A DNA stretch of 58,999 bases from Flavobacteriia bacterium (GTDB lineage: Bacteria; Bacteroidota; Bacteroidia; Flavobacteriales_D; Crocinitomicaceae), in assembly GCA_947455515.1 (NCBI GenBank), contig CANGOF010000004.1:1-58999 (forward strand), in the 5' to 3' direction. Below, piece after piece: positions 1 to 58,999 of this stretch. Under the pieces are notes generated by a model. The model was not told the DNA's origin, searched no databases, and saw nothing but the letters and a program-made list of their open reading frames with translations. Within the stretch, counting starts at the first letter, position 1. Every line of letters starts with the position of its first letter. Both the position numbers and the translations under genes were made by a program.

Positions 1-215
1 GAATTATCTACACAACCAATATTATTGAAAATCTTAATGGAAAAATAAGAAAATACACTAAAAACAAACTTTCATTCCCAACAGATGAAGCTGTAATGAA
101 ATCCGTTTATTTAGCTGTTAATGAGTCTATTAAAAAATGGACAATGCCTATTAGAGAATGGGGAACAATATATGGCCAATTTTTAATTATTTTTGAGGAT
201 AGAATAACTAACTAA
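1..215 (+). CDS. IS256-family transposase, C-terminal end (cut by window edge)
   Basis: Reading from base 3, an open frame without a start codon runs to the TAA at 213-215. It contains [20 protein letters not shown] and, later, [17 protein letters not shown]. This is the conserved C-terminus of IS256/Mutator-type DDE transposases (IYTTNxIEx..R..K and the KKWxxPxRxW block). The catalytic acidic residues lie upstream of the window, so activity cannot be judged. The frame stops a few bases before the element's end, as is usual for this family. Confidence 0.9.
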
Positions 216-249
216 AAATCGTGTTTACACACTTAGTGGGATAGTGTCT
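1..249 (+). mobile_element. Right end of an IS256-like insertion sequence
   Basis: After the transposase stop, bases 221-248 (GTGTTTACACACTTAGTGGG followed by ATAGTGTC) resemble the terminal inverted repeat of Bacteroidota IS256-type elements, which usually read like GTTTACACA..T..GGGACA. The exact end, about 248-249, is inferred because the left end and target duplication are outside the window. The element stops only a few bases before the stop codon of the response regulator on the other strand. Confidence 0.75.
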
Positions 250-252
250 TTC

Positions 253-903
253 TTAAAACTCATGTTCTATACCATACAATACGAGTTGACTAAAATGTTC
301 TAATTTTAATTTTTGCATGATTTTAAACCGATGTCCTTCAACAGTCCGTATACTAATGTTTAGTTCATCTGCAACTTTAGTATTAGTGTAACCTTTTACA
401 AATAATGAAATAACTTGTACTTCTCTTTTCGATAGAATTTCACTTTTCAAATAAACACGTTGAGCTTTAACATTGGAAGAAATTTCATTAAATAATAAGT
501 TAGATGTTTCCGTACTAAAATACTTATTTCCATCACAAACTGTTTTAATGGCTTTTACTAATTCTTCTGCTGTACATGTTTTTAAAACAAATCCTGAAGT
601 ACTATATTTATATGCTTTTCGAATAATATAATCATCATTATGCATGGTAAGCATAATACTTGGTGGTGCATAGGATAAACTTCGTAATTTTTTTAATGTT
701 TCTAGACCATCTAAAATTGGCATAGTAATATCCAATAGAATAATATCAATTTTAGTATTTTTAATTTTTTGTAAAACCTCTAATCCATTAGAAACTTCGT
801 GAAATTGTAAATTCAAAGATTTTTGATGACTCAACATGGTAATTATACCTTCACGTACAATTTGATGATCGTCGGCTACTAATACATTAATTTTTTTAGA
901 CAT
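253..903 (-). CDS. NarL/FixJ (LuxR-type) response regulator
   Basis: This 216-residue protein has a receiver domain at about residues 4-122, with acidic pair D11/D12, phospho-acceptor D58 (in LLDITMP), T86 and K108. A LuxR/GerE helix-turn-helix follows at about 155-212 (LSKREVQVISLFVKGYTN, then RTVEGH). It is the likely DNA-binding output of the kinase encoded directly upstream, whose 3' end overlaps its start by 8 bases. The C-terminus is a normal length for the family, although an IS256 end lies only a few bases past the stop, so the last residues or the terminator may have been changed by that insertion. Targets are unknown; the nearest large regulated-looking locus is the peptide cluster starting near 5.6 kb, but a link is only a guess. 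Confidence 0.92.
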   Translation of the reverse strand: MSKKINVLVADDHQIVREGIITMLSHQKSLNLQFHEVSNGLEVLQKIKNTKIDIILLDITMPILDGLETLKKLRSLSYAPPSIMLTMHNDDYIIRKAYKYSTSGFVLKTCTAEELVKAIKTVCDGNKYFSTETSNLLFNEISSNVKAQRVYLKSEILSKREVQVISLFVKGYTNTKVADELNISIRTVEGHRFKIMQKLKLEHFSQLVLYGIEHEF

Positions 904-2035
904 AAAATTTGAAATTTAAACTTGTACCAATTGTCGGTTTACTAATTAATTCATAAGGAGCATTTAATAAATCCAATCGATGAATCATGTTATTCAATCC
1001 ATTTTTATGAAAAAGTAGATTGTCATCAAATCCAATACCTGTATCTCTTAGATTAAAAGTGAAAACCTTACTTTTTTTATTTACTGAAATTGTTAGGGTA
1101 ATATTTTTTGCTCGTGAATGTTTGATTGAATTAGTTAAAAATTCTTGAACAACTCTAAATAACATCAATTCTTTATCCTTACTTCCAATTTCTAATTCAC
1201 TTAATTGATAACTATACTTAATCGATGCATTATGAACTAAATTCAAATTATTTACCAATTGTTCAATTACCACAAATAGATTATTATTTACAATATAAGC
1301 TGGCATCAAATTATAAGAAACATCGCGTAATGTTTGGATTGATTTCGTATTATGATTTTTTATTTTATCAAGATATGAATCATATTCTGGACCATTTCTA
1401 TCCATTGTTCTCAAGGTTTCAATAAATAGACTGATGATATTTAACTCTTGACCTAAAGAATCATGTAAATCGTATGCCAATCTTTTTCGTTCATTTTCTT
1501 CTCCTTCTAGAAAAGCATTCATTTTTAAAAACTCATTGCGTTTTATTTCTGTAATATCCTCAGCAATAAAAATATATTGTATAGTATCGGAATTTTTAAG
1601 TTTGTAAACTTTACATAAAAAAAACTTATCTATTAAGTTCTTTTTCTTTTTGATTAGTTGAAATACAACTTCTTTTTGTTTTTTTGAATTTTCTAATTTT
1701 AAAGTGTTTTCAAGAACTATTTTCGGAAAAAAATCGTAAATATTTTCAATCAATATATCCTCATTACAATCTAAAAACTTTAATCCTGAGGTGTTAATTA
1801 ATTCCAATTTCCCAGATGTAGAGTAAACAATAATCGGTAAAGGCAATTTTGAAAGAATTGTACTGAAATAATCTTTTGTTATGGTTTTTTCATTTAATTC
1901 CTCCCCAAGCATATTTATAGCAGAAGCGATGACATTCATATCAGTATCACTCTCAACAATTGGGACTCTTAAATCAAAATCACCATTTGCATAAGAATAA
2001 ACAACAGTTTGTAAATGATCTATAAAACTATCCAT
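896..2035 (-). CDS. Soluble histidine kinase, HisKA_3 type, with PAS domain
   Basis: This 379-residue kinase has no membrane segment. The N-terminus (about 8-50) resembles a HAMP helix pair, followed by a PAS-like domain (about 55-165, ending YIFIAEDITEIKRNEF). The dimerisation/phospho-acceptor helix carries ERKRLAYDLHDSLGQE with H191. The HATPase_c domain has the N box around N302 (EFLTNSIKHS) and G box D331-T-G-I-G-F. This layout is typical of NarX/DegS-like kinases paired with LuxR-type regulators, and its partner is the adjacent regulator gene. It overlaps both neighbours by 8 bases, which indicates a translationally coupled operon. The signal is unknown; because the protein is cytosolic it probably senses an intracellular ligand or the small STAS-like protein encoded upstream. 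Confidence 0.92.
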   Translation of the reverse strand: MDSFIDHLQTVVYSYANGDFDLRVPIVESDTDMNVIASAINMLGEELNEKTITKDYFSTILSKLPLPIIVYSTSGKLELINTSGLKFLDCNEDILIENIYDFFPKIVLENTLKLENSKKQKEVVFQLIKKKKNLIDKFFLCKVYKLKNSDTIQYIFIAEDITEIKRNEFLKMNAFLEGEENERKRLAYDLHDSLGQELNIISLFIETLRTMDRNGPEYDSYLDKIKNHNTKSIQTLRDVSYNLMPAYIVNNNLFVVIEQLVNNLNLVHNASIKYSYQLSELEIGSKDKELMLFRVVQEFLTNSIKHSRAKNITLTISVNKKSKVFTFNLRDTGIGFDDNLLFHKNGLNNMIHRLDLLNAPYELISKPTIGTSLNFKFYV

Positions 2036-2417
2036 TTATATGCTTAATATTTTTAATCCATGTTATCGCTTCTGCTTTATCACTAAATATTTTTACAGGA
2101 AAATTGTACTTGACTAGATTCACTTTAACTAAAAAATTTGCTAGAAAAGTAGATAATTTGGAATTTGAAAATATTGCCATTCCGCCAACCAAATATGTTC
2201 CAACACTTGAACCGAAAAAATCCCTAGTTTGTTTATCAATACTTTTTACAGATGTTCCATCAATAAATAAATAGGAAATCGTATGATTTGTAAATTCTAA
2301 TCGATCCTCAACGAGTTTTTTAGCAATTTCAAGATTAATATTTTCATTTTTATACTCAAGATGAAGTATTCCATCTATTTCTTTAATTGTCCCATATGAT
2401 GAGCTTATTTCTCTCAT
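2028..2417 (-). CDS. Small STAS/SpoIIAA-like protein
   Basis: This 129-residue protein has an alternating strand/helix pattern (ISYLFIDGTSVKSIDKQTRD, then the helix beginning FSDKAEAITWIK). It resembles the SpoIIAA-like STAS/SEC14-type proteins often found beside two-component genes in Bacteroidota. No catalytic motif is visible. It is the first gene of the operon with the kinase and regulator, with an 8-base overlap to the kinase start, so it may tune the kinase. The family call rests on fold pattern and context rather than a diagnostic motif. Confidence 0.6.
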   Translation of the reverse strand: MREISSSYGTIKEIDGILHLEYKNENINLEIAKKLVEDRLEFTNHTISYLFIDGTSVKSIDKQTRDFFGSSVGTYLVGGMAIFSNSKLSTFLANFLVKVNLVKYNFPVKIFSDKAEAITWIKNIKHING

Positions 2418-2584
2418 AAATTAATCAGATATTTTTATAATGATTCTTTAGCATTTCGAATATATACATTATTTCAGAGTATTTACTTTTTTGATTATTA
2501 AAATGTTATCAATTAAATTATTAGTAAAAAAAGTAATTATTTATAGTTTAATTTCATGATAACTTCAAAAATTAAATATGTCAA

Positions 2585-4885
2585 TTATTTTTTAGAATGT
2601 ATATTTTCAATTTGTTCAAATGAAAATTGATCCTTAGAAGTTATAAAAGCATATTTAGCAATCTGTTTTGCGCCTAATTTTTTCTTTTCAAAATCTGCAG
2701 AAAAACCAAAAAATAATTTTTGATAGTTTTTTTCTCTTGCATGAAGTACAATATTATACAGCATAGTTTTATAGGTATTATAGGTTTCATTGAATGAATA
2801 ATCAATACCTATCAACATGGTAACATAACTGTCTGCGTTTAAATTACACACATCTATTCCAATTATTTTGTTGCTTTCTTTTATACGTAAAATCCCAAAC
2901 TCCCAATCTTTATGTCCATTTATCGTTTTAAATAACTTATAGGGATATGGAAAAATATTGATGTCAAAATTTTTACTAGAAACCTGTGAATATAATGAAT
3001 AGAAAAGCGCTAATTCTTCCTCTGTCAATTTACTTTTTATTTCAAATTCCAATAATTGCTGATTCTTTAACACTTCATTTCTAATATTTCGTCGTGCTTT
3101 TGAACTTAACAAATCAAGATAATCTTTCTCTTTTTGCTCCTGGAGTGTGTCGATTATGTTAGCATTTGGCATTTGAACCTTAAAAAAACCTTCATCGTAA
3201 AAGAGTTTAAAAAGTTCATTATCCTCTTCAGAAAAATCACGTAAAATTAAATTATTAATACCTTCTTCTTGCTGTATATGAAGTAATAATTGAACTAATT
3301 CTTGTATTGCTTGAAAATATAATGGATGTTGTTTATCGTAATATAAATGCTCTCCTTCTGTAAAAAAAGAACCCAAACACAACGTTTTAGAACATAAATG
3401 ATAGGGATCATCTTTTCTGATTTCTTCAATTGCTTGTGATATTCCTGATTCTGATAATAAATCATCTTTCACCAAACCTATCGTTAAAAATGTTGCAGCA
3501 ATTATATTATTTTTTTCATCTCGTAGGATTATGTATTGACTTTGCCAATTGTCTTCAAGATTAGGATTATCAGAAAAACCTTGTTCTAACACTTGTAAAG
3601 CAGCTGAATCAAAATTACCTTTTCCTTTGAATAGTCCATCCCATTCTTCTCCATTTATATTATGGATAGAATGTTCTCGTTGTATTTTTATGTTGACTTT
3701 TTGATTAACAATTAATTCTTCTGAACTATACTCTTCTATTAATGGAATATTAAATGCTTTTCGAACCTGATTATTTGTTTTATTTTCTTCCGCTAATGCT
3801 AAAGGATAATGATAGGATAACGCATCAATCAAAGCTTCAATATCCGATTCAGTGTTATGATTAGTAATTGTAAAACGTAAGCCTGTATTTTTAATTGGAA
3901 CAGCAGGGAACATTCCAATATTTACGTAGAATCCCTCATCTAAGATTCGTTTATTTAAATTATAACCTACTACAGGTTGACCAGTACCAACAAACATTAT
4001 TGGTGTATCAGGATTGGATACCAATGGTAATTGTGTTGCTTTAAATTTATCATCCGCAAACTGTAATTTCTGGCGTAATGAATTTTGTAATACATTAAGT
4101 TCCCCAGTCAAATGCAATTCTGCAGAGGCTATACATGCTCCTAAAATTGGAGGTGGTATCGGATGTGAATAGGAAAGTGCTCCACCATGTATTTTTACTT
4201 TATCGTACCAAGCTTGCGATGGGAAAACTGCTATTCCTCCCATAACACCAAATCCTTTAGCCATGGTTGTCATATACAGAGTTTTTTCATTCGCTAGACA
4301 AGCTTCAAATAATTGACCACATCCATTAGTCCCACTCCAACTCATACCATGTGCATCGTCGACATAAAGATGTAGTTGTGGATATTTTTTTAGTAATTCA
4401 TTCAAGTCATCTATTGGTGCAATATCACCATACATAGAATAAACTCCGTCAATCATATACCAAATTTTTGAACTTGTATCGCGATATTTCAAGATCTTTT
4501 GCTCAAGCATTTCTAAATTATTATGCCTAATTATTTCTACGACAGTTCCTTTCGCTTTTAATAATTGACAAGCAGTTTGTATACTAACGTGACATTGTTG
4601 ATCTAGTATAATTACATCTCTTGTTTCAACAACACAAGGTAGAACAGCTACATGTAGTAAAGAAGTTGAAGTAAATGTAATAACTGGTTTATTGAAAAAT
4701 ATCGTAGATAAAAGGTACTCTAAATAATCACTTTGTTTGGATGCTAAATACGTTCTTGAAACTGAAAATTGAGTGCCATATTTTCGTGTAAAATCGATTG
4801 ATTTTTCAATTAGTTTTGGATGATTTTCCAATCCTAAATATCCACACGTTCCAAAATTTCGCATGAGCTGTGATCCAACCTGCAT
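2585..4885 (-). CDS. Alpha-oxoamine synthase fused to a GNAT/FemAB-like domain, N-terminus frameshifted
   Basis: Residues 1-365, counted from the in-frame ATG at 4885, form a fold-type I PLP enzyme of the alpha-oxoamine synthase family (KBL/AONS/serine palmitoyltransferase). They include FGTCGYLGLENHP, the YVDDAHG motif with D176/H179, and the Schiff-base lysine K210 in TTMAKGFGVMGG. Residues from about 390 to 766 form a second, acyltransferase-like region (SSKARRNIRNEV and later FFGFSADFEKKKLGAKQIA) resembling peptidogalycan/GNAT proteins. Such enzymes condense an amino acid with an acyl thioester; the substrate here is unknown, and sphingolipid- or sulfonolipid-like lipids are possible. The first about 30 residues appear to be encoded upstream in a different frame, so the shown start is probably not the ancestral one. 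Whether the protein is functional depends on that shift. Confidence 0.85.
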   Translation of the reverse strand: MQVGSQLMRNFGTCGYLGLENHPKLIEKSIDFTRKYGTQFSVSRTYLASKQSDYLEYLLSTIFFNKPVITFTSTSLLHVAVLPCVVETRDVIILDQQCHVSIQTACQLLKAKGTVVEIIRHNNLEMLEQKILKYRDTSSKIWYMIDGVYSMYGDIAPIDDLNELLKKYPQLHLYVDDAHGMSWSGTNGCGQLFEACLANEKTLYMTTMAKGFGVMGGIAVFPSQAWYDKVKIHGGALSYSHPIPPPILGACIASAELHLTGELNVLQNSLRQKLQFADDKFKATQLPLVSNPDTPIMFVGTGQPVVGYNLNKRILDEGFYVNIGMFPAVPIKNTGLRFTITNHNTESDIEALIDALSYHYPLALAEENKTNNQVRKAFNIPLIEEYSSEELIVNQKVNIKIQREHSIHNINGEEWDGLFKGKGNFDSAALQVLEQGFSDNPNLEDNWQSQYIILRDEKNNIIAATFLTIGLVKDDLLSESGISQAIEEIRKDDPYHLCSKTLCLGSFFTEGEHLYYDKQHPLYFQAIQELVQLLLHIQQEEGINNLILRDFSEEDNELFKLFYDEGFFKVQMPNANIIDTLQEQKEKDYLDLLSSKARRNIRNEVLKNQQLLEFEIKSKLTEEELALFYSLYSQVSSKNFDINIFPYPYKLFKTINGHKDWEFGILRIKESNKIIGIDVCNLNADSYVTMLIGIDYSFNETYNTYKTMLYNIVLHAREKNYQKLFFGFSADFEKKKLGAKQIAKYAFITSKDQFSFEQIENIHSKK

Positions 4886-4907
4886 GGTATTTCCATCCCA
4901 TTGATCG

Positions 4908-5003
4908 CTAGTGTATTATAAGTTGAATTACTCCTCTGTTTTCTGCTTCAATTAATAAATCATTAATCGTATCATGTATTGAATTATGAACTATTTTAGC
5001 CAT
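4908..5003 (-). pseudogene. Out-of-frame N-terminal piece of the oxoamine synthase
   Basis: From ATG at 5003-5001 a frame reads MAKIVHNSIHDTINDLLIEA, then ENRGVIQL, and reaches TAG at 4910-4908. The downstream gene's frame, read backwards from its ATG, gives YTSDQWDGNTMQVGSQL before meeting TAA at 4918-4916. Joining ...GVIQL to YTSDQWDGN... gives one continuous, plausible N-terminus, and a consensus-like promoter sits 17 bases upstream of this ATG. A one-base net shift near 4915-4920 explains both pieces. It could be a sequencing or assembly error, a recent mutation or, less likely, programmed frameshifting. Confidence 0.7.
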
Positions 5004-5582
5004 TTTTTTAAATTTTTAAGCAAAATTATAGTTCAACAATTTTCAGCATTACCTATTTCGTTTTAATCAAATTTATTACGTGTAAAAACAGGTAATTTTA
5101 CGTGCTAATATTATTTTTCAAGTATTATTACGTGTTAATTACATCCTTTTACACGAAAAAATACGCCTTTTCATACGTAATATGAAAATTTATAGTTCAC
5201 ACATACTTTAAAAAACACATTCATAAGTAGATTTGTTTTTAAACCTATCAACGGTTTGAAATCATTAAATACTACAAATGATGTTGGTGTCGTTATTCAT
5301 CTGAAATATTGAATAACATTAAGTGAACAGGCACCACTTCATTGTGGTATTCTTTTAAAAGAAAATTTCTCTTCAAAATTTCCTTACAATTTTTAGAATT
5401 AAAGTACTTAAATGTTTCTTGAATATTTGGTCTCTATTTGAAACCAAAAACACTTTGTAAAATCACCTTTTTTTGATATAACAAGTAAAAATACCTAGAA
5501 CAGTAAGTAGAAGAAACGTGAATCAGTAGGTAAAAATCAAAATTAAGTACCTGATTATAAAAATCATAAATAATATTTCATA
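5004..5582. promoter_or_regulatory. Divergent intergenic region with operator-like repeats
   Basis: No gene is seen in this AT-rich spacer between the oxoamine synthase and peptide cassette 1. The left third holds several related half-sites: AGGTAATTTTACGT at 5090-5103, CACGAAAAAATACGCC at 5152-5167, and repeated TTACGTG words near 5077, 5099 and 5129. They resemble ACGTAAAAATACGC in the spacers before cassettes 2 and 3. A weak hairpin, ACCAC..GTGGT, followed by TTCTTTT lies near 5331-5353. The remainder shows nothing recognisable. Confidence 0.4.
5021..5028 (-). promoter_or_regulatory. Bacteroidota -7 box (TAATTTTG) for the oxoamine synthase
   Basis: On the minus strand TAATTTTG matches the TAnnTTTG -7 consensus and lies 17 bases upstream of the ATG at 5003. 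No clean TTTG -33 box is seen. It supports the longer, frameshifted start. Confidence 0.5.
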
Positions 5583-5755
5583 CGTTCGTCAAATAAAAAG
5601 GAAGTGCGGTAACACTTCCTTTAAAAGACACAGATTAACACTGTTTTACCGAGCAGTATAAAAATGTGCAATCTTCGAACAAGTAGTATGCCGAAAATGC
5701 TTGTAAGTAAGATAAGAAAAAAAATGGAGAGTAGGTGATGTAAAAATATAATAAA
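5583..5755 (+). promoter_or_regulatory. Conserved precursor leader RNA, copy 1
   Basis: This is the first of three near-identical 5' regions ahead of the precursor genes. It starts with a perfect 7-bp hairpin (GGAAGTG-CGGTAA-CACTTCC at 5600-5619) followed by TTT, then about 100 conserved bases including ACCGAGCAGT and AAGTAGTATGCCGAAAATGC. A short frame at 5664-5738 (MCNLRTSSMPKML then eleven more residues) ends 17 bases before the precursor ATG. The hairpin could be a terminator for upstream transcripts, an attenuator, or a stability element; the sequence does not decide between these. Confidence 0.6.
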
Positions 5756-5965
5756 ATGAAATTAACAAGCAAAAGGTTGTCAAAATTTACGAAAAAAGAA
5801 ATTTTAGATATTGAAAACATAAATGGAGGTGCAGAAATTAGATTATTCTGCGTAACTGCAAATTGGGAGGGATGGTTTGATGGTTCTCTTTTTACAAGAG
5901 GGAAAATCAATGAATTTGACCGTCCTTGTAAAACTGTTGAAACAAGTACTAATACATATTATTAG
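5756..5965 (+). CDS. Grasp-with-spasm precursor peptide 1 (double-glycine leader)
   Basis: This 69-residue peptide has a basic leader of 25 residues ending in ENINGG (G24-G25), the cleavage site expected for the C39 peptidase domain of the exporter at 17 kb. The predicted 44-residue core is rich in Thr/Ser and Asp/Glu, the side chains ATP-grasp ligases join as esters or amides, and has two Cys (FCV and PCK). It is followed 59 bases later by the exported-protein gene and then by GwsG and GwsS. The leader differs from those of precursors 2 and 3 (MKLTSKRLSK rather than MKKLESL), which suggests an older divergence. Ring positions cannot be predicted from sequence alone. Confidence 0.85.
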   Translation: MKLTSKRLSKFTKKEILDIENINGGAEIRLFCVTANWEGWFDGSLFTRGKINEFDRPCKTVETSTNTYY

Positions 5966-6024
5966 AATCTATAATGTAGAGTCTATTTTGAAAAATAGAC
6001 TCTACTAATAAATCTGTTAAAATT

Positions 6025-6867
6025 TTGAAAAAAACATTTCTTATATCAGCAACATTACTTAACATACTTGTAATCAATAGATTTTTATGCCAAAACTCAT
6101 CGTTTTTTAATAAAAAAGATTACTATTATAGAGCAATTTATATTGATCAAAATGATGATACTATTTTTAACGAAAAAATAATTGAAAAATTTTTAGGCAA
6201 AAAATGGTTCGCACAAAGAAAATTACAAGATGCAGTAAGTTACATATATTACACTGACACAGCAAATTACAAAAAATTTGTCTCATATGATGATTTTATT
6301 AATGAAAATCAAAAAAAATATTATTTAAAACACCACAAATATAAATTAACAAAGAAAGAAACTATAGGTGGATATTATTACAAAGAGATGTTTTATATTC
6401 ATCCACCAAGAAATAATCAGTACGAAATCCTATTTTATGCTTGGCATCCACAAATAATTTTGACATTTTTATCAGACTCAATAAAAGAATCAAATCAATA
6501 TGCTAATATTAGTTTACCAAAAAAACATAAAGAATTTTTTTTAGATAGTAATAGATTCTTACCTTGTGAAAAGGGTGAATTAATAAAATATTACACCTTC
6601 ATGGGTATCCCTTTATTTGGTACATTTAGACATACAAATACTATTACCAATTATAATGATATAATCATAAATAACCATAAAGTGAAAGCTTATAAAGTAT
6701 ATGTAGAGTCAAAAGGTTATTTGAATAAAAAATATAAAAATATAAATACATTTAATGGTTCTGTTGAAGCTATTTTCACATTGGAATATGGTTTCGAAAG
6801 AATACTTTATGAATTTCAAAATGGTATTAAAATTCAGTTTTATTTAGAAAAAATCATTCAATTATGA
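6025..6867 (+). CDS. Cassette 1 exported protein of unknown function
   Basis: This 280-residue protein starts at TTG with a signal-peptide-like N-terminus (MKKTFLISATLLNILVINRF), so it is probably periplasmic or outer-membrane associated. No family was recognised. The mature part is basic and aromatic, with YYYKEMFYIHPP near 122-133 and a strand-rich C-terminal half. It holds the same slot as the TPR/DUF6624-like exported proteins of cassettes 2 and 3, between precursor and ligase, but shows no clear similarity to them. Its stop overlaps the gwsG start by 4 bases (ATGA), so it is translationally coupled. A role in immunity or in handling the exported product is a guess. Confidence 0.75.
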   Translation: MKKTFLISATLLNILVINRFLCQNSSFFNKKDYYYRAIYIDQNDDTIFNEKIIEKFLGKKWFAQRKLQDAVSYIYYTDTANYKKFVSYDDFINENQKKYYLKHHKYKLTKKETIGGYYYKEMFYIHPPRNNQYEILFYAWHPQIILTFLSDSIKESNQYANISLPKKHKEFFLDSNRFLPCEKGELIKYYTFMGIPLFGTFRHTNTITNYNDIIINNHKVKAYKVYVESKGYLNKKYKNINTFNGSVEAIFTLEYGFERILYEFQNGIKIQFYLEKIIQL

Positions 6868-7820
6868 TAATTCTTTTTTCATTTCACGGTGATAGAATTA
6901 CCAATAAACTAATAGATTGGTTGTTGTATTATAATATTCAATTTAAGAGAATAAATTTGGAAGATGAAACTCCATTCAATATAACAATCGAATATAATAA
7001 TGATATGAATATAAAATTTAAACTCATTAATAGCGAAATCATCAATTTTTCAGAGGTTAAATATTTTTATGTGAGAGGAGTTGGTTTTAAAGAACTTAAT
7101 TGTTTCACTAAAATTCCAAATATACCACAACCAATAATAAATAAATATTTAAAATTAGAATGGGAAACACTAATTAATTTTTTCTATTCAGAAATAAATA
7201 AAAAATCAATTGGTTCATTTAAAATTGGAGATAATCATAGTAAATTAAAACAATATAAAATAGTTAAATCTTTAGGTTTAAACCTCCCAAAATCTATTAT
7301 ATGCAATAATCTAGAAGAAATTAATAGTTTTCATGAAAATAAAAATTTAATTACTAAAGCAATTCAAGATAACATTGCAACTGAATACAACAGAAAAGTT
7401 TACCTTCAAAGAGTACAAAGGTTTAATATAAAAGAAATTGACAAAGAGTTTTTCCCTTCATTTTTTCAAATTGAAATTGAAAAACAATATGAAATTAGGA
7501 CATTTATTTTTGATCAAAAATGTTATTCTATTAAATTTACTTTTAAAGAAAAGGGCATTGATATGCGAGATTATTATAACCAACATGAATATGCCTCCTA
7601 TCAATTACCAAAAAATATTCAAAACAAATTAATTTCACTTATCGAAAAATTAGAATTAAAATCTGGATCTATCGATCTAATTAAAGATATGAATAATAAT
7701 TATTACTATTTAGAAACAAATCCAAATGGTCAATATGATTGGGTATCAACATTTACAGAAACTAATTTACATCAAACCATTGCAATTTTTTTTAAAAATG
7801 AAATCAAAAAACTTAAATAG
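6864..7820 (+). CDS. gwsG: ATP-grasp peptide maturase GwsG, cassette 1
   Basis: This 318-residue ATP-grasp ligase is of the graspetide (microviridin-like) group. It has the N-terminal nucleotide-ligase-like domain with IDWLLYYNIQFKRIN, a lysine-bearing strand (NLITKAIQDN), the region IEKQYEIRTFIFDQKCYSIK, and the Mg/ATP-binding end GSIDLIKD...YLETNPNGQYDW. Such enzymes activate Asp/Glu side chains with ATP and couple them to Ser/Thr/Lys, making ester or amide rings. The closest family known to me is the grasp-with-spasm maturase. It is more diverged from the GwsG of cassettes 2 and 3 than those are from each other; for example it has LETNPNGQ where they have LEINPxGQ. Its coding end overlaps the next small gene by 23 bases. 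Confidence 0.9.
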   Translation: MIILFSFHGDRITNKLIDWLLYYNIQFKRINLEDETPFNITIEYNNDMNIKFKLINSEIINFSEVKYFYVRGVGFKELNCFTKIPNIPQPIINKYLKLEWETLINFFYSEINKKSIGSFKIGDNHSKLKQYKIVKSLGLNLPKSIICNNLEEINSFHENKNLITKAIQDNIATEYNRKVYLQRVQRFNIKEIDKEFFPSFFQIEIEKQYEIRTFIFDQKCYSIKFTFKEKGIDMRDYYNQHEYASYQLPKNIQNKLISLIEKLELKSGSIDLIKDMNNNYYYLETNPNGQYDWVSTFTETNLHQTIAIFFKNEIKKLK

Positions 7821-7965
7821 AATAAATCCACCTATTATTTTCAATAATATTAAAATAATAAAAAATCTAAAAAATAGACATCAGATAGAAGGTGAAAAAA
7901 ATACATTTTATTCAGATAATGACTTCAGTCCGTTCCCATTTTACAAACCAATAATTAAATTTTGA
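7798..7965 (+). CDS. Small basic protein between GwsG and GwsS, cassette 1
   Basis: This 55-residue protein starts at the ATG at 7798 inside the end of gwsG and stops 4 bases before gwsS. It is rich in Asn, Ile and Lys and ends SPFPFYKPIIKF. All three cassettes have a 55-66-residue frame in this position; the cassette 3 version shares FYKP near its C-terminus. No family is recognised. The conserved position and tight overlaps suggest a real gene, possibly an adaptor for the maturases or a second substrate; it has no GG leader. Confidence 0.6.
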   Translation: MKSKNLNRINPPIIFNNIKIIKNLKNRHQIEGEKNTFYSDNDFSPFPFYKPIIKF

Positions 7966-7969
7966 AACA

Positions 7970-8917
7970 ATGATTATTAAAGGATTTAGAAGAACTATTA
8001 AAGTACCATTAATTCAAAAAAGTGATTACCAAATTTTTAACAATAATGATTATAAATTTTCACAATCTAATTATCAAAAGAAAATTAATCAATTTTCATA
8101 TCCATCATTAATAACGAACTCAATTATTGAAATCAATTCAAATAACATTAATTTTAGAAATCTTAATTTTCTAAAATGGGTTTTATGTAAAAATATTGTT
8201 ATTGAATTTATTAATAGCCCATCCTTAGTAATTATTCAAAATATTATTAATCAATGTATTGTATCAAACGTACACCAAATTACAATTATTATAAATCATT
8301 TTATTGATGAATATTATTCAGATAATTTCATAGAAAGTATTTTGTGTAATAGATTACAAAAGATAATTATTTTTAATAGTCCATTTATTCAAAATATTGA
8401 GAATTCATTTTTTTTTTACAATTTCAATCGAAAGCGAACATTAAAAAAATATAAAACAGAATTTTATCCTGATTTAACTTTAATCTATGAATCTTATGAT
8501 TTTCATACCTATTTTAATCAAAAACTTTATATAGGCCCTTCAGGCGAAATAAAAAACGCACCTGAAAGTGATGAAATATTTGGAAATATCAAAGATATTG
8601 AAAATCCAGAAGATCTCAAACAAATCATTTCAACACCTGAATTCCAAAAGTATTGGTCTGTACATAAAGACATACAAGACGTTTGTAAAGACTGTGAATT
8701 TCGTTATATGTGCGTAGACAATAAAATTCCCTATCAACGAACAGAAAATGAATGGTATCACAAAACTGAATGCAATTATAATCCTTATATCGCTAAATGG
8801 GAAGGAGAAGATGGTTATAAAACTTTAGCTGAATGTGGGGTCATATCCCACGAAAATGGTTTTTCCATCGATCATGATAAAATTGCAGAAATAAATAAAG
8901 TTTTATGGGGCGAATAA
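7970..8917 (+). CDS. gwsS: SPASM-domain peptide maturase GwsS, cassette 1 (short form)
   Basis: This 315-residue protein carries the C-terminal SPASM-type Cys cluster CKDCEFRYMC (CxxCx5C) with later Cys in TECNYNPY and AECG, but no CxxxCxxC radical-SAM motif. That is the hallmark of the SPASM partner in grasp-with-spasm systems. The Cys cluster probably binds an iron-sulfur centre; its catalytic role is unproven. Compared with copies 2 and 3 it is 53-60 residues shorter: it starts later (MIIKGFRRT aligns to IPVKGYQRS of copy 3) and lacks a helical segment of about 50 residues. The last about 37 residues are almost identical in all copies, and here the DNA belongs to a long direct repeat. Confidence 0.88.
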   Translation: MIIKGFRRTIKVPLIQKSDYQIFNNNDYKFSQSNYQKKINQFSYPSLITNSIIEINSNNINFRNLNFLKWVLCKNIVIEFINSPSLVIIQNIINQCIVSNVHQITIIINHFIDEYYSDNFIESILCNRLQKIIIFNSPFIQNIENSFFFYNFNRKRTLKKYKTEFYPDLTLIYESYDFHTYFNQKLYIGPSGEIKNAPESDEIFGNIKDIENPEDLKQIISTPEFQKYWSVHKDIQDVCKDCEFRYMCVDNKIPYQRTENEWYHKTECNYNPYIAKWEGEDGYKTLAECGVISHENGFSIDHDKIAEINKVLWGE

Positions 8918-9320
8918 TATAGTACAATTATAATACTCATTCGCTATTTAAAATTTCATCCATTTTAACTTGAATATTATTTTCATGCTATTTTCAATTA
9001 TTTATTCAGAAATAAATGTGCACAATTAAAGTACACATAACAAAAAGATCACTCTTAAAACCAAAAAAGCACGTAAAAATACGCACTTTCAAGCGTAGTC
9101 ATTACGTGATTCAATAGGTAAGAATCATTTTTAGTTAATTGATATTCAATTTTATAAACATTTTTATTTATGTTAGTGCAATTAAAAAAAGGAAGTGCGG
9201 TAACACTTCCTTTTAAAGACACAAATTAACTCTGTTTTACCGAGCAGTTTATGAATGTGCAATCTTCATACAAGTAGTATGCCGAAAATGCTTAAATGAA
9301 AGATAAGAAAAAATTGTTGA
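8807..9320 (+). repeat. Long direct repeat, copy A (gwsS end to leader)
   Basis: This segment spans the last about 110 bases of gwsS of cassette 1, the whole intergenic region and most of the leader before precursor 2. It matches 12746-13265 nearly base for base by eye, with scattered substitutions only. It includes ACGTAAAAATACGC at 9071-9084 and the GGAAGTG hairpin at 9191-9210. Together the two copies flank cassette 2. Confidence 0.85.
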
Positions 9321-9343
9321 GTAGGCGGTTAAAATTATATGAA
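9170..9343 (+). promoter_or_regulatory. Conserved precursor leader RNA, copy 2
   Basis: This is the second copy of the leader: hairpin GGAAGTG-CGGTAA-CACTTCC at 9191-9210 followed by TTTT, then ACCGAGCAGT and the AAGTAGTATGCCGAAAATGC block. The conserved short frame is 14 codons here (9255-9299; MCNLHTSSMPKMLK) and its stop overlaps an ATG at 9296 that is in frame with the precursor. That ATG would add 16 residues to the precursor. Confidence 0.6.
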
Positions 9344-9580
9344 ATGAAAAAATTGGAGAGCTTAAACTCAAAAAAATTTAAATTAACCGAAAAAGATAAA
9401 AGTATAGTAAAAGGTGGATGGAATTTTTCAGCTGGAACAGGTGAATGTCATGGAACTGGATGCTCCGAAAGAACTGGTACTACTGGAGCTTTTATCGACT
9501 GGGAAGATGTTGAGTGCGGAGAAACAGTGATACCAGGGAGCGTAAAATGTCCTCCAACTATCGCTGTCAATTATCAATAA
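9344..9580 (+). CDS. Grasp-with-spasm precursor peptide 2
   Basis: This 78-residue peptide starts at ATG 9344, chosen because MKKLESLNSKK then aligns with the start of precursor 3 (MKKLESLKSKK). An alternative in-frame ATG at 9296 would give 94 residues. The leader ends SIVKGG (G24-G25). The 53-residue core has four Cys (ECH, GCS, ECG, KCP) and a central TGTTGAFIDWEDVECGE stretch in which Thr donors precede Asp/Glu acceptors, as in known graspetide cores. GwsG is the likely modifying enzyme and the 17-kb ABC transporter the likely processing exporter. Confidence 0.87.
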   Translation: MKKLESLNSKKFKLTEKDKSIVKGGWNFSAGTGECHGTGCSERTGTTGAFIDWEDVECGETVIPGSVKCPPTIAVNYQ

Positions 9581-9640
9581 AAATAATTTATCTAAATCGA
9601 AGACCATCAATAAATACATTTGATGGTCTTATATTATATT

Positions 9641-10567
9641 ATGAAAAATAAAGCGATTTTATTAATAATCTTTCTACAACTTTTAGTAGTAAATAATTAC
9701 ATCTATTCACAGTTGTTCTTGCCATTTTTTTTTAATCAAAATATGCAATATGATATTGAAAAGCAAGAATTAGGTCAGATTGGAGTCAATTATTTTTACG
9801 AAAATAAAATCGATTCTGCCATATACTATTACGAAAGACTTTCAAAAATATCAAATGAAAAAACAATAAATTTTAATCTATCTGTTTTTTATGGTTATAA
9901 AAGGGATACCAATATGACTTTAAAACAAATCTTTTTGTATGTTGATAAATGTAAAAATAACAATTTCAAATTGGGAGCATTTACTAAATCACCTGTTTTC
10001 AATTTTTTAAATCGTAATTCAAAATTTAATTTATTAATTGAAAAATGTAGAAAGCTCGATACATGTTGCAATCGTTATCAAGATATTATTGAAAGAATAG
10101 ATTATTGTGATCTAAAAGAACAGGAAATTTTAGGTAATCCTAAATATTATAATGGTGAAAAATTAAATGAGAAAAATTTTGAACTTAAAAATAATTCAAA
10201 ATCAATTTCAGATATATTGAATAATCTTTTATTATACAATAACAATAATTTAGGTAATTCACTTCCTATTTTACAAATTATCATTTTACATATGGATTAT
10301 TCGCCAAATGAACAATTAAAATTGGGTCGATTAATTATTAATTCTCAGGATAGTTTAGGTTTTAATAAAAAGCAAGCTGCCTACATCGTAGATCGAGCAT
10401 TAAAAAATCTTTCTTTACCACAAGAATATGGTACAATAATCATTAATAATAATAAAACTGACTCATTATATAAATTAGATAATTTAGAACAAGTTATAGA
10501 AAGAAGAAAAAAAATGAATTTACAATCATTAGAGAATTATTTAATAAATAGACAGATTACAAAATAA
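9641..10567 (+). CDS. Exported TPR/DUF6624-like protein, cassette 2
   Basis: This protein has 308 residues from ATG 9641, preferred over a TTG at 9620 because it begins a clean signal peptide (MKNKAILLIIFLQLLVVNNY, cleavage near YSQ). The N-terminal half resembles TPR helices (IGVNYFYENKIDSAIYYYER). The C-terminal half has the order of features of DUF6624 proteins: a hydrophobic IIILHMD segment, AAYIVDRALKNLSLPQEYGT, and a final VIERRKKMNLQSLENYL. It is likely periplasmic. It occupies the slot between precursor and ligase, so it may bind, sense or protect against the product; this is inference. The next gene, gwsG, starts 8 bases later. Confidence 0.75.
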   Translation: MKNKAILLIIFLQLLVVNNYIYSQLFLPFFFNQNMQYDIEKQELGQIGVNYFYENKIDSAIYYYERLSKISNEKTINFNLSVFYGYKRDTNMTLKQIFLYVDKCKNNNFKLGAFTKSPVFNFLNRNSKFNLLIEKCRKLDTCCNRYQDIIERIDYCDLKEQEILGNPKYYNGEKLNEKNFELKNNSKSISDILNNLLLYNNNNLGNSLPILQIIILHMDYSPNEQLKLGRLIINSQDSLGFNKKQAAYIVDRALKNLSLPQEYGTIIINNNKTDSLYKLDNLEQVIERRKKMNLQSLENYLINRQITK

Positions 10568-10575
10568 ATAATATT

Positions 10576-11565
10576 ATGATATTGATACTTTCTGATTCTA
10601 ACATCCAACCTTCTATAGATCAAGTTATAGACTGGTTAATTTTTTATGATGTTAAATTTGTTAGACTAAATGGACTAAACGATGATGAACTAACATTGTT
10701 TGAAGGTGATCTAAATCAAATAAAAATTGAAACAAAATTTAATAATTTAGATTTTTCAGAAATAAAATCTATTTGGTCATTTAGATGGTCTCATCCTTTA
10801 AATGATGGTACTATTATATTAGATAGAGATATAAAAAATAAAATTGATGTTAATCAATTAAATAAACATTTAGTTTTCACGAAAAATATTTTCCATAGTT
10901 TTTTGTTTTATAAATTAGCTAATAGAAGATGGTTAGGAAATAGAGAGGTTACAAGTCTAAATAAATTAGCTACATTAAGTAAGGCAGAAGAGTTAGGATT
11001 AATTATACCATATACCTATTTTTCAAATAAAATAAATAGTATAAAAAATGTATCTCAGTTAAAGGATAATTTTATAACTAAGGCATCATGGGAAATGCTT
11101 CAACTAATATATAATGATAATACATACTCAACCTTTACTCAAAAAATTAATGATGAATTAATTTTAAATGAAGAAACTATTGGAATTTCATTAATCCAGA
11201 AAAAAATTGATAAAGCATATGAGATTAGAAGTTTTTATATTGATAATGAATTTTACTCTATGGCTATTTTTTCACAAAACAATGATAAAACAAAGATAGA
11301 TTTTAGACAATATGATAATGCTTTTCCGAATAGAAATGTACCTTACAATTTACCTATTTCAATTACAAAAAAAATAAAAAAATTAATTTCTTCGTTGAAA
11401 ATAAATACCTGCTCTATAGATTTGATTAGAGATTTAGATGGAAAATATATTTTTTTAGAAATAAATCCTGCTGGTCAATTTGGCATGACATCAAAACCAT
11501 GTAACTATAATCTGGAACATAAAATCGCAAATTTTTTAATTAATAATGATAGAAAAACTACTTAA
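10576..11565 (+). CDS. gwsG: ATP-grasp peptide maturase GwsG, cassette 2
   Basis: This 329-residue ATP-grasp ligase starts MILILSDSNIQPSIDQVIDW. It has the WSFRWSHP block near residue 75, a conserved lysine region (DNFITKASWEM), the loop KAYEIRSFYIDNEFYSMAIF, and the Mg-binding end SIDLIRDLDGKYIFLEINPA followed by GQFGMTSKPCNYNLEHKIA. The E-x-N pair in LEINPAGQ is the expected metal ligand. It is predicted to form ester or amide cross-links in precursor 2. It is similar to the cassette 3 enzyme throughout. The 3' end overlaps the following small gene by 20 bases. Confidence 0.92.
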   Translation: MILILSDSNIQPSIDQVIDWLIFYDVKFVRLNGLNDDELTLFEGDLNQIKIETKFNNLDFSEIKSIWSFRWSHPLNDGTIILDRDIKNKIDVNQLNKHLVFTKNIFHSFLFYKLANRRWLGNREVTSLNKLATLSKAEELGLIIPYTYFSNKINSIKNVSQLKDNFITKASWEMLQLIYNDNTYSTFTQKINDELILNEETIGISLIQKKIDKAYEIRSFYIDNEFYSMAIFSQNNDKTKIDFRQYDNAFPNRNVPYNLPISITKKIKKLISSLKINTCSIDLIRDLDGKYIFLEINPAGQFGMTSKPCNYNLEHKIANFLINNDRKTT

Positions 11566-11746
11566 ATCAAAAATTACCACAAAGAACAATAAAAATATAG
11601 GTTTTCCCTTACATTTTTATCATTTAGTAACTGATGGACTTAGTTCTAAGAATAATGATTTGTCTTTAAAATATAAAATATATTATTCAGATCATTATAA
11701 AACAGAAAGACATTTACAGCATAAAAATTATAAATCAACTATCTAA
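11546..11746 (+). CDS. Small basic protein between GwsG and GwsS, cassette 2
   Basis: This 66-residue, Lys/Tyr/His-rich protein (MIEKLLKSKITTKNNKNIGF, then PLHFYHL) overlaps the end of gwsG by 20 bases and ends 3 bases before gwsS. It sits at the same position as the small genes of cassettes 1 and 3, but sequence similarity among them is weak beyond a short F-P/S-x-x-FY motif. No family is recognised. Position and overlap are the main evidence that it is expressed. Confidence 0.58.
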   Translation: MIEKLLKSKITTKNNKNIGFPLHFYHLVTDGLSSKNNDLSLKYKIYYSDHYKTERHLQHKNYKSTI

Positions 11747-11749
11747 ATA

Positions 11750-12856
11750 ATGAAAGAATATTATAAAAAATTTGAATCTTGTAAAATTTGTGTTGGTTCA
11801 AATAGAAGTATAATAATTGATTTTGATCGAGGACTATATTTTTATATACCTAATAATTTCGTTGAAATATTAAATAAAAAGTTTATTGACTTTGACAAAA
11901 TCAAAAAAAAATTCAAAAATCAAGATGCAATTTTAGTAGAGTATTTTAATTTTTTGATTAATAATGAAATCATATTTAAACTACTTAATAAAGAAGACTA
12001 TAAAAAATTCCCCCCTATTTCAGAAGATTATTTAATTTCATCTTTAGTTTCAATTTTAATTATAGATGGAGATTTTTTTTTAAATAACGAATTAATAGAT
12101 CTAATTAAAACGCTAAATTCTAAAGTGTTGTGCATAATTTTTAACAACCAAGTATCGAATAAAATTAAAAAGATTATCTCAATTAAAACTGAAAAAATTA
12201 TAAGAAAAACTAGTATTAATGAAATTGTACTAATTTTTAAAAATTCAGATAAAAAAAATTGGATAACATCAAAAGTCGACGAAATTTTATTAAATAACAT
12301 TGATAAAATTCTAATATATAATTGTAATATTCAATCTGAAATGACTTCAGAAAAATTGAATCAATATAAATATCAATTTGAAGATAGAAAAATAAATTTA
12401 CAGAACTTAAATCTACAATTTTACAATGAATCAAAAAAATACAATCCGTATTTTAATGGTAAAATGTATATTAATACTGATGGAGCAATACAAAACACAC
12501 CAGAAAACACTCAAAGTTTTGGAAAATTAAAATCAACATGCATTTCTTCAGATTTAAATAAAATAATTTCTAGTGTTGATTTTCAAAAATATTCTTTAAT
12601 AAATAAAGATAAAATTAATGTTTGTAACATTTGTGAATATCGTTACATGTGTTTAGATAATAGAATCCCAAAAATAACAATTCAAAATCAGTGGTATTAT
12701 AATTCTGAATGTAACTACAATCCATTTATTTCAAAATGGAAAGACGAAGATGGTTATAAAACTTTAGCTGAATGTGGAGTCATATCAAACGAAAATGGTT
12801 TTTCTATCGATCATGATAAAATTGCAGAAATAAATAAAGTTTTATGGGGCGAATAA
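11750..12856 (+). CDS. gwsS: SPASM-domain peptide maturase GwsS, cassette 2
   Basis: This 368-residue full-length form has an N-terminal region (SNRSIIIDFDRGLYFYIPNN) plus a helical segment at about 45-90 that may be a peptide-recognition-like domain. A diverged middle follows, then the C-terminal SPASM cluster CNICEYRYMC with Cys in SECNYNPF and AECG. There is no radical-SAM motif. The segment from EDGYKTLAECG to KVLWGE is nearly identical in protein and DNA to cassette 1, although the N-terminal halves are very different, a pattern expected from recombination or gene conversion. Confidence 0.9.
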   Translation: MKEYYKKFESCKICVGSNRSIIIDFDRGLYFYIPNNFVEILNKKFIDFDKIKKKFKNQDAILVEYFNFLINNEIIFKLLNKEDYKKFPPISEDYLISSLVSILIIDGDFFLNNELIDLIKTLNSKVLCIIFNNQVSNKIKKIISIKTEKIIRKTSINEIVLIFKNSDKKNWITSKVDEILLNNIDKILIYNCNIQSEMTSEKLNQYKYQFEDRKINLQNLNLQFYNESKKYNPYFNGKMYINTDGAIQNTPENTQSFGKLKSTCISSDLNKIISSVDFQKYSLINKDKINVCNICEYRYMCLDNRIPKITIQNQWYYNSECNYNPFISKWKDEDGYKTLAECGVISNENGFSIDHDKIAEINKVLWGE

Positions 12857-13265
12857 TATAGTACAATTATTATACTCATTCGCAATTTAAAATTTCATCC
12901 ATTTTAACTTGAATATTATTTTCATGCAATTTTCAATTATTTTTTCAGAAATAAATGTGCACAATTAAAGAACACACATAAAAAAATAAACTCTTAAAAA
13001 CTAAAAAAGCACGTAAAAATACGCGCTTTCAAACGTATTCATTACGTGATTCAATAGGTAAGATTCAATTTTAGTTAATTGATATTCAAATTTATAAACA
13101 TTTTTATTTATGTTCGTGAAATTAAAAAAGGAAGTGCGGTAACACTTCCTTTTAAAGACACAAATTAACTCTGTTTTACCGAGCAGTTTATGAATGTGCA
13201 ATCTTCAGACAAGTAGTATGCCGAAAATGCTTGTTCGAAAGATAAGAAAAAATTGGAGAGTAGGT
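12746..13265 (+). repeat. Long direct repeat, copy B (gwsS end to leader)
   Basis: This is the partner of 8807-9320. It covers the end of the cassette 2 gwsS, the spacer (with ACGTAAAAATACGC at 13011-13024) and most of the leader before precursor 3. Differences from copy A are scattered single substitutions and short indels. The copy-to-copy distance of about 3.94 kb equals one cassette. Confidence 0.85.
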
Positions 13266-13282
13266 AACTTAAATATAATATA
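13110..13282 (+). promoter_or_regulatory. Conserved precursor leader RNA, copy 3
   Basis: This is the third leader copy, with the hairpin at 13130-13149 followed by TTTT and the same downstream block. The short frame (13194-13283; MCNLQTSSMPKML then 16 more residues) ends in TAA whose last A is the first base of the precursor ATG (TAATG). This would allow translational coupling if the frame is translated. Confidence 0.6.
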
Positions 13283-13498
13283 ATGAAAAAATTAGAAAGT
13301 TTAAAATCCAAAAAAATATTATCGGGAAATGATAATATTTCATCAAAAAAAGGAGATTTATCTACTGTGGTTGGTGGTTTTAACATACCAACAATGCCTT
13401 GGAATGATTGCAATCCAACGATTACGGGTTTTAACGAAGATGGCACGAGATATTGGATCGATTCAACAGTTAAAGCTGCTGATGGTTGCAATGAATAA
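13283..13498 (+). CDS. Grasp-with-spasm precursor peptide 3
   Basis: This 71-residue peptide has the leader MKKLESLKSKKILSGNDNIS, ending STVVGG (G31-G32), seven residues longer than the other two leaders. The 39-residue core has two Cys (NDCNP and GCNE) and the Thr/acid pattern TITGFNEDGTRYWIDST. The core is clearly different from cores 1 and 2, so three products are expected. A 62-base spacer without a recognised gene leads to the exported-protein gene. Confidence 0.87.
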   Translation: MKKLESLKSKKILSGNDNISSKKGDLSTVVGGFNIPTMPWNDCNPTITGFNEDGTRYWIDSTVKAADGCNE

Positions 13499-13572
13499 TT
13501 ATTCATTTTGATCTTGGCTGTGTCTCGAAAGATACAGCCATTTGTCACAATTTTAAAAACATGATTATTAGA

Positions 13573-14592
13573 ATGAATACCAAATTTAAAATAGCGATAA
13601 TAATCTTTATACAAATTGCCACTTCAACTATTTTTTCACAAGATTATATAAAATATTCAACTAGAATAAATGAAGCTGAATATTTTATTATAAACAAAAA
13701 TTATGAACGAGCTTTAGGAATATATGATTCTTTATTTAATGAATACGAATTTATTTATGCAAGAAATGCTTTTACGGCTTGTCAATTAGCAGCATACATA
13801 AGTGACTCATTAATTTTTGAAAAATGTTTAGACAAATGTTTTTTGGCAGGTATAGATATTAATGTTTTGTCGATTTCTCCGATTATTTCTAAAATGAAAT
13901 CAAAAAATGAATGGATATCTACAATTCCAAGATATAGAATATTGAATCAAAAATATATTTCAAAAATTGATACAATTTTAAAAAAAAGAGTTGATAACTT
14001 AAGTGCAATAGATCAAAAATATACTAGACGTTGTAATATGTTTTTCGGTTTTGCATACCCGTTTTTTTACAGAAAAGCTAATAAAACATACTCTCAATTA
14101 GTGGACTCATTGCTATTAATATATAATGAAAAAGGTGTACTACCTCATGAAAGAAACATTGGTATTTCTTTCAAATATAATTTATCAGTAAAAAAAGATA
14201 GTTTAAATATTATCAAAGGAAATTTTGATTTTTCTAATCAAAAAGTCATATTAATTCTTCTACATAACCAATCAAATGAAAAGTTAATAAAAAGTAATTT
14301 TCTATTAGAAAATTTGGAAAAAGGATATTTAAAACCGGATGATTATGCATCGATTATAGATTTTTATGCAAAATATGGATCAAATAATGATTTTAAAAAC
14401 ATTAGTTATAACCAACATTTTAGAGATTACGATAGTACAAATTGGATTAATATTAATAATCGAAGAAAAATAATAGGTTTGGAGTCTTTTGAACTGTTAA
14501 GAGCAAAAGAGCAAAGAAGCATTGACATATTAAAAACATCAATAATAAATTGCGATTACAATTACATTAAATTATGGAAAAGATTTTACTAA
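13573..14592 (+). CDS. Exported TPR/DUF6624-like protein, cassette 3
   Basis: This protein has 339 residues from ATG 13573, chosen over ATG 13561 because it opens the signal peptide MNTKFKIAIIIFIQIATSTI (cleavage near FSQ). TPR-like helices come first (EAEYFIINKNYERALGIYDS). The C-terminus then shows the same order as its cassette 2 counterpart: VILILLHNQSNEKL, SIIDFYAKYGSNNDF and NNRRKIIGLESFELL, which fits DUF6624. Likely periplasmic. It ends 8 bases before the preferred gwsG start. A role in product tolerance or in sensing is possible but not shown. Confidence 0.72.
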   Translation: MNTKFKIAIIIFIQIATSTIFSQDYIKYSTRINEAEYFIINKNYERALGIYDSLFNEYEFIYARNAFTACQLAAYISDSLIFEKCLDKCFLAGIDINVLSISPIISKMKSKNEWISTIPRYRILNQKYISKIDTILKKRVDNLSAIDQKYTRRCNMFFGFAYPFFYRKANKTYSQLVDSLLLIYNEKGVLPHERNIGISFKYNLSVKKDSLNIIKGNFDFSNQKVILILLHNQSNEKLIKSNFLLENLEKGYLKPDDYASIIDFYAKYGSNNDFKNISYNQHFRDYDSTNWININNRRKIIGLESFELLRAKEQRSIDILKTSIINCDYNYIKLWKRFY

Positions 14593-14600
14593 ACAAAAAA

Positions 14601-15572
14601 ATGGTTTTAATCATTTCACAAGATGATGAAAGAAGCACTGAAGATGTAATCAATTGGTTAGAATTTAATAATACACCATATATAAGATTAAATAATACAT
14701 CAGTTTTAAAATTTAAAAAAATTTTAATTGAAAATGATGAGTATGAATTAGTTTTTGAGTTTGATAATAAAATAATAAATTCATCTCAAATTGGTAATTG
14801 TTGGTATAGAAGAGGTCGTTTAAATTTTACTTTTAATTATTTAGAAGTTAAATCTGATTTTGAAATCTTATTAAATGAACAATTAAAAATTGAAAATTCA
14901 TTCATAATTAAATTTTTTCATGATTATTTTAATTCTAAAAAATTTAGTTTGGGAAGTATATTTGACAATGATACAAATAAAATTTCAAATTTATTTTATG
15001 CAAATAAATTTGGTTTACGTGTTCCAGATACCTTAATTACAAGTAATAAATTAGATTTAATATATTTTATAAATAAACATAAAAATATTATTACAAAATC
15101 TATTGGTCAGGCAGGTTTATTATATATAAATAATAATAAACAATTAGATGGTTTAACAACGGTATTTAATGTTAAAGACTTACCTAATATAAGTAATGAA
15201 TTTAGTCCTTCACTATTTCAAGAATGTATAGATAAATTATTTGAAATAAGAGTTTTTTATCTAAATGGAACATGTTATTCTAGTGCTATTTTTTCTCAAA
15301 ATGATCCTCAGACTTCAGTTGATTTCAGAAATTACAATATGGAAAAACCAAATAGAACACCACCAATAATACTTCCGAAAGATACCTCTGAAAAAATTAA
15401 TAATTTAATGAATTATCTAAAAATGAAAACTGGTTCTATAGATATTATTGTCAGTAAAACATATGAATGCTTTTTTTTAGAAATTAATCCTATTGGTCAA
15501 TTTCACCAAGTATCTCATCCATGTAATTATTATTTAGAACTAAAAATTGCTGAATATTTATCATTAAATTAA
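14601..15572 (+). CDS. gwsG: ATP-grasp peptide maturase GwsG, cassette 3
   Basis: This protein has 323 residues from ATG 14601. This start is preferred over ATG 14574 because MVLIISQDDERSTEDVINWL then aligns with MILILSDSNIQPSIDQVIDW of cassette 2. Key features are the WYRRGRLNF block, NIITKSIGQAGLLY (Lys region), LFEIRVFYLNGTCYSSAIFS, and the ATP/Mg end GSIDIIVSKTYECFFLEINP followed by IGQFHQVSHPCNYYLELKIA. It is predicted to cross-link precursor 3 through acid side chains. The similarity to cassette 2 GwsG contrasts with the unrelated core peptides, so specificity probably lies in leader contacts and core geometry. Confidence 0.92.
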   Translation: MVLIISQDDERSTEDVINWLEFNNTPYIRLNNTSVLKFKKILIENDEYELVFEFDNKIINSSQIGNCWYRRGRLNFTFNYLEVKSDFEILLNEQLKIENSFIIKFFHDYFNSKKFSLGSIFDNDTNKISNLFYANKFGLRVPDTLITSNKLDLIYFINKHKNIITKSIGQAGLLYINNNKQLDGLTTVFNVKDLPNISNEFSPSLFQECIDKLFEIRVFYLNGTCYSSAIFSQNDPQTSVDFRNYNMEKPNRTPPIILPKDTSEKINNLMNYLKMKTGSIDIIVSKTYECFFLEINPIGQFHQVSHPCNYYLELKIAEYLSLN

Positions 15573-15577
15573 ATAAT

Positions 15578-15766
15578 ATGAGAGACGAACAATTAGATAG
15601 ATATATTAATCATTTACCAGTTTATATTAGAAACATGAATATGGTTTCTAAATATGAAAGAAATAAAACTCAAATTTTAAAAATAAGAAATACATTAGAA
15701 TACTCTTGTTTTTCTTTTTACAAACCAGTATTTGGTAATATTAAATCACTTATTAAGTATGAATAA
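15578..15766 (+). CDS. Small protein between GwsG and GwsS, cassette 3
   Basis: This 62-residue protein starts 5 bases after gwsG. It ends SFYKPVFGNIKSLIKYE, and its last 8 bases overlap the gwsS start (ATGAATAA). It shares FYKP and a basic C-terminus with the cassette 1 version. The family is unrecognised. Conserved location in three cassettes with overlapping reading frames supports a real gene. Confidence 0.6.
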   Translation: MRDEQLDRYINHLPVYIRNMNMVSKYERNKTQILKIRNTLEYSCFSFYKPVFGNIKSLIKYE

Positions 15767-16886
15767 TATAAAATATCAAAAATTAAATTTGTTTGCAGAT
15801 TGCATACCTGTTAAAGGATACCAAAGAAGTATTATTTATGATTTAACTAGGTGCACATATCAATTTATACCAAATGATTTATTTGATTTTATAAATCGAA
15901 ATTTTGTTTCTGATTATAAGGACAAACAAAATAAATTAATTTTAAACGAATATATAGAATATTTATTTGATCAAGAATTTATATTTGAAACTAACTTGGA
16001 AAATAAATTTGAATTCCCGAAAATTAAATTTGACTGGAAATATCCTGGCATTATTTCAAATTTAACAATTGTAATTGAAGATGAAAATACTTTTTATATT
16101 TCAAATCTATTTTCTGATTGTATTAATAAATTAGGTGTTTTTACAATTGGAATTAATTTTAAATCTAATATTTCTGAAGTTTATTACACTAAACTATTAG
16201 AAAACATAAGTTTTTCAAAAATAAGATGTGTAGATATTATTCACGAAAATGACAATAAAGTAAATTGTGAATTTTTAAAAGAATTAGTTGTTTCATTTGT
16301 GAACATTAAATCTATAGTTGTATTAAGTAATAGAAGTGAAATTATTACACATGGGAGTTTAGGTATGGGTATAATTAGTTACATAAACAAAAATCAATTA
16401 AAAGTAGATTCTTTTGTAAACTGTAATAATTTCATTGTAAATATTGATTTATTTTCTGAATCACAGAATTTTAACAATTATTTAAACAAAAAGCTTTTCA
16501 TTGATGAAAATGGATATATAAAAAATGCTTATGAATGCAACGAAACATTTGAAAACATTGAAAACATTAAAACATTTGAGAAATTAATTCAAATTATTAC
16601 ATCTTTTAATTTTCAAAAAAAATGGGGTGTAAATAAAGATATAATTGATATATGTAAAGATTGTGAATTTAGATATATGTGTATAGATAGTAAAATTCCA
16701 AATCAACGTTCAGAAAATGAATGGTATAATACATTAGAATGTAATTATAATCCTTACATAAGTAAATGGCTCGACGAAGATGGTTATAAAACTTTAGCTG
16801 AATGTGGGATAATATCAAATGAAAATGGTTTTTCCATCGATCATGAAAAAATTACAGAAATCAATAATGAACTTTGGGGAGAGTAG
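15759..16886 (+). CDS. gwsS: SPASM-domain peptide maturase GwsS, cassette 3
   Basis: This protein has 375 residues from ATG 15759; an upstream TTG at 15732 is less likely. It has the full N-terminal region LFADCIPVKGYQRSIIYDL followed by a helical segment (LILNEYIEYLFDQEFIFE), which copy 1 lacks. The SPASM cluster is CKDCEFRYMC, then LECNYNPY and AECG. There is no CxxxCxxC, so it is not itself a radical-SAM enzyme. The C-terminal DNA is similar to cassettes 1 and 2 until the stop codon, after which the similarity ends: the long repeat is not continued here. Confidence 0.9.
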   Translation: MNNIKYQKLNLFADCIPVKGYQRSIIYDLTRCTYQFIPNDLFDFINRNFVSDYKDKQNKLILNEYIEYLFDQEFIFETNLENKFEFPKIKFDWKYPGIISNLTIVIEDENTFYISNLFSDCINKLGVFTIGINFKSNISEVYYTKLLENISFSKIRCVDIIHENDNKVNCEFLKELVVSFVNIKSIVVLSNRSEIITHGSLGMGIISYINKNQLKVDSFVNCNNFIVNIDLFSESQNFNNYLNKKLFIDENGYIKNAYECNETFENIENIKTFEKLIQIITSFNFQKKWGVNKDIIDICKDCEFRYMCIDSKIPNQRSENEWYNTLECNYNPYISKWLDEDGYKTLAECGIISNENGFSIDHEKITEINNELWGE

Positions 16887-17000
16887 ACAATGGACGATTA
16901 TTCAATTGACAATAACTAGTTAGAAAATTAAAAAAAACATAAGTAATGAGAAGTAATCTAATAGAAATCAATGCATCATTAATCAATTGTCAATTATTAA

Positions 17001-17047
17001 GTTCAAATCGACATTGTCAATTGTCCATTAAATCATTGTCGATTTGA
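17001..17047 (+). repeat. 12-bp perfect inverted repeat before the exporter gene
   Basis: TTCAAATCGACA at 17001-17012 pairs perfectly with TGTCGATTTGAA at 17036-17047, with a 23-base loop holding ATTGTCAATTGTCCATT. The right arm ends 8 bases before the ATG of the ABC transporter. There is no U-tract, so a terminator is unlikely; it may be a translation-control hairpin or an operator. Confidence 0.7.
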
Positions 17048-17055
17048 ATTTCAGA

Positions 17056-19257
17056 ATGAATAAATTCCCTCATTACCTCCAACCCGACACCATGGATTGC
17101 GGTCCAACATGCCTTCGTATCATTGCGAAGCATTACGGTCGTTCCATCTCATTAGAAAAACTCCGCAGTCTTTCCGATACCACACGTAGCGGAAGTTCAT
17201 TACAGGGAATTGCGGATGCCGCTGAAAAAATTGGTTTTAGAACCTTAGGGGTTAAAATTGATTTTGAGGTATTAAGTGAACAGGCTCCGCTCCCTTGTAT
17301 TGTTTTTTGGAGACAAAGCCATTTTGTGGTAGTCTATAAAGTAAAAAAAGGAACTATTTATGTTTCAGATCCAGCACATGGATTATTAGAATATTCCAAA
17401 CAAGAATTTTTAGCCAATTGGATTGGTTCGCATGCTACAGATAAAACCGAAGAAGGTATTGTTCTGCTACTCGAAGAGACTCCAAAATTAAAAGAAACGG
17501 AAGAAGACGATGTAGCGCGAAAAGAAGGCATGGGCTTTTTATGGAAATACATGGCTAACTACAAACGCTATTTGTTTCAATTAGCGTTAGGCTTGTTTTC
17601 TGTCAGTATCCTGCAACTAATATTCCCTTTCCTTACTCAAAGTGTGGTAGATATCGGTATACAAAACAAAGACTTACATTTTCTATACCTTGTTTTGTTC
17701 GCCCAACTATTTATTTTCTTGGGGAGAACCATCATTGAAATCACCCGCGGTTGGATATTGCTACACCTTTCCACGCGTATAAACATTTCGCTGGTTTCAG
17801 ATTTCTTAATCAAATTAATGAAACTACCTATAGCATTTTTTGATTCCAAAATGACTGGAGACATTATGCAGCGCATCGGAGATCATAGCCGCATCGAACA
17901 ACTCCTTACTAACCAAACCTTAAACGTTTTATTTTCTGCTTTCAACTTTATAGTTTTTGGTATTGTTCTGGGAATTTACAACCTACCAATCCTTGGAATA
18001 TTCTTATTGGGTACTGTATTATACTTCTTATGGATTTCCTTTTTCCTCAAAAAACGCAGTGATTTAGACCACAAACGTTTTTCTCAAATGAGTGATGAGC
18101 GTAACCGTGTCATGGAACTAATCCAAGGAATGCAAGAAATTAAGTTACACAACGCCGAACGTAACAAACGTTGGGGATGGGAAAACTTACAAGTGAAGCT
18201 TTTTAAAATTCACATCAAGAGTTTACGTTTGGAGCAATTGCAAAGTAATGGTTCAGGTATCATCAACGAATTAAAAAACATCTTAGTGAGTTTTTATTCA
18301 GCAAAATTGGTAATTGATGGTAGTTTGACCTTAGGTATGATGCTTTCCATCTCCTACATCATTGGGCAGTTGAACTCCCCTATTTCTCAATTCTTATCCT
18401 TTATTTATTCGTACCAAGACGCTAAAATATCCATCGAACGTTTAAGTGAAATACATAACAAAGAAGACGAAGAACCCGCAGGAAGTGAACAACTTCACTT
18501 CTTACCCGAACAACATACATTGCATCTTGAAAAAGTAAGTTTTCGTTATCCAGGAATGCAAGATACTGTACTTAACGAGTTAGATTTAACGATTCCTGCT
18601 AATAAAATTACGGCCATTGTTGGTTCTAGTGGTAGCGGGAAAACAACCTTAATGAAAATGTTGTTGCGTTTTTACGAACCAACGACTGGTAATTTATTAT
18701 TAGATAAAACTCCGCTTAATTCTATTTCACAACATACGTGGCGTGCTCAATGTGGTTCTGTCATGCAAGAAGGTTATATCTTTTCAGATACCATTGCAAA
18801 CAACATAGCGGTGGGTGATGAAATTGTAGATAAAAAGAAATTATTGCATGCTGTCAAAGTGGCAAACATTCAAGAATTTATCGAAAGTCTACCGTTGAGT
18901 TACAACACTAAAATCGGTGGCGAAGGAATGGGTATCAGTGGAGGTCAAAAACAACGTGTCTTAATTGCTCGTGCAGTCTATAAAAATCCTGAATTCTTAT
19001 TCTTCGACGAAGCAACTAGTGCCTTAGATGCTAAAAATGAAAAAGTGATTATGGAAAACCTAAACGAGTTTTTTAAAGGAAAAACTTCTGTAATTATCGC
19101 TCATCGTTTGAGTACCGTTCAACATGCCGATCAAATTGTTGTCTTGGAAGGAGGACAAATTGTAGAACTCGGAAATCATCAATCATTGATAGAAAAACAA
19201 GGTGTGTATTACAACTTAGTGAAAAATCAATTGCAGTTGGAGAAATTAGAAGCATAG
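17056..19257 (+). CDS. Peptidase-containing ABC transporter (C39, leader-cleaving exporter)
   Basis: This protein has 733 residues from ATG 17056; a TTG at 17044 lies inside the hairpin and is less likely. The N-terminal C39 peptidase domain shows C15 (MDCGPTCL), H89 (QSHFVVVY) and D105 (VSDPAHG). A six-helix ABC transmembrane domain follows at about 160-440. The ATPase domain has Walker A GSSGSGKTT at 522-530, signature GISGGQKQR at about 626-634 and Walker B FLFFDEATSALD at about 647-658. These exporters cut after GG leaders and move the peptide across the inner membrane. With no other exporter nearby, it probably serves all three precursors. Codon use is richer in GC than in the cassettes. 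Confidence 0.95.
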   Translation: MNKFPHYLQPDTMDCGPTCLRIIAKHYGRSISLEKLRSLSDTTRSGSSLQGIADAAEKIGFRTLGVKIDFEVLSEQAPLPCIVFWRQSHFVVVYKVKKGTIYVSDPAHGLLEYSKQEFLANWIGSHATDKTEEGIVLLLEETPKLKETEEDDVARKEGMGFLWKYMANYKRYLFQLALGLFSVSILQLIFPFLTQSVVDIGIQNKDLHFLYLVLFAQLFIFLGRTIIEITRGWILLHLSTRINISLVSDFLIKLMKLPIAFFDSKMTGDIMQRIGDHSRIEQLLTNQTLNVLFSAFNFIVFGIVLGIYNLPILGIFLLGTVLYFLWISFFLKKRSDLDHKRFSQMSDERNRVMELIQGMQEIKLHNAERNKRWGWENLQVKLFKIHIKSLRLEQLQSNGSGIINELKNILVSFYSAKLVIDGSLTLGMMLSISYIIGQLNSPISQFLSFIYSYQDAKISIERLSEIHNKEDEEPAGSEQLHFLPEQHTLHLEKVSFRYPGMQDTVLNELDLTIPANKITAIVGSSGSGKTTLMKMLLRFYEPTTGNLLLDKTPLNSISQHTWRAQCGSVMQEGYIFSDTIANNIAVGDEIVDKKKLLHAVKVANIQEFIESLPLSYNTKIGGEGMGISGGQKQRVLIARAVYKNPEFLFFDEATSALDAKNEKVIMENLNEFFKGKTSVIIAHRLSTVQHADQIVVLEGGQIVELGNHQSLIEKQGVYYNLVKNQLQLEKLEA

Positions 19258-19259
19258 AC

Positions 19260-20567
19260 ATGGAAGAAAACGAAGCAATAAAAGTTGAATTAAAGAGTGA
19301 AGTATTAAACGAAGTACTATCCACTCCACCATCTTGGTTAACACGCTCAGGGAACACCTTATTCTTTTTAGTGATTGTAATGATTTTGTCTTTGAGCTAT
19401 GTCATATCTTATCCAGATGAATTACAAGGTGACGTTACGATCTTTAATAGTCGCCCGCCTATCGAATTTCACAATGCCATGTATGGAAAACTGGTAAGTT
19501 TACAAGTACACGACCAACAAGAAGTAAAAAAGAATCAAATTGTAGCACAATTCAATAGTGCAGTTAATCCCAAGGAAATTAATGCAATGAAGTTGTTTTT
19601 GATTGCCCTTTCTAATACTTCAGAACTAAAAACAATGGATGTTCCAATTTCACTACAAGCCATTCATGTGGGTGGATTACAACAAGGTTGGAATGCCTTA
19701 TTAGCTTCGATTAATGAATGGAATGCAATCCAAAAAACGAATGTATTAGGGAATAAAAAAACAAGTTTACAACAGGAAATAGTACAACGTAAAAAACTAT
19801 TGGAAATTGGTCAACGCAAGTCGAAACTCATCGAACGTGAAGTCACATTGCAACACCAACAAACAAAAGCAGCACAACGTTTATTAGCTAAAAACGCGAT
19901 TTCCAAAGACGAATTTTTGAAAGAAGAACGTACAGAAAATCAACTCTTACAAACCTACCAAAATCAAAAAGAAGCGCTTATTCAAATTGAAATTCAATTA
20001 AATAGTTTGGCGAAAAATGTAATCGAATCCGATTTTGAAACTCAGCAACAAATCCAAAAATTAAAAAGTTCCATTCAAACACAAATAAGTGCGCTTCAAA
20101 ACCAACTACTCGATTGGGAAAAAAGTACAGCGTGGGTCGCTCCTTTGGATGGTAAAATCCTATTCAATAAACAACTAAACGTTTCAAGTTTTTATCAAGC
20201 AGGTGAAGCATCCATCGTATTAGTACCAAAAGGATTTCACTACAAAGCGACTGTTCGTGTTCCTAGTCAAGGCGCAGGAAAAATTGCTAAAGGTCAAAAA
20301 GTTTTTATCGAATGTCTCGATTTTCCAAAGCACGAATATGGAGTATTAGAAGGTCGTGTAGCTTCCATTACTTCCATCGCCAAATCCATGGATAAAGTCG
20401 AAGTGTATGAAGTAGAAATTCAACTGCCAAAAAAACTGATTACAACCTACAAAAAAGAAATCCCTGTAAAGGCACAACTTAAAGGAATCGCTAAAATCAT
20501 CACCAAAGACAAGCGACTCATCTCCCGTTTCTTTGAAAAAGTACTAAACGCAATTGAAAAGAAATAA
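19260..20567 (+). CDS. HlyD-type periplasmic adaptor (membrane fusion protein)
   Basis: This 435-residue protein has one N-terminal membrane helix (about 30-50, TLFFLVIVMILSLSYVIS), then a short biotinyl-lipoyl-like segment (GKLVSLQVHDQQEVKKNQIV). A long coiled-coil region runs from about 130 to 280, and a C-terminal barrel follows with the second lipoyl half (APLDGKILFNKQLNVSSFYQ). It links the inner-membrane ABC exporter to the outer-membrane channel. It starts 2 bases after the ABC gene stop, and its stop codon shares a base with the next gene's ATG. Confidence 0.92.
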   Translation: MEENEAIKVELKSEVLNEVLSTPPSWLTRSGNTLFFLVIVMILSLSYVISYPDELQGDVTIFNSRPPIEFHNAMYGKLVSLQVHDQQEVKKNQIVAQFNSAVNPKEINAMKLFLIALSNTSELKTMDVPISLQAIHVGGLQQGWNALLASINEWNAIQKTNVLGNKKTSLQQEIVQRKKLLEIGQRKSKLIEREVTLQHQQTKAAQRLLAKNAISKDEFLKEERTENQLLQTYQNQKEALIQIEIQLNSLAKNVIESDFETQQQIQKLKSSIQTQISALQNQLLDWEKSTAWVAPLDGKILFNKQLNVSSFYQAGEASIVLVPKGFHYKATVRVPSQGAGKIAKGQKVFIECLDFPKHEYGVLEGRVASITSIAKSMDKVEVYEVEIQLPKKLITTYKKEIPVKAQLKGIAKIITKDKRLISRFFEKVLNAIEKK

Positions 20568-21868
20568 TGTTTAAAAAATTAATTTTCGCACTTTCCATCC
20601 TAATTGTCAATTGTCCATTCTCAATTGTCCATTCACAATTATCACTCGAACAATGCATAGAATTAAGTTTAAAAAACAATAATTTACTTGCTACGCAACA
20701 TGCAAACAATGAACGCACTGCCTTAAATTATAATTTTGGAAAATGGTCCTTTTTACCAAACGTTTCCACCTCTTCAGGATACAACATAAATTATGGTCGG
20801 AAATTAGACCCATTTACCAATACTTTTGGGGTAAACTCAGTATATTCCAATTCGTATAGTATTTATTCGCAAGCAACTTTGTTTCAAGGATTTCGCTATT
20901 TCAAACAAAATAAACTCAACCAATTAATTCGAGAAAATACTAAGGTAGATTTTGAGCGTTCCAACGAACGAATTAAATCACAGGTCGTTGAACGTTGTGT
21001 AGCAATTTGGAAACTTCAACTCAAGCAATTGCAGCAACAAAAAGTAATTGATGGTTTAGTCTCCTTTAAACAAAAGCAAAAAGAACTTGTAAAAGAAGGA
21101 CGTATTCGTGGATTAGATACTTTAGAAACATCTATAAATATTCGAACTCAACAAATTTCCCTTCGAAATATTGAAAAAGATTTACGTATTGAAACAATGA
21201 ATTTAAACTTTTATCTTGGGAAAAAGATTGGTGAGAATACAGAGTTATTTCCATTAAATACTTCGATAGAACCAATCACTTCTTCTCTTAAAATTAACAT
21301 AGATGAATATTATCAAGTAGAAGATTTAAAAACAAAATTAGAAGTTAGCAAACAACAATATAAAGTTGAAATTACCCAATGGATGCCTACACTTTCTTTA
21401 ATTGGAAATTTAGGTACCGGTTATTCTTCAAACAATAAAGATTACAGTATTCCTTCCACACCAATTATCAACTACGACAACCAACTAAGAAACAATTTTT
21501 ACCAGGGAATAGGCTTTAGTTTATCATTACCTCTCTTCAATCGTGGTGATTTGATTAAACGAGTAAAAACTTATAACATCACTAAAAATGAGCAAGAAAT
21601 ATTAGTCAAGAGTAAAATCCTCGAATTAGAAAAAAAGAAATTAGAGCTTAAAAATCAATTCGAATTCCTTCAAGAAAATATTCGTATTCAAAAAGAAATT
21701 TGTAATGACAAAGAAATTATTTATCAAATTTCACAAACACTTTACCTCGAAGGTAAAATTAGATTGGTAGAACTAGAAAAAATACAAACAGATTTGATGA
21801 ATGCATTACAACTATCAAACGAACTTGAAATCGAAGCGTTGAAATTATCCCTGTTTCGTTTTGATTGA
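20567..21868 (+). CDS. TolC-family outer membrane channel
   Basis: This 433-residue protein has a signal peptide (MFKKLIFALSILIVNCPFSI, cut near VHSQ) and then TolC repeats: LSLEQCIELSLKNN with long amphipathic helices, and the second repeat QYKVEITQWMPTLSLIGNLG onward. It completes a type I-like export path. The coding DNA of the signal peptide contains the tandem words TCAATTGTCCATTC, which also occur in the loop of the hairpin before the ABC gene. The start codon overlaps the HlyD stop (TAATG). Confidence 0.92.
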   Translation: MFKKLIFALSILIVNCPFSIVHSQLSLEQCIELSLKNNNLLATQHANNERTALNYNFGKWSFLPNVSTSSGYNINYGRKLDPFTNTFGVNSVYSNSYSIYSQATLFQGFRYFKQNKLNQLIRENTKVDFERSNERIKSQVVERCVAIWKLQLKQLQQQKVIDGLVSFKQKQKELVKEGRIRGLDTLETSINIRTQQISLRNIEKDLRIETMNLNFYLGKKIGENTELFPLNTSIEPITSSLKINIDEYYQVEDLKTKLEVSKQQYKVEITQWMPTLSLIGNLGTGYSSNNKDYSIPSTPIINYDNQLRNNFYQGIGFSLSLPLFNRGDLIKRVKTYNITKNEQEILVKSKILELEKKKLELKNQFEFLQENIRIQKEICNDKEIIYQISQTLYLEGKIRLVELEKIQTDLMNALQLSNELEIEALKLSLFRFD

Positions 21869-21897
21869 AATTAATTGATAGAAAACTATCGATTTGT

Positions 21898-21912
21898 CGC
21901 GTAAAACTACCT
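21898..21912. promoter_or_regulatory. Operator-like GCGTAAAACTACCTG site
   Basis: In the 262-base spacer after the TolC gene, GCGTA-AAAC-TACCT resembles the inverted repeat AGGTA-AAAC-TACCT at 38467-38480 and ACGTA-AAAA-TACGC in the peptide spacers. No promoter could be assigned. The rest of the spacer contains an imperfect CCTAGGGTAT/ATACCTAGG pair (about 22044-22096) and no gene. Confidence 0.3.
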
Positions 21913-22130
21913 GATTTCAAAGGTAAAATCTACAATTTATTAATTAAGTAATCGACTATCTAAGTCTGATTGGATAGATTTATTGTGTTTGATTTTCCAT
22001 CCAACAGATACTGTTTGGTCGGTAAATTAAATTTAAAATAATCCTAGGGTATTCTATTAATGAATTCAAAATTCAATTTAGAAAAATATACCTAGGCATT
22101 TAAATTAAATAATATTTTAAAACCAAATTT

Positions 22131-22340
22131 ATGACAAGAAATTCTGTACAATCATCAAATCTATCATCAGTAGGATACGATAGTGAAAATCAAATTTTAG
22201 AAATTGAATTTAAAAAAAGCGGCATTTATCAATATTTTAAAGTTCCATTAAATGTATATAATGGTTTAATGACTGCTAGTTCACATGGGGAGTATTTCAA
22301 TGCTTATATCAAAGAAATTTATACTTTTAAAAAAGTATAA
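22131..22340 (+). CDS. KTSC-domain protein
   Basis: This 69-residue protein covers a whole KTSC domain: it begins SVQSSNLSSVGYDSENQILE and has the IEFKKSGIYQYFKVP strand and the VYNGLMTASSHGEYFNAYIK helix. These small domains occur alone or fused to RNA- or DNA-related enzymes and have no assigned chemistry. It stands alone here, 61 bases before the OLD-type gene, and marks the left side of the accessory island. Confidence 0.85.
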   Translation: MTRNSVQSSNLSSVGYDSENQILEIEFKKSGIYQYFKVPLNVYNGLMTASSHGEYFNAYIKEIYTFKKV

Positions 22341-22401
22341 ATATTTTTGAAACATTAGAAAAGATAGTACAATTCAAATAAAATTTTTATACTTTATAAT
22401 T

Positions 22402-24201
22402 ATGAGATTACATTCTTTAAAAATATCTGGGTTCAGACGTGTCAAAAAAGCTGAAATAAAGTTTGGTGATACTACATTTTTAATTGGTTCAAACAATATT
22501 GGTAAAAGTTCAACTTTACATGCAATAGAAATTTTACTTTCAGCCAAAAAACAACTTAATTCTTCCGATTATTTTAGTGAAATTGACCCAGAAAATGGAG
22601 AGACAAAAATTGCAATTGACACAATCATATTAGAAGCAGAATTTAGAAATCTTCCAAAGGAATCAGTTAATTGGAGAGGATTTAAAGGACGTATTTTCAA
22701 TTATGAATCTGATGATGAAACAGGTCTATCAATTACTTATAAAAAAACATATCCTATTGGGAAAGATGTAATTATTGAATTTAAATCAAAAGAGAGAGAA
22801 ATATCTACTAAATATATTGATTTAAAGAAACCAATAGAGTTTATTGAAAATGGTATTGATAGAGATATTATTATCGAACTATTTGGTGAAGAAAATCTTG
22901 ATAAAAAACTGACTGCTAATAATTTAATCAAATTAGAGGATCTTGATGAAATTTGGACTTTAAATGAAGAAGAAACTTGGTTTAAAAATCCTGGTGGTAT
23001 TCCTGGCAATGTATTGAAAATGTTACCTAGATTCTTATTTATTCCAGCAGAAACATCTATAAATGAAATTGATGGTAGTACATCAGGTGTATTAAATAAA
23101 ACTTTAAATGAACTTTTTAATGATGTTCGAGATTCATCTATTAATTTTAATGAAGCTCAAAAATTTCTATCTCTACTTGAAAAAGAATTAGACCCACAAG
23201 ATGAAAGTTCTAAATTTGGTCAAATGATGTCAGAACTCAATGAGATTATGTCTAGTGTCTTTCCAGAGACTAAATTTTATGCTTCTGCTGATTTGAGTGA
23301 TCCTAAAGTATTAAAACCAAACTTTAAGGTTGAAATGTCTAGTAATATTCGGACAAGTGTAAATTTACAAGGTACTGGAATGGTAAGATCTGCAGCATTT
23401 GCTATGCTAAGATATAGGCAACAATTAGTTTCACAGAAAGAAGATAATTTTAATCGTTCTTTAATAATTTGTTTTGAGGAACCTGAAATATTTTTACACC
23501 CAAGTGCAGCTATTCAAATGAGAGACGCAATTTATGATTTGAGTAGTAATGATTCTCAAATCGTAGCAACAACACATTCACCTTTTTTGATCGATATTTC
23601 AAAAAAACCAAGACAAATTTTAAACAGATTATTTATAGATATTGATAATGAATTAAAATGTCTAGCTTTTAATGTTACAGATGCATTTTTAAGTTTACAG
23701 AAAGATGATAAAACATATGTGAAAATGATATTAAAAATAGATGACTATATTTCTAAAATTTTTTTCACGAAAAATGTTGTAATTATAGAGGGTGATACTG
23801 AAGAAATATTAATTAAAGAATCGTTGAAAAGATTAGATAAAGATCAATATTTAAAAATAGTATCATCATTTGAAATAATAAAAGCAAGAGGAAAACAAAC
23901 AATTATTGGTCTAGTAAAATATTTAACTTCAATGGGTATAAACCCAATAATTGTTCATGATCGTGACAACAATACTCCTGGTGCATTTTTATTTAATAAA
24001 CCAATAGAAGAAGCTTTAAATAGTAATGGGAAAATAATATTAATGGAAGAAAATGTTGAAGATGTATTAGGTTATTCAGCAAGTTATGAAAAGCCATTTA
24101 AAGCTTTTTTGGAAACAGAAAAATGGGGTGATAAATGGGAAGATTTACCAGAAAAATGGAGATTAAAATTAATAGATATTTTTCATCCTTATATAAGTTA
24201 G
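22402..24201 (+). CDS. OLD-family ATP-dependent nuclease (AAA + TOPRIM)
   Basis: This 599-residue protein has an ABC/SMC-like ATPase with Walker A GSNNIGKSS (29-37), an insertion, and Walker B LIICFEEPEIFLHP (about 354-367) followed by VATTHSPFLID. A TOPRIM nuclease domain then runs from about 458, with VVIIEGDTEEILI (E464, D466) and HDRDNN (about 519-524). OLD proteins such as P2 Old and GajA cut DNA and act in phage defence. No GajB/UvrD-like helicase is adjacent, so this is not a canonical Gabija pair. The next gene, 6 bases away, encodes a PD-(D/E)XK-like protein, which could be its partner. Confidence 0.92.
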   Translation: MRLHSLKISGFRRVKKAEIKFGDTTFLIGSNNIGKSSTLHAIEILLSAKKQLNSSDYFSEIDPENGETKIAIDTIILEAEFRNLPKESVNWRGFKGRIFNYESDDETGLSITYKKTYPIGKDVIIEFKSKEREISTKYIDLKKPIEFIENGIDRDIIIELFGEENLDKKLTANNLIKLEDLDEIWTLNEEETWFKNPGGIPGNVLKMLPRFLFIPAETSINEIDGSTSGVLNKTLNELFNDVRDSSINFNEAQKFLSLLEKELDPQDESSKFGQMMSELNEIMSSVFPETKFYASADLSDPKVLKPNFKVEMSSNIRTSVNLQGTGMVRSAAFAMLRYRQQLVSQKEDNFNRSLIICFEEPEIFLHPSAAIQMRDAIYDLSSNDSQIVATTHSPFLIDISKKPRQILNRLFIDIDNELKCLAFNVTDAFLSLQKDDKTYVKMILKIDDYISKIFFTKNVVIIEGDTEEILIKESLKRLDKDQYLKIVSSFEIIKARGKQTIIGLVKYLTSMGINPIIVHDRDNNTPGAFLFNKPIEEALNSNGKIILMEENVEDVLGYSASYEKPFKAFLETEKWGDKWEDLPEKWRLKLIDIFHPYIS

Positions 24202-24207
24202 AAGTCA

Positions 24208-25230
24208 ATGAAACTAAACCAACAACTCCAACGTGTTGAAATATCCGCTTTTGAACTCGATAACGAAGTCGTATTTAACTACTTTAATAGATTGTCTGCT
24301 GATGAGCGCGATGAAAAGTTGATCCGAGCAATTTACATTGGAGTTTTAGCATTAATGGAAGACCGCATTTCATCTTTCTTAGCAAAAACAACGAATGAAT
24401 TAGGAACAGAACTCGAAAGTCTAAAAATGATTTTCGATATGAAAAAAGAACTGTTTTATAAAACTACTGTCAAGGGTATGATGGCAGAGGAAGACATCGC
24501 AGATTTTCTGAACGAGTATTTTAGCAAAAAGAAACTCAAAGACATAGCTCAACTTACAGGTAACGAAGCAGGGTATCTACCTAAAAACAAAACTGGAGAT
24601 ATTATTTGTTTACTTGATGGTAAACCCGATTTAAGAATAGCAATTGAATGTAAGTTTGATAAAAGCATGAAATTGGGTGATATTGCAGGAAAAGATGTTT
24701 TCACTCGTAAATCAGATACAGCTTGGAGTCAATTAATAGAATCCGATGCCAACAGAGGTTCTAAAATCAGTATCATCGTTTTTGATATTTCCCTTGTAGA
24801 CAACAGCATCCTAAAAGTTATTGATACAGTAGGCTATATTTCTGGTGTAGGCTTAATCGCCATTGTAGATTCACAAAAAGGAGATTATAACAATTTAGCA
24901 ATTGCCTATTTATTAGCTAGAGATATCGCCTTGAATGCAAAAACTATCGAATTAGATAAAGATGTCTTAATGATGTTAATCACTCGTATGATTAAAGATA
25001 TCAATGAAATAACGAAAATAAAATCCTTGGTGCAATCTAATATAGATAACAATAAAGCAATTCTGGCTCAATTAGAAAAGAGTATCCTCTTAATGGAATT
25101 CAACCAACAATATTTCACAAAATTCCTTCAAGATGGCACATTAACAAAAAGCGATTTATTAGATTTTTATATGGGTGAAGATGTGAAAGAAAAGTATAAA
25201 ATGATTGAAAAAGAAATAAATAGTATATGA
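24208..25230 (+). CDS. Predicted PD-(D/E)XK nuclease-like protein
   Basis: This 340-residue protein is helical at the N-terminus (about 1-100), followed by a likely restriction-endonuclease-fold core: KTGDIICLL (D131) and LRIAIECKFD (E147, K149), then a strand SKISIIVFDIS. A long helical or coiled-coil tail follows. D-x(n)-ExK is the classic nuclease motif. The spacing to the OLD gene is 6 bases on the same strand, so the two are probably co-transcribed. Codon use looks less AT-biased than in the OLD gene, hinting at a different origin. The named family is not recognised. Confidence 0.7.
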   Translation: MKLNQQLQRVEISAFELDNEVVFNYFNRLSADERDEKLIRAIYIGVLALMEDRISSFLAKTTNELGTELESLKMIFDMKKELFYKTTVKGMMAEEDIADFLNEYFSKKKLKDIAQLTGNEAGYLPKNKTGDIICLLDGKPDLRIAIECKFDKSMKLGDIAGKDVFTRKSDTAWSQLIESDANRGSKISIIVFDISLVDNSILKVIDTVGYISGVGLIAIVDSQKGDYNNLAIAYLLARDIALNAKTIELDKDVLMMLITRMIKDINEITKIKSLVQSNIDNNKAILAQLEKSILLMEFNQQYFTKFLQDGTLTKSDLLDFYMGEDVKEKYKMIEKEINSI

Positions 25231-25669
25231 AAATCATTTAAATTCTAGTTATATCTATTAATTAGAGGACTTAATTTTCTTATAGTGATTTTATCAACAT
25301 AATTTGTACTGAATTATGAATAACTACTCCTTTTGAAAACATTGATTTGATTTCTTTTTATATAAATTCGTATCGTTTGCAAACAATATAAACGAAACTT
25401 TATTAAAATACACTAATGCAGATTAATTTAGAAAATCTAGAATATCAACAAAAAGCAATTGATACAGTTGTTAATGTATTTGATTGAAATGATAATCGAC
25501 TTTCAACCCCCAAGGATATGAATAACATTTACTGAAAATCAATATGCAACTGTTTTGCAAATTATTGACAATGCAATAATTTATTATCAAACCCATTAAA
25601 AATAGGTTTTATACTGTTCAATATTTGAAGTTGAATTAATTTGAAAGTGAAATAAATAGTAAAATAATT
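25231..25669. other. Intergenic debris between two defence modules
   Basis: No intact gene. Apart from the short helicase-like fragment at 25416-25487, a second frame near 25519-25599 reads ITFTENQYATVLQIIDNAII and stops. The region looks like decayed coding sequence rather than a regulatory spacer. Confidence 0.5.
25416..25487 (+). pseudogene. Remnant of a type III restriction/helicase N-terminus
   Basis: ATG at 25416 opens MQINLENLEYQQKAIDTVVN followed by VFD and a stop. The pattern LEYQQKAIDxVVxVF is typical of the Q-motif start of type III restriction Res subunits and related DEAD/DEAH helicases. Nothing recognisable of the helicase core follows, so only a short fragment survives. Confidence 0.4.
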
Positions 25670-26965
25670 ATGGAGAAATCTACTACCAATGAACAATGGG
25701 ATTATTTATTAATCAATGGTCAGTCTAGTTATATCAAGATTAAAGACCCAAAATATAATGGTGTAGAACTTCAAGAATTTGAATCGATCGAGCCATTGAA
25801 ATTCAAAAATGAAAAAGATGAAGAAGTTAAACCAACAGTCGAACAAGTTCAAAACGAAAAACGAAAAATTTATAGCGATTTTTTCAAAAAACCATTTAAA
25901 AATTTACTGATTCTCACTGGTGCAGGTTCATCAATGGGAGTTGGCGGTAAATCAATGTACCAATTGTGGGATAAGGCCGAACGAGGTTATTTCATAGAAG
26001 AAAAGGAAGACAAAGAGACTAAAGAAAAAATAATATTAAACAGTGATTTTAAAGCTTTGTGTACCAAGCTAAATTTCAATTATGAGACCAAAAATCTTGA
26101 ATCATTATTATCAAAAATTGAGGGCGTAATTAAGTTTCAAGAAGATTTAGAAGTTGAACTTAACGATTCTTTCAAAAAAAGAATTTCCGAGTTTAAAAAT
26201 GAAATTTTTGAACTGATAGTAAAAGAATGTACTATTCCAATTCCTTCAATTGACAATTTTCCTCATAAGATTTTTCTCGATAAAATTTTACAACGAAAAC
26301 TTACAAACCCAAGAGTTAAACTTTTTACACTCAATTATGATACATTATTCGAAGATGCAGCTCGTTTATCAAATGCAATTTTAATTGACGGATTTTCTTA
26401 TACTTTTCCAAGAACATTTAGTGGTCGTTTTTTCGATTATGACATTGTTCAGCGTGAAGGAAGTAAATTAAATGAAGAAGATAATTTCGTTCAAAGAGTA
26501 CTTCATTTACACAAACTACATGGTTCAATAAATTGGACGAGAAATGGAGATACAAATGAAGTTACAATGGAATCAAATCCAGAAATCCCTTTAATGGTAT
26601 ATCCTAGAGAATCTAAATATGAAGATTCGTATGAACAACCATTTTTTGAAATGATGGCTCGTTTTCAAAGAAATTTAAGACAAAGTAACGATACCTTATT
26701 AATTTGTATTGGATACAGTTTTAATGATAAGCATATTAATTCAGCAATTGAGGAAGCACTTAATCAGAACCCAGGTTTTAGATTAGCTGTTATTGATCCT
26801 GGAATTAATTCTGAAAATTCATCTATGACTGAATTAAGAAAAAATGCCTTAAAAACAAATCGAATTATGATGGTTTCAGAGACTTTTTCAGATTTTGCTT
26901 CAAATTACCCTGAAATTCAAACATACAATGATGTACAAATGGATAGTATAAACCTAGTAAAATGA
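25670..26965 (+). CDS. SIR2-family NADase, SIR2-HerA defence pair
   Basis: This 431-residue protein has an N-terminal extension of about 75 residues before the SIR2-like Rossmann core, which shows LLILTGAGSSMG (GAG at 84-86), FTLNYDTLFED (N222, D224) and HKLHGSINW (H284). A late strand/helix reads LLICIGYSFNDKHINSAIEE. Defence SIR2 proteins hydrolyse NAD+ when phage infection is sensed. The stop overlaps the HerA gene by 4 bases (ATGA), and SIR2 plus HerA is a known anti-phage pair (also called Nezha). A substrate other than NAD+ cannot be excluded. Confidence 0.92.
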   Translation: MEKSTTNEQWDYLLINGQSSYIKIKDPKYNGVELQEFESIEPLKFKNEKDEEVKPTVEQVQNEKRKIYSDFFKKPFKNLLILTGAGSSMGVGGKSMYQLWDKAERGYFIEEKEDKETKEKIILNSDFKALCTKLNFNYETKNLESLLSKIEGVIKFQEDLEVELNDSFKKRISEFKNEIFELIVKECTIPIPSIDNFPHKIFLDKILQRKLTNPRVKLFTLNYDTLFEDAARLSNAILIDGFSYTFPRTFSGRFFDYDIVQREGSKLNEEDNFVQRVLHLHKLHGSINWTRNGDTNEVTMESNPEIPLMVYPRESKYEDSYEQPFFEMMARFQRNLRQSNDTLLICIGYSFNDKHINSAIEEALNQNPGFRLAVIDPGINSENSSMTELRKNALKTNRIMMVSETFSDFASNYPEIQTYNDVQMDSINLVK

Positions 26966-28740
26966 CATCAACCAAAATTAATCCCTTTAAGCACGAATAT
27001 TTTCTTGGTTACATAAACCAAGTTCTTCCACAATTCGTTAAAATTCATTTTCCATCTTCTGTTTTATTGAATGGTTTTACACATTTTGGTAAAGAATTTA
27101 ATGGTGGTTTGGTTGGTAGTTTTGTTGTAATTGAAGGTGATAAATTTGGTTTTTTAGGAAGAATTACAGAATTGATTTTACCCGAATCTGAAAGATTATC
27201 ATTGAATGAAAAAGCTTTTCAAACAAACGATTTTCATCCTACTGGTAAAATTGAAATATTGCTTTCATTTGATTTATATGATCCGTTCAATGTCAAAAAA
27301 GGGCTTACTGCTTATCCAAATATAGGGGCAAAAGTATTTGTAAGTTCAGGTGAACTTGTTCAGGAATACATGTCGAGATTTGGATTACGTACTGGAGAAG
27401 TAGCTGAAACAGTTCATTTAGGCCATTTAGTATCAAGTCCTGAAACAAAGGTCAAAGTTAATTTACAATCAATATTTGGTCGTCATTGTGCAGTAGTTGG
27501 AACTACAGGTGGAGGAAAGAGTTTTACGGTAAGCAAATTAATAGAATCATTAATATCTACAGGTAACAAAGCGATTTTAATTGATGCCACCGGTGAATAT
27601 GAAAATTTTGATACTTTAAGTGAAAGTTCATTTTGCAAAATTGGAATTGAACATTATTTTCATTACTTAAATTTATCGGTAACAGATTTATTTGTGATTT
27701 TTCGTCCATCAGGGCAAGTTCAACAACCTATTTTACTTGAAGCGATTAACTCATTAAAATTGGTCGCTATATTACAAAGAGATTCCACAAAATATACAGT
27801 GTCCGAGGTTGATTCCATCACTTCTTTTTCTTTTAGTGGTAAAGGATCATCAATATTGACAATTGATGTTGAAGATGGGTGTTTGTTAAAGGCAGGTAGA
27901 AAAACGCAAGCGTATAATCGATTATGTGCAAAATATACTGATGAATTGAATGATTTTAATAATACAAAATTCGATATTCAAAAACTTACAAAGCAGATTA
28001 ATAATGAGTGTTATCAGATTTTTGGTGATGAATGGAGTAGAACCATTGACAACCGAAATCAAGGAAATGCATCTAGTTTAATTCTTAGAATTCATCAGGC
28101 ATTAAGTGACCCCAATTTTAAAAGGGTGTTTGGATTTGATAATATTTCCAAAAAAGATGTCATTGCTGAAATTAATGATTTTGCTAAATCCACAAGTGAT
28201 ATTAAATTGATTAGAATTGCGTTTGACAATGTTCCTTATTCCTTTCAGATTAGAGAGATTGTTGCAAATTCAATTGGAAACACATTACTTAATTTAGCAC
28301 GTTTAGGTCAATTTGATTCAAAAAAAGACGACAATAATGTGCCTATTGTTGTTTTGATGGATGAAGCTCATCAATTCTTAAATAAATCAGTAAAGGATGA
28401 ATTTTTCGAGAATTCACGATTAGATTCATTTGATTCAATTGCAAAAGAATGTCGGAAACACGGTTTATTCTTGTGTATTGCAACCCAAATGCCACGAGAT
28501 ATCCCAGCTGGTACACTAAGTCAAATGGGAACATTCATTGTTCATCGCTTGATAAATCAAAATGACAAAGAAGCTGTAGCTAATTCATGCAGTTCAGCTA
28601 ATCGAAACACGTTAGACTTCTTACCTATTCTAGGCGAAGGAGAAGCAATTTTAACCGGTGTAGATTTCCCAATGCCGATAATAATGAAGTTTGAAAAACC
28701 AGTTATTGAACCAAATTCGGGAACACCTAAATTGAAATGA
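26962..28740 (+). CDS. HerA-type ATPase/helicase, SIR2-HerA defence pair
   Basis: This 592-residue protein has an N-terminal HAS-barrel-like region (about 15-165), then a FtsK/HerA ATPase domain with Walker A VVGTTGGGKSFTV (180-187), an inserted region (about 250-400), Walker B IVVLMDEAHQFLNK and an arginine-containing CIATQMPRDIPAG segment. HerA proteins form hexamers; in SIR2-HerA systems the hexamer assembles with SIR2 into one complex and controls NADase activity. It overlaps the SIR2 gene by 4 bases. Confidence 0.92.
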   Translation: MTSTKINPFKHEYFLGYINQVLPQFVKIHFPSSVLLNGFTHFGKEFNGGLVGSFVVIEGDKFGFLGRITELILPESERLSLNEKAFQTNDFHPTGKIEILLSFDLYDPFNVKKGLTAYPNIGAKVFVSSGELVQEYMSRFGLRTGEVAETVHLGHLVSSPETKVKVNLQSIFGRHCAVVGTTGGGKSFTVSKLIESLISTGNKAILIDATGEYENFDTLSESSFCKIGIEHYFHYLNLSVTDLFVIFRPSGQVQQPILLEAINSLKLVAILQRDSTKYTVSEVDSITSFSFSGKGSSILTIDVEDGCLLKAGRKTQAYNRLCAKYTDELNDFNNTKFDIQKLTKQINNECYQIFGDEWSRTIDNRNQGNASSLILRIHQALSDPNFKRVFGFDNISKKDVIAEINDFAKSTSDIKLIRIAFDNVPYSFQIREIVANSIGNTLLNLARLGQFDSKKDDNNVPIVVLMDEAHQFLNKSVKDEFFENSRLDSFDSIAKECRKHGLFLCIATQMPRDIPAGTLSQMGTFIVHRLINQNDKEAVANSCSSANRNTLDFLPILGEGEAILTGVDFPMPIIMKFEKPVIEPNSGTPKLK

Positions 28741-28789
28741 AACTAGAGAAAATGAAGAATGATTTGAATCGAATTAATTGATAATTATT

Positions 28790-29395
28790 ATGGATATTTG
28801 GGAACTATTATTAAAATTAGGTGTTTTTTCAGCAATAGGAACAGGAATAACTTACCTATTGAAAACTCTTGGAAAGCAATTTATGGATCAAAATTTAGAA
28901 ATTCATAAAATGCAACTAAATCAGCAATTACAGTCTCATAAAGCAGAGCTAGACTTAATAAACGTAAAACAATCTCGATTACATGATAAACGAATTGAAA
29001 CCATTCAAGAACTTTATGAAAAGTTAACTGAGTTCTATTTGGATTTAGATACGTTAATTAGATGGAAAAATGTAACAGGTTTAAAGGAAGAAGAAATTAA
29101 AAAACTGCAATTTGAAGAAGCTAATAAAACCTTTGAATCAGGCAATAAATTTACAAGATTTTACATAATGAATAAGCTTTATTATAGTGTAGATATGTGT
29201 GAGAAAATAGACGAAATCATTAAAGAAATGCGTTCATGTCAATATGATTTAACAATTCAGTACCAATGGTTGAACTTATCAGCTGACTTGCAAATGGATT
29301 CTTACAGACAAGCAAAAGAAAAACTTGAAAAGAATGTACCAAAATTGAAAGAGGAAATTGAAAATAAGTTTAGAGAAATTTTGGGTGTAAATTAA
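28790..29395 (+). CDS. Membrane-anchored coiled-coil protein
   Basis: This protein has 201 residues from ATG 28790, preferred over a TTG at 28778. One N-terminal hydrophobic helix (about 4-24) is followed by a long charged coiled coil (IHKMQLNQQLQSHKAELDL, then RLHDKRIETIQELYEKLTEF) and more helices. Similar anchor-plus-HDKR-helix proteins occur in many accessory islands without an assigned role. The gene sits 49 bases after HerA and 4 bases before the next gene, so it may belong to either module. Confidence 0.65.
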   Translation: MDIWELLLKLGVFSAIGTGITYLLKTLGKQFMDQNLEIHKMQLNQQLQSHKAELDLINVKQSRLHDKRIETIQELYEKLTEFYLDLDTLIRWKNVTGLKEEEIKKLQFEEANKTFESGNKFTRFYIMNKLYYSVDMCEKIDEIIKEMRSCQYDLTIQYQWLNLSADLQMDSYRQAKEKLEKNVPKLKEEIENKFREILGVN

Positions 29396-29399
29396 ATAT

Positions 29400-30650
29400 A
29401 TGAGCGAAAAACCAAACACAATAAAGTCTCTTTCTTTTGAAGAAGCAGTTACATTTTCACATGAAGAGCAACACCTTACACCAATTAAAATAGAGAATAA
29501 AGCTGAATATTATTCAGATCTTGGAGATATTATAGATAGTTGGTCTGGAAGGATGGATGTAATCTACTCCAATAAATTCTTTATAGAAGCTAAAAATTTA
29601 ATTATAAATGCTATAGTGCTTTTTGAAAAAGGTTATTTTGATTGTGCTTTCTATTCCTTAAGACAATCAATTGAAGTTACATTAACAATTGCATATCTTG
29701 CAGATGATGATGATTCGGTAAATCAATCTGAAAAACATAAAGAATGGAATAATAAAAAGTATTTTCCTGTTGTCAGTAGGATGATAAAACAACTTAAAGT
29801 CAGAAAATTGAATTATTCAGACATTCAAACTAAAATGTCAGTATTCTTTCAGCAATTAGAAAAAGAAATGGATAGCATGAATAAGTATGTTCATAAGCAA
29901 GGATATGATACATTTTATAATAATAAATCAGAAGAAAAAGTTAATGAACTAAAAAAGGACTTCATTTCATCATTAGAAATGAGCATTTCAGCGATTGCAA
30001 TTCATCGGTTGGTTATTGACCCATTGCCATTGCTTTTGATGGACGAAAATATTTATCAAAAATCAGGTGATTTACTTACTGAACCTTTTTCAGAAAAATT
30101 TTTAAATAAATACTTGATAAATTATATCGACGAATTTAAGGCAACTCAGTTGTATCAAGATTATTACGATTACTTTGATATTCAAGAAACAAAGATATCA
30201 TCAGTATTAGATATTGTTAAAAATCAGTTTGTTAATCGTGATAAATTTGAAGAAATAATTAGTCAAACACATTTATTATCTTTAAATGATCGTATTGCTG
30301 TTTCATACTTTTTTATTTGTATTAAAATCTCACAAATTCATATTGGTTCGCATGGTTTAATCTGGTATTTTTCCAGTACAAAATCAAATCGTGTTTCGGG
30401 CGGATTTAATTCTCAAGATTTTAAAACTTTCAAATTAGCTGCTAACCCAATAAATCAATCATTTGATGGTGTTTTCTATTCATATTTAACTATTTCTTCT
30501 GAAGATATTTTTCTAGAACATAATGAAATATTAGATGAAAATGAAATTAAAGAAATTGAAAATATAAAACTTGGTTTTGAAAAAAGTATTGATGAGGTAA
30601 ACAAGAAAATAGAAGAAATTTTTAACAATAAAAATGAAGTGCGTAAATAG
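29400..30650 (+). CDS. Uncharacterised, possibly HEPN-like helical protein
   Basis: This 416-residue protein is not assigned to a family. The segment FEKGYFDCAFYSLRQSIEVT (about 77-96) and later MDSMNKYVHKQGYDTF resemble the paired helices of HEPN-like proteins, but the RNase RxxxxH motif is not evident. The C-terminal third is mixed, ending in a charged helix. It lies 4 bases after the coiled-coil gene and 31 bases before the YejK-like gene. A defence role is suggested by context only. Confidence 0.5.
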   Translation: MSEKPNTIKSLSFEEAVTFSHEEQHLTPIKIENKAEYYSDLGDIIDSWSGRMDVIYSNKFFIEAKNLIINAIVLFEKGYFDCAFYSLRQSIEVTLTIAYLADDDDSVNQSEKHKEWNNKKYFPVVSRMIKQLKVRKLNYSDIQTKMSVFFQQLEKEMDSMNKYVHKQGYDTFYNNKSEEKVNELKKDFISSLEMSISAIAIHRLVIDPLPLLLMDENIYQKSGDLLTEPFSEKFLNKYLINYIDEFKATQLYQDYYDYFDIQETKISSVLDIVKNQFVNRDKFEEIISQTHLLSLNDRIAVSYFFICIKISQIHIGSHGLIWYFSSTKSNRVSGGFNSQDFKTFKLAANPINQSFDGVFYSYLTISSEDIFLEHNEILDENEIKEIENIKLGFEKSIDEVNKKIEEIFNNKNEVRK

Positions 30651-30681
30651 TTTACTGTGTCATTAACTAATTTTACAAAAA

Positions 30682-31683
30682 ATGATTGTACATAAGTCAA
30701 TAATTCACATGATTGAAAAGGAACAAAGTGGTAATCCTTCACTTCATTTATCACCATCTTTAATGGTAATTGATGATAATGTAACCATGTTAACTGAAAA
30801 GTTAAATGATTCCTTTCGAAAAGATGAAAAAGTGCTAAAAACAGAGTTCATTGTTGCTGAGCCTAAAGCATTTCAAATAAGTGCTCGCTTTTTTGTTTCA
30901 GATTTCACAAATGATAATTTCATGAATTTTTCAGTTAATTCAATAAATAGAATGATTGATTTGTTAACTGGAAATAATTTAGCAACAGGTGGTTATTTTG
31001 TTTACTCGGAATACACGTATAGAAATATTAATTACTTGGGTGTTTTTATTGTTAGAGATGAGGAAGAGATTATCTTTAATAGAGATGAAAATGGTGAATT
31101 TGAAGTAAATACAACTACTATTGTTAATACGAACAAATTAGCAATGGCTGTTAGAATTGATTTGGGTAAATTAGGTCAAAATCAGACAAGATATTTACAT
31201 TTCACAAAGAAACAAGCACATTTATCTCAATACTTTTTTGATTGGATTGAGGCCGATTTGGCTGATAAAAGTGCAGAGGACACTCAAAAATTATTAGATC
31301 TTGTTAACCAATTACATATTAATGATTTCCCTTTAAATCCAGAAAATAGCGAAAGATATACTCCAGATGAATTTAGAACTAAATTGTATGATAATATTTT
31401 ATCAACGGGCAGAATTGTTCGCATTAGAGATATTAGTAGAACATTTTGGGACGATGATGATTTCCTAACAAATAAATTTGAAGAATTAGAAATTGAAATA
31501 TCAACTGAATTTCAAGCACCTGAAAGTACATTAAAAAAACTCAAAAAGTATGAAATTTCTTCAGGTAAAATTAAATTGGTATTTTCTCAAAATGATTTAG
31601 ATTCGGGTAGAATATGGTTAGGCGATGAGAATCAAATCATTATTCGATCTGAGGATTTAGTAAGAAAATTCAATACAATATAA
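30682..31683 (+). CDS. YejK/NdpA-like nucleoid-associated protein
   Basis: This 333-residue protein starts VHKSIIHMIEKEQSG...LHLSPSLMVID, which matches the opening of the YejK/NdpA (37-kDa nucleoid-associated) family, and continues with NLATGGYFVYSEYTYRNINY and YFFDWIEADLADKSAEDTQK. Family members bind nucleoids; stand-alone copies in accessory islands are thought to take part in conflict systems. Its stop is 1 base before the start of a membrane-protein gene, so the two are probably one functional unit. Confidence 0.8.
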   Translation: MIVHKSIIHMIEKEQSGNPSLHLSPSLMVIDDNVTMLTEKLNDSFRKDEKVLKTEFIVAEPKAFQISARFFVSDFTNDNFMNFSVNSINRMIDLLTGNNLATGGYFVYSEYTYRNINYLGVFIVRDEEEIIFNRDENGEFEVNTTTIVNTNKLAMAVRIDLGKLGQNQTRYLHFTKKQAHLSQYFFDWIEADLADKSAEDTQKLLDLVNQLHINDFPLNPENSERYTPDEFRTKLYDNILSTGRIVRIRDISRTFWDDDDFLTNKFEELEIEISTEFQAPESTLKKLKKYEISSGKIKLVFSQNDLDSGRIWLGDENQIIIRSEDLVRKFNTI

Positions 31684-31684
31684 A

Positions 31685-32977
31685 ATGAACCCACTTGAAA
31701 TATTTTGTTCCCTTAAAGAAGTTGGTTTTTCTTATGATAAAGAAATAAGCAAAAAAATTCAATTAGATTATTCTGAAGATTTAAAAAAAATTCTTGAAAC
31801 TAATTCCATTAGTTTTGAAAATCAAAATTCTTTTATTGTAATTGAAAGAAAAAATTTGCCATTTGCTTTTTTTGAAGATATAAATGAATTTCAATCACAA
31901 ATAAAACTTACCGATTTTGAAAAGCCCATTATTATAAATTCTTTTAACAATACAAACCCTATCTATTTTTCAGACAGTTATGATATTCAAATTATTGATA
32001 AATTACCAAATGAAAACTATTTAATTTCAAATGCAAAAACATTTCTTGAATCAATTGGCTACTTTAAATCAAAATATGATGAAAATGAAGTTAATTTTGA
32101 ATTTATAGATGATTTCTCTCTTAGTAATAGAACAATTACATTTTCTTCAATTTCTGAGAAAAAAAGATTAAAGTTTATTTTTACTCCTACAGGTGTGATT
32201 GAAATGAATACTTCAGTTAATTACTCAACTAAATTTGATGAATTTAAATCACTAATGCTCGAGAGCAAACAATACCCTGTTTTCCTGAAAAAATCTTTGA
32301 TTAAACATTTATTAAACTCATCTTTAAATCCTTATGTTTCTTTTTTTGAAAAAATCGATCAAATTATTTTAGAGGCTAAACTTGATTTTAATGTTTATCT
32401 TCATGAATTATCAATTGATAAAATCAAAGCAGAATACAAAGACTATAAACAGCAATATTTTTCCTCTCAAAATGAAATTCTTAATAAATTAACAAATCAA
32501 ATTATAGCAGTTCCAATATCAATTTCTGCTACAGTTTTCGCAATTTCAAGATTAGAAGGCAAAGGTCTGCCATTATTTATTGTTAGTTTTGGTTTACTAT
32601 GCTACATTGGTTATGTTACTTTTTTGATTAAGTTTTTTGTTCGTGATATTCTTGCCTTACATTCGCAATCATCTCATGACTATAAAAATCTATATGATCA
32701 GAGTTTTTTTAGAGAAAATGAAGATGAATTAACATATTTTAAACAAGTGAAATCATCAATTGACAATCGTTTATCTGATTTGTATCTCGGTTTAAAGTGC
32801 TTTACTGTCATAATGTGGGTATCCTCTGGTTTGATCTTAGTTTATGTACTTAGTCATTTTATTGATTTCTCAAATTATAATAAAGATTTATTTTTCTTTG
32901 TTATTCCATTAATATTATTCATCTATCTTTTTTCTGAAATTTTATTTAAGGAAAAACTAAATGATACCAATGAATAA
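31685..32977 (+). CDS. Membrane protein paired with the YejK-like protein
   Basis: This 430-residue protein has an N-terminal soluble region of about 260 residues without a recognised motif. Four predicted membrane helices follow in two hairpins: IIAVPISISATVFAIS and LPLFIVSFGLLCYIGYVTFL, then CFTVIMWVSSGLILVYVLSH and LFFFVIPLILFIYLFSEILF. A DNA-binding sensor-like protein next to a membrane protein is a common design of abortive-infection systems, so a membrane-disrupting effector is plausible. Direct evidence is lacking. Confidence 0.6.
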   Translation: MNPLEIFCSLKEVGFSYDKEISKKIQLDYSEDLKKILETNSISFENQNSFIVIERKNLPFAFFEDINEFQSQIKLTDFEKPIIINSFNNTNPIYFSDSYDIQIIDKLPNENYLISNAKTFLESIGYFKSKYDENEVNFEFIDDFSLSNRTITFSSISEKKRLKFIFTPTGVIEMNTSVNYSTKFDEFKSLMLESKQYPVFLKKSLIKHLLNSSLNPYVSFFEKIDQIILEAKLDFNVYLHELSIDKIKAEYKDYKQQYFSSQNEILNKLTNQIIAVPISISATVFAISRLEGKGLPLFIVSFGLLCYIGYVTFLIKFFVRDILALHSQSSHDYKNLYDQSFFRENEDELTYFKQVKSSIDNRLSDLYLGLKCFTVIMWVSSGLILVYVLSHFIDFSNYNKDLFFFVIPLILFIYLFSEILFKEKLNDTNE

Positions 32978-33021
32978 CATTCTCATTTTATTACATTATT
33001 GCTGTCTTAATCGTCCTACAA

Positions 33022-33250
33022 TTACAAGTTCCCTCCAGAAAACTCATTTTCAATAGCCATCCCAAGAGCTTTTAAATTCGCTTTGGTATGTCTTTTCAAA
33101 AGGTTTTGCAGTTCGGAAAGCTTTACAATTCCGTTCGGGCAGAGCCAAAACCAATTGCCTCCATTGCATTCCACCAATCCGTTTTGTCTAAAATCAAGCT
33201 ACGAAAACAATTAACGTAGCCAAGAATAGCAGCTTTTATAAATCTTGCTT
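33022..33250 (-). pseudogene. Frameshifted gene remnant
   Basis: On the minus strand two overlapping, coherent frames occur. One reads SIKARFIKAAILGYVNCFRS, continues to TDWWNAMEAIGFGSARTEL and stops at 33123-33125. The other ends NWFWLCPNGIVKLSELQNLL and more, stopping at 33022-33024. Neither has a convincing start. Probably a decayed gene in the 315-base gap between the membrane protein and the secreted nuclease. The family is not recognised. Confidence 0.35.
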
Positions 33251-33292
33251 TGATTGAGAAATTAACCCAAAGCTGCTATACTTGATGAGGTA

Positions 33293-34006
33293 TTAAAACC
33301 CTCCCAAACTCCCTTCAACCTCTATTTCAACCTTATCCTCCAACCTCCAAAAAAAATCAATCCCAGTTAATTCTTCCATTTTATCAATGGAAGTCGCATA
33401 ATTTTTAAAATCAACTTTTGCATTTGAATTCGGTAACACAAAACCAATTCCTTCCCAATTTCCATTTCGTTTTTGCAGTAACACTTTGTAATAAGCTTTT
33501 GGAACTGCAACACGATGAGGTCCGATAGTTGGCATTACTGAATCAAAGATTGGTCCAGTAACCACATACAAACTATCATACTCAACTGCCCAATTACGAA
33601 CCTGCATTTCCAATTTTTTCCAAACTCCTCGATTAAATCGAGGCAATTGAGGAGACATATTCGAATAAAAGAAAGATTGCACCATTGTTTCCATCGAATA
33701 CCCCATATCCGCAGCAGGTGCTAAATGTCCTCTGTCATATCCTGATTTTAAATAGTCAACCTTAAAATCCGTTCCTGGTAGTAGTGGGTCTGGTGCAAAA
33801 AACTCCCCACGTTGAAAACGTTTAACAGTTTCAGTTTTTGTGAGTAGATAAGCCACCCAATTTGCTTGTTTATATTTTGAATTATACGAAAGTTTATAAC
33901 CTCTATGCATAATAATCGTATCATTAGAATCATATATCGGTAATTCTAATTGAGCAAATAATCCATTGCTAATAACCAATAAAATCAAAAATGTAATCGT
34001 TCCCAT
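33293..34006 (-). CDS. Secreted DNA/RNA non-specific endonuclease (NucA/NUC1 type)
   Basis: This 237-residue protein has a signal peptide (MGTITFLILLVISNGLFAQ, cleavage near residue 19) and the beta-beta-alpha-metal nuclease motif DYLKSGYDRGHLAPAADM with D91-R92-G93-H94 (catalytic His94), and metal-ligand N116 in SNMSPQ. VVTGPIFD follows as in NucA homologues. It is expected to act outside the cytoplasm in nucleic-acid scavenging. It is oriented against its neighbours and looks unrelated to the defence modules around it. Confidence 0.93.
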   Translation of the reverse strand: MGTITFLILLVISNGLFAQLELPIYDSNDTIIMHRGYKLSYNSKYKQANWVAYLLTKTETVKRFQRGEFFAPDPLLPGTDFKVDYLKSGYDRGHLAPAADMGYSMETMVQSFFYSNMSPQLPRFNRGVWKKLEMQVRNWAVEYDSLYVVTGPIFDSVMPTIGPHRVAVPKAYYKVLLQKRNGNWEGIGFVLPNSNAKVDFKNYATSIDKMEELTGIDFFWRLEDKVEIEVEGSLGGF

Positions 34007-34105
34007 AAGCGTTTTTTGATTTAAAAATAGAGCAATTAAATTATTGAATACAATGACACATTTATTTTGAATTATTTTAATGTAAATTAGTAATATTTTT
34101 TTTTG

Positions 34106-35134
34106 ATGAAGCCAATTGTTAGGTCATATTATAATAATTCAGATGATGCTTTATTAGCATTAAGAACTATTGTTTTGTTTGGTAATAATGTTTCAACCTA
34201 TAAATTTGCTTTAACAAATGCATTATTAAATAGGAATTCATCTTCAGAGGTCAAATTTTCTGAGTTAAGAGATGATTTTGTTAAAGAATTATATTTTCAT
34301 TACAGTAAATGTCCAGATCAGTGGGTTGCAGGTAAAAATTCATTAACAGAAGCATTTGACCGATATAAACTTGATTCTGATTGGGAGACGCTAATAAATG
34401 TAGCAGAACGTAATATTTACAACAATGTTTTTGATGCATTTCATAATGTTGGAGGTTCAACAATTCAAGAAAAAGACATTCTTTTTGAGAAAGACAGTAA
34501 ATCAAAAAAGTTATTTCTAACAGACAATTTGAATGCTATTTTGGAAAACCATGCTCTAAAAGAAATAATAAAAGCTGAGAATCAAAGTCGCTGGAATGTT
34601 GTTGAAGAAGCTTGGAAAAATAAACTATCTCCGAATTTATTAGAATACATAGATGGAGATTTTATTTCAATTTCTAAAGAAAATGAGAGGGTTAATTTAC
34701 GTAGTGCTGTAACGATATTATTCCCATATCAAAAAGGAAAATGTTTTTATTGTAACAAACAAATGAATCAGAATACTTCAAAAGTAGAAGATGATTTTCC
34801 CGATGTAGATCACTTTTTACCTCACTCCTACGCTACCCGTATTGAATTACTGGGTGCAAACATTAATGGAGTTTGGAACCTAGTGATTTCATGTAAAGAG
34901 TGTAACCGTGGTAGTCAAGGAAAATTTAATGCACCTGCAGAGAAAACCTATTTTGAAAAATTATTGAAAAGAAATCTATTTTTTACAGAGGAACATAAAC
35001 ATTCGCTAAAAAATTCTGTCTTAATTAGCTTAGGAGTTAAAAACACGTTTGAATTGACTTCAAAGATGAATTTACTCTATAAAAACACCGAAATATTAGT
35101 AGGTTGGAAACCCAAAACATTATACGATGAATAA
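34106..35134 (+). CDS. HNH endonuclease-domain protein
   Basis: This protein has 342 residues from ATG 34106; a TTG lies just upstream. About 200 helical N-terminal residues precede a C-terminal HNH domain with zinc ligands C213/C216 (CFYCNK) and C263/C266 (ISCKECNRG), catalytic D235-H236 (DVDHFLPHS) and N258 (GVWNLV). It probably nicks or cuts DNA. Its 3' end overlaps a HIT-domain gene by 8 bases, so the two are co-translated. The helical N-terminus may sense a target or partner. Confidence 0.88.
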   Translation: MKPIVRSYYNNSDDALLALRTIVLFGNNVSTYKFALTNALLNRNSSSEVKFSELRDDFVKELYFHYSKCPDQWVAGKNSLTEAFDRYKLDSDWETLINVAERNIYNNVFDAFHNVGGSTIQEKDILFEKDSKSKKLFLTDNLNAILENHALKEIIKAENQSRWNVVEEAWKNKLSPNLLEYIDGDFISISKENERVNLRSAVTILFPYQKGKCFYCNKQMNQNTSKVEDDFPDVDHFLPHSYATRIELLGANINGVWNLVISCKECNRGSQGKFNAPAEKTYFEKLLKRNLFFTEEHKHSLKNSVLISLGVKNTFELTSKMNLLYKNTEILVGWKPKTLYDE

Positions 35135-35492
35135 TTTTCTAGAATTAGATAAATCCATTCGAATTTTCGAAAATGAATATTTTTTTATAATCAGAGATAA
35201 ATACCCAGTATCTCCTGGCCATTTATTAATCGTTTCAAAAGAACTACGTCAAGATTTTTTTGAATTGACTGAAAGTGAAAGTCAAAATCTAAATGAGTTA
35301 ATCACCAAAGCAAAGTCAATTATAGAGAATGATTATTCCCCAACAGGATATAATATAGGTATGAATTGCGGCGAAGATGCAGGTCAAACAGTTTTTCATT
35401 TTCATTGCCATGTAATCCCAAGGTATAAGGGCGATATGCAAGCACCTGAAGGCGGTATTAGACATTGCATTGAAGGAAAGGGGTATTATTAA
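35127..35492 (+). CDS. HIT-family nucleotide hydrolase/transferase
   Basis: This 121-residue protein is a complete HIT domain: RDKYPVSPGHLLIVSKE near the start and the histidine triad VFHFHCHVIPRY (H91, H93, H95; H93 the nucleophile). Family members cleave nucleotide phosphates or dinucleoside polyphosphates. It overlaps the HNH gene and is followed 26 bases later by a CoiA-like nuclease gene. It could modify a nucleotide signal for the HNH protein, or it may be an unrelated passenger. Confidence 0.92.
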   Translation: MNNFLELDKSIRIFENEYFFIIRDKYPVSPGHLLIVSKELRQDFFELTESESQNLNELITKAKSIIENDYSPTGYNIGMNCGEDAGQTVFHFHCHVIPRYKGDMQAPEGGIRHCIEGKGYY

Positions 35493-35518
35493 TTAATTAA
35501 TTTACAAAGATGTAGTTT

Positions 35519-36343
35519 ATGTATAATGATATTTGTTTTCCTTTTGCAAAAGATAAAACTTCAAATTTATTTGTTCACCCGAACGATGTTCCTAATGGTC
35601 TAAAATCAAATTGTTATTGTTTTGAATGTAAAGCAGATTTAATTGCGATAAATGATCCTGGAAATAAAACAACACCTCATTTTAGACATAATAAAGATTC
35701 AAATTGCAATGCTAAACTAGAATCATTTTTACATTTATTCGCAAAAGAGATTTTCAAAAATGATATAGTTAAGATTCTTTTACCAGAAATCAAAGGTCAA
35801 TTTAGAAATGAAAAATTTAAAAAAAAGCTCGGTTATAATAATTTTGAGGATGATGAATATGACATATTATTATTAGAAGAAAAAGAATACGAGTTTGATA
35901 AAATTGAAATTGAAAAAACTTACATAATAAAAAATGAGACTATTCGAGTTGATATTGTTGCTTCAAAAGATGGTAATGAAATATTTATAGAGCCTTTTTA
36001 CAAAAATAAAATTGATGAAATTAAATTAATCAAAATCAATTCTTTAGATAAGTCTACAATATCGATTGATTTAAATATTTTTATCAACAACTATAAAGAT
36101 TCATTTACAAAATTTGATTTTATACATTTCTTGCAATTCAATATTAATAGTAAAGAATGGGTTCATATAAAAAATAGTAAAAAAGAAAAACTATCAAACC
36201 AAGTTGCAAACAAAATTGACAATGATTTAGTCAAATTAGAACAAATTGATAACAAAATCAATCAACTTATTTATGAAATTAATCAACTTAAAGAAGATGA
36301 AAATAACATTATTCTTCAACTCAAAGGTAAGTTAGCTTATTGA
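35519..36343 (+). CDS. CoiA-like protein (zinc ribbon plus nuclease-like domain)
   Basis: This 274-residue protein starts with a zinc-ribbon-like part, CYCFECKADL (C34, C37) and HFRHNKDSNC (H54, H57, C63), followed by the helix ESFLHLFAKEIF. The middle IRVDIVASKDGNEIFIEPFY with nearby ELIK/EIKLIKI resembles the D..E-x-x core of CoiA-type PD-(D/E)XK nucleases. The C-terminus is a coiled coil. CoiA proteins act in competence and, as accessory copies, in defence loci. The nuclease core is diverged, so activity is uncertain. Confidence 0.7.
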   Translation: MYNDICFPFAKDKTSNLFVHPNDVPNGLKSNCYCFECKADLIAINDPGNKTTPHFRHNKDSNCNAKLESFLHLFAKEIFKNDIVKILLPEIKGQFRNEKFKKKLGYNNFEDDEYDILLLEEKEYEFDKIEIEKTYIIKNETIRVDIVASKDGNEIFIEPFYKNKIDEIKLIKINSLDKSTISIDLNIFINNYKDSFTKFDFIHFLQFNINSKEWVHIKNSKKEKLSNQVANKIDNDLVKLEQIDNKINQLIYEINQLKEDENNIILQLKGKLAY

Positions 36344-36424
36344 TTTCCATTTAAATTTGATATTTCAGACCATAATGAAAGGTAATACGGTCTTCCTCCT
36401 TTTCGTCCTTTCACAAAAAAAGCA

Positions 36425-36475
36425 TATAAACAAGGGTAATACAAGCCTGTCGTATACTCCAGTCCCTTGTTTATA
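36425..36475. repeat. 12-bp perfect inverted repeat
   Basis: TATAAACAAGGG (36425-36436) and CCCTTGTTTATA (36464-36475) pair perfectly around a 27-base loop. There is no T-run on either side that would make it a standard terminator. It sits at the junction between the CoiA-like gene and the GC-rich segment. Confidence 0.75.
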
Positions 36476-36796
36476 CCGTTCCAAACCTATTCGTCAGAAT
36501 TCCTCATCACGGTTTTCCACTTGCTTTTTTTGTTTCGTCCTCCTGCGTCGTCAGTCACGGCTTCTTCATCCCCCCAAGCCCCTAATAAGTGAGTCTCCTC
36601 ATTCCCCTACACACCTGCATCTTCGCACATCTCTCGTCACTCGTCACTTTTATTGGGGGTCTGTCGCCGTTTGGGTTAGGCTCGCCTGCTAAATCGCTCA
36701 GGCTTCAGGTTTGTCACATTTTTTGCAATCCTCGTTTACAGCCGTTTTGTTTCCTTTCGGCGTGCCTTGGTCGGCTGCCTACATTCATCAAAGCCG

Positions 36797-37480
36797 CTTT
36801 ACCACTCCCCGCACAAGAGTATTCATTTTTCCGCTACGCTTCAAAATTTCATACACTTGTCTTTTTCCATTACACAAGCAAAAAAATGCGCCAAACCTTC
36901 GTGCATACTGCAGAGGTCGTTCCCGCGCTTCCTCATCCTTCGTCATCGCTCTACTCTCCCCCCTTCGCTCAACTCGCAGTCGGCTCGCGCGCGCAGGCAG
37001 AAATTCACTTCGTTAATATTATTCTTTATTCAGTTCATAATTCCTAATCCATAACTTATAAAACATTCTTCTGCCTGTTTTCCAACGCACAGCTGAAGGC
37101 TCCATTACCTTAAAACTTTCATATTTATCATTAATCTGAAATATTTCCCAAATGTTCGCAACCCTCACATTTGATTTTCGAGCATTGTAAACAATGCCTA
37201 TACAGATATGCTAGCATCGTGTGTTTTTATGTTTGGATGAAATATTTAAAAGTAGTATCGAGATCAGTTTTCATTATAGCATGTAGAAGTGTGTGACAGT
37301 ATGAAAAGGTTATTCTAAGTCCACCTTCACAGTAGCTATGTCATTTCTCCTAAAGTCGTAATGCCACAGCAACTTTACCATTCCCCACACAAGAGTATTC
37401 ATCTTTTCACTACGTTACAAGATTTCAAACCTGTATTGAGCTTGTCGAAATACACTTGTTTTTTCCCCACGCTTTGATAT
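36797..37480 (+). repeat. Diverged direct repeat units
   Basis: The stretch around 36797-36870 (CTTTACCACTCCCCGCACAA, then GAGTATTCATTTTTCCGCTACG) recurs in diverged form at about 37372-37480 (CTTTACCATTCCCCACACAA, then GAGTATTCATCTTTTCACTACG). The second unit is interrupted by ATTGAGCTTGTCGAAAT, a word common in Bacteroidota intergenic repeats. Confidence 0.55.
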
Positions 37481-37850
37481 TTCGCTACGTTAAATAATTC
37501 TTCATTCAGCTTTGTAACCTCAATTTAGATACTACTTCAATGAATAAAAAATCAAAAATAGGTCGCAAATTTAGTCGCCAATCGCACATATCCGCCCACT
37601 CAGGCAGTAAAGGTCAAGCCCTACGGGTTTTGAAAATAAAATGTGACTTACTTTCCTTGTTTTGGTAATAACATCGGAATATATTATTTATTCTGTCTTT
37701 AATCTCATTAGCATTTTTTTTTCAAAAACCTTGACAGCCTTTCCCTTTGTCTCCAGTGGAAATGGCTTTCTTTTTTTCTTTTTTTTCTTTTGAAAAAATT
37801 TATCTGGGCGAAGCCCTAAAAGGGCGAGCATAATTTTTAAACCTTGAATT

Positions 37851-38030
37851 ATGTACAAACGCACCAATCTAGCAGTTATTAGAGCCATTTTGAGAGAAAT
37901 GACCAAAGAAGAACTCAAGGCAGAGTTAATAATCATCTTAGAAAAGGTAAAGGAAGAAACGAGCAGTAATAAAAAGCAAATGCTTAAAAGCCTGTATCAG
38001 TATGCACAATCTTTAATTTTAAGTAGATAG
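37851..38030 (+). CDS. Small helical protein upstream of DUF6943 gene
   Basis: This 59-residue frame (MYKRTNLAVIRAILREMTKE to QYAQSLILSR) is basic and helical. It ends 2 bases before the next gene. It looks like the small partner genes that precede DUF6943 proteins in Bacteroidota mobile DNA. No motif gives a function. Codon use and tight spacing favour a real gene. Confidence 0.6.
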   Translation: MYKRTNLAVIRAILREMTKEELKAELIIILEKVKEETSSNKKQMLKSLYQYAQSLILSR

Positions 38031-38032
38031 TT

Positions 38033-38452
38033 ATGATACAGTTTAGATTAACTACCTATCGAGAAGAAAAAGCATATCAAGGATCATACTTTTTCATTTT
38101 AAACAAGGGAAATAACAGTGGTAAACCACTGTTAACCCCTTGTCCGAATTGTTTTGTTTGTCTTTGTGAAAATGACCAGGACAAAGAAGAATTGTACTGG
38201 TTATTATTTGGGATGTGGCAAGGAAAAGCCATACATCCTCATTTGATTGGTTCCGTTATTCCGTTTATTCGTCTGCGTGAATTGTCTGACCTCATCAAAT
38301 TAGGATTGGAAAAGCTAACCATCAATCCGGAAAAGGTCCGAAAGAATATTTCCAAAATCGTTCAAATGGAAAAACACCAAGTCAATATTCAAAAACAACT
38401 AGACTTAATCAAACAAATGAAACGAGCGTTGATATTCGAGGTGCTGAAGTAG
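38033..38452 (+). CDS. DUF6943-like protein
   Basis: This 139-residue protein contains CPNCFVCLCEND (three closely spaced Cys), LLFGMWQGKAIHPHLIGSVI and PFIRLRELSDLI, which I recognise as the DUF6943 family of Bacteroidota accessory regions. The function is unknown; the Cys-rich loop may bind a metal. Followed by a 156-base spacer with an inverted-repeat operator-like site. Confidence 0.6.
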   Translation: MIQFRLTTYREEKAYQGSYFFILNKGNNSGKPLLTPCPNCFVCLCENDQDKEELYWLLFGMWQGKAIHPHLIGSVIPFIRLRELSDLIKLGLEKLTINPEKVRKNISKIVQMEKHQVNIQKQLDLIKQMKRALIFEVLK

Positions 38453-38466
38453 TGCCTTAATTTGTA

Positions 38467-38495
38467 AGGTAAAACTACCTGTTTTTATAGGTAGT
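38467..38495. promoter_or_regulatory. Nested inverted repeats AGGTA-AAAC-TACCT and ACTACCT-N8-AGGTAGT
   Basis: Two overlapping dyads share the TACCT arm: 38467-38480 and 38474-38495. The left dyad recalls the site at 21898-21912 and the ACGTA-AAAA-TACGC sites near the peptide genes. Either an operator or a weak terminator for the DUF6943 gene; there is no T-run. Confidence 0.4.
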
Positions 38496-38608
38496 AGGAT
38501 TTTGATTGGTGGTTTTTGGTTATATTTAGTGAGTAATCTAAGTTGATGGTGGTTAGAATTCTATTTGAAGTTGCAAACAATCATAAACTATAAAATAATG
38601 AAGATAAA

Positions 38609-39661
38609 ATGCCAGAAATAAAAAAAGCATCATTACGAGACAGTATTATTGACTCTATTGGCAATTTTCTTTATGAAGAAGGCTTTGCAAAAGACGATAT
38701 AACCAAATTAGGAATTTTAGAAATAATTAATCTTATTTCAGATTATCACGAAGAAGGTAATGCTCTATTTCCAGAAATACTTGTAACAAATAGTCTCGAT
38801 TTTTTTAAAACAATCCCTAACAAGGAAATTCTTATTCAAGAAGCTGAATTATCAATTTCGGAGTTTAAAAATGCAATTAAACTCTGTGCTCCTTTAGCAA
38901 CTAACAGTTGGATTATTTGTATTGAAATAAAAGGGAATAGAATAAAATATGGAATAACAAGTGCAGAAATGTCTGAAACAAGCCCTTCAATATATAATCA
39001 GACCGTGGGACAATTGAAAATTGAAGATTACCAAGGAATTACTATTGCATACATCAGGAACATTGGACAAAAAACCGTTGAACTTGCAGGGCTTAAAAAC
39101 AAACTTATCGTTTCATTGACACTTGACGAACAAAAAGAGTTATCTCAAAATGAAATTCAAATTCTTTGTGATAGCATAGTATTAAACTGCGAAGTAAAAC
39201 TAAGAGTGAATATTAAAACCTTTTTTGAAAAAGTTATTGATGAAGCACTTAAAAATGGACATGGCAATTTGATTGGTATTGTAGAAGACAATGAAGAATC
39301 CTTAAATGCTCTAAAAGCTAAAATAACAGGTAATGGAGGTATTTATTTATCAACTCCAATTGATTTTGAAGCATTAATAATTGATGCAGAATTAAACAAA
39401 AATAATGAATCTTCAATCAATTTAAAAACACATTCCTCCGTTTTTAAAGCGATGCTTAATCATGATGGAATCACAATAATTAGCAACAAAGGGAAAGTAA
39501 TAGGATATCATATTTTAATAGACACTTATTTAAAGGATGGCGATGTGGTTGTTGGTGGTTCAAGGTCTAAAGCATTTAAATCAATGGAAAATAGTGAACT
39601 ATTCAGTTTGTGTTTTTACAAATCGCAAGATGGAAATTTAAAATTATGGCAGAAAAAGTGA
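38609..39661 (+). CDS. Divergent DisA_N (DAC)-like nucleotide sensor or cyclase
   Basis: This 350-residue protein has a C-terminal segment with the layout of the diadenylate cyclase (DisA_N) fold: NHDGITIISNKGKVIGYHIL (D286-G287) and later DGDVVVGGSRSKAFKSM. Genuine cyclases have DGA and RHR motifs; here they are DGI and GSRSKAF, so catalysis is doubtful. Related degenerate DAC domains have been proposed as nucleotide sensors in bacterial conflict systems. The N-terminal 200 residues are not recognised. It overlaps the following gene by 16 bases. Confidence 0.6.
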   Translation: MPEIKKASLRDSIIDSIGNFLYEEGFAKDDITKLGILEIINLISDYHEEGNALFPEILVTNSLDFFKTIPNKEILIQEAELSISEFKNAIKLCAPLATNSWIICIEIKGNRIKYGITSAEMSETSPSIYNQTVGQLKIEDYQGITIAYIRNIGQKTVELAGLKNKLIVSLTLDEQKELSQNEIQILCDSIVLNCEVKLRVNIKTFFEKVIDEALKNGHGNLIGIVEDNEESLNALKAKITGNGGIYLSTPIDFEALIIDAELNKNNESSINLKTHSSVFKAMLNHDGITIISNKGKVIGYHILIDTYLKDGDVVVGGSRSKAFKSMENSELFSLCFYKSQDGNLKLWQKK

Positions 39662-40962
39662 ATGAAATACAAATATGGCAAGGTCCAAATGGATTAAATC
39701 TTCCTCCTAATTTGAAGGAAGCGAAGGATATTGTTCCATACGCAAACAATTTGTCAATAAAACAGAAAAGTCAAATAATTGCTGCCTTTCAAATTGAAGC
39801 CTTTGATATGGCTGCTGAATATGCTTGGAAGAAATCTATGGTAAAATTAAAAGAAACCATAGCAACACTTGGTATGAAGTTTATTGGGGAAATGATTGGT
39901 AAAGAGGATTTTGACGAAACAACTTCAGTAGATACCGAAATTACGGACTATACTGCTATTCAATTAGCTGAGCAGTTAGGCGTAATTGGAACAACTGCAG
40001 CTTTACGACTTAGACAAAGTAATGAATTAATTACTCACTATTTTTCAAAGAACGCAGAAGAACAACTTGATTATGCTACTGCATTTTCAATAGTAAAATC
40101 GAGCGTTCAATACATATTAGGTGAACAAGATATTTCAATTGCTTTAGAATTTTCAAAGTTTAGAGACAGACTTCTAAATGAAACTTTGAGAATTAACGAT
40201 GCACAAGTTGAACAAGTTATTAATTCACCTTTGTTTTATTTGCGAACAGTGATGACGATTTTAATATCCTCTATCAGAAATGATATTGGTGCGAAACTTG
40301 AACACTCTTTAGCCAATCTAAATTTGATTACTCCTAATATTTGGAACAGACTTGGAGAAAGTGATAAATGGAATATAGGAACGGCATATAGAGATGTTAC
40401 TGCTGCTGGTAATACTGTTGCAGCTTCTGGCTTGAAAAATGCGCTATTAAAAGTTAATGGATTTGACTTTGTACCTGAGAATTTAAGGTCTGTCACTTTT
40501 ATTAAAACAGCTAAACAAGTTATTGAAACACATTATGCTAGTAACAACTTCTACAATGAACCTGCAATTATAAGGAAACTTAGTAGTTTAGGTAGTACAA
40601 TACCAGCACCTGCATTAATTGAATGTATGCAAGCATACTTAGCAGTTTATCTAGGAAATTCTTATGGGACATCTTGGAATGCGGCTCTGATTGCTTATGA
40701 GGAACTTTCCAAAATCACAGCAGAAAGATGGAAATATTATTTCGAGAAAGTTATCCATACTGACGAAATAATTTTAGCAAAAACAAACTCAATACAAATA
40801 GGACATTTTTCAAAACTTTTATATGATAACAAGCTGACAGAATTTACTGACTTACCAAAATTAAATCAGTTTTTATATGAAGCAATTGTTAAAAACAATT
40901 ACAGAAAAGCATCACAAATTAGTAGTGTCTTAAGCGACAATATTAAAAATAATAAGAAATAA
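39646..40962 (+). CDS. Uncharacterised helical partner of the DAC-like protein
   Basis: This protein has 438 residues from ATG 39646, taken because it starts inside the end of the DAC-like gene and gives MAEKVNEIQIWQGPNGLNLP. It is largely helical, with GMKFIGEMIGKEDF, AEQLGVIGTTAALRLRQSNE and a repeated pattern of amphipathic helices. No enzyme motif or clear membrane segment is seen. The overlap suggests a sensor/effector pair. The family is unknown to me. Confidence 0.6.
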   Translation: MAEKVNEIQIWQGPNGLNLPPNLKEAKDIVPYANNLSIKQKSQIIAAFQIEAFDMAAEYAWKKSMVKLKETIATLGMKFIGEMIGKEDFDETTSVDTEITDYTAIQLAEQLGVIGTTAALRLRQSNELITHYFSKNAEEQLDYATAFSIVKSSVQYILGEQDISIALEFSKFRDRLLNETLRINDAQVEQVINSPLFYLRTVMTILISSIRNDIGAKLEHSLANLNLITPNIWNRLGESDKWNIGTAYRDVTAAGNTVAASGLKNALLKVNGFDFVPENLRSVTFIKTAKQVIETHYASNNFYNEPAIIRKLSSLGSTIPAPALIECMQAYLAVYLGNSYGTSWNAALIAYEELSKITAERWKYYFEKVIHTDEIILAKTNSIQIGHFSKLLYDNKLTEFTDLPKLNQFLYEAIVKNNYRKASQISSVLSDNIKNNKK

Positions 40963-40990
40963 ATAGAGGTGACTTACGAAGGAGACACTA

Positions 40991-41121
40991 TGCTAACTGT
41001 CGTTTAAATCAATTTGGGGGATATGGTTATTGGAACATTCTATCTAGCATCAAGTTTTGTGCTTGTCTGTTAGTTTACTGCTTCGAAATCGCCATCTTCG
41101 CCAAGCGCCTAATAGTTAGCA
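40991..41121. repeat. Palindromic, attC-like element
   Basis: TGCTAACT at 40991-40998 and AGTTAGCA at 41114-41121 form the ends of a 131-base, gene-free palindromic region that also holds GCCAAGCGCCTAATAGTTAGC at its right end. The GTTAGC-type end and position between two unrelated genes recall integron attC sites, but the inner arms do not pair well and the core only partly fits GTTRRRY. Confidence 0.3.
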
Positions 41122-41142
41122 AACATATAAAAACCATACAAA

Positions 41143-42012
41143 ATGAAATCAAATAAAATAATACACGAAGGAGAAATAACTTTAGGAGAAACAATAATAC
41201 CTTGTTACGTATTAGAAGACGGAACTAGACTTTTATCTGGAAATGCAATGCAAAACGCATTAAATTTACAAGAAGATTCAGAAAATAAATCTGGTACAAG
41301 ACTGGCCAGATATTTAAGTCAAAAATCATTAGAACCCTTTATTTATAAGGATAAAACAGCTGGACATTATGAACCTATTGAATGCTATAGAGGTACTCAA
41401 AAGATTAATGGATATGAAGCTACTGTTTTAGCCGATATTTGTGACGCATTTTTAGAAGCAAGAAAAGTAATTAAACTTTCATCAAGGCAAAAAATTATTG
41501 CAGACCAATGTGAAATATTAATCAGAGGATTTGCTAGAGTTGGAATAATTGCATTAATTGATGAAGCAACAGGTTATCAATATGAAAGAGAAAGATATGA
41601 GTTACAAAAAATATTAACATCATATGTTTCTGAAGAAATTTTAAAATGGCAATTAACTTTTACAGATGATTTTTATAAAGAGGTTTTTAGATTATGGAAA
41701 CTACCATTCATACCTAAGTATATAAAAAACAAACCGTCTTTTATAGGAACATTAACTAATAAATATATTTATGAACAATTACCAAATGGTGTAATAGAAA
41801 AAATAAAAGATAATACACCCAAGACAGAAAAAGGCAATTGGAAATACAGATTTCATCAATCTTTAACTCCTGAAATAGGTAGAGAACATTTAAAAAAACA
41901 AATTATAGAAGTAACTACCTTAATGTCAATATCAGAAAATAAATCAAAATTTGAAGAACTATTTAAATCAAAATACAATAAAAGTATTCAATTAACTCTT
42001 GACTTAGGCTAA
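41143..42012 (+). CDS. P63C-domain protein
   Basis: This 289-residue protein matches the phage-related P63C family: an opening HEGEITLGETIIPCYVLEDG, the helix-turn-helix-like middle, and the diagnostic C-terminal region EILKWQLTFTDDFYKEVFRL followed by WKLP. These proteins are common in prophages and mobile DNA and may be anti-repressor-like; the function is unproven. It is followed by a strong terminator. Confidence 0.88.
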   Translation: MKSNKIIHEGEITLGETIIPCYVLEDGTRLLSGNAMQNALNLQEDSENKSGTRLARYLSQKSLEPFIYKDKTAGHYEPIECYRGTQKINGYEATVLADICDAFLEARKVIKLSSRQKIIADQCEILIRGFARVGIIALIDEATGYQYERERYELQKILTSYVSEEILKWQLTFTDDFYKEVFRLWKLPFIPKYIKNKPSFIGTLTNKYIYEQLPNGVIEKIKDNTPKTEKGNWKYRFHQSLTPEIGREHLKKQIIEVTTLMSISENKSKFEELFKSKYNKSIQLTLDLG

Positions 42013-42160
42013 AAAATACGTCTACTAAAAGCCGTTTGGCAAAATAGCGAGCAAAGAGCTTCAAAGACAATATGTATTTAAAGTGATGATTGTACTTTCT
42101 ACTCCTATTCTACATGAAACTCCACCCAAACGCAAAGCCCGAAACCGTTAAAAATCTCAA

Positions 42161-42200
42161 AACCCCACTCAAAACAATTCGAGTGGGGTTTCTTTTTTTT
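42161..42200. terminator. Bidirectional intrinsic terminator
   Basis: AACCCCACTC at 42161-42170 pairs with GAGTGGGGTT at 42181-42190, followed on the plus strand by TCTTTTTTTT and on the minus strand by TTGAGATTTTTAAC. It lies between the P63C gene and the convergent small membrane-protein gene. Confidence 0.85.
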
Positions 42201-42209
42201 GAAATTTGT

Positions 42210-42392
42210 TTACTTTTCAAATCGCTTCATTACCTTTTTTAAAACCAACGTAACCACAAAACTCACGAAAGCACCAACAAAGGCAAGGATAATCGTTTTT
42301 AAATAGTCATGCGTATCAATCATCGCACAAACGGTAAACACCGTTCCGGTTAATGTTCCTGCACTAGTTGTATGGTCGTGATGAGGTTGCAT
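42210..42392 (-). CDS. Small single-helix membrane protein (holin-like size)
   Basis: This 60-residue protein has a His-rich N-terminus (MQPHHDHTTSAG), a glycine/threonine-rich part, then one strong membrane helix (LKTIILAFVGAFVSFVVTLV) and a basic tail. It forms a small minus-strand cluster with the two following genes. The size and layout resemble holins or minor virion membrane proteins, but no family is recognised. Confidence 0.55.
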   Translation of the reverse strand: MQPHHDHTTSAGTLTGTVFTVCAMIDTHDYLKTIILAFVGAFVSFVVTLVLKKVMKRFEK

Positions 42393-42417
42393 AGTTAGTT
42401 AGGTATTAAAACGTTTA

Positions 42418-42627
42418 TTAATTCTCACTTTCCACAGTAGACTGTGAAACTACTGAAGCCACAGAACCACCAACCATCAAATATTCTCCAATTGTCGAAA
42501 TAATTTCTGGTAAGTGAAAAGGAGTTGCTAATAATGCACCACCTGCGGCAGCTAAACCCAAACCAATATTTCTTAATACCTTGAAGAAGTTCGGTGTTGG
42601 TGATTTCATTCTTTGAACTAAATTCAT
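42418..42627 (-). CDS. Small hydrophobic protein
   Basis: This protein has 69 residues from ATG 42627; a GTG further upstream lies in the terminator hairpin and is not used. It contains VLRNIGLGLAAAGGALLATP and a second glycine-rich hydrophobic stretch IGEYLMVGGSVASVVSQ, so probably two short membrane helices. It sits between the small holin-like gene and the 249-residue protein. Function unknown. Confidence 0.55.
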   Translation of the reverse strand: MNLVQRMKSPTPNFFKVLRNIGLGLAAAGGALLATPFHLPEIISTIGEYLMVGGSVASVVSQSTVESEN

Positions 42628-42658
42628 TTTTTCAATTTTTAAAAGATGAGTAAATAAA

Positions 42659-42682
42659 TTGACGTGCACGAATGCACGTCAA
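42659..42682 (-). terminator. Hairpin after the 249-residue gene
   Basis: TTGACGTGCA and TGCACGTCAA form a perfect 10-bp stem with a 4-base loop. On the minus strand it is followed by TTTATTT. It lies 7 bases after the 249-residue gene and before the small hydrophobic gene, so it may terminate most transcripts and leave some readthrough. Confidence 0.7.
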
Positions 42683-42689
42683 TTTTCAA

Positions 42690-43439
42690 TTAGGCAACCT
42701 CAATTATTTTCAAACAATTGTAAGCACCGTTTTTCATTGGATATTGAATTCCATTTACTAATTGAAAATATTCCAACTTTAACAAGAAGATTTTTGTTCC
42801 TGTTCCTGATGGAACAGCAGTTGGAGTTAATGTAACGTTTGAACTTGCAGCAACGGATGCTAAATTCACAACATTTGTCAACTTAAAATCAACAACACCA
42901 GTTGCAAAATTGATGTTTCCGAAACCACCTGTTATACTCACATGAGTTGCTCCATTGGGCCAAGTTAAATCCGATGCAGGTAATAAACTTGCAATATTGA
43001 TTACACCAGTTGCAGGAGTCAATGCATAGGGTTTGTATAGCATACTTCCCAAAAGTGAATTTGGATTAAACTCAAACCCCTTTAACAATGCTTTTGCCGA
43101 AGCATTTGATACTCCTACCCCAACATTACGTTGCCCACGAGCACTAGTAGTGTCCATGTTTTTAATTTGGGTCATAATTTGAGTAATTCGTGCAACATTT
43201 GTCGAGTTACTGATGTTTACAGTAATGTTACGTAAGGAATCACGTAATAACTTCCCTGCTGAAGCAGAATTACCGAACTCCTTTCCATTTTCTCGTGTTC
43301 TTGCAAACGCTGGATCACTTGCAATTCGTGCAGCATCCACACTCGTTTTCATCTTTGCGAGATGTCCATCTTTTGATTTGTAAAAGGTCACGTTATCCAA
43401 CGTTCCTTTTACTTTTAAAAGGCCTGTTTGTCTTGCCAT
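42690..43439 (-). CDS. Bacteroidota accessory protein with MARQ...KGTxxxxxFYKSKDG start
   Basis: This 249-residue protein begins MARQTGLLKVKGTLDNVTFY, then KSKDGHLAKMKTSVD and DPAFARTRENGKEFGNSASA. I have seen this N-terminal pattern in a widespread but uncharacterised Bacteroidota family, possibly DUF6266-like. The C-terminal half is strand-rich (THVSITGGFGNINFATGVVD, LTPTAVPSGTGTKIFLLKLE), suggesting a beta-sandwich. It has no signal peptide and may be a structural or virion-like protein. It is the first gene of the minus-strand trio. Confidence 0.6.
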   Translation of the reverse strand: MARQTGLLKVKGTLDNVTFYKSKDGHLAKMKTSVDAARIASDPAFARTRENGKEFGNSASAGKLLRDSLRNITVNISNSTNVARITQIMTQIKNMDTTSARGQRNVGVGVSNASAKALLKGFEFNPNSLLGSMLYKPYALTPATGVINIASLLPASDLTWPNGATHVSITGGFGNINFATGVVDFKLTNVVNLASVAASSNVTLTPTAVPSGTGTKIFLLKLEYFQLVNGIQYPMKNGAYNCLKIIEVA

Positions 43440-43778
43440 TTTTTTAATGTATTATACTTCAACTTTTATAGATTATGACTTTCATAATCCTTCAAACTTC
43501 TTTCGTATCTAGAATTAAATTTCGTTTGATTATTCAAATATATAAGGCTACTAATACCAATAAAAATGTGTACTTCCGATAAATTAACTTTGTGTTAGAT
43601 TATGCCACTTTGGTAGTTTATTACCACTAAAAAAGGCGTTAATTTTGTCCGTAACAATACATATTAAGTAGATAAAACAGCATCTACTAATACTTTTTAA
43701 GTATGGTAATTGTATCACCGATTGTAAATTGTTATAAAACATAACAATATACGTTTGACATAAAATAAAACTCACGAG
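43440..43778. other. Divergent spacer between the minus-strand trio and a small plus-strand gene
   Basis: AT-rich, 339 bases. A minus-strand frame at 43584-43775 is open for 63 codons but has unnatural composition for this genome and no partner, so it is not called. The promoters of both flanking genes presumably lie here; no TAnnTTTG box was assigned with confidence. Confidence 0.4.
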
Positions 43779-43967
43779 ATGAAAAGAGTAGTAATATATC
43801 CAAAAGATATAATGGTTGTAACCGGTAAAAGCGAACGTTATTCACGAACTTTAATAAAGAGAATGAAAATGCATTTCAAAAAAGAAGAACATCAATGTAT
43901 TTCAATTTCCGAACTATGTTTGTATCTGGGATTAGAAGAAGAAAAAATCACAGATATAATAAAGTAA
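43779..43967 (+). CDS. Small putative DNA-binding protein
   Basis: This 62-residue basic protein (MKRVVIYPKDIMVVTGKSER, then YSRTLIKRMKMHF) has a helix-turn-helix-like start (IYPKDIMVVTGKSERYSRTL) and a second short helix-rich part, SISELCLYLGLEEEKITDII. Such small proteins accompany mobile DNA in Bacteroidota. It is divergent from the minus-strand trio, so it may regulate it. Confidence 0.6.
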   Translation: MKRVVIYPKDIMVVTGKSERYSRTLIKRMKMHFKKEEHQCISISELCLYLGLEEEKITDIIK

Positions 43968-44658
43968 TTTAATCAATTAAATTTAGCTGAATTTGATTGG
44001 AAATAGTAGATTGATTAGTTAAATTTACAACTGAAATTAGTTCTTTTAATTGCTACTAAATAACACTAAAAATTAGGACGACAATCGCGCCGACAATTTT
44101 AGATTAAAACATAAACCATACACAAACAATCGGTTGAGCTTTTAACCAGTGTCCCAGCGGGATCACTAAGGGAAGCAAAAGCTTCCCTTTTTTTTTATGC
44201 AATAACCCTCAAAATACACATTTTTAGGATAATGACTATAGGTTGGTTACTATGCATAAATTTGGCATAATCTAAAAAAATCAAAATTTCTTACACCTCT
44301 AAATTTTTATCTAAAGGCTTTTATTTTTACATCGAAAGATTGTGGGTATATGTTAGTACTTGTATTGTTAGGGGTTAGTCTTTTTTGGTCAAATGGAGGG
44401 TTTGACTCCCTGTTTTCATGTTAACTTTCATATTAGCTAACTTGTGGAATTTTAAGCAATATTTTGTTGCAAAAAAATTTATTAGGGGAAAACTGTAGCT
44501 ATTAGAAAAATATTTTACCAAAAATGACCGATTGAATTACGATGCTTTAGTATTTTTAGTAGCATTTTTTGCATCGAGGTGAGTTAATATTTGAAGTAAT
44601 TAAACACGAATAGGATAAAAAGAAAATATACACACCAAATTATAGGTGAAATTACGTT
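43968..44658. other. Spacer at the right edge of the accessory island
   Basis: About 690 bases without a gene. It holds an imperfect dyad AGTGTCCCAGCGGGATCACT (about 44150-44169) directly before a strong terminator, then AT-rich sequence. No tRNA is seen. The dyad and the change from accessory to core genes make this a candidate boundary of the island. Confidence 0.45.
44170..44192 (+). terminator. Intrinsic terminator GGGAAGC-AAAA-GCTTCCC-T(n)
   Basis: A perfect 7-bp stem (44170-44176 with 44181-44187), a 4-base loop and a run of T directly after. It reads on the plus strand, after the small putative DNA-binding gene. Confidence 0.85.
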
Positions 44659-45375
44659 TTATCTCAATGTAAGTATATCCTCAACACCTAATAATCGTTC
44701 GACGGTAAAACCTTCTGCATACTTCACTCCTATTGGTCTTCCAAATTCTGCCATTCTACTGGATAGAAAATCTAAAAAATCTTGACCAGAAATTGGAGTT
44801 TGAGGCCCTTCCTGTTCTGGATTAAAAAATTGTGTTTTATACGCTAAGACTGACTGCATTTTTGTCGCATGAAATTCTGTTACATCCACTACAAAATCAG
44901 GAATAATATAACGATCTTGAATGTAATGATATACTGATTTAGTTCTGTATGCTTCTTGTTTTATACCATTATACGTTGTTTCCACTTTAACTAAACCAGC
45001 TAGAAAACAAGCTTCAGAAACCAACTTACTTCCTTTTGCATGGTCTGGATGACGATCATCGATTGCATTCGCAAGAACCACTTCTGGTTTCAATAAGCGA
45101 ATTTGTTCTACAATTTTCAGTAAATTTTCTTTGGTATTAGAAAGAAAACCATCTTCCATTTTTAAATTGTGACGGTAACTTACTCCTAAAATTTCAGCAG
45201 CGTTTTTCGCTTCCTCATAACGTGTTTCTATCGTTCCACGAGAACCCATTTCCCCCTGTGTGAGATCTACAATACCAACACTTTTACCTTGTGCAATATG
45301 TTTTAAAATGGTTCCCGATGCAGATAATTCTACATCATCAGGATGTGCTCCGAAAGCTAGTATGTCGAGTTTCAT
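44659..45375 (-). CDS. bshB1: Bacillithiol biosynthesis deacetylase BshB1
   Basis: This 238-residue PIG-L/LmbE-type zinc deacetylase has ILAFGAHPDDVELSASGT near the N-terminus, with zinc ligands in AHPDD and later DRHPDHAKGS (about 110), and the BshB1-typical DLTQGEMGSRGTIETRYEEA. It removes the acetyl group from GlcNAc-malate in bacillithiol synthesis, in the cytoplasm. Its start overlaps the stop of ccsBA by one base, so the two may be co-transcribed. Confidence 0.94.
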   Translation of the reverse strand: MKLDILAFGAHPDDVELSASGTILKHIAQGKSVGIVDLTQGEMGSRGTIETRYEEAKNAAEILGVSYRHNLKMEDGFLSNTKENLLKIVEQIRLLKPEVVLANAIDDRHPDHAKGSKLVSEACFLAGLVKVETTYNGIKQEAYRTKSVYHYIQDRYIIPDFVVDVTEFHATKMQSVLAYKTQFFNPEQEGPQTPISGQDFLDFLSSRMAEFGRPIGVKYAEGFTVERLLGVEDILTLR

Positions 45376-48300
45376 TATTCTACAATTAATACTTTTGAAT
45401 ATTTACGATTTCTCCACCAAGAAACAAACGAAAACAAAGCAAAGCATCCAACGGTATAAAATATCCAATCTGGAACTTCTGCTAATCCTTCTCCTTGCGC
45501 ATACGAGTGTAATCCAACTAAATAGAAGTTTACTCCAAAGAAGGTGAAGATAATCGCACCATAACTCCAAAAACTAACTAAGTTGAACGTGAATTTACTT
45601 GCTAATCCTGGAATGTATCGTAAGTGTAATAAAATTGCATATACTAAAACGGAAACCAAAGCCCAAGTCTCTTTTGGATCCCATCCCCAATACCTACCCC
45701 ACGACTCATTCGCCCAAATACCTCCTAAGAATGTACCAATGGTCAACATGAATAAACCGATGGTTATTGTCAATTCAGAAATTGCAGTTATCTCATTGAT
45801 TTGCTTCGAAATTCGTTGACCATTTTTAGAATTCCTAAAAATATACATTACCTGATTTAAGAAACCTAAAATTGCTCCTAATCCTAAGAAACCATAACTA
45901 CCAGTAATAATCGCTACATGTATCATTAACCAATACGATTTTAAAACTGGTTGCAATGGAGTAATCTCTGGATCCATTAAATTTAACTCTGTCACAAATA
46001 AAATAAAGAATGAAAGTACTGCGGTTCCAGCTAATACAGCACCATTTTTACGTGAGAATACAAAACCTGCGATCATTGATACCCAAGAAATAAAAACCAC
46101 TGCTTCATAACCATTACTCCAAGGTGCATGACCAGATATGTACCAACGCATTCCTATACCAATTCCATGATAAAGAAAGATAACTGCTATCAACACAATA
46201 AATGGTAAAGAAATTTTTCGAATGTTTTTTTCTGAATTTTCGGTAGGGTTAATAAATACACGAACAAAATATATTATCAAAAGAATCAATCCCAATGTAA
46301 AATAGCTATACATCGTATTCTTAAAAATATTCATTTTATTGTAACTTACCTCCATTTTCACCAGTGATTCGGAAGGAACTATCTTTTTAGAAGTTGAACG
46401 TTGAAATTGCTTTAAAGAATTTAATTTATCCAATGCCAAACCAAATGAATTGTTTTTTGAACCATCATTAACAGCAACGAAATATTGCATTGCAAATTTG
46501 GAAGAAGCTGAATCTTTTTTCATCAAGCTCAAATCTAACGGAACATACCATGCATTATTCAGGTCATTTTTTAACGGAAGAATTTTCATATACTCCCACT
46601 GGAAAATAGATCCAACTACTTGAAATCGTTCTACCAATTTGATGATTTTCTTATCAAATTCAGAACGTTTTGACTCCATTTTTTGGTGGGCTTCATTGTA
46701 TTTCTCCATCCATTTGAAGTTTCCTTCTGGATCAATCAATCCTTCGTAGCTCGCCAATTTATCTAATTTCAAAGGCTCTCTCAATACAGAAGGTACAGAA
46801 ATGATTTTCTCTTTAATCCAATGTGATGGGTACATATGCATACTAAACATAGTTTGCACTGCATTATACTTCTCAAATTTGTTTTTTCCATAAATCTTTC
46901 GCAATAAATTATCACACAAAGTGTGAACAGGAACTATTCTTCCATCGTAATCTTGTACTAACAAAGTTGCTAATTCCTCGCTATGTTCTTCGGACATAAT
47001 GTAAAAAACATCTTTTGGAGCTTCTTGCTTATGATCGTGACCTGCATGTGCGTCTTGGGAAAAAGAAAGATTGCCAAAACCAAGAGTCATTAATACCAAA
47101 ACTATGGACAAGTTTCTCGCTTTCGATTTATTTATTTTACCTAACAATTCTTTGAATCTTCCAATTGGTGCAAATAAAGACATAACCATTCCTATCATCA
47201 TTAATAAATAGCCAAAATACGTGATGTTTGTTCCCCAAAAATCGTGGTTAACACTCAAACGTGTACCTTTTTCATCTTGATCATAACTCGATTGAAAAAA
47301 ACGATATCCATCGTAATCCATCACGTGATTCATGAAAATTGTATGGTCTTTAGAATACCGGTTTGCTGTATCAATTACTGTCACATCACTTTCAAATGAA
47401 GAAGCAACTTGTGAACCTGGATAGCGAGCTAAACGGAAGTCTTTACATCCAACCGAAAAAGGTAAATAAATTTTGGAGGAGCCATATTCCATTTCATAGG
47501 TTAAACCTTCAAAATTAAATACAGTATGTTCAGGGATTTGTCCAATTCCACCAACTAATTCCACAATTTTAGATTTAGATCCGTCTGTAACCTTAACAGT
47601 TAATATGTCCACACCTACATCTTTTCTACCTGAAGACATCTTTACCATTTTCGCATGGGGAACTTCCCGTTTGAAAACGAATTGTTGTCCAGCAACCACA
47701 TACAATGTAGTTGGTAAAAATGGAACTAAACTATCCGTAGGGATTTTAGTAAAAGCATCTTCTGGAGGATTTTGTCCTGATTGACGGTACTTCATCATAC
47801 TGGCCATAGGTAAATAGCTAACTGGTAATTTTGATTGAATCATTAATTTACCCTTCTGCTTTATTATGTCTATTCCTGGCATTGAATTCTTTTTCTCAAA
47901 CGATAGTGCATTATCCCCTACCATTACAAAGCTATTTGGAGCTAAATAATTAGATTTCATACCATCTGTAATGATCTCTAATACACCTGTTTTAATTGTA
48001 TCGTTTATCAATAATGAGTCAATTTGTTTCTTTTTAAAATCAACATATTCAATACTAACAGGGGATTTATGATTTGGGAAATCGATCTCAATCTCAAAAT
48101 CATTACTTGTTTCTTCCGACAAAAAAGTCTTACGATTAACTTCGTATTGCTTCACGCGATCATTTATTCTAAACCATAAGTGTGGATCAGATGCATAAAT
48201 AAAATCGCTTGTTTTTCCTTCACGAATTGTCATCAATCCTTCAAATCCAAAAAAACGAGTTACCCCTGCTCCTATCAATATCACAATAAAGGAAATGTGA

Positions 48301-48542
48301 AAAGTTAGCATTGCCATTTTTTCACGTTCAAACATTTTATAACGGAAAATATTTGCTATTAAATTGAAAGCTAAATAAACTAATAACACCTCAAACCATC
48401 GTGCATTGTAAACTAATATTTTTGCTGTTTGAATATCGTATTTTGACTCTAATATAGTAGCCCAACCAATGGCAACTAAAAACACTAACATTGCAAGTGC
48501 CATTAATCGCATGGAAAAAATGGAGTTTATAAGTTTTTTCAT
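45375..48542 (-). CDS. ccsBA: CcsBA cytochrome c biogenesis fusion (ResB-CcsA)
   Basis: This 1055-residue protein has an N-terminal ResB/CcsB-like half with membrane helices (AMLVFLVAIGWATILESKYD) and a large periplasmic region. The C-terminal CcsA half has many helices and the haem-binding tryptophan-rich motif WGRYWGWDPKETWALVSVLV, with nearby His. It exports haem and joins it to apocytochrome c outside the membrane. The fused form is usual in Bacteroidota and epsilon-proteobacteria. Confidence 0.93.
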   Translation of the reverse strand: MKKLINSIFSMRLMALAMLVFLVAIGWATILESKYDIQTAKILVYNARWFEVLLVYLAFNLIANIFRYKMFEREKMAMLTFHISFIVILIGAGVTRFFGFEGLMTIREGKTSDFIYASDPHLWFRINDRVKQYEVNRKTFLSEETSNDFEIEIDFPNHKSPVSIEYVDFKKKQIDSLLINDTIKTGVLEIITDGMKSNYLAPNSFVMVGDNALSFEKKNSMPGIDIIKQKGKLMIQSKLPVSYLPMASMMKYRQSGQNPPEDAFTKIPTDSLVPFLPTTLYVVAGQQFVFKREVPHAKMVKMSSGRKDVGVDILTVKVTDGSKSKIVELVGGIGQIPEHTVFNFEGLTYEMEYGSSKIYLPFSVGCKDFRLARYPGSQVASSFESDVTVIDTANRYSKDHTIFMNHVMDYDGYRFFQSSYDQDEKGTRLSVNHDFWGTNITYFGYLLMMIGMVMSLFAPIGRFKELLGKINKSKARNLSIVLVLMTLGFGNLSFSQDAHAGHDHKQEAPKDVFYIMSEEHSEELATLLVQDYDGRIVPVHTLCDNLLRKIYGKNKFEKYNAVQTMFSMHMYPSHWIKEKIISVPSVLREPLKLDKLASYEGLIDPEGNFKWMEKYNEAHQKMESKRSEFDKKIIKLVERFQVVGSIFQWEYMKILPLKNDLNNAWYVPLDLSLMKKDSASSKFAMQYFVAVNDGSKNNSFGLALDKLNSLKQFQRSTSKKIVPSESLVKMEVSYNKMNIFKNTMYSYFTLGLILLIIYFVRVFINPTENSEKNIRKISLPFIVLIAVIFLYHGIGIGMRWYISGHAPWSNGYEAVVFISWVSMIAGFVFSRKNGAVLAGTAVLSFFILFVTELNLMDPEITPLQPVLKSYWLMIHVAIITGSYGFLGLGAILGFLNQVMYIFRNSKNGQRISKQINEITAISELTITIGLFMLTIGTFLGGIWANESWGRYWGWDPKETWALVSVLVYAILLHLRYIPGLASKFTFNLVSFWSYGAIIFTFFGVNFYLVGLHSYAQGEGLAEVPDWIFYTVGCFALFSFVSWWRNRKYSKVLIVE

Positions 48543-48649
48543 AGTAAAAATTCCAATTAAAATTGTGAAACAAAAATACTCACTAATTCTTGCAAAGGCA
48601 CTGAAATATGGGGGTAATTGTTAAAAAAATGATAGTAAGAGTTTTATAT

Positions 48650-51598
48650 TTATTCAATGACGAATGTTTTAATTTGTACATCCATATTATTAATCACTTT
48701 TACCAAATACAATCCTTTAGCCCATGAAATAGTAGAAACCATTTGATTTTCATTGCCTATTTTATCGGAAAATAGTTTTAATCCTGAATAATTATAAATT
48801 TCAAAATGATTGTTTTCTGAATTTTCAGTTTTTATGATAATGTAATCTCTTGCAGGATTAGGGTATATTTCAATATTTTCAATAGATATATCTTCAACGT
48901 TTAGATAATTTTTTGATTTAACCTTAACAAAAATGGAATCAACAGACCTACATCCTTCCACTGTAGAAATACTAAATTTGAGGAATTTGCTTTTTTTAGG
49001 TAAAGATTTAAATTGATAATGGTTTAATTGAATCGTTTCAAATACATCCTCACTTTCAACTTTTAAAGAGTCATCATCTGAACCAATAGTAATGGTTACA
49101 TCGTTGGAACTCTCTATTAATTGTTTAATTAATGCGCCATTTTCAAAATTAATCAGTATTACAGGAATAATAATCTCATTAATATGGTCAATTCCTGTAA
49201 AAGAAGAAAAGAAATTTGGGTTATTTGGTACACTATCGACAATAATTACGCCAGTTGCTCCCGCAATTTGAGCGTTGTATGCTTTATTTGAAAATAGACA
49301 AGAACCTCTGTTAATTAAAGCCGTTTTATTTTTAAAAGAATCTTCTGGAAATGAATTACATCCATTATATTGATTATTCACATCTTTCTCCATTTTTATT
49401 GGATCTTTATAACATCCATTAGTGACAATTAAACCAAAATTTCCAACACTAAAATTTATTTTTTTGAATTGATTATTTACGGAATTGATATATTTTTTTG
49501 TACTTATATTGGGTTCAATATTTATTAACACGCTGTCCTCGTTCATACTGGCAACAGTGTCAGGAAGGTTTATAATTCTTGGCTTTTCTACACGAACATA
49601 TATGGTATCGCTAAGAGTTAATGAATTATATTTTGCATGTAAAATATAGGATTGATCTTCGGTAATTTTAAACGTTGGATTTAAAATAGTAGGATTAGAT
49701 AACCCTTTACTTGGTGTCCATGTATATTGGATATTCAAATTAGATTCATTACAAATTTCAGGTGTTAATGAATTCATCAAACCACATTGTGCAATTAATG
49801 TATCTGGTAGATTAATTGCATAACTATCCACTGAAACATATTGTTTCTTAACCATTTTCATTTCATCACCATTACTATTTTTAATGGTTAATTCAACGTC
49901 GTATTTTCCAATATTCGTATAACTAACAATAGGATTTTGTTCGTTTGAAGTACTTGGATTACCTCCTGGAAAATTCCAATTCCATGAAATTGGACTTCCA
50001 ATGGATTTATCAGTAAATTGAATAGAAGAATTAGAACAAACGTGTTTATTTTTCAAGTCAAAATCTGCAGCTAAAGAATCTGTAATTCCAATTGTAAAAG
50101 TTATTGTATTTTTAGCTTCTGTTACATTATAAATATCTATGTGTATTAATGAATCGTTGGAAAGATAGGGTTTACAATCAGTATTGATATTCATTTGAGT
50201 CCTACCAGATTCTTTAGAGAAAGTGGCATTATTAAGTTGGCCATTCGTTTTAGAATCACCAAATGGTCGATACGCAAATATGCCATCAGGAGGTCCACCA
50301 AAATTTCCATTAATTGAAGAATTATACCTATAAATCAATAAACCAGAATTTGGCAAATTACTTTCGAACACTCCTGTTTTTTTTCTATATTCAAATATTA
50401 TATACTCCGTTGTATTAGGTATATGATAGTAATAAGAATTATTCTTAGTAGATGATACAGGATTAAGCGTATATACTCCACTTTTATTTATTTCATTCAT
50501 ATCTACGTTCCACCCTCCAAACATATACCTCGACATTGAATTCATATATTGAGGAGTCGTTGTAGTATTTGCCATTATATCCCAAACACCTATAGGTTCT
50601 ATACCATCTTGACTTGCATGATACAAATCTGGCGCTCCAAGTGTGTGAAAAAATTCATGACAAAGTACACCAACATCGGTATGATTTTCAATTAAAAAAT
50701 TATAATCTTTAAATGTATAACTTCCTATTTTAATACCGTTGGAATCAAACCATCTATGTGGCCATAATAAACTACTCCATCCTTCTGGATTTCCTTGAAT
50801 AACAAAAGAAACATTATCAATGAAACCATTGTTATCCATATCTAAATTTAAATTCTCTGGTATACTATCTTTAATTGCGAGTAAAGCATTTTTTAGTAAT
50901 TGAAGCTCCCTAACAGATCGTTCTTCTGGTTGATAACCAATTGGATTTGAAATGGAGTCGTAAGGTGAATAATATTCTCGAGTATATTCATCTTGGTAAT
51001 ATAATAAATTTGCATTTTCATTATTCTTTGGATAAAATGTTGATTTAATAGTAAAATCGTTATGAGAAACCTCCTTGTAATAGGAATAAACAGAAGAGGA
51101 ATTAATTGTTGAATCATTGTAAAGTGTATTGAAAAAAGATAATGTTTTTTCAAACTTCTGATTGTCGTTAAATTTAATAAAAACAACAATATTATTTATC
51201 AAACCTTTTCCTATACCAGGTCGTTTTTTTTGATTCCTATTTAATGTCAAATACATTTCAGAATTTACATAGATATCGTGTATTTTCTCTTTCGAAATAT
51301 TTAACCAAGGAGTTAAGCCAACTAACTTGGGATTATGAATGTTAGGGAAAAATGAAGTTGGTAATAAAATGTCATTTTGCAAGGTTGCATACACCCAATA
51401 TCCTGTTTTTTTATTTTTTACTATTGTATACCCATCGACATCATGATTCCAACTATAATATTCATCTCCAGTTGCAAAACAATGTAATGTTTCACCATTT
51501 GGTTGCTTCAAAGTTTGAGGAATATTTTTTAAATATGCAGCTTTACTTGATGAAATAAAAACGGAAATAAAAAACAATAAAACGAATATCTTCTTCAT
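48650..51598 (-). CDS. Secreted M6-type metalloprotease with PKD, PA and T9SS domains
   Basis: This 982-residue protein has a signal peptide (MKKIFVLLFFISVFISSSKA), a propeptide-like start (CFATGDEYYSWNHDVDGYTI), and an immune-inhibitor-A/M6 catalytic domain with the zinc motif CHEFFHTLGAPDLYH near residue 315. A PKD domain (WNWNFPGGNPSTSNEQNP, about 540) and a PA-like insert (NRGSCLFSNKAYNAQIAGAT, about 760) follow. The C-terminal type IX sorting domain (IEIYPNPARDYIIIKT...GLYLVKV) covers about 75 residues. It is exported through the outer membrane, then probably surface-attached or released. It starts 11 bases after the yfhO-like gene on the same strand. Confidence 0.93.
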   Translation of the reverse strand: MKKIFVLLFFISVFISSSKAAYLKNIPQTLKQPNGETLHCFATGDEYYSWNHDVDGYTIVKNKKTGYWVYATLQNDILLPTSFFPNIHNPKLVGLTPWLNISKEKIHDIYVNSEMYLTLNRNQKKRPGIGKGLINNIVVFIKFNDNQKFEKTLSFFNTLYNDSTINSSSVYSYYKEVSHNDFTIKSTFYPKNNENANLLYYQDEYTREYYSPYDSISNPIGYQPEERSVRELQLLKNALLAIKDSIPENLNLDMDNNGFIDNVSFVIQGNPEGWSSLLWPHRWFDSNGIKIGSYTFKDYNFLIENHTDVGVLCHEFFHTLGAPDLYHASQDGIEPIGVWDIMANTTTTPQYMNSMSRYMFGGWNVDMNEINKSGVYTLNPVSSTKNNSYYYHIPNTTEYIIFEYRKKTGVFESNLPNSGLLIYRYNSSINGNFGGPPDGIFAYRPFGDSKTNGQLNNATFSKESGRTQMNINTDCKPYLSNDSLIHIDIYNVTEAKNTITFTIGITDSLAADFDLKNKHVCSNSSIQFTDKSIGSPISWNWNFPGGNPSTSNEQNPIVSYTNIGKYDVELTIKNSNGDEMKMVKKQYVSVDSYAINLPDTLIAQCGLMNSLTPEICNESNLNIQYTWTPSKGLSNPTILNPTFKITEDQSYILHAKYNSLTLSDTIYVRVEKPRIINLPDTVASMNEDSVLINIEPNISTKKYINSVNNQFKKINFSVGNFGLIVTNGCYKDPIKMEKDVNNQYNGCNSFPEDSFKNKTALINRGSCLFSNKAYNAQIAGATGVIIVDSVPNNPNFFSSFTGIDHINEIIIPVILINFENGALIKQLIESSNDVTITIGSDDDSLKVESEDVFETIQLNHYQFKSLPKKSKFLKFSISTVEGCRSVDSIFVKVKSKNYLNVEDISIENIEIYPNPARDYIIIKTENSENNHFEIYNYSGLKLFSDKIGNENQMVSTISWAKGLYLVKVINNMDVQIKTFVIE

Positions 51599-51609
51599 AC
51601 GTATACTTT

Positions 51610-54585
51610 TTACAATTTATCGGTAATTATTCCCTTTTTTTTCTTTATATCCACAACGATTAATCCAATTAGTCCTAACAAAATAATAATAGATGAAGTC
51701 GCAGCTAAAGTTCCTGCTGTATGATATGCTGGTAAATCAAAAGTAAATACAATCGTATGTTTTCCTTTTGGTAATTTCAAACCACGCAAAAAGTAATCCA
51801 CTTTTGCAATCGGCATTTCTTTACCATCTACAGTTGCTTTCCAACCATCTGCATAATACATTTCAGAAAAAACAGCTAATTGATTCGAAGTAGAATTAGA
51901 AGAATACACTAGTTTGTTTGGTGCATAACTTACCATGGAAATGGTTCCTTCTGCAGTGAATTTTTGTTGATTCACTTTGGAAAACTCACTCGTTAACATC
52001 ACTGCTTCCTCACGTGGAGTAAATTCTTCCGTATTTTTTATCTTCACTAATTTCAAGAAGGAACGTGCTGTATCCATTGCTAATGTTTGCATAGGAACTA
52101 AATTTGTTTTCCCATTCAAATCCATCACAAACATCGCTTCCATTCCTTCCACAATACCTGCAGACATAGGAACCACCATTGTATCTCCTTTCAATACATA
52201 TTGTAATTTATCCGAAGTGAAAACTTTTGCTGCTTTAACCACTTTTCCATTTACGATTAATGCACCTTCCGTTTGATTTTCTAATTGAAATACAGAACCT
52301 AACGCACGAATTTCATCATTCGGAGTTTGGTATTTTGTTACTTTTTTAACAAACCAAGCATTCCCTAAAGCAGTTGGATTAGGTTGAGCTTCCGTTCCAT
52401 TTTGAATAAAATACTTCACATTCATCATGTCAAAAATCTTGTAATTTGAATTTGCAATTTGGAAATCAAATACATTTTGAATGCTTCGTAATTTTGCTCC
52501 ATGGTATCCTCCTAAAGCTTTATGGAAATAAGAGGAAGTTGCACTATTAAATCCACCTGACATATCAAAAACACGGTAATTTGTATTTCTGTTTAAGGCT
52601 GAAAATTTACATGCGTCTATTAAATTTCTTTGCGCCGCGCCTGTTAAATCTAAATCCAATGCTTTTTGTCTTCCTTCACTTTCTGCTTGTGCAATTTTGC
52701 TTTTTAAACTTGGTTGGATAGCTAATTCATTTTCCATGATTTTATAATCCGCATTGGTAGTTGCAGTTGCATACAATGTATTGCCTTTTTCCGTCCAATA
52801 TTTATAACCATTTCCTTGTTCTTGGCTTCCTAAATAATTATTAGCTACAGGAATTAAATCCATTGCTACTAAAACTACCATTCCAATTATTACGTATTCG
52901 GTATTAACCTCTGTGTAAAACAAAACAGCTAATAAGGCAATTGCTAAAAACAAAAACAACATCGAACGATTCATACTACTATCAAAGATGGAAGCCCTCA
53001 CGGTTTTCATAGCATCAAAACTTTTTTGGTATGGAACAACTTGTTGTTGAACAAATTGATCAACTTGTTGTGGATTTGTAACGTCTAACTGGTATTGCGC
53101 CATTAAATCCGCAGGATTCATTCCTGTTATTTGTTGACGTATACTAGACGCTACATTGTCTAATTGTGCTTTATCGCCAGCAGATTGGTAGTTATCCCCT
53201 AATCCAACTATTTTAACCAAGAACAAAAAGGCAAATGCAATAGCAGAAGTAATTAAAAACGCTTTCTTTTTGTTTTTTAACACTTCACGCTCTTTTACTA
53301 ATAGATCTAAAAACAATACTCCAATAATAGGAACACATAATTCAACCATCACTAATATAATAGTAACCGCTCTAAATTTGTTATACCCTGGAACATGGTC
53401 TAAGAAGAAATCGGTAAGTCCCATAAAATTTTTACCCCAAGATAACATTAAGGTCAAAATAGTCACTGCTAACAATGCCCATTTCACTGGGTTTTTCAAG
53501 AATACAATTCCTAAAAATGCTAAGAAAATAACGATTATACCTATATATACAGGTCCAGATGTCATCGGTTGATCACCCCAATACACAGGTAGATTCATAA
53601 CACCTTTCATATCTTCAGCCGATAAATCCATGTTTTCCACATCCTCAGCAAATGGACTTTCTCCAAGCGCTACGGATCCACCACCTTTCACATAGGGAGA
53701 AATCAAAGTGAAGGATTCACCTACACCATAACTCCATTGTGTGATATAATCTTTATCTAATCCTGTTGTTGAATTTTCAGAATTGGACACACCGTTAGGA
53801 GTAATCGTCACATCATTTCCACCACGAATGGTATGTTTTGCGTAATCATTTGTAAGGTAAATATTCCCAAAATTTGTCAAGAATGCTAATAAATACGCAA
53901 CGATCAATCCACCCGTTGTCAAGAAAAAAGTTTTATAAGCTTTTTTACGAATCGCATCAATAAACAAAACAACTCCGATACAAATCAATAAAATTCCTAA
54001 ATAATATGTCACCTGCAAGTGATTCATAGATAATTCAAAAATCATGAAAATAGCGGAAAGTAAAATCCCCCATCGTATATTTCGCTGGTATGCCATAATA
54101 AATGCTCCCACCACAGGTGCCATAAATGCTACAGCGAGTGCTTTCGTATTGTGACCAGCTTGTATGATAATGATATCGTAACTTGAAAACCCAAAAGCAA
54201 TTGCTCCCAATAGTCCAACCCAAGGATTAATGCTTAAACAAATCATCAAAATATAGAAACCAATCATATATAACAACACAATTCCTGCAGGTGCTGCAAA
54301 TAAATTATTAAAACCAACGATTATTTCTTTAAAATAATTTCCCTGATACAATAATGAAATTTGCACACTTGGCATACCTCCAAACATGGAATTCGTCCAA
54401 AGCGTTTCCTCTCCAGTTCGTTCTCTAAAATCTTGTATTTCATGAGAAGCCCCTCCGAATTGTTCAATATCATGTTGTTTCAAACCATAGCCTTCAAATT
54501 GTAATTTGAAATAAACCATCGTAACAATGAACATGATTGCAATCGCTGCAAAATGTTTCCAATTGGTTTTAAAAAATGTATTCAT
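51610..54585 (-). CDS. YfhO-family integral membrane protein
   Basis: This 991-residue protein has about a dozen membrane helices in the N-terminal half (IAIMFIVTMVYFKLQFEGYG first) with the GGASHEIQDFRERTGEETLW loop typical of YfhO proteins in Bacteroidota. A long extracytoplasmic part follows, and a final helix near the C-terminus (TSSIIILLGLIGLIVVDIKK). YfhO proteins are GT-C-like glycosyltransferase relatives that decorate cell-envelope polymers; the substrate here is unknown. Confidence 0.9.
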   Translation of the reverse strand: MNTFFKTNWKHFAAIAIMFIVTMVYFKLQFEGYGLKQHDIEQFGGASHEIQDFRERTGEETLWTNSMFGGMPSVQISLLYQGNYFKEIIVGFNNLFAAPAGIVLLYMIGFYILMICLSINPWVGLLGAIAFGFSSYDIIIIQAGHNTKALAVAFMAPVVGAFIMAYQRNIRWGILLSAIFMIFELSMNHLQVTYYLGILLICIGVVLFIDAIRKKAYKTFFLTTGGLIVAYLLAFLTNFGNIYLTNDYAKHTIRGGNDVTITPNGVSNSENSTTGLDKDYITQWSYGVGESFTLISPYVKGGGSVALGESPFAEDVENMDLSAEDMKGVMNLPVYWGDQPMTSGPVYIGIIVIFLAFLGIVFLKNPVKWALLAVTILTLMLSWGKNFMGLTDFFLDHVPGYNKFRAVTIILVMVELCVPIIGVLFLDLLVKEREVLKNKKKAFLITSAIAFAFLFLVKIVGLGDNYQSAGDKAQLDNVASSIRQQITGMNPADLMAQYQLDVTNPQQVDQFVQQQVVPYQKSFDAMKTVRASIFDSSMNRSMLFLFLAIALLAVLFYTEVNTEYVIIGMVVLVAMDLIPVANNYLGSQEQGNGYKYWTEKGNTLYATATTNADYKIMENELAIQPSLKSKIAQAESEGRQKALDLDLTGAAQRNLIDACKFSALNRNTNYRVFDMSGGFNSATSSYFHKALGGYHGAKLRSIQNVFDFQIANSNYKIFDMMNVKYFIQNGTEAQPNPTALGNAWFVKKVTKYQTPNDEIRALGSVFQLENQTEGALIVNGKVVKAAKVFTSDKLQYVLKGDTMVVPMSAGIVEGMEAMFVMDLNGKTNLVPMQTLAMDTARSFLKLVKIKNTEEFTPREEAVMLTSEFSKVNQQKFTAEGTISMVSYAPNKLVYSSNSTSNQLAVFSEMYYADGWKATVDGKEMPIAKVDYFLRGLKLPKGKHTIVFTFDLPAYHTAGTLAATSSIIILLGLIGLIVVDIKKKKGIITDKL

Positions 54586-54643
54586 ATTATTTTATTTAAA
54601 ATTGAAAAATCCACAGTAATAACTATGGATTCTTCTTCTTGTT

Positions 54644-54898
54644 TTAATTTACTTCTTCGAAGTCAACATCTTTGACATCTCTAGGATTAACATTTCTTAA
54701 AATAGAAATTTTTCCTTTGTTTCGCTCAAAATGTTGTTTCTGTTTTTGTATACTGTTTTGCTCTTCTCTAAAACGATTTTGTTCTGCTATATTTCGCTTT
54801 GCAACCATTAATTGTCCAAGGTATTTCAAAACAACCATCGATCCTAAAAGAATCAAGATAATTTTAACTACTCCTGTAACACTTGCAACTACAGCCAT
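54644..54898 (-). CDS. DUF4834-family small membrane protein
   Basis: This 84-residue protein has one N-terminal membrane helix (VTGVVKIILILLGSMVVLKY) followed by a charged tail (RNIAEQNRFREEQNSIQKQK) and an acidic end, DVDFEEVN. The pattern matches the DUF4834 family restricted to Bacteroidota, which often follows carB, as here with 2 bases between them. Function unknown. Confidence 0.85.
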   Translation of the reverse strand: MAVVASVTGVVKIILILLGSMVVLKYLGQLMVAKRNIAEQNRFREEQNSIQKQKQHFERNKGKISILRNVNPRDVKDVDFEEVN

Positions 54899-54900
54899 TT

Positions 54901-57717
54901 TTATCTTGATAAGTGCATATTTCTTTCTGAATAAATCTTCGTAAAGAAAGGATCTTTTAAATCTTTGATAAATCGGATACCTTCTCCAGTAGATTTCATC
55001 TCAGGTCCTAATTCTTTTTTAACGTCTGGGAATTTTTCATAAGAGAAAACTGGAATTTTAATTGCATAACCTTCTTTTTTAGGAGAGAAATTAAAATCTT
55101 TCACTTTTGAATGACCCAACATTACTTTTGTAGCATAATTCACATAAGGTTCATCGTATGCTTTCGCAATGAAAGGAACAGTCCTCGAAGCTCTTGGATT
55201 CGCTTCAATCACATATACTTTATCATCTTTAATAGCAAATTGAATATTTATTAAGCCCTTTGTTTTTAAAGCTATTGCAACTTTTTTAGTGATTTCTTCG
55301 ATTTGTAATAATACAAAATCTCCTAAATTATACGGAGGTAACAATGCATACGAATCACCAGAGTGAATACCAGCCGGTTCTATATGTTGCATTATACCAA
55401 TGATGTATACATCTTCTCCATCACAAATAGCATCTGCCTCTGCTTCGATAGCACCGCCAATAAAGTGATCTAACAAAATTTGATTACTTCCCATTTCACC
55501 GATGATATCTACCACGTGGTGCTCTAATTCTTCTTTATTGATGACAATTTTCATTTTTTGCCCACCCAATACATACGAAGGACGGACTAACAATGGAAAA
55601 CCTAATTCATCCGATAAAACTAATGCTTGTTCTGCATCTTGAACAATTCCATATTTTGGGAAAAGAATGTTGTTTTCTTCTAATAATTTAGAAAAACGTC
55701 CTCTATCTTCCGCCAAATCTAATGCTTCGTAGCTTGTACCTAAAATCTTAATTCCAAAACGATTTAATTTCTCCGCTAATTTTAAAGCAGTCTGACCACC
55801 TAACTGAACGATTACTCCTTCTGGTTTTTCGTGTTGAATAATGTCGTAAATATGTTCCCAGAATACAGGTTCGAAATATAATTTATCTGCAGTATCGAAG
55901 TCTGTAGAAACCGTTTCAGGATTACAGTTAATCATGATTGTTTCGTACCCACATTCTTTTGCAGCAAGAACTCCATGCACACAACTGTAATCAAACTCGA
56001 TCCCTTGACCAATTCGGTTAGGTCCAGAACCTAAAACAACCACTTTTTTCTTATCGGAAACGATACTCTCGTTTTCGTACTCAAAAGTCGAATAATAATA
56101 AGGTGTTTTTGCTTCAAACTCAGCAGCACAAGTATCTACCAATTTAAACACACGTTTGATACCCATTTCCGTACGTTTTGCATGTACTTCGGATTCTAAA
56201 CAACGTAATAAGTGCGCAATTTGTCTATCAGCATATCCTTTTTGTTTCGCAGTATACATCAAATCTTTTGGCATATTTCCTAAATGGAATTTCTCCATTT
56301 TACGCTCTAATTTGATTAAATCTTCGATTTGTTTTAAGAACCAAACGTCTATTTTTGTTTTCTCATGAATTGTTTTGAAAGGAATACCTAATTTGATAGC
56401 ATCGTAAACATGAAATAGACGATTCCAAGATGCAAATTCTAACGAATGTAAAATTTGTTCCTGATTCGTTAATTCTTTTCCATCCGCACCTAAACCATTT
56501 CTATCAATTTCTAAGGATTGACATGCCTTTTGTAAGGCTTCTTGGAAAGAACGTCCAATTCCCATAACCTCTCCAACAGACTTCATTTGAAGACCAAGCT
56601 TACGATCCGTTCCTGGGAATTTATTAAAGTTCCAACGTGGTATTTTTACAATTACGTAATCCAATGTTGGTTCAAACAACGCAGAAGTACTTTTTGTAAT
56701 TTGATTTTTTAATTCATCTAAATTGTATCCGATCGCTAATTTCGCAGCAATTTTAGCAATTGGATAACCCGTTGCTTTGGATGCTAATGCGGAAGAACGA
56801 GAAACACGTGGATTAATTTCAATTGCTATAATTTCCTCTTTTTCATCTGGAGAAATAGCAAATTGCACATTACATCCACCAGCAAAATTACCTATAGAAC
56901 GCATCATGTGAATTGCCATGTCTCTCATACGCTGAAAAGTCGTATCCGATAAAGTCATTGCAGGAGCAACCGTAATCGAGTCACCTGTATGAATTCCAAG
57001 TGGATCAAAATTTTCTATCGAACAAATAATAACAACGTTATCGTTGTTATCACGTAATAATTCTAATTCATATTCTTTCCAACCTAATAACGCTTTATCA
57101 ATCATCACCTCATGAATAGGAGATAATTGTAAACCTCTTTCCAATAAACTATCAAATTCTTTTGGATCATGAACTACAGATGCACCTGCACCACCAAGGG
57201 TGTAAGAAGCACGAATACATAATGGGAAACCAAATTCTTGCGCGATTTCTTTTCCTTCTAAGAAAGATTTAGCAGTTTTTTGAGGTGCCATTCCAACACC
57301 AATCTTCCCCATCAATTCACGGAATTCTTCACGATTTTCAGTGATATCAATTGCAGCGATATCTACTCCAATCATTTTCACTCCGTATTCCTCCCAGATA
57401 CCCATCTCTTCACACTTCATCGCCAGATTCAATCCTGTCTGACCTCCCATCGTAGGTAACACAGCATCAATTTTGTGCGATTGTAAAATTTTAACGATAT
57501 ATTCTGGTTCCAAAGGCCATAAATACACATTGTCCGCTACTAATTTATCCGTCATAATGGTTGCCGGATTGGAGTTGATCAATGTTACTTCGATACCTTC
57601 TTCTCTTAAAGAACGTGCAGCTTGTGAGCCGGAGTAATCAAATTCGCAAGCTTGTCCAATGACAATAGGTCCACTTCCGATGATTAATACTGATTTTATG
57701 GATTCGTTTTTAGGCAT
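54901..57717 (-). CDS. carB: Carbamoyl-phosphate synthase large subunit, without the MGS allosteric domain
   Basis: This 938-residue protein has two homologous ATP-grasp halves (first half SVLIIGSGPIVIGQACEFDY; second VVVLGSGPNRIGQGIEFDYS), with the ALLGWKEYELELLRDNNDNV segment and the oligomerisation region between. It makes carbamoyl phosphate for arginine and pyrimidine synthesis with CarA (not in window). It ends soon after KDPFFTKIYSERNMHLSR, so the C-terminal methylglyoxal-synthase-like regulatory domain of the about 1070-residue E. coli enzyme is missing, as is common in this phylum. UMP/ornithine control should therefore differ. Confidence 0.96.
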   Translation of the reverse strand: MPKNESIKSVLIIGSGPIVIGQACEFDYSGSQAARSLREEGIEVTLINSNPATIMTDKLVADNVYLWPLEPEYIVKILQSHKIDAVLPTMGGQTGLNLAMKCEEMGIWEEYGVKMIGVDIAAIDITENREEFRELMGKIGVGMAPQKTAKSFLEGKEIAQEFGFPLCIRASYTLGGAGASVVHDPKEFDSLLERGLQLSPIHEVMIDKALLGWKEYELELLRDNNDNVVIICSIENFDPLGIHTGDSITVAPAMTLSDTTFQRMRDMAIHMMRSIGNFAGGCNVQFAISPDEKEEIIAIEINPRVSRSSALASKATGYPIAKIAAKLAIGYNLDELKNQITKSTSALFEPTLDYVIVKIPRWNFNKFPGTDRKLGLQMKSVGEVMGIGRSFQEALQKACQSLEIDRNGLGADGKELTNQEQILHSLEFASWNRLFHVYDAIKLGIPFKTIHEKTKIDVWFLKQIEDLIKLERKMEKFHLGNMPKDLMYTAKQKGYADRQIAHLLRCLESEVHAKRTEMGIKRVFKLVDTCAAEFEAKTPYYYSTFEYENESIVSDKKKVVVLGSGPNRIGQGIEFDYSCVHGVLAAKECGYETIMINCNPETVSTDFDTADKLYFEPVFWEHIYDIIQHEKPEGVIVQLGGQTALKLAEKLNRFGIKILGTSYEALDLAEDRGRFSKLLEENNILFPKYGIVQDAEQALVLSDELGFPLLVRPSYVLGGQKMKIVINKEELEHHVVDIIGEMGSNQILLDHFIGGAIEAEADAICDGEDVYIIGIMQHIEPAGIHSGDSYALLPPYNLGDFVLLQIEEITKKVAIALKTKGLINIQFAIKDDKVYVIEANPRASRTVPFIAKAYDEPYVNYATKVMLGHSKVKDFNFSPKKEGYAIKIPVFSYEKFPDVKKELGPEMKSTGEGIRFIKDLKDPFFTKIYSERNMHLSR

Positions 57718-57845
57718 AAAATGCGCTTATTTTAGATTTCAATTTTACAAATAGTTAACTACAAATTGAGTGCAAATTTAACTAAATATTGTTGGTAGAC
57801 AAATGAAAAATCTAAAAAGAAATTAACGACTTATCAACGAATAAA

Positions 57846-58793
57846 TCAATTAGTGAAAAGCTTTAAATTATTCTTTTCTTCTATTTCTTTACAAACTTGA
57901 ATACCACCAGTATGGACAAACAAAATTGTCTTATTATTAAAAGAAACATCCGCTAATTCTTGAAGCATACCATAAAATGCTTTCGCTGTATATATAGGAT
58001 CTAAAGGTAATTGATATGAATTATATGTTTTTTGAATAAAAGATAGTAATTCATCTGTATACTTACCATAACCTCCAAAATGATACTCTGAATGTATCCT
58101 TACACCTTCTAACAATTCCGATGCTAATTCATCTTGAAAAAGAAACCATTTTAATTTAGCATACATTTCAGCATACGCATCAAAACCTTTTAAAACTGGA
58201 ATAACATGTAAGGTTGTATGTTCTGGTTTACCTAAAAGTAAACCACAACTAGTAGCAGTTGTCCCTTGAGCAACAAATACATGGTCAATGTTACAATCTA
58301 TTTCTTTCCATATTTCTTGACAGCCAACCATCCCTAAATAATTCCCTCCTCCTTCTGGAACAAAAAAGTAATTAGTATACTCAGCTTTTATTTCAACTAT
58401 ATATTGTTTATCATTTCGCATCCCATATTCTTCTCTGGATAGAAAAATCAATTTCATTCCTAATTCCGAACATCTTTTTAAAGTTGCATTCGAATCTTCC
58501 GTTAATTCTTCTCCTCGCACAAAACCAATAACAGGAAACCCTGCTTTATTTGCTGCAGAAGCTGTAGCTAATAAATGATTAGAATACGCACCTCCAAAAG
58601 TGAATAATCCAGTATAATTACCTTGTTCTACTTGAAGTAAATTATATTTAAGTTTTCGCCATTTATTTCCAGATACTTCCGTGTGAATTAAATCGTCTCT
58701 TTTGACAAATAGTTGAACACCTCTTTTTGATAAATGAGGAACATCAATATGTTGGAGAATAGATTTAGTAGTATCGAATAATTGCTCGTTCAT
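57846..58793 (-). CDS. D-cysteine desulfhydrase/ACC deaminase-like PLP enzyme
   Basis: This 315-residue fold-type II PLP enzyme has the Schiff-base lysine in EVSGNKWRKLKYNL, the substrate loop FGGAYSNHLLATASAANKAG, EGGGNYLGMVGCQEI, and a C-terminal FVHTGG phosphate-binding motif. The family splits sulfur from D-cysteine or deaminates 1-aminocyclopropane-1-carboxylate; sequence alone does not settle which. It is divergent from gcvT across a short promoter region. Confidence 0.9.
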   Translation of the reverse strand: MNEQLFDTTKSILQHIDVPHLSKRGVQLFVKRDDLIHTEVSGNKWRKLKYNLLQVEQGNYTGLFTFGGAYSNHLLATASAANKAGFPVIGFVRGEELTEDSNATLKRCSELGMKLIFLSREEYGMRNDKQYIVEIKAEYTNYFFVPEGGGNYLGMVGCQEIWKEIDCNIDHVFVAQGTTATSCGLLLGKPEHTTLHVIPVLKGFDAYAEMYAKLKWFLFQDELASELLEGVRIHSEYHFGGYGKYTDELLSFIQKTYNSYQLPLDPIYTAKAFYGMLQELADVSFNNKTILFVHTGGIQVCKEIEEKNNLKLFTN

Positions 58794-58809
58794 TTTATAA
58801 ATATTAACT

Positions 58810-58817
58810 CAAAGATA
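58810..58817 (-). promoter_or_regulatory. -7 box TATCTTTG of the desulfhydrase-like gene
   Basis: Minus-strand TATCTTTG matches TAnnTTTG and is 16 bases before the ATG. A TTG lies 16 bases further upstream as a possible -33 box. Confidence 0.55.
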
Positions 58818-58861
58818 TTACTTTATCAAAGTGCAAGTGCGTTAGACAAGGAAATAAATTC

Positions 58862-58869
58862 TACTTTTG
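58862..58869 (+). promoter_or_regulatory. -7 box TACTTTTG of gcvT
   Basis: TACTTTTG matches the TAnnTTTG consensus and lies 19 bases upstream of the gcvT ATG. No clear -33 TTTG is visible at the usual distance. Confidence 0.55.
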
Positions 58870-58888
58870 CCAAAAGAAATAAATCGAG

Positions 58889-58999
58889 ATGAAAAATACA
58901 GCTTTAACAGAGAAACACATTGCGCTTGGAGCGAAAATGGTACCATTTGCAGGTTACAACATGCCTGTACAATACGAAGGAGTGAATATCGAACATGAA
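58889..58999 (+). CDS. gcvT: Glycine cleavage system T protein, N-terminal part (cut by window edge)
   Basis: The first 37 codons are present: [20 protein letters not shown] then [17 protein letters not shown]. This is the conserved opening of aminomethyltransferase (GcvT), with the MVPFAGYxMPVQY folate-domain motif. It transfers the aminomethyl carbon to tetrahydrofolate in glycine breakdown. The rest lies beyond the window. Confidence 0.92.

Follow-up and report, generated by a model that had tools for sequence, protein, structure and literature searches.

The closest described systems are the grasp-with-spasm loci (TIGR04192/TIGR04193), which form branch 5 of PMC8939145. In the sections of that paper at hand, these loci run from a GG-leader precursor to a C39-ABC transporter and an HlyD protein, and include an exported protein of the 'cluster 23' type, a small ORF and highly diverse precursors. 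A literature search for 'grasp-with-spasm' as a name found no paper. Rosaritide and corallotide (PMC13097080) are partner-dependent graspetides that likewise combine an ATP-grasp enzyme with a dedicated partner, but, in the accessible part of that paper, the partner families differ from those found here. For group 14, the same part reports co-occurrence with SPASM, and a product description for this group was not found in it.

Three grasp-with-spasm cassettes before one exporter

The stretch of DNA analysed (the window) is 58,999 nt long and, from 5.6 to 21.9 kb, carries three gws cassettes in tandem followed by a single C39-ABC/HlyD/TolC set. Each cassette has the order precursor, exported protein, ATP-grasp ligase, small ORF and SPASM protein. 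The locus type is already known, being that of branch 5, with which it shares the gene order from GG precursor to C39-ABC and HlyD; unlike the branch 5 loci in the sections of PMC8939145 at hand, it places three complete cassettes in tandem ahead of a single exporter. An ORF check bore out the coordinates of the cassettes and exporter in the first-pass annotation, although precursor 2, placed there at 9296, most likely starts at 9344. The features are as follows.

5318..5364, +, possible short C39 gene remnant upstream of cassette 1 (47 nt, 74%; weak)
5591..5744, +, RNA element copy 1 (R1 157.2 bits, R2 144.3 bits; P1 starts about 9 nt in)
5756..5965, +, precursor 1 (69 aa, with GG leader and 44-aa core)
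6025..6867, +, exported protein 1 (signal-like start; family common to L126, L121, L046, L061 and L082)
6864..7820, +, GwsG1, ATP-grasp ligase (TIGR04192 161 bits, below cut-off)
7798..7965, +, small ORF 1 (55 aa, counted from an internal ATG within ORF 7726-7965)
7970..8917, +, GwsS1, SPASM protein lacking the greater part of its N-terminal domain (TIGR04193 90.7 bits, profile 88-333; alignment)
8611..9399, +, joint 1, compared with joint 2: gwsS 3' end, spacer, RNA, leader
9182..9334, +, RNA element copy 2 (R1 162.5 bits, R2 145 bits)
9344..9580, +, precursor 2 (78 aa, 53-aa core, 4 Cys)
9641..10567, +, exported protein 2 (similarity component containing DUF6624)
10576..11565, +, GwsG2 (TIGR04192 270.3 bits)
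11546..11746, +, small ORF 2
11750..12856, +, GwsS2 (TIGR04193 110.8 bits, below cut-off)
12550..13335, +, joint 2, compared with joint 1
13121..13273, +, RNA element copy 3 (R1 170.8 bits, R2 155.2 bits)
13283..13498, +, precursor 3 (71 aa, 39-aa core)
13573..14592, +, exported protein 3 (AlphaFold2 model all-helical, pLDDT 81.8)
14604..15572, +, GwsG3 (TIGR04192 265.5 bits; alternative ATG 14574)
15578..15766, +, small ORF 3
15759..16886, +, GwsS3 (TIGR04193 195.4 bits; AlphaFold2 pLDDT 92.3)
17044..19257, +, C39 peptidase/ABC exporter (C39/ABC family match)
19260..20567, +, HlyD-like adaptor (TIGR01843 101.6 bits)
20567..21868, +, TolC-like outer-membrane protein (TIGR01844 47.7 bits)

Profile searches supported the grasp-with-spasm identity suggested earlier, TIGR04192 and TIGR04193 being the best families in all three cassettes. 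GwsG2 and GwsG3 exceed the TIGR04192 cut-off of 230 bits and GwsS3 exceeds the TIGR04193 cut-off of 175 bits, while GwsG1, GwsS1 and GwsS2 are assigned to these best families with scores below the cut-offs. For the exporter, the C39/ABC, HlyD and TolC matches all fall short of the curated cut-offs of the listed models. Each cassette probably gives its own, different modified peptide, which the C39-ABC exporter would cleave after GG and secrete. On the strength of the cassettes, the RNA fold, its position and the joints, as read from the sequence, there is a good probability that the locus as a whole combines three gws cassettes and one exporter with RNA-controlled precursors, ring closure by GwsG and cassettes that can be exchanged.

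A structured RNA element upstream of the precursors

An element of about 150 nt, not noted in the first-pass annotation, lies just upstream of every precursor in the window (three copies). The text of PMC8939145 at hand does not mention an RNA before the precursors, and the words 'riboswitch', 'untranslated', 'intergenic' and 'cassette' are absent from it. A search of Rfam 15 with the window copies and those of L128, L149 and L148 gave no credible match, with none over the element at E<=1 and only scores far below gathering at E<=10. Judged by literature listings and Rfam, the element is apparently undescribed so far, sharing upstream position, pseudoknots and covariation with the known cis-regulatory RNAs and riboswitches of Rfam 15.

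The predicted fold has four helices; a kissing helix links two of its loops, and a second pseudoknot forms close to the start codon. Strong covariation argues that the element is conserved as a structured RNA. In the first alignment (A7, 14 of 22 copies; two L149 copies, L020 and five type-B copies omitted, middle part misaligned), double changes were found in 15 of 34 pairs against 6.7 (sd 1.7) in shuffles, and 12 of 500 shuffles attained the observed value of the measure 'further pair types'. With 40 distinct sequences (A8, 43 rows; copies seen twice, L006/L186 and L020/L197), 27 of the 34 pairs were double-changed against 19.1 (sd 2.1), the double-changed cells numbered 184 against 50.8 (sd 5.9), and pairing reached 90.9% against 75.7% in shuffles and 33-43% with the partners slid. 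The kissing helix is 98.7% paired and the second pseudoknot 91.5%, neither having been part of the model that produced the alignment; as exceptions, L128 and L118 are gapped in the P3 loop and L125, L189, L197/L020 and L191 are not exact complements. The folding stability of single copies is not unusual (z 0.09 to -2.97, six copies).

It is very improbable that conservation acts on the DNA alone, with the element serving as a promoter region or recombination joint that gene conversion has spread between cassettes, and having no role as RNA. Such an account would fit its place exactly at the conserved joints and the high similarity among cassettes of one genome, but the compensatory changes extend over the helices and both pseudoknots across divergent genomes, and the element is retained in single-cassette loci, such as L128, L129 and L133.

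TAnnTTnG-type motifs are the promoter consensus of Bacteroidota. Upstream of the RNA, TAnnTTnG was present in 12 of 40 copies (shuffled mean 4.0, maximum 10; two of the 42 copies lie too close to a contig end), TAnnTTTG in 4 of 40 against 1.6 in shuffles, and a third variant in 0 of 40. A promoter is not claimed, because most near-P1 sites sit in copies of the window's genus.

Among the 42 copies scoring at least 70 bits, 40 could be judged, and a GG-leader peptide starts 3-18 nt downstream of 34 of these, compared with 156 of 20,000 random sites passing the same rule, which had been fixed after earlier copy data had been seen. Four of the 40 precede lipoproteins instead and two others also fail; only 4 of 12 weaker copies (32-56 bits) pass. 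The element is most likely the 5' end of the precursor mRNA, and the best reading of the sequences is a cis-regulatory leader common to secreted-peptide cassettes, which would time precursor translation via the pseudoknot adjoining the start codon. It appears unlikely that the element is a small RNA acting in trans, encoded separately and only by chance in front of the precursor. The RNA is compact and structured and a GG peptide is missing after some copies, as might be expected of such a gene, but the distance to the start codon is fixed in 34 of 40 judged copies and the second pseudoknot employs the stretch immediately 5' of that codon.

The element was found in one bacterial family and in two genomes from another family of the same order, and in no further genome among 395 of the phylum. 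The search of further loci covered 70 of 76, the other six being copies of family loci already searched. Across 240 family genomes, it occurs in 18 of the 30 that encode GwsS and in 11 of the other 210 (Fisher p 2.9e-12), in a set of genomes related to one another and with an RNA model built from copies near gws genes. It lies upstream of 28 of 43 family GwsG matches (the frameshifted L122 gene counted as two pieces) and is absent from 12 for which 2.5 kb or more of upstream sequence is available, one of which is a non-gws ATP-grasp (L006:5644). It also precedes peptides without gws enzymes. We lean, by a modest degree, towards a new cis-regulatory RNA class that switches secreted peptide weapons throughout the family, whatever their maturation (gws, CPBP-linked, linked to a protein of about 400 aa, perhaps lipoprotein-borne), and also serves as a constant 5' anchor for cassette exchange. 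If the RNA is such a switch, a single signal would govern several peptides of differing chemistry, and the element would offer a search handle for precursors whose cores have no common sequence.

Cassette joints and their possible role in exchange

The DNA of the RNA element is also part of the cassette joints. Joints 1 and 2 are 85% identical across 795 columns, and third-codon identity among the three gwsS genes is 65-66% over the last 100 codons against 44-50% before, the values for gwsG being 48-51% and 46-51%. Because the RNA and the gwsS 3' end are near-constant at the joints, the cassettes may be exchangeable by homologous recombination, which would allow their gain, loss or swapping; a variable middle between constant ends would account for the diversification of such peptides. 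Trees built from 45 of the 91 aligned GwsS proteins were set aside as support for a mosaic gwsS, their support being weak: the N part rejects a grouping of the three window proteins at p 0.045 in a weak test, and the C part rejects neither this grouping (p 0.81) nor that of GwsS1 with L121 and L030 (p 0.71).

The genome carries a further gws locus, equipped with an exporter of its own, on its contig C33, together with truncated C39 copies. The two C33 stubs end alike, but C39 stubs of other loci have different ends (profile positions 67 to 132), and a single fixed breakpoint was rejected.

Putative modifying enzymes, exported proteins and cores

GwsG is proposed to close rings, which in graspetides are side-chain esters or amides, in the core of its own cassette, and GwsS to act beside it as a scaffold or non-radical partner. 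The absence of radical SAM from the SPASM protein, noted in the first-pass annotation, was confirmed in alignment A9 (91 of 105 references; 11 duplicates or near-duplicates and L068, L082 and L084 omitted), where CX3CX2C occurs in the middle part of 0 of 91 proteins, one of them having a looser Cys spacing there; PMC8939145, in the sections at hand, terms the branch 5 SPASM protein a radical SAM enzyme. The AlphaFold2 model of GwsS3 has a leader-binding-like domain, a barrel-like part and a SPASM domain, the same order as in SuiB, EpeE and other radical-SAM/SPASM maturases. Its best PDB match is SuiB (E 7.7e-4), but with a low TM-score (0.28), and the comparison with TbiB1 (PqqD-like RiPP recognition element) gave a probability of 0.98 but E 0.12. 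Unlike the SuiB/EpeE type, GwsS lacks CX3CX2C and has one Cys set only, CX2CX5C-X15-24-C, CX2CX5CX3C being absent.

The four cysteines of this set are kept in 91 of 91 aligned proteins, and thioether-type chemistry has been proposed for branch 5 SPASM proteins (PMC8939145, sections at hand). Both points would suit a metal-cluster enzyme with a modification of its own, for example on Cys or Thr, rather than a scaffold; the missing CX3CX2C and the Cys-free core beside GwsS in L126 speak against this role, which we regard as doubtful. GwsS1 mostly lacks the N-terminal leader-binding-like domain, as judged by profile span and alignment. Since the window has matched sets both with a GwsS that retains this domain and with one that has lost it, the roles of GwsG and GwsS should be separable. 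The 'matching enzymes' proposed earlier found partial support: in cassette 1, GwsG, the N part of GwsS and the exported protein (compared among nine proteins only) are nearest to the same foreign loci, and cassettes 2 and 3 have mixed affinities.

The exported protein may go with the core, as an immunity protein or in a core-specific processing step. Exported protein 1 has no Pfam or NCBIfam match, and a PDB search with the model of exported protein 3 gave nothing at E<=0.001. Alignment A10 (38 of 41 listed exported proteins plus one) of this highly divergent family shows conserved H, DR and YG positions. These positions, the conserved His and Arg noted for cluster 23 (PMC8939145, sections at hand) and the suggestion that DUF6624 may be a biosynthetic enzyme (PMC13097080, accessible part) make it possible, if somewhat short of probable, that the exported proteins, many of them of the DUF6624 type, are enzymes of modification or processing and do not confer immunity. 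Their export and divergence weigh against an enzyme, as does one comparable case, the first cassette of L155, in which the protein accompanies a core without GwsG or GwsS.

Core lengths of 44, 53 and 39 residues with 2, 4 and 2 Cys (cassettes 1, 2 and 3) were correct as first annotated. An even Cys number holds for these three cores and was dropped as a general trait, the gws cores of C33 and L121 having one Cys and that of L126 none. The cores are mutually unrelated within the window, but beyond it that of cassette 2 has relatives in two other genomes, G024 (BLAST) and L155 (by eye). In profile searches, the three precursors matched no NCBIfam or Pfam family and small ORFs 1-3 no family. In PMC8939145 (sections at hand), a small protein with an LPL motif is encoded directly before the SPASM gene. 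The small ORFs here also directly precede that gene, and by eye carry the motifs PPI (cassette 1), FPL (cassette 2), LPV (cassette 3) and LPA (C33).

Three cassettes, one exporter and the SPASM protein

Between 5.6 and 21.9 kb the genes all run rightward and form three cassettes with a single exporter set, as the first-pass annotation had read them:

three times: precursor, exported protein, ATP-grasp ligase, small ORF, SPASM protein
then: C39-ABC, HlyD, TolC

The profile search proposed there for the grasp-with-spasm assignment returned TIGR04192 (GwsG) as the top family of all three ligases (161, 270.3 and 265.5 bits in cassettes 1 to 3; cut-off 230) and TIGR04193 (GwsS) as that of all three SPASM proteins (90.7, 110.8 and 195.4 bits; cut-off 175). 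The draft genome (2.9 Mb, 167 contigs, the window being contig C4) carries a fourth gws cassette with a separate exporter on contig C33, and blastn aligned the two loci at 88% identity over 5,239 columns, a stretch that begins at the gwsS end and includes the exporter. In the excerpted text of PMC8939145, such loci make up 'branch 5' (190 loci), with a SPASM protein, an exported 'cluster 23' protein, very diverse precursors and a small 'LPL' protein gene directly ahead of the SPASM gene; according to an excerpt of PMC13097080, its group 14 is always accompanied by a SPASM protein, and DUF6624 is common in four further groups. The three-cassette locus exemplifies well a kind of system that is already known and chemically unsolved. 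Beyond its exporter, window 22402-25230 encodes a possible defence gene pair: an AAA-type ATPase, weakly matched by the antiphage models MAD3 and PtuA, and its 340-aa neighbour.

An AlphaFold2 model of GwsS (91 sequences; pLDDT 92.3) opens with a strand/helix domain at the N terminus, continues with strands alternating with helices and closes with the SPASM part. Its top PDB match was SuiB (E 7.7e-4, TM 0.28), EpeE was among the next, and the leader-binding domain of TbiB1 was matched with probability 0.98 but E 0.12. The proposed lack of radical SAM held, CX3CX2C occurring in the middle part of 0/91 aligned sequences; CX2CX5C-X15-24-C was present in 91/91 and CX2CX5CX3C in none of the 91. GwsS reads as a radical-SAM/SPASM maturase that has lost the radical chemistry. 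GwsS1, the protein of cassette 1, is without most of the N-terminal domain, its TIGR04193 match starting at profile position 88, in agreement with the alignment. Since its N part clusters with two other loci, L121 and L030 (support 99), and the matches in those genomes likewise start at 88 and 91, the short form looks like a variant of long standing rather than the result of damage.

A structured RNA ahead of the precursors

Repeat scanning and blastn showed that the sequence common to the cassettes is concentrated at the joints, and a block upstream of each precursor could be aligned across the three window copies and two C33 copies; a profile from these five matched further loci of the same family. 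The block folds into P1, P2/P3 and P4, with a kissing helix between the P1 and P3 loops and a second pseudoknot between the P4 loop and a GGC-type stretch shortly upstream of the start codon. Folding single window copies recovered P1 to P4, not the pseudoknots, and single-copy stability was ordinary (z 0.09 to -2.97, six copies). In a 14-sequence alignment, 91.6% of cells were paired vs 84.6 after shuffling, with both-sided changes in 15/34 pairs vs 6.7 (sd 1.7). A larger alignment (43 model matches, 40 distinct) gave 90.9% vs 75.7, both-sided changes in 27/34 pairs vs 19.1 (sd 2.1) and 184 double-changed cells vs 50.8 (sd 5.9), no measure being equalled in any of 500 shuffles; pairing fell to 33-43% when partners were slid by 1-3 columns. 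The kissing helix (98.7% paired) and the second pseudoknot (91.5%) were absent from the model that built this alignment. Eight kinds of loop hexamer, CGGUAA, CGGCAA, CUACAA, CUGGAA, CUGACA, CUGCAA, CUGUAA and CAGUAA, met exact complements, while in a few copies this pairing is imperfect or the copies are misaligned. The element has good support as an RNA and, judging by Rfam 15 and literature searches, is undescribed; it may have a regulatory role.

The first search model, R1, matched 29/240 genomes of the family (E<=0.01). R2, the second, matched 30/399 genomes of the order (E<=1e-4; 28 from this family, two from one other) and, among 395 genomes drawn from the phylum, none but the window's own; these large searches used stricter filters, so weak copies may be missed. 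Across 70 of 76 gws loci, matches came only from L020 (Crocinitomicaceae) and L049 (Fluviicola). The RNA occurred in 18/30 family genomes with GwsS vs 11/210 without, an association favoured by the models having been built up from copies close to gws genes. Among the loci retrieved from the family, the RNA lay within 3.5 kb upstream of 28/43 GwsG hits and was absent upstream of 12/43 with enough sequence in view.

Genes behind the RNA

R2 gave 54 matches in 64 loci, 42 of them at 70 bits or more, two of these at contig ends. Of the remaining 40 copies, 34 are followed, 3-18 nt after the end of the model, by an ATG that opens a peptide gene whose GG falls at residue 8-45; of 20,000 random sites in these loci, 156 obey this rule. 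The exceptions were four lipoproteins (L187, L194, L195, L196), a GG ORF 66 nt on (L122) and a copy followed by no GG peptide (L225); among weaker matches (32-56 bits) the rule held for 4/12. The RNA is tightly tied to secreted-peptide genes. Some copies head precursors that have no gws enzymes alongside. In one such case on C33 a 397-aa protein that lacks a credible family match comes after the precursor, and in another the precursor is accompanied by a CPBP-type protein (PF02517, scoring over its cut-off), so the RNA tracks the export leader, not one chemistry.

The lipoproteins, at L187:1611-2264 (-) and L194:899-1657 (+) with relatives in L195 and L196, have Gly/Ala- and hydrophobic-rich C termini that by eye resemble some unmodified bacteriocins; that of L187 matches Imm40 weakly (19.6 bits, cut-off 25). 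Proteins of ~400 aa without credible family match follow RNA-headed precursors at L186:9280-10473 (-) and L155:12812-14026 (+), with the precursor leader MSLEx-F...IQGG in both genomes and an HQCGH stretch in the L186 protein; they are perhaps another peptide-modifying enzyme. In the other family of the order, the weaker RNA matches L226:248-397 (55 bits) and L227:7499-7646 (54 bits) have no GG peptide next by the rule above, and in L226 a 912-aa exported protein begins 12 nt past the match. Behind the C33 exporter, a second graspetide-like pair at L006:5641-6826 (-) combines a 53-aa GG precursor that lacks the RNA with a divergent ATP-grasp (TIGR04187, 95.8 bits, under cut-off).

Proposed cassette exchange and the exported proteins

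The joints at 8611-9399 and 12550-13335, which cover the gwsS 3' end, spacer, RNA and leader, share 85% identity over 795 columns, and between them blastn matched only a short gwsG stretch. Third-codon identity among the three gwsS genes was 44-50% in the first part and 65-66% in the last 100 codons, vs 46-51% and 48-51% for gwsG; gwsS trees supported a mosaic weakly. Two exporter fragments sit between RNA-headed cassettes on C33:

L006:15799-16152, (-), C39 fragment, 117 aa
L006:17564-17917, (-), C39 fragment, 117 aa

Both are 94% identical in DNA to the exporter 5' end and stop at the same base, ahead of the part that presumably holds the catalytic His in the full protein, and are probably non-functional leftovers; other loci contain C39 fragments as well. 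Taken together, joints and fragments read as the trace of repeated cassette insertion ahead of the exporter, which would have proceeded by recombination at the constant ends.

Cassettes 2 and 3 have exported proteins from a single similarity component of 45 members; that of cassette 1 falls in one of six, and that of C33 in none. From the large component 39 members were aligned, of which 13 matched DUF6624 and at most four any given TPR model; the cassette 3 protein matched neither. The cassette 2 core has relatives in another genome, G024 (E 4e-9), and, by eye, in L155. Because the exported proteins of these three are also mutually best matches among nine compared (cassette 2 with L155, 34%, E 7e-37; with G024, E 4e-21), this one case suggests that the exported protein follows the core, as immunity would. 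In L155, the cassette 2-like precursor and exported protein stand without GwsG or GwsS, upstream of the next RNA-headed cassette.
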